Assembly (NCBI GenBank): GCA_028288485.1
Contig: JAQBNO010000061.1
Span: 1 to 41,983 of the forward strand
Reading direction: 5' to 3'
DNA: 41,983 bases
DNA from: Segetibacter sp.
GTDB taxonomy: Bacteria; Bacteroidota; Bacteroidia; Chitinophagales; Chitinophagaceae
The position numbers and the translations under genes were made by a program. Under the pieces are notes generated by a model. The model ran no database searches, was not told the DNA's origin, and saw only the letters and a program-made list of their open reading frames with translations. Shown piece by piece: positions 1 through 41,983 of this stretch; position 1 is the stretch's first letter; each line of letters opens with the position of its first letter.

Positions 1-20
1 TAAATACTAAATTATAAACC

Positions 21-362
21 TTACGCTACAAGATCTTCAACGAACTGATTAACTTCAGCTACTCTATCGTAATTGATGGCGTAGTAGATAAACTTACCAT
101 CACGTTGAGTGATTACAATCCCTGCACGGCGAAGAATCGCCAGGTGTTGAGAAGCTACTGATTGTTCTAAACGCAATTTTACATAGATCTCTGTCACAGT
201 CATCCTTTCACTTTCATCCAACAATTTGATCATCTGTTGGCGTAGCTTGTGGTTCATTGCGCGCAACACTAATGCGGCCTTTTTCAAATGTAGAAAATCC
301 AATTTAATAGAGTTACTGTTCTCTTTGTTAGAGATAGTAATACTCTGAGTTGCTGTTACCAT
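21..362 (-). CDS. ArsR-type winged-helix transcriptional regulator
   Basis: This 113-aa protein has a single winged helix-turn-helix domain at about residues 28-105. The recognition-helix region reads EQSVASQHLAILRRAGIV, followed by a basic wing (RDGKFIYY), the pattern of the ArsR/HTH_20 family. It should be a dimeric DNA-binding repressor or activator in the cytoplasm. The ELCVCDL-type cysteine motif of metal-sensing ArsR members is absent, so I see no basis for predicting a metal ligand. The first 24 residues are a polar tail rich in Ser, Asn and Thr. An ATG start is present. The gene stands alone on the minus strand, with an AT-rich upstream region (363-476) separating it from tsaB. Its target is unknown. 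Confidence 0.85.
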   Translation of the reverse strand: MVTATQSITISNKENSNSIKLDFLHLKKAALVLRAMNHKLRQQMIKLLDESERMTVTEIYVKLRLEQSVASQHLAILRRAGIVITQRDGKFIYYAINYDRVAEVNQFVEDLVA

Positions 363-476
363 AAATAAACATTGGGGGGTTAAGAAAAAATATTCAACCG
401 TAAATATAAAAACGAATTATAATTTTAATTATAAATGAATACTTAAATTTTGGAATGTGGAAAAATACTAAAATTC

Positions 477-1181
477 TTAAGCTTTACCAATCGTATGAAA
501 ATCTTTAAAATAATTTGGTTCAGAATAAGATATATCTGAAAATTTTTTTTGCTGACATGCTTTATCAGCAAGGTTTCCAAGATGTTCGGCGTTATGTTCT
601 ATCTCTAAAAAAACACTGTTTGTATTGCTTTCTATCAGCCTGAACTTCGTGCTCCCACTACCAAAAAACGCAATTTTTTTATTTTTCATATAATTGTTAA
701 AAATACTTTTTTCTAATACAACCGGCGCCGGCGGAAGAACAATTTCCATTTTAAGGTTGTACAAAGCAGTAAAAACTTCCATCCTCCGGGCATCTATCAT
801 TGGGCACAACAACCAGTCTTCATCAATATTTTCAACGTTATCGAGGGCCGCCCACGTCATTACTTCTAACGTATTAACGGTAATAAGCGGTTTTGATAAG
901 GCATAACATAACCCTTTAGCAGTTGCCATTCCTACTCTTAAGCCAGTATAACTTCCCGGGCCTGATGTAACAGCAAAAGCATCGATGTCCTTTAGACAGA
1001 ATCCTGCATCTTTCAGTACTGCTGCAATGGCTGTATGAACAAACGAAGCATGTTCTCTTTGTTGCCCGTTTTGCCGGTAACCTACCGACTGTCCGTTCAC
1101 GCTCACGCACACTGACGCTATTTCAGTGGCTGTATCAATGTTTAATAGTAAAGGCAAATTCCTGTTTTCTTTATTAGACAA
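477..1181 (-). CDS. tsaB: tRNA threonylcarbamoyladenosine biosynthesis protein TsaB
   Basis: TsaB is the inactive ASKHA-fold partner of TsaD in synthesis of N6-threonylcarbamoyladenosine at position 37 of ANN-decoding tRNAs. The N-terminal NIDTATEIASVCV strand and the family signature SGPGSYTGLRVG (residues 73-84) are clear, and 234 aa is the usual length. There is no in-frame ATG near the N-terminus. The start is placed at a TTG (1181), which gives MSNKENRN before the conserved core; another TTG eight codons later would start the protein almost at the conserved LLLNID. It is a single gene on the minus strand with no tsaD or tsaE nearby. Confidence 0.93.
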   Translation of the reverse strand: MSNKENRNLPLLLNIDTATEIASVCVSVNGQSVGYRQNGQQREHASFVHTAIAAVLKDAGFCLKDIDAFAVTSGPGSYTGLRVGMATAKGLCYALSKPLITVNTLEVMTWAALDNVENIDEDWLLCPMIDARRMEVFTALYNLKMEIVLPPAPVVLEKSIFNNYMKNKKIAFFGSGSTKFRLIESNTNSVFLEIEHNAEHLGNLADKACQQKKFSDISYSEPNYFKDFHTIGKA

Positions 1182-1300
1182 AGACTGCGAGAGTATAAAC
1201 GTGCATTTCTTATAATATGTTTTATAACTGGCAGCTTTTTTTAATTTATTTTTTGTTAAAGGGGAGTTGAAACGTTCTTACCTGCTTCCCAGGCGGTTTC

Positions 1301-1675
1301 TTAAATAATGACCGGAGTAAACTTCCAGTGTAATTCATTTAAAACTTTAGTGACCTCTTCCAGGTTGTGCTGAAATAGGTGAACGGTTATTGTTTCCTGG
1401 AATAGAAAGCCGGGCCACCCGGTGATGCTGGCACCGTTCGGCGGAAGTTGTTCCAAACTTATTGCAGATGCTTTTACAAAAAACGGGGCATCTGTTTTCG
1501 CTGCCATTGTAAGATCCCTTAACAGTGCTTCCTTATCGTGTAAGTAGAAGTAACCAGCTGCACCTGGTTTAGCTTCAGCAAGAGTGGTTACAAACTGAAC
1601 GGTTACGCCTGCCGGTATTTCTTTGTCCTGGAATTCTTTTTGATCTTCTCCACCTGCAATAACAACAATTTGCAT
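1301..1675 (-). CDS. hypothetical protein, possible relict Rossmann-like domain
   Basis: This 124-aa cytoplasmic protein has no signal peptide or membrane segment. I do not recognise a named family with confidence. The start MQIVVIAGG (ATG at 1673-1675) looks like the first strand and glycine turn of a Rossmann fold. The segment ITGWPGFLFQETITV recalls the linker that follows the N-terminal domain in some Bacteroidota 3-hydroxyacyl-CoA dehydrogenase-like proteins, but the catalytic and C-terminal dimerisation parts are absent. The reading frame continues 7 codons upstream to a TTG, but the ATG is the better start. It is transcribed divergently from ridA with 75 bp between the start codons. 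Confidence 0.6.
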   Translation of the reverse strand: MQIVVIAGGEDQKEFQDKEIPAGVTVQFVTTLAEAKPGAAGYFYLHDKEALLRDLTMAAKTDAPFFVKASAISLEQLPPNGASITGWPGFLFQETITVHLFQHNLEEVTKVLNELHWKFTPVII

Positions 1676-1750
1676 GAGATGTAAATTTGGCCACAAAATT
1701 AAGTTTGTTAGTTGAAGGAAAATGATTGAATTTTATTTGAAAGCATTTAT

Positions 1751-2131
1751 ATGGATAAAAGAGTAATACAAACTTCAAAAGCACCAGCACCAATAGGACC
1801 GTATAGCCAGGCAATTGTTAGTAATAATATGTTATTCATTAGCGGACAGATTCCAGTTAACCCTGCAACCAATGAACTGGTTAGCGGAGATGTTGCTGTA
1901 GAAACTCACCAGGTAATGAGGAACCTGCATGAAATACTCGAAGAAGCAGGCATCAACTTTAATCATGTACTTAAGTCAACCATTTTTTTAAGCGATATGA
2001 GCCTTTTTGCAGCAGTTAATGAAGTTTACGGTTCTTATTTTGCCGCTGACTACCCGGCAAGAGAAACGGTAGCTGTAAAAGGATTACCTAAAAGTGTAAA
2101 TGTGGAAATAAGTATGATTGCGACGATGTAA
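1751..2131 (+). CDS. ridA: RidA family enamine/imine deaminase
   Basis: RidA hydrolyses reactive 2-aminoacrylate and related enamines released by PLP enzymes, protecting them from damage. The 126-aa length, the N-terminal KAPAPIGPYSQAI, the SGQIP loop (31-35) and the YPARETVAV block with the substrate-binding Arg104, plus Glu119 near the C-terminus, are all as expected for the active RidA subgroup. An ATG start lies directly after an AT-rich leader. It is monocistronic, diverging from the unknown gene at 1301 and converging on murA. Confidence 0.95.
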   Translation: MDKRVIQTSKAPAPIGPYSQAIVSNNMLFISGQIPVNPATNELVSGDVAVETHQVMRNLHEILEEAGINFNHVLKSTIFLSDMSLFAAVNEVYGSYFAADYPARETVAVKGLPKSVNVEISMIATM

Positions 2132-2420
2132 ACAAGTTGACGGATGAAAGCTAACGGTTGACGGATTCGGAAGAATAGAATTTAAATATTGATCCTATTC
2201 AGGGTGTTCCATTCCCGGGAGCAGCAGCGGTACTTTTATCATCTTCGTTCCGCGAACGGACCGGTAGTGTCACTGGCTTTTAATGTCAGCTATTCTATTC
2301 GCCTCTTCTGATTCCTCCCGGCCATTTGGTGTTACTGCCAGCTGTATTTAACAGAGCCTCGATATAAGTAGCTGGCTTAATGATGAACATTCAACCAGTT
2401 ACTTATAACAGCGTAATATT
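2132..2420. other. gene-free gap between convergent ridA and murA
   Basis: No convincing reading frame is present in this 289-bp gap. It holds a weak hairpin (GCCAGCT at 2337-2343 pairing with AGCTGGC at 2370-2376), a short palindromic stretch around 2246-2262 (CGTTCCGCGAACG) and CCGGTAGTGTCACTGGC near 2260-2276. The last of these faintly resembles the GTGTCAC core of the dispersed repeat described for this window, but I do not count it as a copy. Confidence 0.4.
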
Positions 2421-3728
2421 TTAATTAATCCGCCTGATATTAGCTCCTAAAGCCTGCAAACGCTTATCGATGTATTGGTATCCCCTGTCGATTTGTTCGA
2501 TATTTTGAATAGTGCTTTTTCCTTCGGCGCTTAACGCTGCAATTAACAATGCAACGCCTGCACGAATATCCGGGCTACTCATTGTAATTCCATGAAGGTT
2601 TCTTTTTCTTGCGAGACCAATAACTGTAGCACGGTGAGGATCGCATAAAATAATCTGTGCGCCCATTTCCATCACTTTGTCTACAAAAAATAACCTGCTT
2701 TCGAACATCTTCTGGTGAATAAGAACACTGCCTTCGGCTTGTGTGGCTACAACCAACACGATGCTCAACAAATCGGGTGTAAAACCAGGCCATGGATGAT
2801 CGTAAATAGTTAAAACAGATCCGTCGAGGAAGGTTTGAATTTCATACTTTTCCTGCGAAGGAATGTAGATGTCATCTCCCCGAAATTCCATTTTGATGCC
2901 GAGTTGCGCAAACTTTTCAGGGATGACTCCCAGGTGGGCAATGCCTGCATTTTTAATGGTTATTTCGCTTTGCGTCATTGCTGCAAGGCCAATAAAACTT
3001 CCCACTTCGATCATATCGGGTAACATGGCATGTTCTGTTCCTCCCAACTTTTCCACGCCTTCTATAGTTAGCAGGTTACTGCCTACCCCCCCGATCTTTG
3101 CACCCATGCGGTTTAGCATTTTGCACAACTGTTGAAGGTAAGGCTCGCAAGCTGCGTTATATATAACAGTAGTTCCTTCGGCCATTACTGCAGCCATTAA
3201 AATGTTTGCAGTACCGGTAACTGAAGGTTCATCTAATAGTAAAGAAGCTCCTTTTAACCCCGAGGTAGAAAGCTGGAAATAATGCTGCTGTTCGTCGAAG
3301 TGAAATGCAGCTCCAAGTTTTTGAAGGCCTATTATATGCGTATCTAACTTCCGACGGCCTATTTTATCGCCACCGGGTTTGGGGATATATGCTTTCTGAA
3401 AACGGGCAAGAAGAGGGCCGGCAAGCATTACAGAGCCGCGAAGTTTCCCGCTTTTAGCCCTAAACTCCTCCGAACCCAAATGATCAACGTTCACATCATC
3501 AGCCTGGAATATACAGGTATCGCGCGACTGCCTGTCAATTTTAACACCCATTTCCTGCAGCAATTCTATCTGCAGGTTTACATCTACGATGTCGGGAATG
3601 TTGGTTATAGTAACTTTTTCGGCCGTAAGTAATACGGCCGAAATAATTTGAAGTGCTTCATTCTTGGCGCCCTGGGCAGTAATTTCGCCGCTAAGTTTAT
3701 TGCCGCCTACCACCTGGAAACTGCTCAC
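2421..3728 (-). CDS. murA: UDP-N-acetylglucosamine 1-carboxyvinyltransferase MurA
   Basis: MurA transfers the enolpyruvyl group from PEP to UDP-GlcNAc, the first committed step of peptidoglycan synthesis in the cytoplasm. At 435 aa it is full length. The KNEAL motif (22-26), the RGSVMLAGPLLARF segment and the PGGDKIGRR loop (118-126) fit the EPSP synthase-like fold. The usual catalytic-loop cysteine that fosfomycin alkylates is Asp121 here, a replacement known to give intrinsic fosfomycin insensitivity in other bacteria. The start is GTG, and its first base is the last base of the upstream TAG stop (TAGTG), so translation is probably coupled to the DUF4290 gene. Confidence 0.96.
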   Translation of the reverse strand: MSSFQVVGGNKLSGEITAQGAKNEALQIISAVLLTAEKVTITNIPDIVDVNLQIELLQEMGVKIDRQSRDTCIFQADDVNVDHLGSEEFRAKSGKLRGSVMLAGPLLARFQKAYIPKPGGDKIGRRKLDTHIIGLQKLGAAFHFDEQQHYFQLSTSGLKGASLLLDEPSVTGTANILMAAVMAEGTTVIYNAACEPYLQQLCKMLNRMGAKIGGVGSNLLTIEGVEKLGGTEHAMLPDMIEVGSFIGLAAMTQSEITIKNAGIAHLGVIPEKFAQLGIKMEFRGDDIYIPSQEKYEIQTFLDGSVLTIYDHPWPGFTPDLLSIVLVVATQAEGSVLIHQKMFESRLFFVDKVMEMGAQIILCDPHRATVIGLARKRNLHGITMSSPDIRAGVALLIAALSAEGKSTIQNIEQIDRGYQYIDKRLQALGANIRRIN

Positions 3729-4537
3729 TAATAACGTTTTTTATTGCCCCCGAATTTGTTGTTGTTCCTGTTATCGCGTCCCTGGCCGCTGCCATTCTGG
3801 GCATTGCGGTTATCACGTCCCTGCCCACTGCCCCCGGGTCTGTTATCACGGCTTCCACTTCCCTCGCGGCCTGCTGCACCCTGTCCATCGCGGTTGTTAC
3901 GTTGAAACTGCCCGCCACCGCTATTATTGCGTTTAAAGCCACCACCACCAAAACTGCCGCCACCGCCGCGGTTGTTGTTTTCTCTGCCTTCCTGCACCCG
4001 GTAATGTTTCACATAAGGTGTGCTGTCGAATTCGAGTTGGCCATTGGTAATAATGTTCAATTCAGCCCGAATGCCGTCATCGTGAACCAATTCTTTATGC
4101 CAGTTGCTGTAAGCAAGCTTCATATAATACGCAATTGAATTTGCAAAGCCTACACGCTTTTCAGGGTTTTCTTCTTTCAGCGCTTTATCAATTACAATTT
4201 CGAGGTTCTTGCCTAAGTGTGAGTATCTCGGCTTCCGTTTGGGGTAAGGAAGCGGGTCAGGCTTCTGTTTGTATGTTTCTTTGGTAGGTATCGGGTAAGG
4301 GCAATCAACATCGAGCTTAAAATCGCTCACAAAAAACAAATGATCCCAGAGCAAATGCCGGAAGTCTTCCACGTTTTTCAAATGAGGGTTTAAGGTACCC
4401 ATCAGTTCAATCACCACCTGTGCCTGTTGCTGGCGCTTCTGGCGGTCTTCAATTGTCAGCACATATTCCACCATTCGCTGAATATGCCTTCCATATTCTT
4501 TCATCGTCAAATGGTTTCGCTGAGTATTATATTCCAT
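3728..4537 (-). CDS. DUF4290 family protein with disordered Gly/Asn/Arg tail
   Basis: This 269-aa protein has a folded N-terminal domain (about 1-185), with MEYNTQRNHLTMKEYGR and HLLWDHLFFVSDF as recognisable DUF4290 segments. It continues into a low-complexity tail of about 85 residues made of Gly, Asn, Arg, Ser and Gln. The tail contains GSGQGRDNRN twice and several RNN/RDNR units, resembling RGG-type RNA-binding tails of eukaryotic and bacterial proteins. The function of DUF4290 is unknown. It is restricted to Bacteroidota and is linked here to murA by a one-base stop/start overlap, which points to co-expression with peptidoglycan synthesis. A role for the tail in nucleic-acid binding is inference. 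Confidence 0.85.
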   Translation of the reverse strand: MEYNTQRNHLTMKEYGRHIQRMVEYVLTIEDRQKRQQQAQVVIELMGTLNPHLKNVEDFRHLLWDHLFFVSDFKLDVDCPYPIPTKETYKQKPDPLPYPKRKPRYSHLGKNLEIVIDKALKEENPEKRVGFANSIAYYMKLAYSNWHKELVHDDGIRAELNIITNGQLEFDSTPYVKHYRVQEGRENNNRGGGGSFGGGGFKRNNSGGGQFQRNNRDGQGAAGREGSGSRDNRPGGSGQGRDNRNAQNGSGQGRDNRNNNKFGGNKKRY

Positions 4538-4625
4538 GTAATATTATTAATGAGCAAATGTAATAAAGCTTTTTGTAAGGATAAGAATATTATGAACTTA
4601 GCAACATTGGTACTATTAAGCTTTC

Positions 4626-4645
4626 GTTGCGTCGCACTCTTTTAC
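4626..4645 (+). repeat. dispersed intergenic box, copy a
   Basis: The sequence GTTGCGTCGCACTCTTTTAC differs by one base from the consensus GTTGCGTCGCACTCTTGTAC. I cannot see a clear CCGGC box 21-25 nt upstream (TTAGCAAC lies there), so this copy looks decayed on that side. Confidence 0.75.
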
Positions 4646-4763
4646 TTTCGTGTTGTTACTCAACAACCCACGTTTTATAGAGATAAAAATGATACCATCT
4701 TTTTAAAAGTCACTCATCATTCCCTAATTGTAATTCAATGCGGTTTAGTGAACGTTTGTCGCC

Positions 4764-4826
4764 GTGGGCTTGTCGAAGGGCATACAATTATTCTTTTCGT
4801 AATAAGGCTTCGACAGGCTCAGCCTC
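4764..4826. repeat. inverted REP-like repeat of the CTTCGACAGGCTCAG type
   Basis: Two arms face each other: GGGCTTGTCGAAGGGC near 4766-4781 and AAGGCTTCGACAGGCTCAGCC near 4803-4823. They can form a stem of about 14 pairs with some mismatches around an AT-rich loop. Motifs of this kind are widespread intergenic repeats in many bacteria. A second, tandem version is at 38790-38829. Confidence 0.6.
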
Positions 4827-4957
4827 ACATCATACTGTAGTTTAAGGCAACGACATGGAATTGAAGTTTATCTCAATTAAGTATATATTAGTTGTGGCAC
4901 TGTAGTTCTTTTTTTTAACCTACAATAACTTAGATTTATCCCGTTAACAACGTTAAT

Positions 4958-6736
4958 ATGAAGTATCTATTGTTTATTGCTATTGCAGCCTTGTCTTTTA
5001 CAGCCTGTAAACTTAGCAACACCAACCCCGGAAAAAAAGAAAATAAGGAATTGAATGTTTTATTTGAGAGATACTATGAAGAACGCCTGAAGTTATTTCC
5101 CCTGGAGGCGACAGCAATAGGCGACACTCGTTACAATAATCTTTTGCCAATTGATTTTACTGTTAGTTATCGCGATTCTCTTAAAAGCTTTTTCAAAACT
5201 TATCTTACTTATCTTAATCAATACGATCGTGAAAGCTTAAATGATAAGGATAAGATCAGTTACGATGTGTTTAAAAGAGAGATGCAAATAAACATAGAGG
5301 GCTTCAGCTTTACCGATCATTATATCCCCTTCCAGCAGTTTACCGGCTTACCATTAACAATGGGCCAGTTGGGAAGTGGTGATGGGAACCAGCCTTTTAA
5401 AACCGTCAAAGATTATGACGACTGGTTAGCTCGTGCTTCCCGTTTTTCTATATGGGCCGATAGTGCCATTGTATACTTCAAAAAAGGTATTGCCGCAAAT
5501 TATGTATTGCCAGGAGCTTTGGTAGTAAAAATGATCCCCCAAATGGAAGCAATGGAAGCTAAGGATGATACAGCAAGTTTGTTTTATAGCCCTGTAAAAA
5601 AGTTTCCTGCAAGTTTTTCTGATGCTGATAAAGCCCGCTTGACGGCTGCATTTAAAACTTTAATTCACGACGAACTACTTCCTTCGTACAACAAACTGGG
5701 CGATTTTCTAAAGAATGAATACCTGGGCAAGGCAAGAACGACGTCAGGAATAAGTGCTTTAGAAAATGGAGATAAATATTATAGCTATCAGATCAGGTTA
5801 CAAACAACCACCAATAAAACACCCAACGAGATTTACCAGGTCGGTCTTGCTGAAGTTGCAAGAATTCGGAGGTTACAGGATAGTGTAAAAAATACAGTAG
5901 GTTTCAACGGTGATCTACAGGCTTTTTTTGAATTTATGAAAACAGGCAAACAATTCATGCCTTACAAAACGCCGGAGGAAATACTGTCGGCGTTTGAGGA
6001 AATTCACAAAAAGATGGAACCGAACCTTGAAAGAATGTTCCGTCATACACCGAAAACACCTTTTGAAATCAGGCAAACCGAAGCATATCGCGCCGCAAGT
6101 GCAAGTGCAGAATACAACCAGGGCTCGCCGGATGGATCCCGTCCCGGGATTTTTTATGTTCCCATATTAAACCCGTCCCAGTTCAATTCTACCAGCGGAA
6201 TGGAAAGTTTGTTTTTGCACGAAGCAATTCCGGGTCATCATTACCAAATATCTCTACAGCAGGAAGACTCAACTTTACCAAAGTTTCGACGGTTTGGTGG
6301 AAATAATGCTTACATAGAAGGCTGGGCATTGTATTGCGAGTCGTTGGGTAAAGAGTTGGGTTTATATACAGATCCGTATCAATATATGGCGGCTTTAGGC
6401 GATGAAATACATCGGGCAATACGTTTGGTGGTTGATGTTGCTTTGCATACAAAAGGCATGACCCGCGAAGATGCTATAAAATACATGATGGCGAATGAAG
6501 CTGCAAGCGAACAATATGCCACAATGGAAATTGAAAGATACATGGCTATTCCAGGGCAGGCATTAGGATACAAAATCGGTGCTTTAAAAATTGGGGAACT
6601 AAGAAATAAGTATGAAAGAAAACCGGGTACTACATTTAACCTTGCAAATTTTCACGACAACATTCTCAAGGATGGAGCACTGCCTTTAGATGTATTAGAA
6701 ATGAAGATGGATGAGTGGGCGAAGCGGCAGAAGTAA
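4958..6736 (+). CDS. DUF885 family putative metallopeptidase lipoprotein
   Basis: This 592-aa protein has a lipoprotein signal peptide (hydrophobic 3-14, lipobox LSFTAC, lipidated Cys17), so it is anchored in the cell envelope facing the periplasm or surface. The DUF885 domain spans most of the remainder. The conserved zinc-binding helix HEAIPGHH starts at His421, followed by NAYIEGWALYCESLG, which supplies the further acidic ligand, and a C-terminal PGQALGYKIG motif. The family is related in fold to the M32/M3 gluzincins and is thought to be peptidase-like; the substrate is not known. The start is an ATG directly before the signal peptide. It is monocistronic and is followed by repeat copy b. 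Confidence 0.9.
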   Translation: MKYLLFIAIAALSFTACKLSNTNPGKKENKELNVLFERYYEERLKLFPLEATAIGDTRYNNLLPIDFTVSYRDSLKSFFKTYLTYLNQYDRESLNDKDKISYDVFKREMQINIEGFSFTDHYIPFQQFTGLPLTMGQLGSGDGNQPFKTVKDYDDWLARASRFSIWADSAIVYFKKGIAANYVLPGALVVKMIPQMEAMEAKDDTASLFYSPVKKFPASFSDADKARLTAAFKTLIHDELLPSYNKLGDFLKNEYLGKARTTSGISALENGDKYYSYQIRLQTTTNKTPNEIYQVGLAEVARIRRLQDSVKNTVGFNGDLQAFFEFMKTGKQFMPYKTPEEILSAFEEIHKKMEPNLERMFRHTPKTPFEIRQTEAYRAASASAEYNQGSPDGSRPGIFYVPILNPSQFNSTSGMESLFLHEAIPGHHYQISLQQEDSTLPKFRRFGGNNAYIEGWALYCESLGKELGLYTDPYQYMAALGDEIHRAIRLVVDVALHTKGMTREDAIKYMMANEAASEQYATMEIERYMAIPGQALGYKIGALKIGELRNKYERKPGTTFNLANFHDNILKDGALPLDVLEMKMDEWAKRQK

Positions 6737-6797
6737 GTAAGCCTCAGTCGCACAGTAAGCACTTTTTCGGTTTTAATTGATGAATAACGGTCAAAAG

Positions 6798-6856
6798 GTT
6801 GCAGTGTGCGACGCAACAAAAGCACAAAAACGATTTGATGGCGGCAACATGAAAAT
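6798..6856 (-). repeat. dispersed bipartite intergenic element, copy b
   Basis: Read on the minus strand, box A is TTTTCATGTTGCCGCC (6841-6856 region), then comes a 22-nt spacer, then box B GTTGCGTCGCACACTGCAAC (6798-6817). Box B is identical over 20 bases to copy i at 32856. In this subtype the box ends GTTGC and GCAAC can pair with each other. It lies between DUF885 and the glycosyltransferase. Confidence 0.75.
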
Positions 6857-6932
6857 TTCTTTACAAATTTCAGGGAGGTGAATTGTATTGGAAATAATAA
6901 AAGAATTTACAATCACTCCTACCTTTGACCGT

Positions 6933-8060
6933 ATGAGGATTGCAGTTGATACAAGGTTTTTGCAGCAGGAAGATTTGGGTGCTCACAAAGGTTTTTCAGG
7001 GGAAGTATTCGCAAGCCTTGCTGAAAAACATCCGGAAGAACAGTTTTTCTTCTTGTTGGATCGACGCGTTAACGGTTCTCTTAAACTTCCACCCAATGTT
7101 TCTCTAATTATAATTACCCCGGGAGCAACAGGTTTTTTACGCCAACGATGGTGGTTTGATATTAAAGTTCCTTCTGCGTTAAAAAACTGCAAGGCAGACG
7201 TTTTTGTATGTCCAAATAGTGCCTGCAGTTTAACAACATCGGTCCCGCAAGTGTTAATCATTCAGGAACTCCTGGTTCCCGCGGCTTCCAAATCTTTTTC
7301 TAAACTCTTTACCTACTTCCATTATGAATTTCTTTCCCGGTTGTTGAGAAAGGCAAAGAAAGTAGCTACACTTTCAACTTTCGTTAAAAAAAGACTTGCA
7401 GATAAGTACAAAATTGCCGCTGAAAAAATTGAAGTTATCAGCAGCGCCGGTAATAGTTTATGTACTGCTTTAGATTGGCAGGAGAGAGAGCAAATGAAAG
7501 AACTGTACGCCGCAGGTTGCGAATATTTTGTTTTTCCTGTAGCACCTTACAATAGAAAAAGCATGGTAGGTGTATTGAAAGCTTTTTCAATTTTCAAAAA
7601 GTGGCAGAAAACAAATATGAAACTGGTAATTGTTGGAGCTGTACCGGCTGGTGTTAAGGAGGAAGGTGAAAATCTTAATAACTATAAATACAGGACTGAA
7701 ATTAATATAACAGGAACTGTATCAGCAGATGAAAGTGCAAAAGTTGTTGCCGGTGCTTATGCTATCGTTTACCCCTCTCATCACGAGCAATTTCCAGCGG
7801 CCGTTGTAGATGCAATGGAGTGCAACGTACCTGTAATTACCTCCAGGACTGGCAGTATTCCTGAAATTGCCGAAGAAGCTGCTTTGTATGTTAGCACTGA
7901 AAATCCACACGAAATGGCCGAGCAGATGAAACGCATTTTCAAAGACGAACAACTTAGAAACAAACTTATACAAGAAGGAAAACAACGGGCCTCACTTTTT
8001 AACTGGGATAAAACCGTTGATCTTCTATGGAACACTATTCGACAGGCTGTTTCCAAATAA
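6933..8060 (+). CDS. family 4 glycosyltransferase
   Basis: This retaining GT4 (GT-B fold) enzyme has 375 aa. The N-terminal domain begins MRIAVDTRFLQ, the usual first strand. The C-terminal domain carries the nucleotide-sugar EX7E region in PSHHEQFPAAVVDAMECNVPVI and SRTGSIPEI. It likely transfers a sugar onto a cytoplasmic-face lipid or polysaccharide intermediate; donor and acceptor cannot be told. I place the start at the ATG 6933. The frame also opens with TTG at 6888, seven bases after GGAGGTG, a strong Shine-Dalgarno-like run that is unusual in this phylum, so a 15-residue longer form is possible. A TACCTTTG box (6920-6927) just upstream of the ATG matches the Bacteroidota -7 consensus. 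Confidence 0.88.
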   Translation: MRIAVDTRFLQQEDLGAHKGFSGEVFASLAEKHPEEQFFFLLDRRVNGSLKLPPNVSLIIITPGATGFLRQRWWFDIKVPSALKNCKADVFVCPNSACSLTTSVPQVLIIQELLVPAASKSFSKLFTYFHYEFLSRLLRKAKKVATLSTFVKKRLADKYKIAAEKIEVISSAGNSLCTALDWQEREQMKELYAAGCEYFVFPVAPYNRKSMVGVLKAFSIFKKWQKTNMKLVIVGAVPAGVKEEGENLNNYKYRTEINITGTVSADESAKVVAGAYAIVYPSHHEQFPAAVVDAMECNVPVITSRTGSIPEIAEEAALYVSTENPHEMAEQMKRIFKDEQLRNKLIQEGKQRASLFNWDKTVDLLWNTIRQAVSK

Positions 8061-8067
8061 TCTCCCT

Positions 8068-8075
8068 TACTTTTG
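8068..8075 (+). promoter_or_regulatory. possible -7 promoter box before gldC
   Basis: TACTTTTG fits the Bacteroidota TAnnTTTG -7 element and lies 68 bp upstream of the gldC start. No good TTG -33 element is at the expected distance, so this is a weak call. Confidence 0.3.
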
Positions 8076-8143
8076 TGGCTTTAGGTACAAAAATTGATTT
8101 TGCTTCTTCAATTTTATACCTTCCATAATTAATTAAGATAGAA

Positions 8144-8494
8144 ATGCAAAACAGCACGATAACAATCGACGTTCAATTAGATCCTGACAAAGTACCACAA
8201 CAGATTTCCTGGCGTGCTTCGGATAGTACTGCAGATATGGCTCAAAAGGCAAAGGCAATGATGATCTCTTTTTGGGATGGAGCTGATAAGTCTGCCCTTC
8301 GAATTGACCTTTGGACGAAAGATATGATGGTAGATGAAATGGCAGACTTCTTTTACCAAACCATCATGACAATGGCCGACACATACGACAGGGCGACCCA
8401 AAATAAGGAGCTTTGTTCGGACATGAAAAATTTTGCGAAAGATTTTTATGCGAAATTCAGAGAGTCTCAGCTGGATACCAATAAGCTGGTGTAA
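8144..8494 (+). CDS. gldC: gliding motility protein GldC
   Basis: GldC is a Bacteroidota protein of about 110-120 aa first defined by Flavobacterium gliding mutants, where it supports motility and type IX secretion without being absolutely required. The 116-aa product contains the typical core of KAMMISFWDGADKSALRIDL followed by a WTKDMMVDEMADFF helix. There is no signal peptide, so it should be cytoplasmic. The gldB gene that often precedes gldC in other genomes is not in this window; a glycosyltransferase lies there instead. It heads a plus-strand run with yqeY and cvpA. Confidence 0.9.
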   Translation: MQNSTITIDVQLDPDKVPQQISWRASDSTADMAQKAKAMMISFWDGADKSALRIDLWTKDMMVDEMADFFYQTIMTMADTYDRATQNKELCSDMKNFAKDFYAKFRESQLDTNKLV

Positions 8495-8561
8495 CGTTCT
8501 TCAATTTTAACGACACTCCCCGAGTAGAACTCCATTTCCTAACATCATTAAATTAAATACC

Positions 8562-9014
8562 ATGGGTCTCGAACAAACTATAATGGCCGACATGAAAGAG
8601 GCCATGAAAGCTAAAAATGAAGCTGCATTACGCGGGTTAAGAGCTATAAAAGCAGCCATAATTATTGCAAAAACAGCTGAGGGTGCAGGCGGGGAACTTA
8701 AAGAAGAAGATGAAACGAAGCTTTTGCAAAAGCTGGTAAAGCAACGGCGCGACAGCCTGGAGATCTTTCAAAAGCAAAACCGCGAAGACCTTGCGCAAAA
8801 AGAACAGGAGGAAATATCTGTTATCGAGAAATTTCTGCCGAAACAACTAAGCGAAGACGAACTAAAAAGTGGCCTGGCAGAAATTATTGCACAGGTAGGG
8901 GCTTCTTCTCCCGCTGACATGGGAAAGGTGATGGCAGCAGCGTCAAAGCAATTTGCCGGAAAGGCAGAGGGGAAAGCGATCTCTACCGCGGTCAAAGACC
9001 TTCTTTCTAAATAA
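8562..9014 (+). CDS. GatB/YqeY domain-containing protein
   Basis: This 150-aa all-helical protein is of the YqeY family, homologous to the tail domain of the GatB subunit of tRNA amidotransferase. It starts MGLEQTIMADMKEAMKAKN, contains LLQKLVKQRRDSLEIF and EEISVIEKFLPKQLSEDEL, and ends with the typical DMGKVMAAASKQFAGKAEGKAIS segment. The family is presumed to bind tRNA or act in translation quality control, but no reaction has been shown for stand-alone YqeY. The ATG start lies 67 bp after gldC. A hairpin plus T-run follows it. Confidence 0.92.
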   Translation: MGLEQTIMADMKEAMKAKNEAALRGLRAIKAAIIIAKTAEGAGGELKEEDETKLLQKLVKQRRDSLEIFQKQNREDLAQKEQEEISVIEKFLPKQLSEDELKSGLAEIIAQVGASSPADMGKVMAAASKQFAGKAEGKAISTAVKDLLSK

Positions 9015-9029
9015 TATAGCTCCGTTTAC

Positions 9030-9077
9030 AATTCCGGAATCGGTTTTAACTTCTCCGTTCCGGAATTTATTTTTATT
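9030..9077 (+). terminator. rho-independent terminator after yqeY, abutting cvpA
   Basis: AATTCCGGAA (9030-9039) pairs with TTCCGGAATT (9058-9067) around an 18-nt loop and is followed by TATTTTTATT. Each arm also contains the 8-bp palindrome TTCCGGAA. The T-run ends 3 bases before the ATG of the next gene. Confidence 0.7.
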
Positions 9078-9080
9078 AAA

Positions 9081-9614
9081 ATGCTCATAGACCTTGTTTT
9101 TTTTATACTAATGCTGCTTGCCATTTTTAAGGGAATAAGCAAAGGTTTTATTGTAGCGGTTTTTTCATTACTTGCTTTTATTGTTGGCCTTGCGGCTGCT
9201 CTTAAATTATCTGCAACAGTCGCTGATCATTTAAGAGAAAAAATGAATGTAAACGGTTATTGGCTGCCTGTTCTTTCTTTCCTGGTAGTTTTTGTCGGTG
9301 TTGTCCTCTTAATCAGACTTGGTGCTTCGCTGGTTAAAAAAGCGGCCAGTATAGCTTTGCTTGGTTGGCTCGATGCATTGGCGGGAGTTCTGCTTTTTGC
9401 GGTAATGTATATTATGGTCTACAGTGTTATTTTGTTTTACGCAACCCGCATTGGTCTAATTTCGGCAGAAATGCAGGCTGCATCCAAGACCTATTTTTTT
9501 ATAGAACCTTTTGGGCCTGATGTGATGAAGGCCTTAGGAAAAGTATTTCCTTTTTTCAGCAATATGTTTTCCGACCTCAGTCGTTTTTTTGAAGGTGTCT
9601 CCAAAAAGGCCTAA
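9081..9614 (+). CDS. CvpA family membrane protein
   Basis: This 177-aa integral inner-membrane protein has four hydrophobic segments (about 3-20, 24-45, 62-85 and 96-120) and a short C-terminal amphipathic tail. It matches the CvpA/colicin V production family with an N-terminal LIDLVFFILMLLAIFKGISKGF. CvpA proteins are linked to envelope stress tolerance and bacteriocin export in Proteobacteria; the biochemical role is unknown. The ATG follows directly after a terminator-like hairpin, so expression probably depends on read-through or on a promoter inside the hairpin region. Confidence 0.88.
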   Translation: MLIDLVFFILMLLAIFKGISKGFIVAVFSLLAFIVGLAAALKLSATVADHLREKMNVNGYWLPVLSFLVVFVGVVLLIRLGASLVKKAASIALLGWLDALAGVLLFAVMYIMVYSVILFYATRIGLISAEMQAASKTYFFIEPFGPDVMKALGKVFPFFSNMFSDLSRFFEGVSKKA

Positions 9615-9703
9615 GATATTAATCATATCATTTGCACAACTTTTCTGCTATTTTAGGTGTATAACCTAATTCATTTCCAAAGAGAGTTCATTTGTTTACC
9701 CGA

Positions 9704-9721
9704 ACGAAAGCTTTCTTTCGT
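9704..9721. repeat. short hairpin upstream of the alpha/beta hydrolase
   Basis: ACGAAAG (9704-9710) and CTTTCGT (9715-9721) form a 7-bp stem with a CTTT loop. No T-run follows, so it is more likely an mRNA leader structure or an operator-like dyad than a terminator. Confidence 0.35.
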
Positions 9722-9774
9722 ATTATTTGTGTTTATTTGTAAAAATAAGATCCGCTCAAAGACTGTAACTGCAG

Positions 9775-10554
9775 ATGAAGTACGAAATCAAACAACAGGA
9801 AAAATTCAAATTTGTAGAAGTAGGAACAGGTGAACCTTTGGTCCTTCTTCACGGACTGTTTGGAGCATTAAGTAATTTCAGAGACCTTATTGATTACTTC
9901 AGCCCCAATTACAAAGTTGTCGTTCCTATGCTTCCATTGTTTGAATTAGACATTTTTCATACTACTGTAGGAGGATTGGCAAAGTTTGTACACCGCTTTA
10001 TGGAGGCCAAAGGTTATACAAATGTTCATTTATTAGGAAATTCTCTTGGAGGGCATGTAGGCCTGGTGTACATTTTAAAGCATCCGGAACGAATAAAGAC
10101 ATTAACACTTACCGGCAGTTCCGGCCTGTTTGAAAATGGAATGGGTGATAGCTATCCAAAACGTGGCGACAGAGAATATATCAGAAAAAAAACCCAGCTA
10201 ACCTTTTTCGACCCGGCAATGGCAACTGACGACCTTGTAAATGAAGTGTTCGAAATTACCAATAACAGGATAAAGGTGATTAAGATCATAGCCCTTGCAA
10301 AAAGTGCTATCCGTAACAATTTAGGTGAAGAATTGAATCGCATAAAGCAGCCAACTTGTCTCATTTGGGGAAACAACGATACCATAACCCCACCTTTTGT
10401 CGCAAAAGAATTTCAAAAGTTGATTCCTAATAGTGAACTTCATTTTGTTGATAAATGCGGTCATGCCCCTATGATGGAAGTTCCAGCAGAGTTTAATAAA
10501 ATACTTGAACAGTTTCTAACACGGAATAAGCAATATGCAGCTACCTTGGCTTAG
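9775..10554 (+). CDS. alpha/beta hydrolase
   Basis: This 259-aa protein has the alpha/beta-hydrolase fold. The oxyanion loop HGLFG (26-30), the nucleophile elbow GNSLGG with Ser90, the acid in GNNDTITPP and the catalytic His in CGHAPMMEVP are all present, so it should be an active esterase, lipase or C-C hydrolase. No signal peptide is seen, so it acts in the cytoplasm. The substrate cannot be told from the sequence. It is followed 37 bp later by the CBS gene, with which it probably shares a transcript. Confidence 0.9.
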   Translation: MKYEIKQQEKFKFVEVGTGEPLVLLHGLFGALSNFRDLIDYFSPNYKVVVPMLPLFELDIFHTTVGGLAKFVHRFMEAKGYTNVHLLGNSLGGHVGLVYILKHPERIKTLTLTGSSGLFENGMGDSYPKRGDREYIRKKTQLTFFDPAMATDDLVNEVFEITNNRIKVIKIIALAKSAIRNNLGEELNRIKQPTCLIWGNNDTITPPFVAKEFQKLIPNSELHFVDKCGHAPMMEVPAEFNKILEQFLTRNKQYAATLA

Positions 10555-10591
10555 AGTTTGATAAATTAATGAAAAACAGAGGACTACATAA

Positions 10592-11251
10592 ATGTTAGCA
10601 AATCAATTAATAACAAGCAATTACCCAACAGTAGCCCCTGATGATAAAATTTCTCTTGCTTTACAGTTAGTCGATGATTTCGACCTTCTTCATATTGCGG
10701 TAGTTGAACAAAATAAATACCTCGGCCTTATTAGTAAGGATGATTTGCTCGATGCCGACGATAGTAGTCCGGTAAAAGTACTTGCGAACGCGATGCTGCA
10801 AAAATCAGTAAAGGCAGGCGAGCACTTTCTTTCAGCATTAAAATTAGCTTCACAAAATAATCTGTCATTAGTTCCCGTTGTTAATAATGAACAGGAATGG
10901 ATAGGTGCAGTTACATCTGTTGAACTATTAAAAGCAGCAACACAATTTACCGGTGCAGAAGAACCAGGGGCGCTTATTGTTTTGGAAATGGAACGTAAAA
11001 CGTATTCTTTTGGAGAAATAAGCCGTTTGGTTGAAACAAACGACGCTTATATAACACAAACTAATACCTTTTTTGAAACCGAGACAGGTCTTTTAATCGT
11101 AACTATTAAGATTAACAAGTTAGAAGTATCGGGTATTCTTTCCACCTTCCAAAGATATGAATATAGTATTCGTTATTTTATTGGTGAAGAACATTATGAA
11201 AATGAACTTCGATACAATTATGACCATCTAATGTCGTATTTGAAGATCTAG
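10592..11251 (+). CDS. CBS-pair protein with ACT-like C-terminal domain
   Basis: This 219-aa cytoplasmic protein has two CBS motifs (about 1-60 and 68-118), a Bateman module that usually binds adenine nucleotides. A C-terminal region (about 125-219, starting GALIVLEMERKTYSF) looks like an ACT-type ligand-binding fold. It carries no enzymatic domain, so it is probably a sensor or regulatory subunit. In related genomes such a protein commonly sits just before nadK and the bamA cluster, which suggests but does not prove a link to envelope or NAD metabolism. Confidence 0.85.
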   Translation: MLANQLITSNYPTVAPDDKISLALQLVDDFDLLHIAVVEQNKYLGLISKDDLLDADDSSPVKVLANAMLQKSVKAGEHFLSALKLASQNNLSLVPVVNNEQEWIGAVTSVELLKAATQFTGAEEPGALIVLEMERKTYSFGEISRLVETNDAYITQTNTFFETETGLLIVTIKINKLEVSGILSTFQRYEYSIRYFIGEEHYENELRYNYDHLMSYLKI

Positions 11252-11362
11252 ATTTTTTGTTTTTTACCGTTTACAACTGCAATTGTTAATATCCTGCCAT
11301 TACCTGTTTTTTTAAATCATCCCTTTTACATTTACAATTCAAAAACAATTGGTTTCGTTGTA

Positions 11363-12808
11363 ATGCTACACGCCAGCAGGATAGTTTCTCTATTAGTCGT
11401 TCTTACAATCTTTTTAAGAATAAACTCCTATTCACAGTTAATTGAAAAGGCACCTCCTACGCCTGTTACTGTAAATCCTGTATTGGCTGATTCCCTTACT
11501 GAATCTGTTACAATTTCTGGTATCGCTATATCAGGCAACAAAAAAACAAGACCTTACATCATTCAAAGAGAGATTCCTTTTGTAAAAGGAGAAATTGTAT
11601 CGTCGCGCGACCTGAAGGACAAACTTTCTTTATGTAAACAGCGGTTGATGAATACCGCGTTGTTTGTAGACGTTGATATAAAGCCTCGTATTATTGATAG
11701 CAGTCATATTGCTGTTGGTATAGTTGTAAAAGAGCGCTGGTATTTATTCCCGCTTCCATACTTCCAGATTGTAACGCGCAATTTTAATACATGGTGGGTG
11801 CAGGAAAACCACAGTTTTCAGAGAGTCAATTATGGTTTGAAATTTATGCAAAACAACGTTACCGGGCGAAACGACAATCTTAACGTGTGGATAATCGGGG
11901 GGTACACCCAGCAGATGTCGGTTCGGTACGAAAACCCCTCGCTCGACAAAAAGTTGAAGCATGGGTTCAACATCGGCTTTGGCTATAGTCGTAACAGGGA
12001 ATTAAATTATGCCATTGATTTTAACAGGCAAAGCTTTTATAAGAACGAAAACGAATTCATTATTAAAAACTCCCGTGCCGATATTTCGTACACCTATCGA
12101 CCTGCTATAAAAACCCGCCATACATTTCGGGTTTCGTACCACGATATGTCCGTTAGTGACAGTGTTATTTTAAAAAACCCACGCTTTTTTGCTGCCCCTG
12201 TTAACCGCGTTAAGTATGCGGATATAAACTATAACCTCAATTATTTCAATTTAGATTATAATCCGTATCCACTCAAAGGAGTTGCTGCTGATATGAATCT
12301 TTACAAGCGTTTTGGTAAGACTACAAATGTTTGGGAGGTAAGTGGCACCGGAAATTATATTGTAAAAGTTTTGCCCATCTCGTACCTGCAGTTACAGGCC
12401 GCCGGTTTAATTCGTTTACCTTTTAACCAGCCCTATATCAGCAATAGTTTAATGGGGTCAACAAATTTATACATGCGGGGACTCGAATACTACGTGGTAG
12501 AGGGATCTGCCGGGGGAGTAGCCCGCGCTACTTTAAAGAACAGGGTTTTATCGTTTAATGTTCGTAGCCCGATTAAAAGCCGCACGCACGATAAAATTCC
12601 TATACGAATCTTCCTGAAAACATACGCAGATGTGGGTTACTCTTACACGCCCAATGTTCGCAATAGTATGCTCAACAATAAGCTGCTGAGAACCTGGGGC
12701 ACCGGTGTAGATATAGTTACCTTTTACGATGTGGTTGTAAAACTTGAATGGAGTTTCAACCAGTTAGGTGAAAACGGTCTGTTTGTTCATACTCAAACCG
12801 ATTTTTAG
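11363..12808 (+). CDS. BamA/TamA-like outer-membrane POTRA-barrel protein
   Basis: This 481-aa protein has a signal peptide (about 1-25, ending NSYSQ). A single POTRA-like domain (about 48-130, ITISGIAISGNKKTRPYII to VVKERWYLFP) is followed by a beta-barrel domain rich in aromatic-alternating strands and ending in Phe, the C-terminal signal for Bam-dependent insertion. It is much smaller than the 910-aa BamA encoded at 16178. Family members with one POTRA act in outer-membrane protein or lipid handling, or in surface export; the specific job is unknown. The ATG start is near an AT-rich leader. Confidence 0.85.
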   Translation: MLHASRIVSLLVVLTIFLRINSYSQLIEKAPPTPVTVNPVLADSLTESVTISGIAISGNKKTRPYIIQREIPFVKGEIVSSRDLKDKLSLCKQRLMNTALFVDVDIKPRIIDSSHIAVGIVVKERWYLFPLPYFQIVTRNFNTWWVQENHSFQRVNYGLKFMQNNVTGRNDNLNVWIIGGYTQQMSVRYENPSLDKKLKHGFNIGFGYSRNRELNYAIDFNRQSFYKNENEFIIKNSRADISYTYRPAIKTRHTFRVSYHDMSVSDSVILKNPRFFAAPVNRVKYADINYNLNYFNLDYNPYPLKGVAADMNLYKRFGKTTNVWEVSGTGNYIVKVLPISYLQLQAAGLIRLPFNQPYISNSLMGSTNLYMRGLEYYVVEGSAGGVARATLKNRVLSFNVRSPIKSRTHDKIPIRIFLKTYADVGYSYTPNVRNSMLNNKLLRTWGTGVDIVTFYDVVVKLEWSFNQLGENGLFVHTQTDF

Positions 12809-12842
12809 GCGCCGCTCTTTTTAAACTTTATCGCAGCGTTTA

Positions 12843-12901
12843 TTTTTTTTGGTTGCCGGCATTAATTTAATAGAATCTTTTGTTGCGTCGCACTCTTGTA
12901 C
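12843..12901 (+). repeat. dispersed bipartite intergenic element, copy c
   Basis: Box A TTTTTTGGTTGCCGGC ends at 12860. A 21-nt AT-rich spacer precedes box B GTTGCGTCGCACTCTTGTAC at 12882-12901, identical to copies d and j. A further CACCGGC lies 16 nt downstream (12916-12922). It sits between the POTRA-barrel gene and nadK. Confidence 0.85.
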
Positions 12902-13019
12902 TAGATACCTTTGTGCACCGGCTTAAATCATTTACCCAATGCCGCAGTTTAATCCATCTATTTTATCCCTGTCGTACTTAAATCTGTAACTTTAAACTAA
13001 TAGCACACTAATTCATTTA

Positions 13020-13901
13020 ATGAAAGTAGCCATATACAGCCGTGGACTGGATTCAGACCAGGAAGTTCAGTTGCTCACTTTGCTCGAAGAGCTTAAACGG
13101 TTTCATATTAATGCATGTCTTCATAAATCGCTTGTTGGCCCTCATTCTGCAGTAAGTATGCTTCCTGCAGAATATTCAGTTTTTTCGCGGCATGAAGATC
13201 TTAATTCCAGTATTGATTGTATTATTAGTCTTGGCGGCGACGGTACTATGCTCGATACCGCAACACTTGTTCGCAGTAAGAGAATTCCCATAATGGGCAT
13301 CAACTTCGGGCGACTGGGGTTTCTTGCCAGCATGGGTAAAGATGAACTTACAACGGCAGTAGAAGCACTGGCACACGGAAGATATGTGATTGAAAAAAGA
13401 ACGTTGTTACACTTAAATGCCAGCATCCCTTTATTTGGCGATGCTCCCTTTGCCCTCAACGAGTTTGCAATTCACAAGCGCGACTTTTCACCAATGATAA
13501 AAATTCATACATATCTTAATGGCGAGTTTTTAAATAGTTACTGGGCCGATGGATTGATCGTTTCGACACCCACCGGCTCTACGGGTTACAACATGAGTTG
13601 TAACGGACCAATAGTTTTTCCTGACAGTGCCAGTTTTGTAATTACCCCGGTTGCACCTCATAATTTAAACGTTCGCCCAATAGTTATACCCGATAATAAT
13701 ATTATTAGCTTCGAAGTTGAAGGCCGAACCGAAGAGTTTATTTGTACTATGGACTCGCGGCGTGAAATTGTAGAAAAAGACATTCAACTGGCAGTAAAAA
13801 AAGAAGATTTCGAGATTTTACTGATCGTATTAAATGAAAATAGTTTTCTTTCGACTCTTAGGGAAAAGTTAACTTGGGGCTTCGACAAAAGAAATAAATA
13901 G
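13020..13901 (+). CDS. nadK: NAD kinase
   Basis: NAD kinase phosphorylates NAD to NADP with ATP in the cytoplasm. The 293-aa protein has the diagnostic GGDGTML (72-78), the INFGRLGFLA loop and the STPTGSTGYNMS NAD-binding segment. Length and motif order are normal for a bacterial enzyme. The start is ATG after a repeat-containing 211-bp gap. It is followed by the DUF6089 barrel gene. Confidence 0.96.
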   Translation: MKVAIYSRGLDSDQEVQLLTLLEELKRFHINACLHKSLVGPHSAVSMLPAEYSVFSRHEDLNSSIDCIISLGGDGTMLDTATLVRSKRIPIMGINFGRLGFLASMGKDELTTAVEALAHGRYVIEKRTLLHLNASIPLFGDAPFALNEFAIHKRDFSPMIKIHTYLNGEFLNSYWADGLIVSTPTGSTGYNMSCNGPIVFPDSASFVITPVAPHNLNVRPIVIPDNNIISFEVEGRTEEFICTMDSRREIVEKDIQLAVKKEDFEILLIVLNENSFLSTLREKLTWGFDKRNK

Positions 13902-13961
13902 TTAATTTAAAAGAAAAAAGTTTTTTTTGCGTTAGTTAACATTGTATTTATAAAACTCTTT

Positions 13962-14804
13962 ATGAAGAAAATAGCAATCGTAGTCTTTGCCGGAATTATT
14001 AGTTTCAATAGCCAGGGGCAAGATATGAACAGTTATGTGCAGGAAGGAGAATTTGGTCTGGCTGTAGGTGCAGCTCATTATTTTGGTGATCTTAACACAC
14101 GTGCCGCAATAAATCGTCAGAAATTAAGTGCAGGTGCTTTTTTTCGTAAACAGTTTGGCAATTACGTAGGCATAAAAATAGCTGCTAATTATGCTCGGTT
14201 AGGGTATTCAGATACTTACAGCCGTAACGAAGTTCAAAGACAAAGAAATTTGAGTTTTAATACAAACCTTTGGGAATTTTCTGTTAGTGGCGATTTTAAT
14301 TTCTTTAAATTCTACCCGGGAATTTCAGGCTATACTTATACTCCTTATGTTTCTTTAGGGGTCGGCGTTTTCTCATACGACCCTTATGCTTACCTGGGTA
14401 ACCAAAAATATTTCTTAAGGCCGTTAGGTACCGAAGGACAGGGGAGCGCTGCTTATCCAAACCGTACTCCTTATAGTACTATGGGGGTTTGCATTCCTGT
14501 TGCAGTTGGTTTTAAATACAATGTAAATGAAACCGTCAACGTTTTTGTAGAAGTGGGCTATCGTTTTACAAACTCTGATTATATTGACGATGTCAGCACC
14601 ACTTATGCACCTGATGCATTTCTGCCGCTGGCCAATGGCTCTCCTTCGCCTGCCATGCTTTTAGCTGACCGTAGTTATGAACTGGGTGAACCAATTGGAA
14701 TTAAAAATCGCCAACGTGGCAATAGCGCACAGAAAGATGCTTATGTAATGGCCCAGTTTGGTGTTTCTTTCAATATTTCCTCCTATCGTTGTCCTAAGCC
14801 ATAG
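13962..14804 (+). CDS. DUF6089 family outer-membrane beta-barrel protein
   Basis: This 280-aa protein has a signal peptide (1-19, ending FNSQGQ). The rest is a small outer-membrane barrel with alternating aromatic strands (GLAVGAAHYFGDLN, YTPYVSLGVGVFSYDPYA, VNVFVEVGYRFTNSDYIDD). It matches DUF6089, a Bacteroidota family found conspicuously between nadK and uppS. Its function is unknown, but its constant position next to bamA and the OmpH chaperones suggests an outer-membrane assembly or cell-surface role. A start in the AT-rich leader (ctttATG) is clear. Confidence 0.88.
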   Translation: MKKIAIVVFAGIISFNSQGQDMNSYVQEGEFGLAVGAAHYFGDLNTRAAINRQKLSAGAFFRKQFGNYVGIKIAANYARLGYSDTYSRNEVQRQRNLSFNTNLWEFSVSGDFNFFKFYPGISGYTYTPYVSLGVGVFSYDPYAYLGNQKYFLRPLGTEGQGSAAYPNRTPYSTMGVCIPVAVGFKYNVNETVNVFVEVGYRFTNSDYIDDVSTTYAPDAFLPLANGSPSPAMLLADRSYELGEPIGIKNRQRGNSAQKDAYVMAQFGVSFNISSYRCPKP

Positions 14805-15064
14805 CATTATATCTTATAAACGATATAATTCTTTAATTACTTCATTTCCCTTATCATACCCCGTAGGTGCGAACACAAGTTTCTGCCGGTCGGTAAAAAA
14901 ACTATAATGCAGAAATAGGTACTTCTGTATGCACTCCTGTTTTTGTTTGAAAACATATTTATAATGTCAGTTATTGTAGTATCGGGTTCGAGGATCTTCA
15001 GATGAACACGGCTGGCAGTTTTGCTGCTATTTGCGGTGTATCGGCCGCTCATTGTAATTTAACT

Positions 15065-15084
15065 GTACAAGAGTGCGACGCAAC
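15065..15084 (-). repeat. dispersed intergenic box, copy d
   Basis: On the minus strand this is GTTGCGTCGCACTCTTGTAC, identical to copies c and j. A T-run with GGGTAC (15113-15123) lies 28 nt upstream on that strand, farther than in the other copies, so the box A assignment here is doubtful. Confidence 0.8.
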
Positions 15085-15242
15085 AATGCTATTTTATGAA
15101 ATACAAATGTTTGTACCCAAAAATTGCTCTCTGGTCCCTACTTCAATTGATACGATAACAGATATATAAAGATTAACAATAAAAGCACGCTTATGATCTC
15201 TTAGTTATTATAAATCTTTTCTACTTAAACAATTCGTTTTGC

Positions 15243-15250
15243 TACCTTTG
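15243..15250 (+). promoter_or_regulatory. possible -7 promoter box before uppS
   Basis: TACCTTTG matches TAnnTTTG and lies 24 bp upstream of the uppS ATG. A TTTT run near 15217-15220 stands about where a TTTG -33 element would be expected. Confidence 0.35.
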
Positions 15251-15274
15251 CCCTCCTAAACACTGGTGCTTTAA

Positions 15275-16030
15275 ATGGAGGATCTGAAAGAAAAAATTGA
15301 CCAAAGCCGATTACCAAGCCATATAGCCATTATTATGGATGGAAATGGAAGATGGGCGAAAGAAAAAGGCGAGGACAGGCTTTTTGGACATTTTCATGGA
15401 GTAGAAAGTGTTAGGAATATTGTGGAAGGATGCGCAGAGTTAGGTATTGGTTATCTCACTTTATATGCCTTCAGCACCGAAAACTGGGACCGCCCGGAAA
15501 ACGAAGTGAACGGACTCATGGAATTGCTGGTAGATACCATACGAAGGGAAGTAGATACACTTAACAAGAATAATATTAAGCTTCATGTAATTGGCGATAT
15601 GAATATGCTGCCGAAATACGCCTTTGATGAATTGCAGGAAGCAAGGGAGATGACAAGCCAGAATACAGGGTTAAACCTGGTAATGGCACTTAGTTATAGC
15701 AGCCGATGGGAACTTGTGAACGCAGTAAAAAATATAGCGCTCGATGTGCATGCAGGAAAAATTGATCCGGAAGAAATAAGTGATAAAACACTTGAAAAAT
15801 ACCTCTGTACCAGCGAATTTCCCGACCCTGAATTAATGATACGCACGAGTGGTGAGTACCGCATCAGCAACTTTTTATTATACCAGTTAGCCTACGCAGA
15901 ATTATATTTTACCAACACCCGTTGGCCTGATTTCCGAAAAGATAATTTATACGAAGCCATTCTTGATTTCCAGTCGAGGGAAAGAAGATTTGGAAAGATC
16001 AGCGAACAACTACAGGAGGAAATGAAATAG
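15275..16030 (+). CDS. uppS: isoprenyl transferase (undecaprenyl diphosphate synthase)
   Basis: UppS condenses farnesyl diphosphate with isopentenyl diphosphates in cis to make the C55 lipid carrier used for peptidoglycan and O-antigen synthesis. The 251-aa protein shows IAIIMDGNGRWA with the catalytic Asp22, the YAFSTENWDRP loop, and the C-terminal IRTSGEYRISNFLLYQLAY signature. It is cytosolic and peripheral to the membrane. The ATG lies shortly after a promoter-like box, and bamA follows after 147 bp. Confidence 0.96.
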   Translation: MEDLKEKIDQSRLPSHIAIIMDGNGRWAKEKGEDRLFGHFHGVESVRNIVEGCAELGIGYLTLYAFSTENWDRPENEVNGLMELLVDTIRREVDTLNKNNIKLHVIGDMNMLPKYAFDELQEAREMTSQNTGLNLVMALSYSSRWELVNAVKNIALDVHAGKIDPEEISDKTLEKYLCTSEFPDPELMIRTSGEYRISNFLLYQLAYAELYFTNTRWPDFRKDNLYEAILDFQSRERRFGKISEQLQEEMK

Positions 16031-16177
16031 TATTGTAAAGTGCTGGAATGCAGCGTGTATAAAGTACTATTTAACAAACACTTTTAAATATTCCCGTTAA
16101 TTTGCCTCGGATTGAGACATCTGCCTTCCCTCATCTGAAAGCAGCCCGGCTTAAAAAACAACCAAATTAGGATATTG

Positions 16178-18910
16178 ATGCGTAAAGTTTACCAACTCTT
16201 TTTATTAGTAATTGCGGCTGGCTTGTTTCACACTGAAACTTCGGCACAAATTACTCCGCCTACCGACCAGGGAAACCCTGCTTCAATAGATGTAAATCTC
16301 GAAAATATTTTCAACCAAAAAGCTCCGCGCAAATATAAAGTAGCTAACGTAATTGTAACAGGTAATCAGTTTTTTGACGCTGCACTACTTACTTCTATTG
16401 CCAATATGAATATAGGAGACGAAATTATTATACCTGGTGGCGACAATTTTTCTAAAGCCATTAGTAATTTATGGAAGCAAAACTATTTTAGTAATGTTGA
16501 AATATATATAACTAAGGTAGAAGGTACCAATATTTACCTTGAAATAGCAGTAACGGAAAGGCCACGTTTGTCTACATTCACCTTTAAGGGTATCTCGAAA
16601 AGCCAGGCCGATGACCTTACTCCAAAAGTGGGATTAGTAAGGGGACGTATTATTACAGAAAATAATCGTCGTTCTGCAATTGAGGCAATTGAAAAATACT
16701 TTGCTGAAAAAGGTTACCGGGGAGTGAAAACTGAGATACAGGAAGTTAAGGATGCTAAAGTTGATAACTCAGTTACAATGACATTACTGGTTACCAAGGG
16801 AAATAAAGTTAAGATCAGCGATATTTATTTTACTGGGAATACAGTGCCTTCAACAAGGCTGGAAAAGAAAATGAAGGGTACGAAAGAAATGACCAGGCTG
16901 ACCGTTCATCCACCCGCCGATAGTGCAGGAGTTTTATCGGGTAACAGCCTGACTTTTAAAGATTACCTGCGGCACACTGGTTTTCTTTCTTTTACACAGA
17001 CAAAAGAATTATTGGATCCTTATGTTCGGTTAAAATTATCGTCGGCGAAGTATGACGAGAAAAAATACGCCGAGGATAAAGATAAAATACTCGACTATTA
17101 CAATTCACTTGGATATCGTGATGCCGCAATAGTATCAGACACCCAATACTATAATAGTAAGGGTAACCTGAATATAAACATTAAAGTTAAAGAAGGTAGC
17201 AAGTATTATTTCGGAAACATAGCCTGGCGTGGAAACACCAAATATTCTGATAGTGTTTTAGCCAACATACTCGGAATTCAGAAAGGTGATGTTTATGACC
17301 TTGAAATTCTTAATAAGAAACTTGGCAAAATTATGTCACCTGAAGGAGGGGATATAAGTGGTCTTTATATGGATGATGGTTACCTGTTCTTCCAGGCAGA
17401 AGCTGTTGAAACAGCGGTATACAACGATACGATTGATCATGAGATCAGGGTGAGAGAAGGGCCACAGGCAACTTTGAGAAATATCCGGATCGCAGGAAAC
17501 GATAAAACAAAAGAGCACGTAATACGTCGTGAGCTGAGAACAATTCCCGGAGAAAAGTTCAGGCGTTCAGATATTATACGTTCTACGCGTGAACTTGCGC
17601 AGTTAAATTTCTTTAACCAGGAAAAAATCAATCCTGGAGTAGTACCGAATGCAGATGATGGAACAGTTGACATTAACTGGACGGTCGAAGAAAAATCGAG
17701 CGACCAGTTGGAACTAAGTGCTGGTTGGGGTGGCGGTATCGGCTTAACGGGTACGTTAGGAGTAACTTTTAATAATTTTTCCATTAATAATATTTTTAGG
17801 AAAACGGCCTGGCAACCTCTGCCAACCGGAGATGGTCAAAAATTAAGTGTACGTTTTCAGAGTAATGGTAAAGCGTTTAGATCTTATAATGTATCATTTA
17901 CTGAACCGTGGTTGGGTGGTAAAAAACGTAATTCATTTACTGTAAGTCTTTACGACACAAAATATAGAAACGGTATTTACGATTATTATAACCAGAGGTA
18001 CACTTATACTGATGGAGACTCTTACATACAGACAAGCGGTGTAGGTATAAGTCTTGGTAAACAGCTAAAATGGCCTGATGACTATTTTAGTTTAGTTACT
18101 TCTTTGAACTATACGCGATATGTGTTGAAAGATTATGCTATTTTCCAGGGGTTTAGCAATGGAGTTTCCAATAACTTCAACATAAAAGTGGCGTTGCAAC
18201 GTTCTTCAGTCGATCAGCCGATTTTCCCAAGAACCGGTTCTTCTTTCTTATTGAGCGGCCAGTTTACCCCTCCATATTCATTAATAGATAAAAGCAAAGT
18301 AAGTTCAGCAAACCCGTATGAATTTGTAGAGTACCATAAATGGAGATTTAATGGTGAATGGTATGTTCCAATCGGCAAGCCGTCAGGTGCAGAAAGAAAC
18401 AAGCAGTTTGTTTTAAAGACAGCAGTTAAATATGGTTATATCGGCAGGTACAACGATAAACTGGAGATTTCGCCATTTGAACGTTTCCAGGTAGGTGATG
18501 CAGGCTTGAGCAATAACTTTGCTTTATTAGGATACGACATTATTGCCCATCGCGGTTATCCCGTATACGAAACAAGTAATCCTAAGATCAATCCTGATCA
18601 GCAGGGAGCTTCAAGGTTCTTTACGATGTTCAACAAATACACTATGGAACTGCGATATCCTTTAAGCTTAAACCCCAGCAGTACGATTTTTGGACTTGCA
18701 TTTTTCGAAGCAGCTAATGGTTGGTATAGTATAAAGGACTACAATCCGTTTAAACTTCGTCGTTCTGTTGGTTTAGGAATGCGCTTTTATTTACCTATGT
18801 TTGGATTGCTGGGATTTGATTACGGAATAGGTTTAGACAGGTATACCCCGGGTGGTGGTTTAAAAGATGCCGCCAGGTTCACCTTTATGTTAGGCTTTGA
18901 ACCTGAATAA
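16178..18910 (+). CDS. bamA: outer-membrane protein assembly factor BamA
   Basis: BamA is the essential insertase for outer-membrane barrels. The 910-aa product has a signal peptide (about 1-23, ending ETSAQ), POTRA repeats over about 45-480 (YKVANVIVTGNQFFDAALL marks the first), and a 16-strand barrel. The conserved VEEKSSDQLELSAGWGG leads into the barrel, and the end is FTFMLGFEPE. I chose the ATG at 16178; a TTG directly before it would add one residue. The neighbours are uppS upstream and two periplasmic Skp/OmpH chaperones downstream, the usual order. Confidence 0.95.
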   Translation: MRKVYQLFLLVIAAGLFHTETSAQITPPTDQGNPASIDVNLENIFNQKAPRKYKVANVIVTGNQFFDAALLTSIANMNIGDEIIIPGGDNFSKAISNLWKQNYFSNVEIYITKVEGTNIYLEIAVTERPRLSTFTFKGISKSQADDLTPKVGLVRGRIITENNRRSAIEAIEKYFAEKGYRGVKTEIQEVKDAKVDNSVTMTLLVTKGNKVKISDIYFTGNTVPSTRLEKKMKGTKEMTRLTVHPPADSAGVLSGNSLTFKDYLRHTGFLSFTQTKELLDPYVRLKLSSAKYDEKKYAEDKDKILDYYNSLGYRDAAIVSDTQYYNSKGNLNINIKVKEGSKYYFGNIAWRGNTKYSDSVLANILGIQKGDVYDLEILNKKLGKIMSPEGGDISGLYMDDGYLFFQAEAVETAVYNDTIDHEIRVREGPQATLRNIRIAGNDKTKEHVIRRELRTIPGEKFRRSDIIRSTRELAQLNFFNQEKINPGVVPNADDGTVDINWTVEEKSSDQLELSAGWGGGIGLTGTLGVTFNNFSINNIFRKTAWQPLPTGDGQKLSVRFQSNGKAFRSYNVSFTEPWLGGKKRNSFTVSLYDTKYRNGIYDYYNQRYTYTDGDSYIQTSGVGISLGKQLKWPDDYFSLVTSLNYTRYVLKDYAIFQGFSNGVSNNFNIKVALQRSSVDQPIFPRTGSSFLLSGQFTPPYSLIDKSKVSSANPYEFVEYHKWRFNGEWYVPIGKPSGAERNKQFVLKTAVKYGYIGRYNDKLEISPFERFQVGDAGLSNNFALLGYDIIAHRGYPVYETSNPKINPDQQGASRFFTMFNKYTMELRYPLSLNPSSTIFGLAFFEAANGWYSIKDYNPFKLRRSVGLGMRFYLPMFGLLGFDYGIGLDRYTPGGGLKDAARFTFMLGFEPE

Positions 18911-18941
18911 GTTTAATACTACAAACACTAAATATCGACGT

Positions 18942-19457
18942 ATGAAAAAGTTGTTATTCTTTGCAATAGTTGTAATACTCACATCAGCTAGTGTTTCTGC
19001 TCAGCGGTATGCAATAATTGATACTAAATATATTTTAGACAAAATGCCGGAGTACAAAGATGCTGACAAGCGTCTTGCTACGGTAAGTGACCAATGGCAA
19101 AAGGAAATAGACGACAAGCAAGGGCAGCTAAACCAGATGTATCGCAATTTTGATGCAGAGCAATATATGCTGAGCGATGAATTAAAAAAGAAAAGGGAAG
19201 ACCAGCTTTTTAACCTGGAAAAAGAAGTGAGGGACCTTCAAAAAAAGCGCTTTGGATTTGAGGGAGACCTTTTTAAAGAAAGACAAAAGCTTGTAAAGCC
19301 GGTGCAGGATAAGGTTTACAATGCAATTCAAAAAATGGCGGTAAACCGCGGCTACGACTTTGTACTTGATAAAAGTGAAGGAATTACGGTTATATTTGCC
19401 GACCCTAAATTAGACAAGAGCGAAGAAGTTCTAAGAGAATTGGGGCTTAAAAGTTAG
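18942..19457 (+). CDS. OmpH/Skp family periplasmic chaperone (first copy)
   Basis: This 171-aa protein has a cleavable signal peptide (MKKLLFFAIVV to VSA, residues 1-19) and a short conserved start YAIIDTKYILDKMPEYK. Long charged helices (about 50-130) form the tentacle-like coiled coil, and the C-terminal strand GYDFVLDKSEGITVIFADP is typical. Skp-type proteins hold unfolded outer-membrane proteins in the periplasm and pass them to BamA. The ATG at 18942 follows bamA by 31 bp. The frame extends upstream into bamA to a TTG, which is not needed. Confidence 0.92.
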   Translation: MKKLLFFAIVVILTSASVSAQRYAIIDTKYILDKMPEYKDADKRLATVSDQWQKEIDDKQGQLNQMYRNFDAEQYMLSDELKKKREDQLFNLEKEVRDLQKKRFGFEGDLFKERQKLVKPVQDKVYNAIQKMAVNRGYDFVLDKSEGITVIFADPKLDKSEEVLRELGLKS

Positions 19458-19577
19458 TTTGTTATATCAAATTTATAAACTCTAAAAAACAAAATGTCAG
19501 TCGCCCGTTCAAGCATCTAACTATTACAATTCTTGAATGAAAACGATTCTGTCTGTTGAAATTAAAAAAAAGAAAAA

Positions 19578-20201
19578 ATGAAAAAAGTTTTATTTGTGAT
19601 GTTGGCTTTTGCAGGGATGTTTTTTGCTGCCAACGATACTAATGCACAAGGCACTGCAAAGATCGGTGTATTTGATATTGATATTATGGCCCGTGCGATG
19701 CCTGGTTATCGTTCCGTTGATAGTTTAGTTGCCATGTATGAGCAGGATTCTTTAAGAGGAGAATACGAATTCGCGGTGAAAGAGTATAACAGGTTAGACA
19801 GCACTTATAAATCAGACTCCGCTCTTAAAAAATCACCTACCGTTTTAAATTACCAGAAAGATCAAAGATCCCAGATTGCTACTACTATCATATATTGGCA
19901 GCAGATATCTCAACAAAAGTCTGAGCAAAGAAGACAGGAATTAGCCGGACCACTTTTTGAAAGAGTATTGGGCGCTTATCAGAAAGTACTAACCACAAAC
20001 AATTACTTAGTGGTGTTGAAACCGGGGGCTTATGAACTTGGCTCTAAAGTTGAAAATGTGTTCGAGAAGGTAGCAAAAGAACTTAAAGTTACACTTCCAA
20101 ATGAATTAAGAAGCCAGGGACCTGGACCGGAAGAACAGCAAGGCGCGCCAGCTCCTGCAAACAGACCAGCAGGAACTACAAGACCTCCCGTTAAGAAATA
20201 G
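19578..20201 (+). CDS. OmpH/Skp family periplasmic chaperone (second copy)
   Basis: This 207-aa protein has a signal peptide (1-23, ending TNAQG). AKIGVFDIDIMARAMPGYRSVD is the conserved first strand and helix, followed by a shorter, less regular coiled-coil region. The C-terminal tail (about 180-207) is low-complexity Pro/Ala/Gln/Gly (PAPANRPAGTTRPPVKK). It is a paralogue of the gene 120 bp upstream, and tandem ompH pairs after bamA are typical of Bacteroidota. The two copies may serve different clients. It is followed by a strong hairpin. Confidence 0.9.
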   Translation: MKKVLFVMLAFAGMFFAANDTNAQGTAKIGVFDIDIMARAMPGYRSVDSLVAMYEQDSLRGEYEFAVKEYNRLDSTYKSDSALKKSPTVLNYQKDQRSQIATTIIYWQQISQQKSEQRRQELAGPLFERVLGAYQKVLTTNNYLVVLKPGAYELGSKVENVFEKVAKELKVTLPNELRSQGPGPEEQQGAPAPANRPAGTTRPPVKK

Positions 20202-20245
20202 TAATGCTTAATAGTTGGCTATTTTAGATGATAGTCAAGGTGAAT

Positions 20246-20289
20246 AAAAATAAAAGAACCATGTGGTAACGCATGGTTCTTTTATTTTT
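20246..20289 (+). terminator. 18-bp perfect hairpin between ompH and murI
   Basis: The arm AAAAATAAAAGAACCATG (20246-20263) is perfectly complementary to 20272-20289, with loop TGGTAACG. The right arm ends in TTTATTTTT, so it works as an intrinsic terminator for the ompH transcript. It ends only 5 bases before the murI ATG, and its right arm includes TATTTTTG (20283-20290), a TAnnTTTG match. Confidence 0.85.
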
Positions 20290-20294
20290 GTGTG

Positions 20295-21122
20295 ATGTCA
20301 ACAAAAGGACCTATTGGAATTTTTGATAGTGGTTATGGTGGTTTAACTGTTTTAAAAGAAATAGTAAAAAAGCTGCCACAGTATGATTACGTTTATTTTG
20401 GAGACAATGCCAGGGCACCTTATGGTACACGTTCTTTTGACACGGTTTATCATTATACCCTACAGTGCGTAAAATGGTTCTTTACACAAAGTTGTCCCTT
20501 AGTTATTCTGGCCTGCAATACTGCGTCTGCAAAAGCTTTGCGTACTATACAACAAAACGATCTGCCTGGAATTGCACCCGATAACAGGGTTTTAGGTGTA
20601 ATACGCCCTACAACAGAGCGGATTGGAGAGTTTACCAAAACAGGTAAAGTAGGTGTACTGGGAACTAAAGGTACGGTTCAATCACAATCCTATCTTATTG
20701 AAATCGAAAAGCTGTATCCGCAATTGGAGGTATACCAGCAGGCCTGCCCTATGTGGGTTCCCTTAATTGAGAACCGCGAATATGAAGAGGATGGAGCCGA
20801 TTATTTTGTACAGAAATATTTGCAGAGCCTGTTAGATCAATCAGCGGACATCGACACAATACTACTTGCATGTACCCATTACCCGTTATTGCAGGATAAA
20901 ATCCAAGGATTTTTAACAAAACAAATAACGGTGGTTTCACAGGGAAATATTGTGGCAGAAAGCCTGTCAAATTACCTTTTACGTCATCCCGAAATAGAAG
21001 AAAGATGTCTAAAAAGCGGGAATTTATCCTTTTATACTACAGACTCCAATGAAGATTTCGATATAAATGGAAGTATTTTTTTCGGAAAACGTGTGAATTC
21101 TATTCATGTAGACCTGGGGTAG
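20295..21122 (+). CDS. murI: glutamate racemase
   Basis: MurI makes D-glutamate for peptidoglycan. The 275-aa protein has GIFDSGYGGLTV with the conserved Asp-Ser, YFGDNARAPYG, the first catalytic Cys in ILACNTASA and the second in LLACTHYPLL. These are the complete two-cysteine set of an active enzyme. The start is the ATG at 20295; a GTG one codon earlier is possible. It lies immediately downstream of a perfect hairpin, which is unusual for a gene that must be expressed. Confidence 0.96.
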   Translation: MSTKGPIGIFDSGYGGLTVLKEIVKKLPQYDYVYFGDNARAPYGTRSFDTVYHYTLQCVKWFFTQSCPLVILACNTASAKALRTIQQNDLPGIAPDNRVLGVIRPTTERIGEFTKTGKVGVLGTKGTVQSQSYLIEIEKLYPQLEVYQQACPMWVPLIENREYEEDGADYFVQKYLQSLLDQSADIDTILLACTHYPLLQDKIQGFLTKQITVVSQGNIVAESLSNYLLRHPEIEERCLKSGNLSFYTTDSNEDFDINGSIFFGKRVNSIHVDLG

Positions 21123-21222
21123 AGCAAGAAGTGTCAAATAAAAGAGTTTGCTTCTAACGGCTAATAGTATAAAATATTATAAAAAATATGGCTTCAACAG
21201 CAAAAGTAATCAATAAAACCCC

Positions 21223-21230
21223 TACTTTTG
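21223..21230 (+). promoter_or_regulatory. possible -7 promoter box before rpmH
   Basis: TACTTTTG fits TAnnTTTG, 83 bp upstream of the rpmH ATG, in a 190-bp gap after murI that otherwise holds nothing recognisable. There is no convincing TTG -33 element. Confidence 0.35.
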
Positions 21231-21312
21231 CCGTCCTTTCACCATAGCAGTACTTATGGGACGTACCGCTGATGTCTGAAACCTTATTTCCGGGCTTAGT
21301 AAAAACAAGAAA

Positions 21313-21468
21313 ATGAAACGTACATTCCAACCTCACCGTCGTCGTCGTAAATCTGTTCATGGATTTCGTAAACGAATGGAGTCTGCAAACGGCCGTAAAG
21401 TATTAGCGAGTCGTCGTGCGAAAGGTCGCGTGAAACTAACAGTTTCCGACGAAAAGAGATTAAAATAA
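21313..21468 (+). CDS. rpmH: 50S ribosomal protein L34
   Basis: This short gene encodes 51 aa starting [20 protein letters not shown] and continuing [19 protein letters not shown], the complete and nearly invariant L34 signature, with a Bacteroidota-type C-terminal extension ending EKRLK. L34 is a basic protein of the large ribosomal subunit. The start is ATG after an A-rich stretch. rnpA and yidD follow, as in most bacteria. A strong terminator lies 33 bp after the stop. Confidence 0.97.
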
Positions 21469-21500
21469 ACCCGCACTAATCTGCGTGTTTTGTATAATTT

Positions 21501-21532
21501 GCCCCATCTTTCGAGATGGGGCTTTTATTTTT
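21501..21532 (+). terminator. rho-independent terminator between rpmH and rnpA
   Basis: GCCCCATCT (21501-21509) pairs perfectly with AGATGGGGC (21514-21522) around a stable TTCG tetraloop, followed by TTTTATTTTT. It should separate highly expressed rpmH from rnpA. Confidence 0.85.
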
Positions 21533-21544
21533 AAAACTATTTCC

Positions 21545-21937
21545 ATTAGCAGGCACTTTACTTTTAATAAGGATGAAAGGCTTAAAAGCCGCAAGTTTAT
21601 TGACCAGTTGTTCAATAAAGGAAAGAGTTTTTCTTCTTTTCCTATCAAAGTGTTGTACGATTTTACTGAAGACACAACTGTACCTTTAAAGGCTGGAGTA
21701 ACTGTAAGCAGCCGTAACTTTAAAAAGGCAGTTCAAAGAAACCGTGTTAAAAGGATTTTGAGAGAAGCGTACCGTTTACAAAAAATTCCACTTCAGGAGA
21801 TGCTTGTTGGGCGGCAAAAGTCGCTGGTCCTATTTTTTATTTATACAGGCAAAGAATTACCGGTATATAACGAGGTTTTCGAGAAGATGGGAATAGTTCT
21901 ACGAAGGTTACATGATAATATTATAAACCAGTCTTGA
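21545..21937 (+). CDS. rnpA: ribonuclease P protein component, start codon unusual
   Basis: RnpA is the basic protein cofactor of RNase P, which matures the 5' ends of tRNAs. The frame encodes [20 protein letters not shown] and the signature [18 protein letters not shown], so identity is certain. The frame is open from a GTG at 21485, but that start would put the whole terminator hairpin inside the coding region and add about 20 unconserved residues. No ATG, GTG or TTG occurs in frame between the hairpin and the conserved core. An AUU at 21545 would give M-S-R-H-F-T-F-N-K, exactly the usual N-terminus, and I use it here. The stop overlaps the yidD TTG. Confidence 0.85.
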
Positions 21938-22173
21938 CACCATTGAAATCTCTTTCAAAAATATTCATCTTTCCATTCCTGCTTCTGATAAAAATTTACC
22001 AAAAGCTGATTTCACCATTACTGGGGCCTCAGTGCCGGTTTACGCCAACCTGCTCTCAATATGCTAAAGAAGCATTAGAGAAGTACGGAATTTTTAAAGG
22101 AGGCTGGATGGCTATAAAACGGATTGGGCGATGTAATCCATGGGGTGGGCACGGCTATGACCCGGTTCAGTAG
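21934..22173 (+). CDS. yidD: membrane protein insertion efficiency factor YidD
   Basis: YidD is a small amphipathic membrane-associated protein that helps YidC insert inner-membrane proteins. The 79-aa product has [19 protein letters not shown], the cysteine pattern [13 protein letters not shown] and [13 protein letters not shown], all conserved. It starts at TTG, overlapping the last bases of rnpA (cTTGA), so translation is probably coupled. No yidC is seen downstream in this window. Confidence 0.93.
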
Positions 22174-22233
22174 GTTTTATTCTGCCCCCCTTGCAGGGCA
22201 TTGTAACTTGTGGGTAAACAAAATCATTAATTT

Positions 22234-22719
22234 ATGAAAGCGTTACTTGCATTTACAACCCGCCTTTCCTTTTTTGCCTTACTTCTTATTGCAGGTTTAT
22301 CTTCCTGCTCTAAAGAGGACGATCCTGTGAACACAGATGTGGTAACCAAAGATGGAATTCCGCTACAAGGTACGCAGGAAATACCCGTTCCTCCTGCTGG
22401 TCCTGTTGTAACTTCTGGTAGCGGGACGGTGAACATTAGCTATACGAAGAGTTCAAATATGTTGATGTATACCGCCACATGGACCGGCCTTACTGCTAAT
22501 GCTTCAGCCATGCATTTTCACGGACCTGCCGCCAGGGGAGCTAACGCAGGTGTAAAGGTTGGGGTTACAGGGTTTCCTACCGCTACCAGCGGTACTGTTA
22601 CGGGAATGGCTACCTTAACTGATGAACAGGAAACTGATTTACTGGCTAACAAATATTATTATAATATTCATACTGCTACATATCCGGCGGGTGAATTAAG
22701 AGGACAAATTGAATTTTAG
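22234..22719 (+). CDS. CHRD domain lipoprotein
   Basis: This 161-aa protein has a lipoprotein signal peptide (hydrophobic 10-21, lipobox LSSC, Cys25). A single CHRD domain (about 45-161) carries AMHFHGPAARGANAGVKV and YYNIHTATYPAGELRGQIEF. The fold was first seen in the BMP antagonist chordin; in bacteria it occurs in secreted and surface proteins of unknown function. It should be anchored in the envelope. It stands alone after yidD, with a 24-bp-stem hairpin downstream. Confidence 0.9.
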   Translation: MKALLAFTTRLSFFALLLIAGLSSCSKEDDPVNTDVVTKDGIPLQGTQEIPVPPAGPVVTSGSGTVNISYTKSSNMLMYTATWTGLTANASAMHFHGPAARGANAGVKVGVTGFPTATSGTVTGMATLTDEQETDLLANKYYYNIHTATYPAGELRGQIEF

Positions 22720-22737
22720 AAATCTGCATTGTAATTG

Positions 22738-22794
22738 AAATACTGCATAAACAAAAAGCCATCATCTTGGTGGCTTTTTGTTTATGCAGTATTT
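22738..22794. terminator. bidirectional terminator with 24-bp perfect stem
   Basis: Positions 22738-22761 are perfectly complementary to 22771-22794, with loop TCATCTTGG. The arms carry A-run and T-run segments (CAAAAAGCCA / TGGCTTTTTG), so it can end transcription from both the CHRD gene and the convergent lipoprotein gene. The stem reaches to within one base of the latter's stop codon. Confidence 0.85.
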
Positions 22795-22795
22795 T

Positions 22796-23395
22796 TTAAA
22801 TAGTCTGCTTTTTAAGATTTGCAATCAATTCTCTCATTTCTGTATTGGTATAAAACTTATAAACTTCCGGTGCTTTTCCGTCTTTATCGGCTTCTAATGT
22901 GCCCGGTATTTTGGTAAATGGACCGAATACTTTTGCTTCGGTATTCGATGATACTTTTACTAATTGATTCGGCAAGATCATATAATTATGAGCTGCGCCC
23001 GACACATTTGAACCGGTTGTAAGCTTTATAAGGCTGTCGATTTTTACTTTTAATTCTTCCTGGCTCACCGTTCTTCCGCCCAGGTCGGTTCCTAAGTTTT
23101 GCTGGCTTCCAACAATCGTGTCTTTCCTTAAATTCAGAATATAGAAACCATTTTCGGCAGGAACATTGATGGCGGTTTTTCCCGCAGGAGAAGTTACATT
23201 ATACGCTACAGCTTTATCGCCCATTACCTCCACAGTTTTATCAGCATAACCCGATCCGTCTTTCATTGTTATATCGCTTTCCGTGGCCGTTATACCTCCA
23301 CGCCCGATAACCAAAACCTTTTTTGTAACTGAACCGCCGCCACATGCAGAAAGGGCCACGAAGCTACACAAAGCAAAAAGATGTTTTTTTTTCAT
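22796..23395 (-). CDS. hypothetical lipoprotein
   Basis: This 199-aa protein begins with a lipoprotein signal peptide (MKKKHLFALCSFVALSAC, Cys18) followed by GGGS. The mature part has no family that I recognise; it is mostly beta-strand-like up to about 105, then contains a helix QEELKVKIDSLIKL and a C-terminal helix MRELIANLKKQT. It starts 70 bp downstream of the sodA stop, but a terminator-like hairpin separates them. It is probably an envelope protein of restricted distribution. Confidence 0.7.
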   Translation of the reverse strand: MKKKHLFALCSFVALSACGGGSVTKKVLVIGRGGITATESDITMKDGSGYADKTVEVMGDKAVAYNVTSPAGKTAINVPAENGFYILNLRKDTIVGSQQNLGTDLGGRTVSQEELKVKIDSLIKLTTGSNVSGAAHNYMILPNQLVKVSSNTEAKVFGPFTKIPGTLEADKDGKAPEVYKFYTNTEMRELIANLKKQTI

Positions 23396-23415
23396 AATTA
23401 TATTATTAACAATAA

Positions 23416-23437
23416 ACCCCGGTAGAATTACCGGGGT
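23416..23437 (-). terminator. hairpin after superoxide dismutase gene
   Basis: ACCCCGGTA (23416-23424) pairs with TACCGGGGT (23429-23437), loop of four. On the minus strand it is followed by TTTATTGTT, giving a plausible intrinsic terminator for the superoxide dismutase transcript. Confidence 0.6.
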
Positions 23438-23465
23438 CGAAAATTATACATTTATTTGATGGAAA

Positions 23466-24071
23466 TTATTTTGCAGCAGCAAAATTTTCAGCCACTTTCT
23501 TCCAGTTAATAACATTCCAGATGGCGCCGAGATATTCTGGTCTCCTGTTTTGATATTTCAGGTAGTAAGCATGTTCCCAAACATCAATGCCTAAAACTGG
23601 CTTTCCCTTTACTTCTGCAACGTCCATTAAAGGGTTGTCCTGGTTTGGGGTACTGCTAACTTCCAGTTTGCCATCTTTTGAAATCAGCCACGCCCAACCG
23701 CTTCCAAACCGTGTAGTTCCTGCAGCGTTTACTTTTTCTTTCAAACCATCCAATGAACCAAATGTTGAATTGATTGCATCTGCTAAAGCGCCTGTCGGAC
23801 CTTCACCTCCGCCTGGCGCAAGTATCTGCCAGAAGAAACTATGGTTCCAGTGACCACCACCATTATTACGAACTGCCGGAGTTATAGAACCTGCAGAAGC
23901 GACTAATTCTTCAAGGCTTTTGTTTTCGTGCTCAGTTCCTGCAATTGCTTTATTTAAATTGTCGACGTACGCCTGGTGGTGCTTGCCATGGTGAATTCCC
24001 ATAGTAGCTGCATCGATATACGGTTCCAATGCTTCAGGTGCATAAGGCAACTGCGGTAAGGTAAATGCCAT
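23466..24071 (-). CDS. sodA: superoxide dismutase, Mn-type
   Basis: This 201-aa enzyme disproportionates superoxide in the cytoplasm; no signal peptide is present. The metal ligands His27, His77, Asp163 and His167 are in [20 protein letters not shown] and the DVWEHAYY signature. The GGGH stretch before the second ligand and the Gln in TPNQDNPL are the pattern of manganese rather than iron enzymes, though cambialistic use is possible. The ATG start begins [10 protein letters not shown], as expected. It is probably monocistronic, with a hairpin downstream and a promoter-like box upstream. Confidence 0.95.
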
Positions 24072-24115
24072 AATTATTCGTTTTAAAAGTTTTGAATCAA
24101 TTTATTATACAACAA

Positions 24116-24123
24116 CAAATTTA
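24116..24123 (-). promoter_or_regulatory. possible -7 promoter box of superoxide dismutase
   Basis: On the minus strand TAAATTTG matches TAnnTTTG, 44 bp upstream of the ATG. An upstream TTTC lies about 14 nt before it, so the -33 element is imperfect. Confidence 0.3.
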
Positions 24124-24184
24124 TAACCTATATGTTGAAACTGTAATTGTTTGTTTTTAAATCTTTCTCATCTCGGAAATTATA

Positions 24185-24240
24185 TTTTTGTTACCGGCCG
24201 AAGAATAGCAATTTCACATTGTTGTGTCACTCCCTTGTAC
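24185..24240 (+). repeat. dispersed bipartite intergenic element, copy e
   Basis: Box A TTTTTGTTACCGGC (24185-24198), a 22-nt spacer, and box B GTTGTGTCACTCCCTTGTAC (24221-24240). Box B is identical to copy h at 28660. Box A is identical to that of copy g at 27867. A second CCGGC follows directly (24240-24244). Confidence 0.85.
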
Positions 24241-24341
24241 CGGCAGTAAACCCTTCAGCATTTTTAAAGAAGTAAATTCAGCCGTTGGCAGTTGTAAACA
24301 TTTCGAAGCAAAACATTGAAAAAGCTGCTGCTTGATATGCG

Positions 24342-24400
24342 GTACAAGTGAGTGACACAACGATGTTGATTAAAGCTTAACTGTCTGTCCCGTAAAAAAA
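24342..24400 (-). repeat. dispersed bipartite intergenic element, copy f (inverted partner of e)
   Basis: On the minus strand, box B is GTTGTGTCACTCACTTGTAC (24342-24361), one base different from copy e. The box A candidate TTTTTTTACGGGAC (24387-24400) lies 25 nt upstream. Together with copy e it forms a 216-bp inverted structure with about 101 bp between the boxes. Confidence 0.75.
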
Positions 24401-24411
24401 GAGACCCATTG

Positions 24412-24858
24412 CTATCGCCGCTCTTTAAAGAAATCTTTGATCAATCTTGCACAGTCATCACTCAAAACCCCGGCTGTAATTTCAGTCTTTGGGTGAAACG
24501 GGTTCTTGTTTCCGTAGAAGAATTGAAAACCCTGTTTTACATCGGCGGCTCCGTAAACCACTCTTTTAAGCTTGCTCCAATATAAGGCGCCGGCGCACAT
24601 ATGACAAGGCTCGATGGTTACATATAAAGTAGCGTCGGGTAAATATTTTGCGCCCAAATGCCCGCATGCCGACGTTATTGCCAGCACTTCTGCATGGGCG
24701 GTTGGATCGTTCAGCGTTTCGACCTGGTTATGTCCGCGTGCAATTATTTTATCGTTTATAACTATAACAGCTCCAATGGGAACTTCCCCTTCAGCATACG
24801 CATTTTGCGCTTCCCGCAGCGCCTGCTTCATAAAATGCTCGTCGTCGTAGGTTAACAT
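24412..24858 (-). CDS. tadA: tRNA-specific adenosine deaminase TadA-like nucleoside deaminase
   Basis: This 148-aa zinc deaminase of the CDA fold has HAEVLA with zinc ligand His55 and proton-shuttle Glu57, and the PCHMCAGAL motif with Cys84 and Cys87. The EGEVPIGAVIVIND start and the AADVKQGFQFF region fit the TadA type, which converts A34 of tRNA-Arg to inosine. A guanine deaminase-like role cannot be fully excluded from sequence alone. ATG start; monocistronic, diverging from the aldehyde dehydrogenase gene. Confidence 0.9.
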   Translation of the reverse strand: MLTYDDEHFMKQALREAQNAYAEGEVPIGAVIVINDKIIARGHNQVETLNDPTAHAEVLAITSACGHLGAKYLPDATLYVTIEPCHMCAGALYWSKLKRVVYGAADVKQGFQFFYGNKNPFHPKTEITAGVLSDDCARLIKDFFKERR

Positions 24859-24961
24859 TCGTCAAAAGTAGATATTGATGAATGTAAACGCTATCATTTG
24901 CCAAACTTCCAACAATTTATATTTTATCTTGTACAATAAACAGTGTAACCTGTAAACCTTT

Positions 24962-26341
24962 ATGAGCAAGTTTACCCCCTCCGACTTCCGCGAAATGCAG
25001 CAATATTTTTTTAGCGGCGCTACAACTGGTTACGCATTTCGTAAAGAGCAGTTGCAAATACTAAAAAAGGCGGTGCAGACATATGAGCTGGCAATTTCAG
25101 AAGCGCTGTTTAAAGATTTGCACAAATCAAAGGAAGAAGCGTTTACAACGGAGATAGGTTTTGTGTATGCAGAGATATCACACGCCGTCAATAACCTTAC
25201 TAGCTGGATGAGACCTGAAAAAGTAGCTACGCCAATGGCTTTACTTCCATCATGGAGTTTTATAAGAAGGGAGGCTTTGGGAGTTTGTTTGATTATAGCT
25301 CCCTGGAATTACCCATTTCAATTATTAATTGCCCCACTGATTGGCGCAATCGCAGGTGGAAATTGTGCAGTATTAAAACCTTCTGAAATTAGTGCCAATA
25401 CTTCTCATGTTTTCAAGGAAATGATTGGGGAATTTTTCGACAAAAGATATGTAGCGGTTGTTGAAGGTGACGGGGCGAGTGTTGTTTCTCAAATGATGAA
25501 CTTAAACCGATTCGACCATGTTTTCTTTACAGGAAGCATACCGGCAGGCAGGGACATAGCTGAAATGGCCGCACGAAAACTGGTACCGGTTACTTTAGAG
25601 CTGGGCGGAAAAAGCCCGTGTATTGTTGACGAAGATGCGGATATAAGAGTGGCGGCAAGGCGTATTACCTGGGGCAAGTTTACCAATGCCGGTCAAACCT
25701 GTGTTGCTCCTGATTATTTGCTGGTGCATGAAAAGAACAAGGATAAACTGGTTGCGGAAATGCGAAAAAACATCAACCAGTTTTATGGTGAAGACCCGTT
25801 TCATTCACAAGATTACGGACGGATCATAAATACAAGGCGCTTTGAAAAACTGGAGAGCTATCTTCACCAGGGCAAAGTATTGGAAGGAGGCAAGGCCTTA
25901 AGAAGCGACTTGTATATTTCACCTACTATAATGGAAAATGTTGCAGACGATGCGCCTGTTATGAAAGAAGAAATCTTTGGTCCAATTCTTCCAATACTAA
26001 CTTTTAAAAAGCCGGAAGAAGCGCTGAACCGTATCAATCTAAACCCCCACCCTTTGTCGTTGTATTATTTCGGCAACAATAAAAAAAATGAAAAGTTGTT
26101 TATCGACAATGTACAATTTGGTGGCGGCTGCATAAATAATACTTTAGTTCATTTAGGAAATCCTGATCTGCCTTTTGGTGGCGTCGGCAACAGTGGTGTA
26201 GGTGCTTACCATGGCAAATTCAGTTTTGAAACTTTTACGAGGGTAAAAGCAATTTTGAAAACAGCAACCTGGGTTGATCCTTCTGTGAAGTACCCGCCCT
26301 ACAAAGGCAAGTTGAAATTTCTAAAATGGTTTTTTAAATAA
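24962..26341 (+). CDS. aldehyde dehydrogenase family protein (class 3-like)
   Basis: This 459-aa NAD(P)-dependent aldehyde dehydrogenase is of the shorter class 3 or CoA-independent fatty aldehyde type. The oxyanion Asn116 in APWNYPF, the general base Glu213 in LELGGKSP and the nucleophile Cys247 in NAGQTCVAP are all present. The C-terminus has the PFGGVGNSGVGAYHGKFSFETF motif followed by a hydrophobic, basic tail (KFLKWFFK) that could touch the membrane, as in fatty aldehyde dehydrogenases. It likely detoxifies medium- or long-chain aldehydes. A peroxidase gene follows after 49 bp, suggesting an oxidative-damage context. Confidence 0.93.
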   Translation: MSKFTPSDFREMQQYFFSGATTGYAFRKEQLQILKKAVQTYELAISEALFKDLHKSKEEAFTTEIGFVYAEISHAVNNLTSWMRPEKVATPMALLPSWSFIRREALGVCLIIAPWNYPFQLLIAPLIGAIAGGNCAVLKPSEISANTSHVFKEMIGEFFDKRYVAVVEGDGASVVSQMMNLNRFDHVFFTGSIPAGRDIAEMAARKLVPVTLELGGKSPCIVDEDADIRVAARRITWGKFTNAGQTCVAPDYLLVHEKNKDKLVAEMRKNINQFYGEDPFHSQDYGRIINTRRFEKLESYLHQGKVLEGGKALRSDLYISPTIMENVADDAPVMKEEIFGPILPILTFKKPEEALNRINLNPHPLSLYYFGNNKKNEKLFIDNVQFGGGCINNTLVHLGNPDLPFGGVGNSGVGAYHGKFSFETFTRVKAILKTATWVDPSVKYPPYKGKLKFLKWFFK

Positions 26342-26390
26342 CAAGGCAGGAAATGTAAGGAATAACTGCTATTTGAATAATAATAAGGAT

Positions 26391-26975
26391 ATGACTTTTA
26401 AGCAATCGGTATTAAAAACAGTTTACCCTGTTTTAATGAAGGCTGGAAAATGGTTCGGGGTAAAAGGCGGAATTGAAAAAAATGAACATAATGTAAAGCC
26501 TGTAAAGCCTGTTTATGAATTAGCTGCAACAGCAAATGACGGAACTGAAATTTGCTTTAGCGGGTTTAAAGGGAAATGGGTTTTAATTGTAAACACGGCG
26601 TCTGATTGTGGATATACCGAACAGTTTACTGAACTGGAAAGACTGCATGAACTATACAAGGATAGCCTGGTAGTTGTTGCCTTCCCTTCGAATGATTTTA
26701 AAGAGCAGGAGAAAGGATCTGATGAAGATATCGCTTCCTTTTGCAAGCTCAATTTCAATGTCCGGTTCACCCTTACAAAGAAAAGCCCGGTTGTGAAAGG
26801 GGAAAATCAACACCCCGTTTACAGGTGGCTTACGAATAAATACGAAAATGGCTGGAACGATAAAGCACCTGAATGGAATTTTTCAAAATACCTTATTAAT
26901 CAACAAGGAATACTTACTCATTATTTCGGTCCTGCAGTTTCCCCTTTAAGCAACGATATTACCAATAATCTCTGA
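26391..26975 (+). CDS. glutathione peroxidase family, thioredoxin-dependent type
   Basis: This 194-aa protein has peroxidatic Cys73 in NTASDCGYT and a second cysteine in ASFCKLNFNV (Cys118), at the place of the resolving cysteine of thioredoxin-dependent peroxidases such as yeast Gpx3. WNFSKYL supplies the Trp and Asn of the active site. The usual FPCNQFG motif reads FPSNDFK, so the catalytic Gln is replaced by Asp102. An N-terminal extension of about 40 residues (FKQSVLKTVYPVLMKAGKW) is amphipathic. It follows the aldehyde dehydrogenase gene. The ATG at 26391 is preferred to an upstream TTG. Confidence 0.9.
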   Translation: MTFKQSVLKTVYPVLMKAGKWFGVKGGIEKNEHNVKPVKPVYELAATANDGTEICFSGFKGKWVLIVNTASDCGYTEQFTELERLHELYKDSLVVVAFPSNDFKEQEKGSDEDIASFCKLNFNVRFTLTKKSPVVKGENQHPVYRWLTNKYENGWNDKAPEWNFSKYLINQQGILTHYFGPAVSPLSNDITNNL

Positions 26976-26991
26976 TGCGGTTCCTTTCTTT

Positions 26992-27026
26992 CCACCTCTC
27001 CCTTGCAGGAAGAGGAAGGGTGAGGG
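26992..27026. repeat. CCTCTCCC/GGGTGAGGG-type hairpin repeat
   Basis: The stretch runs CCACCTCTCCCTTGCAGG, then AAGAGGAAGGGTGAGGG. CCTCT and AGAGG pair, and the whole recalls a widespread bacterial intergenic repeat. It sits between the convergent peroxidase and exonuclease genes and ends at the exonuclease stop codon. Confidence 0.5.
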
Positions 27027-27791
27027 TCACAACAGTTCAAGGTAAACAGGCCCATGATCGCTATGCTTTATATGTGGAAGAACTTTTGCATCTTTAATAG
27101 TATCTCGCAGGTTTTCAGTAACATTAATATAGTCGATACGCCAGCCTCTATTTTCTTCACGTATGCTCGGTCTTATCTGGTTCCACCAGGTATACTGATG
27201 GGGTTCTTTGTTCACTTCCCTGAAGCCGTCAACGTAGCCATTCTCTAAAAATTTATCGAACCACGCCCGTTCTTCGGGTAAAAAGCCGGTAGTTTTTTTG
27301 TTGCCTTTGGGATTATGAATATCGATTTCCTTGTGAGCAATATTGTAATCGCCGCAGATAATTAATTTACTTCTTGTGTTTCTTAACTCGTTCAAAAACG
27401 CAAGGAATTCGTCGAGCCAAACGTATTTATATGCCTGCCTTACTTCTCCCATAGTTCCCGAAGGGAAGTAAGCATTTATCAGCGTTATATCACCAAAATC
27501 GGCGCGAATGACCCGTCCCTCCAAATCGCTCTGTTCAATATCATGTCCGCAAACAACATTGTCTGCTTTCAGCTTCGATAAAATCGCCACGCCGCTATAT
27601 CCTTTTTTCTGGGCGCAGAACCAGTGTGTTTCAAAACCAAGCTTCTCGATTGCAGCAATATCAATATCCCCCTTGTGCGCTTTTACTTCCTGCAGGCAAA
27701 TAATATCAGCGGGATCGGTTGCAAGCCATTCAATAAACCCTTTCCTTACTGCACTTCGAATGCCGTTTACATTGTAGCTAATAATGCGCAT
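27027..27791 (-). CDS. xth: exodeoxyribonuclease III / AP endonuclease
   Basis: This 254-aa enzyme of the exonuclease-endonuclease-phosphatase family repairs abasic sites and trims 3' ends. The catalytic set is visible: MRIISYNVNGIRSA with Asn7, ICLQEVKA with metal ligand Glu35, GDYNIAHKEIDIHNP, WRIDYI, and the terminal SDHGPV with the catalytic Asp-His. Length matches bacterial Xth proteins. The ATG at 27789-27791 is the obvious start; an upstream frame extension of seven codons is not needed. Confidence 0.95.
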   Translation of the reverse strand: MRIISYNVNGIRSAVRKGFIEWLATDPADIICLQEVKAHKGDIDIAAIEKLGFETHWFCAQKKGYSGVAILSKLKADNVVCGHDIEQSDLEGRVIRADFGDITLINAYFPSGTMGEVRQAYKYVWLDEFLAFLNELRNTRSKLIICGDYNIAHKEIDIHNPKGNKKTTGFLPEERAWFDKFLENGYVDGFREVNKEPHQYTWWNQIRPSIREENRGWRIDYINVTENLRDTIKDAKVLPHIKHSDHGPVYLELL

Positions 27792-27866
27792 GAGTATTTT
27801 TTGAGGCTGCAAGTTAAGGAAGGAATGTGTGTGCAGAAACGATATATAGGTGACCTTGGAGATATG

Positions 27867-27940
27867 TTTTTGTTACCGGCGTAAGCAACTCCGATTAAAC
27901 ATTCTTGCGTCGCATTACGTTCATCTTTCGAAGTACCGGT
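27867..27940 (+). repeat. dispersed bipartite intergenic element, copy g (decayed box B)
   Basis: Box A TTTTTGTTACCGGC (27867-27880) is identical to that of copy e, also preceded by an AT-rich GATAT. After 23 nt comes CTTGCGTCGCATTACG (27904-27919), which keeps only the first half of box B. GTACCGG follows at 27933-27939. It lies between the exonuclease and Uma2 genes. Confidence 0.7.
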
Positions 27941-27979
27941 GAACCTTTTTTTTGAAGCGGAATTTTGGAGTAAAATAAG

Positions 27980-28534
27980 CTATGAATAAACGTGCTTCAG
28001 CTGAAATGAAAAGTTGTTAATAGCATCAAGTTTAATGACATCGTCAAGGTTTGTAAATTTCGATGTGCTCCATTCATTGTTATCTTTTTTGTAACGAGTG
28101 ATCAAGGTAGTTTCTGGTTCAATAATCAAATAATAAAGGAGAGATGGAATTTTTGTGTAAGCAATATACTTATCTACATAGTCTGTAACATGTGTAGTTT
28201 CTGAAACTACTTCAATAATAAGGATCGGTTCTGACTTAATATATTTGTTGATGTCTGTTTTTGCTTCTTTTGTTACAAATACGTCGGGATAATAGTATTT
28301 GTTTTCACCAAAGACTTTCACTTTTACGTCATGATTATAAACGAAGTATCCGAAAGATTTTAAGAGTGTGGTAAGCAAAACATACAAGCAACCTGCTATC
28401 TCATTATTAATATCTTTTTCACCAGCCATTTCAAAAAGTTGACCATTGACAAATTCGCTTCGTACAGCAGATTTCAATTCGTGTTCAACGTATTCTTCGA
28501 CAGTGTAGATCTTATCTTTATTTTCAACCTGCAT
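27980..28534 (-). CDS. Uma2 family (DUF820) putative endonuclease
   Basis: This 184-aa protein has the PD-(D/E)XK nuclease-like fold. The acidic residues lie in YYYPDVFVTKE and EPILIIEVVSETT, and the N-terminal YTVEEYVEHEL and FVNGQLFEMAG segments are typical. Uma2 genes are common in Bacteroidota and cyanobacteria, usually in many copies per genome; whether they cut DNA is largely untested. ATG start at 28534; a TTG six codons earlier is possible. It stands alone between two dispersed-repeat copies (g and h), a setting consistent with a mobile or recently gained gene. Confidence 0.85.
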   Translation of the reverse strand: MQVENKDKIYTVEEYVEHELKSAVRSEFVNGQLFEMAGEKDINNEIAGCLYVLLTTLLKSFGYFVYNHDVKVKVFGENKYYYPDVFVTKEAKTDINKYIKSEPILIIEVVSETTHVTDYVDKYIAYTKIPSLLYYLIIEPETTLITRYKKDNNEWSTSKFTNLDDVIKLDAINNFSFQLKHVYS

Positions 28535-28659
28535 GTTAGACCCTTTACTCAAATATACAAATTATAAATGCACCTTCTTTCTGCTAACGATTTAAAATTG
28601 GGAATTGTAAATGCGGAGAGAATTTAAAGGTCAGGAAAAGGATGCAATGAAAAGATACG

Positions 28660-28718
28660 GTACAAGGGAGTGACACAACAGTAGCTCCACAATGGAGCAC
28701 TGTTGGTCAAACAAAAAA
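28660..28718 (-). repeat. dispersed bipartite intergenic element, copy h
   Basis: On the minus strand, box B GTTGTGTCACTCCCTTGTAC (28660-28679) is identical to copy e, and the flanking T before it and CCG after it are shared too. Box A candidate TTTTTTGTTTGACC (28705-28718) is 25 nt upstream. The spacer holds a GCTCCA/TGGAGC mini-hairpin. Confidence 0.8.
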
Positions 28719-28747
28719 TAACGAAAATGTAAGAGAGGGAAGTTTTG

Positions 28748-31477
28748 CTAAGCATCATATTCCAACACCGGTCGCAGCCATCTTTCTACCTCTTCAATTT
28801 CCATGTTCTTACGTTTGGCATAATCCAGCACCTGGTCTTTTTCAATTTTACCTATGCCGAAATATTTACTTTCGGGGTTTGCGAAATACCAGCCGCAGAC
28901 AGAAGATGCAGGGTACATTGCAAGGCTTTCTGTAAGCTGGATACCTGTTGCATTGGTTGCATCTAATAAAGCAAAGAGCTTGTATTTTTCGGTATGATCA
29001 GGACAGGCAGGATAACCAGGTGCAGGGCGAATTCCTAAGTATTTTTCTTTGATGAAATCTTCGTTTGTCAGATTTTCATCTTTCACATAACCCCAATATT
29101 CCGTCCTGGTTTTATAGTGCAGAAACTCGGCAAATGCTTCGGCGAAACGATCGGCAAGTGCTTGTAAAGAGATCTTATTGTAATCGTCGTGTTGCTCGTT
29201 GAAACGTTTCAAATGAGGCTCAATGCCATCAATCGTAACAGCAAAGGCGCCGATATAATCCTGTAAACCTGTTTCTATTGGCGCAATAAAATCAGTTAAC
29301 GACATATTTGGCTGACCTTCTGCTTTTTTAACCTGCTGGCGTAATGATTCAAGTTCTACAATGGTAGATAATTCATCGGTTACTGTAATAGTGTCTTTGC
29401 CATTAGAATTTGCGGGCCAGAAACCAATAACACCTTTTGCCGTCAGCCACTTTTCTTCGATGATCTGCTTCAGTAAAGCCTGCGCATCGTTGTAAAGCTT
29501 TGTCGCCTCTTTGCCTACTTTCTCATCGCTTAAAATTTGCGGAAACCTTCCATGAAGTTCCCATGCTATAAAGAAAGGCTGCCAATCGATATATTGAGCA
29601 ATTTCAGCCAGGTCGTGATCTATGAAGGACTTTGTACCGATAAAAGAAGGCTTAACCGGTGTAAATTTCTGCCAGTCGATCTTCACTTTATTCTGCTGTG
29701 CGTCTTCCAACTTTAAGTAAGCTTTCGTTACTTTCTTGTTACCGAAATCTTCTTTAAGCTTCCTGTATTCTTCGTACATTTTCTTTACGAAGTCGGGCTT
29801 TTGTTCTTTGCTCAACAAAGAACCAGCTACAGTTACGCTTCTTGATGCATCTAATACGTGAACAACTCCTTCCTGGTATTCCGGGGCGATTTTTACTGCA
29901 GTATGCATGCGGCTGGTGGTGGCGCCTCCGATTAATAACGGAAGGTTCATGTTTTGCCGTTTCATTTCCCGGGCAATGTGAACCATTTCATCCAGAGAAG
30001 GAGTAATGAGGCCACTTAAACCAATAATATCGACTTTCTCCCTGCGGGCCGTTTCCAATATTTTATCTGCAGAAACCATTACACCAAGATCAATAATGTC
30101 GTAACCATTACAGCCGAGAACAACCCCAACAATATTTTTACCGATATCGTGTACATCGCCTTTTACGGTAGCTAATAAAATTTTTGCTGCGCCTGCACCT
30201 TCTTCATTTACCGTGCCTGCAGCGATGTGTGCCAGCCTGCGTTCTTCTTTTTCTGCCTCTATAAAAGGAAACAGGTAGGCTACGCTTTTCTTCATTACCC
30301 TTGCACTTTTTACCACCTGTGGCAAGAACATTTTTCCGCTTCCAAACAAGTCGCCTACTATGTTCATTCCATCCATTAAAGGGCCTTCAATTACATCAAG
30401 CGGTTTTGAATATTTCTGTCGCGCTTCTTCTGTGTCTGCTTCTACATAATCTGTAATTCCATTTACCAGTGCGTGTGAAAGTCTTTTCTCTACGGGCTCA
30501 TTCCTCCATGCTTCGTCTTTAACCGTTACTTTACCTTTTGCCTTAACGGTTTCTGCAAAGTTTATAAGAGCTTCTGTTGCCTCGTTGTTGTCGTTGTTGC
30601 GGTTTAAGATCACATCTTCACAAAGGTCTTTCAGCTTTGGTTCAATCTCGCTATACACCTGCAACTGACCTGCATTAACAATACCCATGTCCATTCCTGC
30701 CTGGATAGCATAGTAGAGGAACACCGCATGTATTGCTTCACGAACGTGATCGTTTCCGCGGAAGGAAAATGAAACGTTACTTACCCCTCCGCTTACTTTA
30801 GCAAGCGGCATTTTTTGTTTGATCTCTCTTGTAGCTTCTATAAAATCAACAGCATAATTGTTATGTTCTTCTATACCTGTAGCTATTGCAAATATGTTTG
30901 GATCAAAGATGATATCCTGAGGGTCATAACCAACCTGTTCTGTTAAGATCTTATAAGCTCTTTCACAGATCTCCACCTTCCTTTTCTTAGTATCGGCCTG
31001 ACCTATTTCATCAAAAGCCATTACGATCACCGATGCACCATAGCTTTTGCAGATGAAGGCCTGGTCGATAAACTTCTCTTCCCCTTCTTTCATGCTGATC
31101 GAGTTTACGATACACTTCCCCTGTACACATTTTAAACCTGCCTCAATGATCTCGAACTTTGAGCTGTCGATCATGACAGGGATCTTGGCAATATCAGGCT
31201 CGGCCTGTAGAAGGTTTAGGAAAGTTGTCATGGCATGAACGCCTTCCAGTAAAGCATCATCCATGTTTACATCAAGGATCTGCGCGCCACTTTCTACCTG
31301 CTGGCGTGCAACGGACAATGCTTCCTCGTATTGGTTGTCGCGTATAAGACGGGCAAATTTTTTGGAACCGGTAACGTTAGTACGTTCGCCTACGTTTACA
31401 AAGTTTGTTTCCGGACGAACGACCAGTGGTTCTAAGCCCGAGAGGCGTAAGTAAGGTTTAATAACTGTTGAACTCAT
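28748..31477 (-). CDS. metH: cobalamin-dependent methionine synthase, C-terminal polypeptide
   Basis: This 909-aa polypeptide carries the pterin-binding, cobalamin-binding and reactivation modules of MetH. In order: the methyltetrahydrofolate domain (about 20-290, [26 protein letters not shown]), the four-helix cap, the B12 domain with [20 protein letters not shown] (the His that ligates cobalt) and the SAM-dependent activation domain (about 590-909) with [15 protein letters not shown]. It needs the homocysteine-binding module encoded upstream at 31674 to work. Together the two lengths equal a normal single-chain MetH. The ATG start is preceded by a motif also found before the N-terminal gene. 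Confidence 0.95.
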
Positions 31478-31487
31478 TTGTTTTCTA

Positions 31488-31508
31488 TTGAACCACTAAG
31501 GCACTAAG
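31488..31508 (-). repeat. short motif upstream of metH C-terminal gene
   Basis: On the plus strand the 21-nt stretch begins TTGAACCACTAAGGCACT. On the minus strand it ends 10 bp before the ATG. A related 21-mer (16 of 21 identical) is at 32707-32727, 7 bp before the N-terminal gene, and an inverted relative is at 31628-31667. Confidence 0.5.
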
Positions 31509-31627
31509 TAGCCAAAGCAGCGCTAAGGTTATTACTTTCTTTTTATACTACCCGCTATAGTATTATTCTTTTAATTCGATCTGTAATAAGCGGGACATGA
31601 AAATTTATTAAAAAGCCTAATCTCTTT

Positions 31628-31667
31628 CTTTGTGCTACTTCGTGTTGCTTAGAGACTTGGTGTTTCA
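31628..31667 (+). repeat. inverted relative of the metH upstream motif
   Basis: The stretch runs CTTTGTGCTACTTCGTG, then TTGCTTAGAGACTTGGTGTTTCAA. Its complement aligns, with a gap, to the motif at 31488-31508 and its continuation TAGCCAAAG. The two bracket most of the 196-bp metH intergenic region. Confidence 0.45.
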
Positions 31668-31673
31668 AAAAAA

Positions 31674-32699
31674 TTATAAGGATTCTTCCAATACCGGCAA
31701 TTCCCTTGGTCTAAACTTTCTCACTTCGTCTGCGATATGTTTGATATGGTCGGGTGTTGTTCCGCAGCAGCCGCCTACTATGTTTACAAAACCTTCCTGC
31801 GCCCATTCTTCGATAATATGGGCGGTTTCGTGTGGTTGCTCGTCGTATTGCCCGAAAGCATTTGGTAAGCCTGCATTTGGATATGCTGAAGTATAACATT
31901 CAGCAATCTGGCTTAGCTCTTCAATATGCGGTCGCATTTGAGTGGCACCAAGAGCGCAGTTCAAACCAACGCTTAAAGGTTTCGCATGGCGGATGGAAGT
32001 GTAAAAAGCTTCAAGGGTCTGGCCACTCAAAGTTCGTCCGGAAGCATCGGTTATGGTTCCGCTGATCATTATCGGAAGTTCCTGCATTTTATTATCCCTG
32101 AAGAATTTCTTCACCGCGTATATCGCTGCTTTTGCATTCAAGGTATCGAAAATAGTTTCGATCAGCAATACATCTACACCTCCGTCGACCAGGGCTTTGA
32201 TTTGTTCGGTGTATGCTGATGCCACTTCATCAAAAGTTACTGCGCGGTAGCCGGGATTGTTTACATCGGGTGAAAGGCTAAGCGTTTTGTTGAGCGGACC
32301 GATGGCTCCGGCAACCCACGCACCGCTCCTGTTGCTTGCTTCAGGCGATGCAAGAAACTTTTCAATCGCGTTCCTCGCACATTTCGCTGAAGCTACGTTT
32401 AACTCGTAAGCCAGCGATTGCATGTCGTAGTCGGCCTGCGCAATGCTGGTACTGCTGAAAGTGTTCGTTTCTATAATATCTGCACCGGCAGCAAGGTACT
32501 GCAGGTGAATTTCTTCAATGATTTGCGGTTGGGTGATGCTCAACAGGTCGTTATTACCTTTCACATCGGTATGCCAGTCTTTAAATCGCTCACCACGGTA
32601 GTCCGCTTCTTCAAGATTGTGCCGCTGAATCATAGTGCCCATGGCGCCGTCGATGATCAGGATCCGTTTTTCAAGTTCTTTGCGAATGTCCATATACAT
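31674..32699 (-). CDS. metH: methionine synthase N-terminal polypeptide (homocysteine S-methyltransferase domain)
   Basis: This protein of about 341 aa forms the TIM-barrel homocysteine-binding module of Met[16 protein letters not shown] is the usual start, and the three zinc ligands are the Cys in GLNCALG and the Cys pair in [11 protein letters not shown]. It receives the methyl group from methylcobalamin on the partner polypeptide encoded 196 bp downstream. Splitting of MetH at this domain boundary is common in Bacteroidota, so this is not a pseudogene. Two ATGs (32699 and 32693) could serve as the start; the frame continues upstream without conserved sequence. Confidence 0.93.
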
Positions 32700-32706
32700 T
32701 GTTTTT

Positions 32707-32727
32707 TTGAACCACCGAGCCGCTAAA
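32707..32727 (-). repeat. short motif upstream of metH N-terminal gene
   Basis: On the plus strand the stretch begins TTGAACCACCGAGCCGCT, 16 of 21 identical to 31488-31508 and in the same orientation, ending 7 bp before the ATG. Confidence 0.5.
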
Positions 32728-32812
32728 AAACAAAGTGGTACAAGTGTTCTATTATTTGGCTGCAAGACGAAAAGGCAGCGCAACGATTAATTATTTATTG
32801 TATTGATGGAGC

Positions 32813-32856
32813 CACCTGTAATTCTTCTCTGCATCAGCAGCTAAGAATTACAGGTG
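32813..32856. repeat. 14-bp perfect inverted repeat
   Basis: CACCTGTAATTCTT (32813-32826) is perfectly complementary to AAGAATTACAGGTG (32843-32856), with a 16-nt loop. There is no T-run, so it is not a simple terminator. Its last base is the first base of element copy i. Confidence 0.7.
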
Positions 32857-32911
32857 TTGCAGTGTGCGACGCAACGATATTGAACATAGTTGTGAAGCCG
32901 ACCTCCAAAAA
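32856..32911 (-). repeat. dispersed bipartite intergenic element, copy i
   Basis: On the minus strand, box A TTTTTGGAGGTCGGC (32897-32911), a 21-nt spacer, then box B GTTGCGTCGCACACTGCAAC (32856-32875), identical to copy b. It lies between metH and the LytTR regulator gene. Confidence 0.8.
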
Positions 32912-33160
32912 GATCTTTAGCTAACTATAAACGAGAACAATCTGGGAAAAGGATGCAGAGTGAGTTCGTTTATTAGTTCAGTCAATCCGATCTTTAAAAT
33001 CAACAGGTTGAACAATAAACAAAGCCGCCTGTTGAAGTTGCGCGAAATTAAAGAAAAAAGGTTGAACCCCCAAACCTCCTCCCGTATTGGCACCGGCAGG
33101 GCTAAAGACTCCTCAAACGCGAAAGTTGTTTGGGATCCAGGAAATGAATAATTACCTTAA

Positions 33161-33922
33161 TTAGCCATCGAGCCAGGATTTAAAAGAAGCAGATCGTTCA
33201 GAACTGACGATGGTTTCGAGTTTACTGGGAGGATTTAGTTTGATGAGTACGCGGGATTTTGAATAGCTAAACATTTCAGTTATGGCATGAAAACCAATAA
33301 TAAACTGCCGGTTGATACGAAAAAACTTTTTAGGATCAAGAACTTCTTCCAACTGATCAAGGTTATAATCTATTGCATATCGCTTATTGTCTTTAGTAAC
33401 TAAGAAGTTAGCCTTGTTTTCGGTATAGAAATAGGCGGAATCGGCCATTTCCAGGGTTTTAATATGTTCACCATATTTTACCACGAACCTTTGTTTATAC
33501 GTTGTTGGTTGCCCCTGCAAGGTTGAAAGCAGCTTTTGAATGTTGGCTTCTGAATTCGGAGGAGGAGTAAGATGTAGAAATTTTTCGATAGCCCTTTTTA
33601 ATTCTTCTTTTTTGATTGGTTTAAGCAGGTAATCGATACTGCTTAACTTAAAAGCCTCCAAAGCATATTGGTCATAAGCCGTTGTAAAAATGATAGGGCG
33701 TGTTACCTTAACCTGTTTAAAGATCTCGAAACTTTGTCCATCGGCTAAATGCACGTCGAGGAAAATGAGGTCGGGAGCAGGGTTTGATGAGAACCACTCT
33801 ATCGCCGATTTAATACTGACAATAGGAGGAAGAATATTGGCGCCCGGCAATTCCCCTGTTATCATTTTTTTCAGCCTGTTGAAAGCTGCATCCTCGTCTT
33901 CTATAATTAAGATATTCTTCAT
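33161..33922 (-). CDS. LytTR-family response regulator
   Basis: This 253-aa response regulator has a receiver domain (1-120) with acidic pocket EDED (8-11), phospho-acceptor Asp56 in DLIFLDVHL and the conserved Lys in LLKPIKKEEL. A C-terminal LytTR DNA-binding domain (about 145-250) includes FVVKYGEHIKTLEM and FFRINRQFIIGFHAI. It should bind direct repeats when phosphorylated by the kinase encoded immediately upstream, whose stop codon it overlaps by four bases (ATGA). Its targets are unknown; the neighbouring YceI/cytochrome genes are candidates. Confidence 0.94.
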   Translation of the reverse strand: MKNILIIEDEDAAFNRLKKMITGELPGANILPPIVSIKSAIEWFSSNPAPDLIFLDVHLADGQSFEIFKQVKVTRPIIFTTAYDQYALEAFKLSSIDYLLKPIKKEELKRAIEKFLHLTPPPNSEANIQKLLSTLQGQPTTYKQRFVVKYGEHIKTLEMADSAYFYTENKANFLVTKDNKRYAIDYNLDQLEEVLDPKKFFRINRQFIIGFHAITEMFSYSKSRVLIKLNPPSKLETIVSSERSASFKSWLDG

Positions 33923-36885
33923 TCCTTATTTGTAAAAAGTGGTATAAGTACGGTAAAAGAATGTGGTGTCTTGTTGATCACGATGTCGTCGTTAAGCAGC
34001 AGCTTGTAACGCTTCCGGATATTTTGCAAACCCATTCCGGCACCCTTTTCTGAAGTGACTTTTGGATTTAGATTATTTGTAACAACGATAAACTTTCCGT
34101 CGATAGTTAGTTCAATAACCAGCGGCGTTTCTGATGAAATTGCATTGTGCTTTACTGCATTTTCAGTCAAAAGCTGCAGTGTTAGCGGTGCAATCATACA
34201 ACATGCCTGGTCGGTTTTCGAAATATTATTATTGAATACGAGGTTTTCGCCAAACCGTTTCTTCTGAATAAAAAAATAGTCGTTTATAAGTTCAATTTCT
34301 TCTTCGAGGCTAATCACTTCTTTGTCGCGGTAAGTAACAATTTTTCGATACAGATCGGAAAGGCGCTCTACATACTCGACTGCCATTTGCTGATCATCTT
34401 CTATTACAGCAATAAGGGTATTAAAACTATTAAAAAGAAAATGGGGGTTAACCTGGCTTTTTAATGTTTCAAACTGCGATTGAATTTTTTCCTTTTCCAT
34501 TCTTTCCCACCGTTTTACGCTTTTTTCCCTGCTTTTGGTATACAGGTACACCGCCGAAGCCAGCGCGATCAAAACCAGGCTGAGGAACCACCATTGAAGC
34601 CAGAAAGGCTTTTGAATAATAAAAGTATAAGATACCTCTTCGCAGTCGTTGAACTGATTGTTAACGGATGCGCGAACATGAAACGTATAAGTGCCCGGAG
34701 GAAATTTAGGAAAATTAATATGACTGTCTTTTGTAGTTACCCATTGGTTACTAAAGCCCTCGACCTTATATTGATACCTTATTTTTTCGGGGTGCGAATA
34801 GGATATACCAACATAAGAGAAAGTGAAATTGTTTTCGTCGTAAGAGAACTTTCGTGCGTGTTTTACATCTATATCATTCAGAAACAGCTGTACACCTTCC
34901 AATACTATTTTCGGCTTTAAGGAGGTACCTGTGGGAATATAACGAAGTATGCCTTTATTGCTGACAAAATAAACAGCATCTTTCCCGGTAATTGAATTAA
35001 GGTCGGTATTTACTTCCTCCAGCCCCTGGTTGATATCGAGGTAAGAAATACCGTTGGTTTCGGCATTAATAATGTTGACGCCTTTTTTACTTATCGCGAT
35101 AATGTTATTTTTTTTGTCTAAGGCCAGGGCTGTTATCGTCACATCGTTCAGGCCTTGCTCTAAAGAAATATTCAGGAATTTTTTACCGTCATACTTATAG
35201 AGCCCATTATTTAAAGCGCTGAACCAGATATTACCACCTTTATCTTCGCAGATATTATAAATGACCAGGCTTTTTATTCCGCTGCTTTCGTTGTAATTTT
35301 TAAACCTTCCGTTTTCGTACACCGTAATTCCCCTGCCATCTGTAGCAAACCAAACCCTGTTTTTACTATCGACCAAAGTGCTGTAAACGAAATTGCTGCC
35401 GATGCCACTCACATTTTTAAAGTTGAGGAAAGTATAGGGCCTGTAAATATTTTTATTCTCGTCGCTTAAATTGCAATGAATTGCTCCTGCAAGACTACTG
35501 ATCCAAACCTCGTCGCCTTTTCCGCTGATGGAAAGAATACTGCCGTTAATCAATAACGGATCCTCTGTAATGTTCCGGTTTTTGCCGCTTACAGGATCAA
35601 TAAGAATTATTCCTTTCCCCATTGTGGCTACCCAGATATTGCCAAACCTGTCTTCAAATAAGGAAGTGATATCGGTTTTAGTATCTATCTCGGGTAAGGG
35701 GTAATTTTTGAATTGCCATTCCCCCTTATCTACGTCGAAATAGTACTTCTTTAATCCCCCAATAACATTGATCCATATATTGCTCTTATTGTCTTCCAGG
35801 ATGGTATGGATCTCGGGGTAAATTTCCTTACTGATCGGGATGATATTTTGCAGGCGGGCCCCATTCGTTTTTATTAACTGGTGGTTACTGGTAAACCAAA
35901 TATTGCCCTCGTCATCTGCCAGTAAATTCCTCGCTTTGCCATAGCCAGCATATCCATTCGTTATTCCTGAAACCCTGGTCATGTTTTTATCTGCATAGTT
36001 CACGATCACCACTCCATTGTTTTCCGTTGCCACCCATAACTGGTTTTCGGCTGTTATCAGCGAGTTTACCTGGCCGTACTTCCAGTATTTTAGATACCCC
36101 TCTTTACTTGCCCTGGCGTCAAAAGGAAAGTATTCACCTATGCCTGCATCCTGCATTCCTATCCAAAACTGGTTTTCAACGGACTTGGTGCCGTTTATTT
36201 TCTTATTATATAGGCAACGAACGATGTTGTCGGGCAGGCCATCGGCTGAAGTAAAGGGGTGTATTTCCTTTTTTCCATCCCTTATTGTAATTGTATTTAA
36301 ACCACGGTCAGTACAAACAACCATGGTGCCGTTACTGACTATAAGGTCATAAACATAGTTGTCGCTTAGCCCATCGTCCGTATTTATGTTATAAAACCGC
36401 TTGTCTTTATAATAGTAAATGCCTTCACCCGCAGTGGCAAAGTAAATAATGCCCGAAATATCTGCTGATATAGATGTGATGGCCACAGCAGGATGTCCTT
36501 CTTCGGCATGCAATAATTCAACTTTTTTGTTAATTACAAAACCAATTTCCCCACTTTGAAATCCTAGCCACACCGTCGAATTTTTGTCTTCTGCGATAGC
36601 TGTGACCGACTTATTTGTAATGGAGCTACTAAGAACAAAAGGGGTAAAGATATTGCCGTCGAACTTGTAAAGTCCGTTGGATGTGCCGGCGAGAAAATAG
36701 CCCTTGCTGTGTTTTTTTAAAGAAAGTAGTTGTGGACTTGCCCCTTCAGACCGTATGGTATAAGCGCCGCTTACCTGGGAAAAAGCAGCATCAGAGACTA
36801 ATAAAATAAGTAGAGAAAGGATTGTATGCTTAAGCAAGTGGTTATTTATTTTATCGGGGTTCCAACTCGCAATGTACCTTAACAT
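33919..36885 (-). CDS. LytS-type sensor histidine kinase with beta-propeller sensor
   Basis: This 988-aa membrane sensor has a signal peptide or anchor (about 17-37), then a large periplasmic reg_prop two-bladed propeller sensor. Repeats of the type SVTAIAEDKNSTVWLG and ITSLFEDRFGNIWVAT run to about residue 640. A Y_Y_Y domain (about 690-755, ISYSHPEKIRYQYKVEGF) follows, then a transmembrane helix (765-782) and a His_kinase domain with NPHFLFNSFN (phospho-acceptor His815). The ATPase part contains LLTENAVKHN and GAGMGLQNI. This layout is shared with Bacteroidota one- and two-component polysaccharide sensors. Its start overlaps the yceI gene by 35 bp. Confidence 0.93.
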   Translation of the reverse strand: MLRYIASWNPDKINNHLLKHTILSLLILLVSDAAFSQVSGAYTIRSEGASPQLLSLKKHSKGYFLAGTSNGLYKFDGNIFTPFVLSSSITNKSVTAIAEDKNSTVWLGFQSGEIGFVINKKVELLHAEEGHPAVAITSISADISGIIYFATAGEGIYYYKDKRFYNINTDDGLSDNYVYDLIVSNGTMVVCTDRGLNTITIRDGKKEIHPFTSADGLPDNIVRCLYNKKINGTKSVENQFWIGMQDAGIGEYFPFDARASKEGYLKYWKYGQVNSLITAENQLWVATENNGVVIVNYADKNMTRVSGITNGYAGYGKARNLLADDEGNIWFTSNHQLIKTNGARLQNIIPISKEIYPEIHTILEDNKSNIWINVIGGLKKYYFDVDKGEWQFKNYPLPEIDTKTDITSLFEDRFGNIWVATMGKGIILIDPVSGKNRNITEDPLLINGSILSISGKGDEVWISSLAGAIHCNLSDENKNIYRPYTFLNFKNVSGIGSNFVYSTLVDSKNRVWFATDGRGITVYENGRFKNYNESSGIKSLVIYNICEDKGGNIWFSALNNGLYKYDGKKFLNISLEQGLNDVTITALALDKKNNIIAISKKGVNIINAETNGISYLDINQGLEEVNTDLNSITGKDAVYFVSNKGILRYIPTGTSLKPKIVLEGVQLFLNDIDVKHARKFSYDENNFTFSYVGISYSHPEKIRYQYKVEGFSNQWVTTKDSHINFPKFPPGTYTFHVRASVNNQFNDCEEVSYTFIIQKPFWLQWWFLSLVLIALASAVYLYTKSREKSVKRWERMEKEKIQSQFETLKSQVNPHFLFNSFNTLIAVIEDDQQMAVEYVERLSDLYRKIVTYRDKEVISLEEEIELINDYFFIQKKRFGENLVFNNNISKTDQACCMIAPLTLQLLTENAVKHNAISSETPLVIELTIDGKFIVVTNNLNPKVTSEKGAGMGLQNIRKRYKLLLNDDIVINKTPHSFTVLIPLFTNKE

Positions 36886-37405
36886 TAATCTCGCTGCTGA
36901 GTTTATCTTTTACAACTTTTGGAATAGGAATATTATGGTCGCTTAGTAAAACTGTAAAAGCAGATTTAATATTAATCTTGCCATCTTTAACAGTAACGTC
37001 GCTTTTAACGATCCTTTCCTGGGATACGCCATGAATTGAAAAATTTCCCTTAGCCCTTACAACGTAAGACCCATTTTTGGTAAAGTCAATGTCTTCAATA
37101 ATTTTACCGCTGAAAGTTGCTTCGGGGAATTTATTGCTTTCCATGTAATTCTCGTTAAAGTGTTCTTTCTGAAGAGCACTATTAAATCCATCGAAGCTTT
37201 GAACATGCACTCTAAACGCAAAGATTTTTTTATCATTATCAAGTAAGCCTTTTAATTGGCTGCTTGTTGCTTTAATGGTTTCGAAAGGAGCTTCAGACTG
37301 GAAGTCGATTTTTCCTGACCGGATAGAAAAAATTTTTCCTCCCTGTGCACCCAGTGAGGAAAAGCTTAGTAATAATATAGCGAGTGCAAATAATCTACCC
37401 TTCAT
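36851..37405 (-). CDS. YceI family periplasmic protein (copy next to kinase)
   Basis: This 184-aa protein has a signal peptide (1-20, ending SSLGAQ) and one YceI lipocalin-like barrel, a fold that binds isoprenoid chains such as quinone-type lipids. Conserved segments are KIDFQSEAPFETIKA, HFNENYMESNKFPEATF and GNFSIHGVSQ. It is a paralogue of the protein at 38953. Its 3' end overlaps the kinase start by 35 bp, so the sensor is translationally linked to it. The ATG at 37405 fits the signal peptide; the frame extends upstream without support. Confidence 0.88.
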   Translation of the reverse strand: MKGRLFALAILLLSFSSLGAQGGKIFSIRSGKIDFQSEAPFETIKATSSQLKGLLDNDKKIFAFRVHVQSFDGFNSALQKEHFNENYMESNKFPEATFSGKIIEDIDFTKNGSYVVRAKGNFSIHGVSQERIVKSDVTVKDGKINIKSAFTVLLSDHNIPIPKVVKDKLSSEINVKVHCELEPR

Positions 37406-37476
37406 TTTCTTTTCTTTTGTTAGAATATGTGAGCACGAACTCCAACTATTTCCCACTTTGCAATTGAGGAAGACAG

Positions 37477-37534
37477 TTTTTTGGGTCCTGGCAATGTGAA
37501 TTCTATTTAGCTTTGTTGCGTCGCACTCTTGTAC
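37477..37534 (+). repeat. dispersed bipartite intergenic element, copy j
   Basis: Box A TTTTTTGGGTCCTGGC (37477-37492), a 22-nt spacer, then box B GTTGCGTCGCACTCTTGTAC (37515-37534), identical to copies c and d. It lies between yceI and DUF5777, oriented against both genes. Confidence 0.85.
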
Positions 37535-37655
37535 ATTTTTTTATTTATGCAACCATTTTACTTTATCTGTAAACGCATATAAAGTTGGTGTTATTTTTTT
37601 TATTAAGTTATCTTTTTCACCAGGGGCAAAAGAAATAAGTATTCTGAAAACGCCC

Positions 37656-38597
37656 TTAATTTGTTTTCGCAGTTCTGTTTTTCTTTTTGCCTCCGATAAC
37701 AAATACCCGTGAGATATTGAAGCCGAAATGAATATCGCCCAATCCCCATTGCCCGGTTGTTTCTGTAATAAATGAACTTTCTGTCATTGGTGTTGAATTG
37801 GTAAAATGTAATTGGAAAACATGCCCGCCGGTTTCAATATCGAAGCCTATCGACAAAGAATTATAATATTGTATTGCACTATCAAGAGGCACTGTCCTGG
37901 TTTTTGGCAAAACGTAATAATATTCCGCATTAATACTTACCCGTTTAGAGATCTTTTGGCGTCCTCCCAATCCTATTGCCGCAACGTCGTTGCGTGAACC
38001 TTCAGGCACGCGGTTGTGGTGTACAACGGTGGGCATCACTTGTAAAGAAGTGTTGTCACTAAATTTCCTGGCTATAATCAATTGAAACGCGTAGTTCAAC
38101 TTGTTAGAGAAATGGTTCTTATTAATGCCATCATCCGGCACCACCGCCGTTTTAATCATCATAGCGGATAAAAATCCAACTGATACAGGCATGTTTCGTT
38201 TACCCGTTGATTGGCGGATTAACTTATATCTTAAGAACCCGTCGTATTGCTTCTGAAAAGTGCTGCGGCCGACGCCTATCATCAGCTTATCGGTTATTCC
38301 ATAATCAAAACCAAAACGCATCCTGGCATTATCAAAGCCCCACAGATCTTTTGCACCCTGGTTAAGCATCCCAAAACGGTGAGATACTTTGAGATCCAAT
38401 ATGCCTTTCGGCGTATTTTCAATACTATGCCCATTAATGATGCGTGTAGTTTTAAAAGTCGCTCTAGTATAATCTGTTCGGTTTTTATCTTCTTGTCTTG
38501 TTTCTTCATCCAGCATCTTAAATAAGTCAACTTCCTGTGCTGTTGCACCAACTGCAATAAAAGCAGCGAGCAGAAGGGTTATAATTTTATTATTCAT
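37656..38597 (-). CDS. DUF5777 family outer-membrane beta-barrel protein
   Basis: This 313-aa protein has a signal peptide (1-20, ending GATAQ), then KMLDEETRQEDKN and a predicted outer-membrane barrel with strands such as GILDLKVSHRFG, MRFGFDYGITDKLMIGVG and GGHVFQLHFTN. It matches DUF5777, of unknown function, which is often found beside YceI and cytochrome genes in Bacteroidota. It may form a pore or a docking site in the outer membrane for the haem lipoproteins encoded upstream; that role is inference. The start is ATG. Repeats separate it from both neighbours. Confidence 0.85.
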   Translation of the reverse strand: MNNKIITLLLAAFIAVGATAQEVDLFKMLDEETRQEDKNRTDYTRATFKTTRIINGHSIENTPKGILDLKVSHRFGMLNQGAKDLWGFDNARMRFGFDYGITDKLMIGVGRSTFQKQYDGFLRYKLIRQSTGKRNMPVSVGFLSAMMIKTAVVPDDGINKNHFSNKLNYAFQLIIARKFSDNTSLQVMPTVVHHNRVPEGSRNDVAAIGLGGRQKISKRVSINAEYYYVLPKTRTVPLDSAIQYYNSLSIGFDIETGGHVFQLHFTNSTPMTESSFITETTGQWGLGDIHFGFNISRVFVIGGKKKNRTAKTN

Positions 38598-38775
38598 GAG
38601 ATAGTTTGGTTTATAGGTTAAGAGCAGTATTTAATGGCTTAACTAATCAGGTCGAAATGCATTCTGGAAGAACTAAAAATGAAAGTGTTGCAACACATTT
38701 CTCATTAATATCCGGCAGTCAACTTTTGTCGCCGGTTTATCTAACACCTCCACTCCGTTGCATGCTGAACACAAA

Positions 38776-38788
38776 GTACAAGAGTGCG
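38776..38788 (-). repeat. truncated dispersed box, copy k
   Basis: GTACAAGAGTGCG matches 13 bases of the complement of the consensus box and is then replaced by the CCCTTCG-type tandem repeat, as if one repeat had inserted into or recombined with the other. Confidence 0.6.
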
Positions 38789-38789
38789 G

Positions 38790-38829
38790 CCCTTCGCCAA
38801 GCTCAAGGTCCCTTCGGCAGGCGCAGGGT
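38790..38829 (+). repeat. tandem 20-bp repeat of the CCCTTCG type
   Basis: CCCTTCGCCAAGCTCAAGGT (38790-38809) is followed directly by CCCTTCGGCAGGCGCAGGGT (38810-38829), 16 of 20 identical. It belongs to the same broad type as the inverted pair at 4764-4826. Confidence 0.65.
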
Positions 38830-38859
38830 AAAAACTGCCACGGTGAATAATGAGTTACA

Positions 38860-38916
38860 GTACAAGCGAGCGTGGCAACAATGAATCATAGTAGAAAAAA
38901 AGCCTGGTCCACAAAA
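38860..38916 (-). repeat. dispersed bipartite intergenic element, copy l (divergent box B)
   Basis: On the minus strand, box A TTTTGTGGACCAGGC (38902-38916), a 22-nt spacer, then GTTGCCACGCTCGCTTGTAC (38860-38879). Only the outer parts of box B (GTTGC and CTTGTAC) are kept, but length and spacing are as in the other copies. Confidence 0.7.
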
Positions 38917-38952
38917 CTTTACAGGACTTATGCGCGGCTAAATTTCCTGAAA

Positions 38953-39492
38953 TTATTCGTAGTCGGTTTCTACAGTCACGGCAACAGTTTCTGCTATTTT
39001 TTTCCCTATCTGCGAACCCGATATTGAATAATCTTTCAGCGCTACGTTGAATTTGGTTCTTGCGGTCACCTTTCTTCCTCTAACCTCCACAATTCCATCT
39101 GTTTCTACGCCTTTTGTTACTCCATGAATGGTAAGGGCACCTTTAACATGAGCGGGGTAAATCCCGTCTTTTGAAAAATTAATATCCTTAATGTTAGTAA
39201 TGATACCTTTAAAATCGCTTTTTGGATACTTTGAACTTTCAAGATAATTCTCATTAAAATGATCCTCCATCAACTGGTTTTTGAACTGGAAGCCTTTCAT
39301 GAGCAAAACAAAAATTACTTGTCCGTTTTGTGCAAGTTTGCTTTCTACTTCACTGTTTCTTGCTTCAATATCTTCTAAAGGAGCATTACTGAAAAATGAG
39401 ATTTTTCCCATTTTTGTGCTGTAAATTTTTTGTGCGTTTACACTAAGAGCAGCTATTACTATTATGGCAATAACAAGGAATATACGTTTCAT
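38953..39492 (-). CDS. YceI family periplasmic protein (copy next to cytochromes)
   Basis: This 179-aa protein has a signal peptide (1-20, ending SVNAQ) and one YceI lipocalin-like domain (KISFFSNAPLEDIEA, HFNENYLESSKYPKSDF, GALTIHGVTKG). It likely carries a polyisoprenoid or quinone-like lipid in the periplasm. It is clearly paralogous to the 36851 protein and starts 21 bp after a haem lipoprotein gene, so the two are very likely co-transcribed. An ATG start fits the signal peptide. Confidence 0.9.
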   Translation of the reverse strand: MKRIFLVIAIIVIAALSVNAQKIYSTKMGKISFFSNAPLEDIEARNSEVESKLAQNGQVIFVLLMKGFQFKNQLMEDHFNENYLESSKYPKSDFKGIITNIKDINFSKDGIYPAHVKGALTIHGVTKGVETDGIVEVRGRKVTARTKFNVALKDYSISGSQIGKKIAETVAVTVETDYE

Positions 39493-39513
39493 TTAGTCGG
39501 TGTTTTTATAATT

Positions 39514-39891
39514 TTAGTTGTTCTTTGCACCCTCCTTAACCCAGGCGCGGATTTTTCCAATTTCACAGGCAGTTAATTTGGGGCCGCCTTGCGGCATGTG
39601 AGTACGCTGTGGTCCTGTCCATGTTATAGCTTGTAAAAGCCTTCCATCGTTGGCTACTGTGCCAGCGCCGGAATGGTTATTTAAATTCACACCGCCATTT
39701 CCTGAAGGACCGGTGTGGCAACCGAAACAGCCGTTATTGTTGAAAATATTTACTATATCACCAGTGTAGCTCATTTGGGTGGTGTCGCAAGTTGCAGAGC
39801 CCGGCGGTGCAACTACCTCTTTGTCGTAATAACAGCCTGTAAAAGATGTAATTGAAATGGCGATGATAACAATGGCAATATTTTTTTTCAT
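39514..39891 (-). CDS. single-haem c-type cytochrome-like lipoprotein
   Basis: This 125-aa protein has a lipoprotein signal peptide (lipobox SFTGC, Cys20). One covalent haem-binding motif CFGCH (Cys55, Cys58, His59) is present, with Met99 in HMPQGGP a likely sixth ligand. A conserved end CEIGKIRAWVKEGAKNN follows. It is homologous to the C-terminal half of the neighbouring 243-aa protein. It should be an envelope-anchored electron carrier matured by the periplasmic haem ligation system. It lies 9 bp after that gene and 21 bp before yceI. Confidence 0.87.
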   Translation of the reverse strand: MKKNIAIVIIAISITSFTGCYYDKEVVAPPGSATCDTTQMSYTGDIVNIFNNNGCFGCHTGPSGNGGVNLNNHSGAGTVANDGRLLQAITWTGPQRTHMPQGGPKLTACEIGKIRAWVKEGAKNN

Positions 39892-39900
39892 AGCGGTATT

Positions 39901-40632
39901 TTAGTTGTTAGGTGCTCCGGCATTTACCCATTTTGTTATTTGTTCAATCTGGCAATCTTTCAGCTTCGGTCCTGTTTGTGGCATTGGTTTAAAACCTGCT
40001 TTATGATTTATTGCGCCTAATAACCTGCCGTTTTGTTGTGCTACAGCTTTAATTCCATTGTAAGTGGAAAGGTTTGGTTTAGTTGCGGCTGCAGGATCAG
40101 CATGACAACCCTTACAATAAGTATCAATAATGGGTTTAACAGCACCTGAATAGGTGAATAGACCGGTATTGCACGAAGTGCCGCAGTTAGTAGTGTTTTG
40201 TGCCCCTTCCACGATCCACTTCCTGATTAGAGAAGCCTGTGTTGCAGAAAGCGCAGGTTGGTTAAGTGGCATTCGTTTATGTGGGTCCTCTTCGGTAATC
40301 AATTCATAGATCTCGCTATTATCGGGCTTTCCTGGCCGTATCCCTTCTTTCACAATATTATTGTAGTCATTCAGTATATATCCTTCTGCATGTGAACTAA
40401 CATCATGGCAGCCACTAGAAGTACAGTTGCTCGTAAAAATTGGCAATATTTCCGTCTCAAAACATACCATCCGGTTATTACTGCCGGTGTCGGCACCAGG
40501 ACCAACACCGCCGGTTCCTGTGCTATCGGCAGGTGTTGTGGTATTTTTGGGAGTCGCCACTTCATGCTTGCACGCATATAATACTATTACCACTATCACT
40601 AACATTGCTGCTGCAATTATCGGCTTTCGCAT
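39901..40632 (-). CDS. two-domain cytochrome-like lipoprotein
   Basis: This 243-aa protein has a lipoprotein signal peptide (Cys21), then a Thr/Gly/Pro linker (25-52) and two tandem cytochrome-like domains. The first has a CX4CH motif (Cys70, Cys75, His76) and MPLNQP (Met121). The second has CKGCH (Cys173, Cys176, His177) and MPQTGP (Met217). Both domains end in a helix of the form IxKWVxxGAxN. It probably carries two haems and passes electrons at the envelope. It starts 20 bp after the OB-fold gene and is followed after 9 bp by its single-domain relative. Confidence 0.87.
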   Translation of the reverse strand: MRKPIIAAAMLVIVVIVLYACKHEVATPKNTTTPADSTGTGGVGPGADTGSNNRMVCFETEILPIFTSNCTSSGCHDVSSHAEGYILNDYNNIVKEGIRPGKPDNSEIYELITEEDPHKRMPLNQPALSATQASLIRKWIVEGAQNTTNCGTSCNTGLFTYSGAVKPIIDTYCKGCHADPAAATKPNLSTYNGIKAVAQQNGRLLGAINHKAGFKPMPQTGPKLKDCQIEQITKWVNAGAPNN

Positions 40633-40652
40633 AGGTTTTAAATTACAATTGG

Positions 40653-41063
40653 TTATTTAACAATAACTGCTTCTCTCAAACGCACATCGGTCAACATTCC
40701 GCTGCATATTCCTTTAATTACTATAGCAGCGCCGGAATTTGCGTCGGTAGTCTTGTGTTTAAGTGTACAGAGAACACCAGTAAATGCATCGTCGGAAGCA
40801 AGCATTACGGTAGAATTACCTTCCTGGTTGCTTTTTATTTCTGTTATTGTTCCGGTTACCTGTATAGCTTTATCGAGATATTTTTTATTCGCGTCTGCCT
40901 CATTTGCCTGGTATTCTTTTACCAACTGTGCAGCAGTAACTTCAATCCCTTTTTCATTTTCTACGTTACGCTGAGGCTTGTTCCAGAGAAAATAAGCAAC
41001 TGCTGAACCAACGACGATAAAAATGAGAAGAAGAATAATGAGAATTCTAAGTTTACTATTCAT
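40653..41063 (-). CDS. membrane-anchored OB-fold (tRNA_anti-like) protein
   Basis: This 136-aa protein has an N-terminal transmembrane anchor (about 5-25, RILIILLLIFIVVGSAVAYF) and a periplasmic domain of the tRNA_anti-like OB-fold type. In that domain, AAQLVKEYQANEADANKKYL is followed by strands KAIQVTGTITEIKS, NSTVMLASDD and GVLCTLK, and it ends GMLTDVRLREAVIVK. The family is exported in Bacteroidota and its ligand is unknown. It heads the cytochrome/YceI gene run. The ATG at 41063 is chosen over an upstream extension of eight codons. Confidence 0.85.
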   Translation of the reverse strand: MNSKLRILIILLLIFIVVGSAVAYFLWNKPQRNVENEKGIEVTAAQLVKEYQANEADANKKYLDKAIQVTGTITEIKSNQEGNSTVMLASDDAFTGVLCTLKHKTTDANSGAAIVIKGICSGMLTDVRLREAVIVK

Positions 41064-41328
41064 AGTTGAGCGAATTTCCTCTGCCAAGATACGGGAGCTA
41101 TTATCGCCCGGAGAAGCCGGGTTGGCTGAATAAGGAAAAACAAGAACTTAACAGGAAAATAAGCAGTTAAGGTTCCAGGTGAACGCGTTTGATTTAGTAA
41201 AAAAGTTTCAGTCCCCGGGTCTTGAAAAGTGATAACTTATGGTTTGTTATCTTTTCTTCCCGAAATGAAGCAAGCAAATACATTACTAATTAGCGTGACC
41301 AACGGTAAGAGAAGAAAGTGCCGGGCGG

Positions 41329-41943
41329 CTATTTCACATACTGGCCTACCGGCAACCGGTTACTAATGCTGCGGGCCAGCGTCATTTCATCTGCATATTC
41401 CAGTTCTCCGCCAAAGGCTATGCCTCGGGCAATGGTAGTAACTTTACAATTGCAATGCTGAATCTTTTTTTGAATATAATAGATAGTGGTGTCGCCTTGT
41501 ATATTAGGATTCAGTGCAAAAATTAATTCTTCTGTTTCTTCCTTTACAATACGATGAACAAGAGGTTCAATACTAAGCTGATCAGGGCCGATTCCATCCA
41601 GCGGTGATATAACCCCTCCAAGTACGTGGTAGGTGCCGTTGTATTGTTGGGTGCTTTCAATTGCTATTACGTCCCTGATATTTTCAACAACACAAATCAG
41701 GTTTTGGTTACGGGAGCTGTTTGCACAAATTGAGCAGATATCAGCGTCACTAATATTTGAGCACCTCTGGCAAAATTTAATTTCCTGCCGCATCCTGGAA
41801 AGCGTGTCCCCGAACTGAAGCACTTCTCCAACATCCTGCTTTAATAAATGTAATACCAACCGGAGCGCTGTTTTTTTACCAATACCCGGCAGCTTCGAGA
41901 ATTCATTTACCGCATTTTCTAACAGGGAAGAAGGAAGTTGCAT
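41329..41943 (-). CDS. recR: recombination protein RecR
   Basis: RecR works with RecO and RecF to load RecA on gapped DNA. The 204-aa protein has a helix-hairpin-helix (ENAVNEFSKLPGIGKKTALR, 10-28), a four-cysteine zinc finger (Cys58, Cys61, Cys70, Cys73) and a Toprim domain (VVENIRDVIAIE to about 165). The C-terminal Walker B-like region ends ISNRLPVGQYVK. Length and motifs are normal. The start is ATG. It stands alone; the 265-bp stretch downstream (41064-41328) shows no gene or repeat that I can recognise. Confidence 0.96.
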   Translation of the reverse strand: MQLPSSLLENAVNEFSKLPGIGKKTALRLVLHLLKQDVGEVLQFGDTLSRMRQEIKFCQRCSNISDADICSICANSSRNQNLICVVENIRDVIAIESTQQYNGTYHVLGGVISPLDGIGPDQLSIEPLVHRIVKEETEELIFALNPNIQGDTTIYYIQKKIQHCNCKVTTIARGIAFGGELEYADEMTLARSISNRLPVGQYVK

Positions 41944-41983
41944 TTAGCAAAAATAACAATGACTGGGGACAGATGGAGGAGCG

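Follow-up and report, generated by a model that had tools for sequence, protein, structure and literature searches.

What is the short DNA that recurs between the genes of a soil Segetibacter, and what keeps its sequence? The question is raised by a 41,983-nt stretch of Segetibacter sp. DNA (contig JAQBNO010000061.1; analysed whole and called the window below), in which the initial annotation listed twelve places carrying all or part of a 20-nt box B, many with a box A at a set distance upstream. All twelve exist, and the family is larger than was claimed: box B has 1174 matches (580 + 594, at most three mismatches) in the 6.4-Mb genome, as against 2 (2 + 0) for box B read backwards at the same mismatch limit, a count that also removes the concern, raised in that annotation, that copies might be few elsewhere. 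The element is thus a short two-part DNA present in more than 1000 copies in this bacterium and nearly confined to intergenic space.

Layout of the element and its copies in the window

The element is about 80 bp long and non-palindromic, consisting of a left arm, a 20-bp core (box B) and a right arm. The constrained distance of box A, first noticed in the window, holds at a larger scale: upstream of 251 cores, 192 box-A-like words were found at distances of 12 to 35 nt, 141 of these 192 at 21 to 23 nt (38, 77 and 26, with the mode at 22 nt), while on the downstream side the distribution is flat, so that the distance is not random. The T-run mostly ends at -37 to -31 relative to the core. About 19 bits of information reside in the left arm by itself, whose profile matches at 8 bits or more 239 times versus 8 in reversed DNA, and at 10 bits or more 153 times versus 1. 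The spacer had been described as not conserved; it does contain conserved letters, CTATT near -14 and CATC at -4 to -1, and a right arm reaching about +39 is also present. As judged by eye from the profiles, the arms share a direct-repeat-like motif, CTATTNAGC, near -13 and +31. Outside the core, median identity between copies is 37.5% in the left flank and 30% in the right. The core types form linked haplotypes, several of them stable; many copies are of the TGTCAC type and others of the CGTCGC type. Internal length variants of the element exist, and many copies have, at the core position, hairpins or a cassette of about 470 bp, both of which look like secondary insertions. Copies of the cassette are 77-86% alike, the arms that surround them appearing unrelated by eye; its amplification is confined to a single species, G000 being the one genome in which single matches span its full length.

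Within the window the core matches box B exactly at 12842..12940 (plus strand, core 12882-12901, orthologous in G005, G006, G008 and G009), at 15026..15124 (minus, core 15065-15084, orthologous in G001, G005, G008 and G009) and at 37475..37573 (plus, core 37515-37534), and with one change at 4586..4685 (plus, core 4626-4645, CGTCGC type). Four mismatches are found in the copies at 6759..6857 (minus, core 6798-6817, a tail variant with a GCAAC end), at 24181..24279 (plus, core 24221-24240, TGTCAC type, orthologous in G005 and G008), at 24303..24401 (minus, core 24342-24361), which is the inverted partner of the preceding copy, at 28621..28719 (minus, core 28660-28679, TGTCAC type, orthologous in G003 and G008) and at 32817..32915 (minus, core 32856-32875, orthologous in G001, G002, G004, G005, G008 and G009). 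The copy at 27864..27962 (plus, core from 27904) falls outside six mismatches of box B and has a tail of its own, CGTCGCATTACGTTCATC, its tail type being CGTTCATC; a similar copy is present in G001 (L229:1337). The places at 38776 and 38860, also with four mismatches and listed at first as separate copies, belong together as halves of a single long-form copy at 38737..38919 (minus), which consists of a left arm (about 38880-38919), a core half (38860-38879), hairpins, a second core half (38776-38795) and a right arm (about 38737-38775). Two further words in the window, at 8383 and 40903, with six mismatches each, look like chance matches.

Placement between genes and the question of an RNA

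Across 1.55 Mb, in which a home-made gene caller assigned 72% of the DNA as coding, 248 of 251 cores contact no predicted gene, one lies wholly inside a gene and two lie across an edge; in G001, none of 77 cores is in a predicted gene. The intergenic placement in both orientations, as originally proposed, is therefore sustained, and frequent occurrence inside genes is not seen. The element is found in both gene orientations, divergent gaps included, with a weak orientation bias, the gene on the left-arm side pointing toward the element in 146 of 235 cases. Neighbours less than 700 bp apart are inverted in 28 of 29 pairs (1.55 Mb). A strand bias by replichore was considered for the complete genome G013, one half of which had only plus-strand sites among those listed, and was dropped, as 400 kb read there carried sites on both strands.

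A transcribed intergenic structured RNA, with a core mini-stem and the inserted hairpins as its fold, was among the possibilities offered at the outset. Such an RNA would agree with the weak orientation bias, with inserted modules that are hairpins and with the pairing of core positions 5 and 9 throughout (T-A in 108, C-G in 91 and one other, n=200; kept in 59 of 61 in G013). However, the 5:9 pattern is part of the linked haplotypes, the 5:11 association being nearly as strong, and consensus fold energy is close to zero (-0.4 kcal/mol for one strand, -1.4 kcal/mol for the other), and of the tiny core stem it is the 5:9 pair alone that is kept. An Rfam 15 scan of the window returned 0 matches at gathering scores, and copies occur in both gene orientations and in divergent gaps as well. 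The lack of a consensus fold and the occurrence in both orientations argue for function as DNA, and we regard a structured RNA as very unlikely.

Comparison with known repeat systems

Among the papers listed in literature searches, those on REPIN/RAYT included, none was seen to describe this repeat, and the plasmid records searched gave no match to it. Like the REP, BIME and REPIN families with their RAYTs, the element has hundreds to about 1000 short intergenic copies, inverted pairs and uneven numbers between relatives; unlike them, it is non-palindromic, without a GTAG tag, and is built of arm, core and arm over about 80 bp. Core and arms do not form the consensus hairpin by which a REP is recognised, the 5:9 pair being the only one that varies and stays paired. 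A RAYT/Y1 transposase was rejected as the mobiliser, since the Y1 genes are not flanked by the element (a core-like word, about 600 bp off, was found at one of the 30 best-matching loci, with up to about 1.5 kb viewed on each side) and are missing in some carriers. Thus PF01797 (Y1) has no match in G033 (294 copies) or G006 (144 copies); in G001 (1350 copies) its matches are a weak, partial one and another interrupted by three stops. The suggestion of transposase genes with matching flanks thus met with a negative result for Y1/RAYT.

Another class is the CGTC-tagged REPs, which, according to Di Nocera 2013 (PMC3733652), combine CGTC, a stem of 8-9 bp and a CCA-like tail, are intergenic and of high copy number, have no known dedicated transposase and have been reported in Bacteroidetes too. 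The element resembles them in being intergenic, of high copy number and without a known dedicated transposase, but its CGTC is inside the core without a stem of 8-9 bp, and many copies read TGTCAC. Membership was rejected, as the profiles and fold of the element do not display that tag, stem and tail (PMC3733652).

MITEs are likewise short, non-coding, intergenic and of high copy number, with internal length variants, but the arms of the element look like direct repeats, its copies are dissimilar along their length and no autonomous partner was found in the roughly one quarter of the genome searched. No terminal inverted repeats were seen, the direct motif being what the arm profiles share by eye, and identity as a TIR-type MITE is not supported. 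The uptake sequences (DUS/USS) of Neisseria and Pasteurellaceae occur in about 1000 copies, in free orientation, with a core and a T-tract at fixed spacing. The element is like them in each of these respects, and a DNA uptake sequence upheld by biased uptake of conspecific DNA would also agree with site-by-site upkeep and with loss in one relative. This explanation is nevertheless highly improbable: the element is much longer, is nearly absent from genes, and has several stable, linked core types along with copied cassettes; PF00437 (T2SSE/pilus ATPase) has no match in ten genus genomes (23-27 candidates scored per genome); and a search for ComEC (PF03772) came up empty in G005 and G008, both of high copy number, but succeeded in genomes with zero copies.

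Turnover among relatives and maintenance of the core

Copies per genome within the genus range from 5 (G007) to 1350 (G001). In 14 ortholog pairs at four loci, picked by core regex, core positions 1-12 are 98% identical (165/168) and positions 13-20 are 80% identical, with the left arms at 44% and the right arms at 37%. A search of 67 orthologous gaps that did not use the core pattern recovered 16-20 letters of the 20-letter core in 28, 8-14 in 39 and 15 in none, the reversed-core control reaching at most 13 letters; a compared gap thus holds a nearly intact core or else none that can be recognised. The 28 intact rows represent nine loci only, of which one is viral and another is a comparison within a single locus. 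The core type is the same in 25 of these 28 rows; it differs between relatives at two loci, as it does at two others that fall under the cut, and therefore exchange or independent insertion does occur. Where no core is recognisable, roughly one gap in four equals or exceeds the native gap in length (difference quartiles -144, -79 and -1), and, given these long gaps, some cores may have decayed fully. In G007, with five intact copies, the copy corresponding to 32856 is kept with a changed core. At three candidate empty sites identified across genera, divergence is too great to place the element ends or a target site duplication.

The initial annotation had suggested a two-site protein target or the ends of a mobile element. 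Both fit the fixed geometry, presence and absence at orthologous gaps, swings in copy number and cassettes; a bound protein follows by inference only. We tentatively lean toward a combination of the two, as a possible rather than an established reading: an old, mobile-derived recognition site kept intact for a putative DNA-binding protein, perhaps at gene boundaries. Copies would once have spread as a non-autonomous mobile element, and the roughly 1174 copies with linked core haplotypes and a copy number that spans 5 to 1350 inside a single genus speak for such copying. Resident copies would then have been kept intact because they serve as sites of a lineage-specific protein, which may read the core closely and the arms more loosely. 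Counted in favour of this are the cores conserved at the orthologous loci compared, the changed-core copy kept in G007 and the phage contigs with the element between genes. The role would most likely lie at gene boundaries, where a copy could act as transcription roadblock, as insulator or in local architecture, as the copies are almost only intergenic and in both orientations, and this is the step we put forward most cautiously. Against a recognition site count the small number of loci (nine) behind the intact orthologous rows, the differing core type at some of them, the choice of the four ortholog-pair loci by core regex, the possible full decay in long gaps, and a 270-fold copy range within the genus, odd for a needed site; the orientation bias (146/235) is not predicted by a symmetric boundary. 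A broader version, in which a lineage-specific protein of the Chitinophagaceae would read about 1000 sites of 80 bp as a genome-wide gene-boundary system, with phages of these hosts keeping the sites between their own genes and loss of the protein making them vanish (as in G007), seems rather unlikely.

A purely selfish non-autonomous element with a REP- or MITE-like lifestyle, mobilised by a putative transposase, is quite possible, if on the doubtful side; the core would then look conserved as the site of that transposase and through the steady replacement of old copies by young ones. It would explain the high and very uneven copy number, the presence or absence at orthologous gaps, the inverted neighbours, the length variants, the cassette amplified in a single species and the copies on phages. 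Against it stand old orthologous copies whose cores persist between drifted arms, and the dissimilarity of copies along their length. The Y1 genes lacking flanking copies also count against it, as does the search for gene-bearing copies: none was seen between half-sites in about 1.03 Mb, nor after left arms or between cassette ends in 1.55 Mb. Over roughly one quarter of the genome, no autonomous element with the same ends turned up. Rewriting of the core in place from a template, by gene conversion or reverse transcription, would make its identity a product of repair, not selection, and would fit near-identical cores between drifting arms, core types that differ at some orthologous gaps, and alike cassettes in arms unrelated by eye. 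We find it scarcely credible, as selection accounts for the same pattern in fewer steps and the core type is mostly kept in the intact rows.

In bacteria, repeats of high copy number are mostly short palindromes, and recent copying can account for their likeness. The recognition site that we tentatively favour stands in contrast to these, being a long non-palindromic site in a family of about 1000 copies, with its core kept at the few comparable orthologous loci while the surroundings have drifted. Relatives with 5 to 1350 copies present a natural experiment on what maintains bacterial repeats. The phage contigs, which carry the element between genes, with one site common to five contigs, offer a small system for functional testing.

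Anatomy and Distribution of the Element

The initial annotation had claimed 12 sites of a bipartite element in the window, and all of them are real. When up to three mismatches are allowed, the core pattern GTTGYGTCRCWCNCTTGTAC is found 1174 times in G000, the 6,375,045-base genome to which the window belongs, and its backward reading twice. With no more than two mismatches, the core is matched in 27 of 59 relatives: counts among the nine other genus members (G001 to G009) range from 5 (G007) to 1350 (G001), in other family genera they peak at 549 (G034), and for a sizable share of the family the count is zero. A scan of the named-genome collection found at least 110 stretches with the element, and the 80 matches listed belong either to named Chitinophagaceae (Segetibacter, Ferruginibacter, Niabella, Foetidibacter, and others) or to MAGs labeled Chitinophagaceae, Chitinophagales, Sphingobacteriales, Bacteroidota, or Bacteroidetes. 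Segetibacter is the probable genus of the window.

Profiles built on 82 copies (442 kb), 77 G001 copies, and 61 copies from a further relative, G013, place a 20-bp core between two arms. The left arm consists of a T-run, whose end lies mostly between -37 and -31 relative to the core and is followed by G, of ACCRGC-like letters ending near -23, of CTATT near -14, and of CATC or CTTT just before the core, while the right arm reaches approximately +39 and terminates in CTATTCAGC-like letters, a direct repeat of the left-arm motif. Box-A-like words found 12-35 nt upstream of 251 cores lie at 21-23 nt in 141 of 192 cases, and the downstream control gives a flat distance distribution. A left-arm model free of the core yields 239 hits in 1.55 Mb at 8 bits or more versus 8 in reversed DNA; with the threshold raised to 10 bits the counts are 153 and 1. 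The core types, chiefly TGTCACTCAC and CGTCGCACTC, differ as linked haplotypes at positions 5, 9, 11, and 13. The G013 consensus has a fold energy of -0.4 kcal/mol on one strand and -1.4 kcal/mol on the other (0.0 in column-shuffled controls), and only the 5:9 pair both varies and stays paired.

With genes predicted by a home-made caller (72-75% of DNA called coding), one of 251 cores in 1.55 Mb is wholly inside a predicted gene and two overlap a gene edge; in 240 kb of G001 none of 77 falls in a gene. Neighboring elements less than 700 bp apart are mostly facing (24 facing, 4 back to back, and 1 direct in G000; 7, 1, and 0 in G001). Orientation toward genes is weakly biased: tandem gaps split 89 versus 56, and of 235 genes on the side of the left arm, 146 point toward the element. 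Exact cores are also present in 28 viral stretches. One viral site is common to five contigs (L293, L294, L296, and L301 each match L299), and in L293 genes that match the NinG/Rap and NinB/Orf families flank it, with primase-helicase and replication-initiation families close by. Another example is L313, encoding head-protease and tape-measure families, with two copies and a third on the same contig.

Occupants of the Core Position

Sorting 193 left-arm hits of at least 9 bits by rule gave 92 with a short core, 24 with GTTGCnnCGC, 5 with a 470-bp cassette, 5 with other TTG, and 67 unclassed. By eye, 64 of the latter have a core one base off register, a hairpin, or the cassette, and three (L137:8544, L151:1618, L192:1507) have none of these. 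In long-form copies, such as window 38737-38919, hairpins are placed between GTTGC and the CGCA half; CCCTGAGCGAAGCCGAAGGG-like hairpins, some in tandem, were seen at L038:15499 (reverse complement) and within long forms, window 38776-38860 being an example.

The cassette, of approximately 470 bp, begins directly 3' of the left arm and terminates at CTTGCGTCGCAC. It occupies at least 40 distinct places in G000 (44 rows; 40 of 241 candidates scored), the full-length ones with 77-86% identity to the query, and among the matches listed full-length single matches come only from G000. One G005 place aligns to query parts 1-80 and 189-398, a middle part of approximately 140 bp is also found in G001, G002, G005, G008, and G009, and a cassette search of G003, G004, G006, and G007 gave zero matches. 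As the arms flanking its copies appear by eye mutually unrelated, the cassette was most likely inserted into pre-existing element sites. Right-end-only copies at L041:10720 (-) and L042:4535 (+) are fused to DNA that has no left arm and look left-truncated.

A second repeat of approximately 140 bp contains a long palindrome (GTTATTGCA ... TGCAATAAC; L453:1512-1662, L452:1560-1735, L185:1628-1795) and occurs on its own in G001 intergenic DNA and within the cassette in G000; G000, G001, G002, G005, G008, and G009 have matches, and G003, G004, G006, and G007 have none.

Orthologous Sites

In nine genus members the region of window 27820-33160 is kept in synteny, the longest match showing 74-80% identity. 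The copy at 32856 is present with intact GTTGCGTCGCAC in G001, G002, G004, G005, G008, and G009, its core is altered to GTTGCATCGCAC in G007, and the ortholog search found no element in G003 or G006. Orthologous copies exist in four relatives each for 12882 and 15065, and in two each for 24221 and 28660. Gaps without a copy are mostly shorter (G004 and G007 at 12882, G009 and G007 at 24221, for example), an exception being the G006 gap at 24221, longer though no copy was found.

Four loci gave 14 ortholog pairs, picked by core regex and with G007 omitted; across them, identity is 98% (165/168) for core positions 1-12, 80% for positions 13-20, 44% for the left arm, and 37% for the right arm. 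Because of the regex, the comparison was repeated without it, 578 elements leading to 68 orthologous gaps, one too short for a core. Compared with the core of the query itself, the best match was 16-20 of 20 in 28 of the remaining 67, 8-14 in 39, and 15 in none, the reversed-core control reaching at most 13 of 20. The 28 core-intact rows represent nine loci only, with several rows per locus, two loci reciprocal, one viral (four rows), and one comparing two places of a single locus. The CGTCGC type is on both sides in 25 of the 28 and the type differs in three (two loci), as it does at two further loci below the cut. Since about a quarter of the gaps without a recognizable core are no shorter than native (difference quartiles -144, -79, and -1), total decay of the core is possible in such gaps. 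A stricter empty-site search, run on 489 elements, gave three candidates; their gaps fall short of the native 110 bases by 50-89.

Origin and Maintenance

Approximately 1000 sites with so much common sequence could not have arisen singly, and we therefore infer that the element spread by copying. In the orthologous copies compared, at few loci, core drift is far below arm drift, and the same presumably applies to the remaining sites. The simplest account would be a protein-recognized DNA site that originated as mobile DNA and is under constraint where it now lies. Its chief rival, nearly as likely, is an entirely selfish element moved by a transposase that was not seen. RAYT and the DNA uptake machinery were each tested as explanations, and neither fits. 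For the constrained, protein-read site, the intergenic position and the phage carriage lead us to guess at a role at gene boundaries.

The element belongs among high-copy intergenic repeats; it fails defining tests of both REP/RAYT and CGTC-REP, and the evidence lends no support to a TIR-type MITE. The literature searched yielded no paper about the repeat, most subscription journals being outside that coverage.

As to minor observations, ComEC (PF03772) was not found in G005 or G008 and is present in 51 of the 59 relatives searched. A dispersed repeat of approximately 190 bp (GGTTACTTTCTTTTCATCAAGGAAATGCGAAGCATT...; L137:46-262, L136:18839-19031, L201:13465-13657, L043:5654-5838) is apparently unconnected with the element. 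One or more genes with long Cys/His-rich tandem repeats (CKNDCNH-like), at L032:12381-16268, also surfaced as a repeat family.
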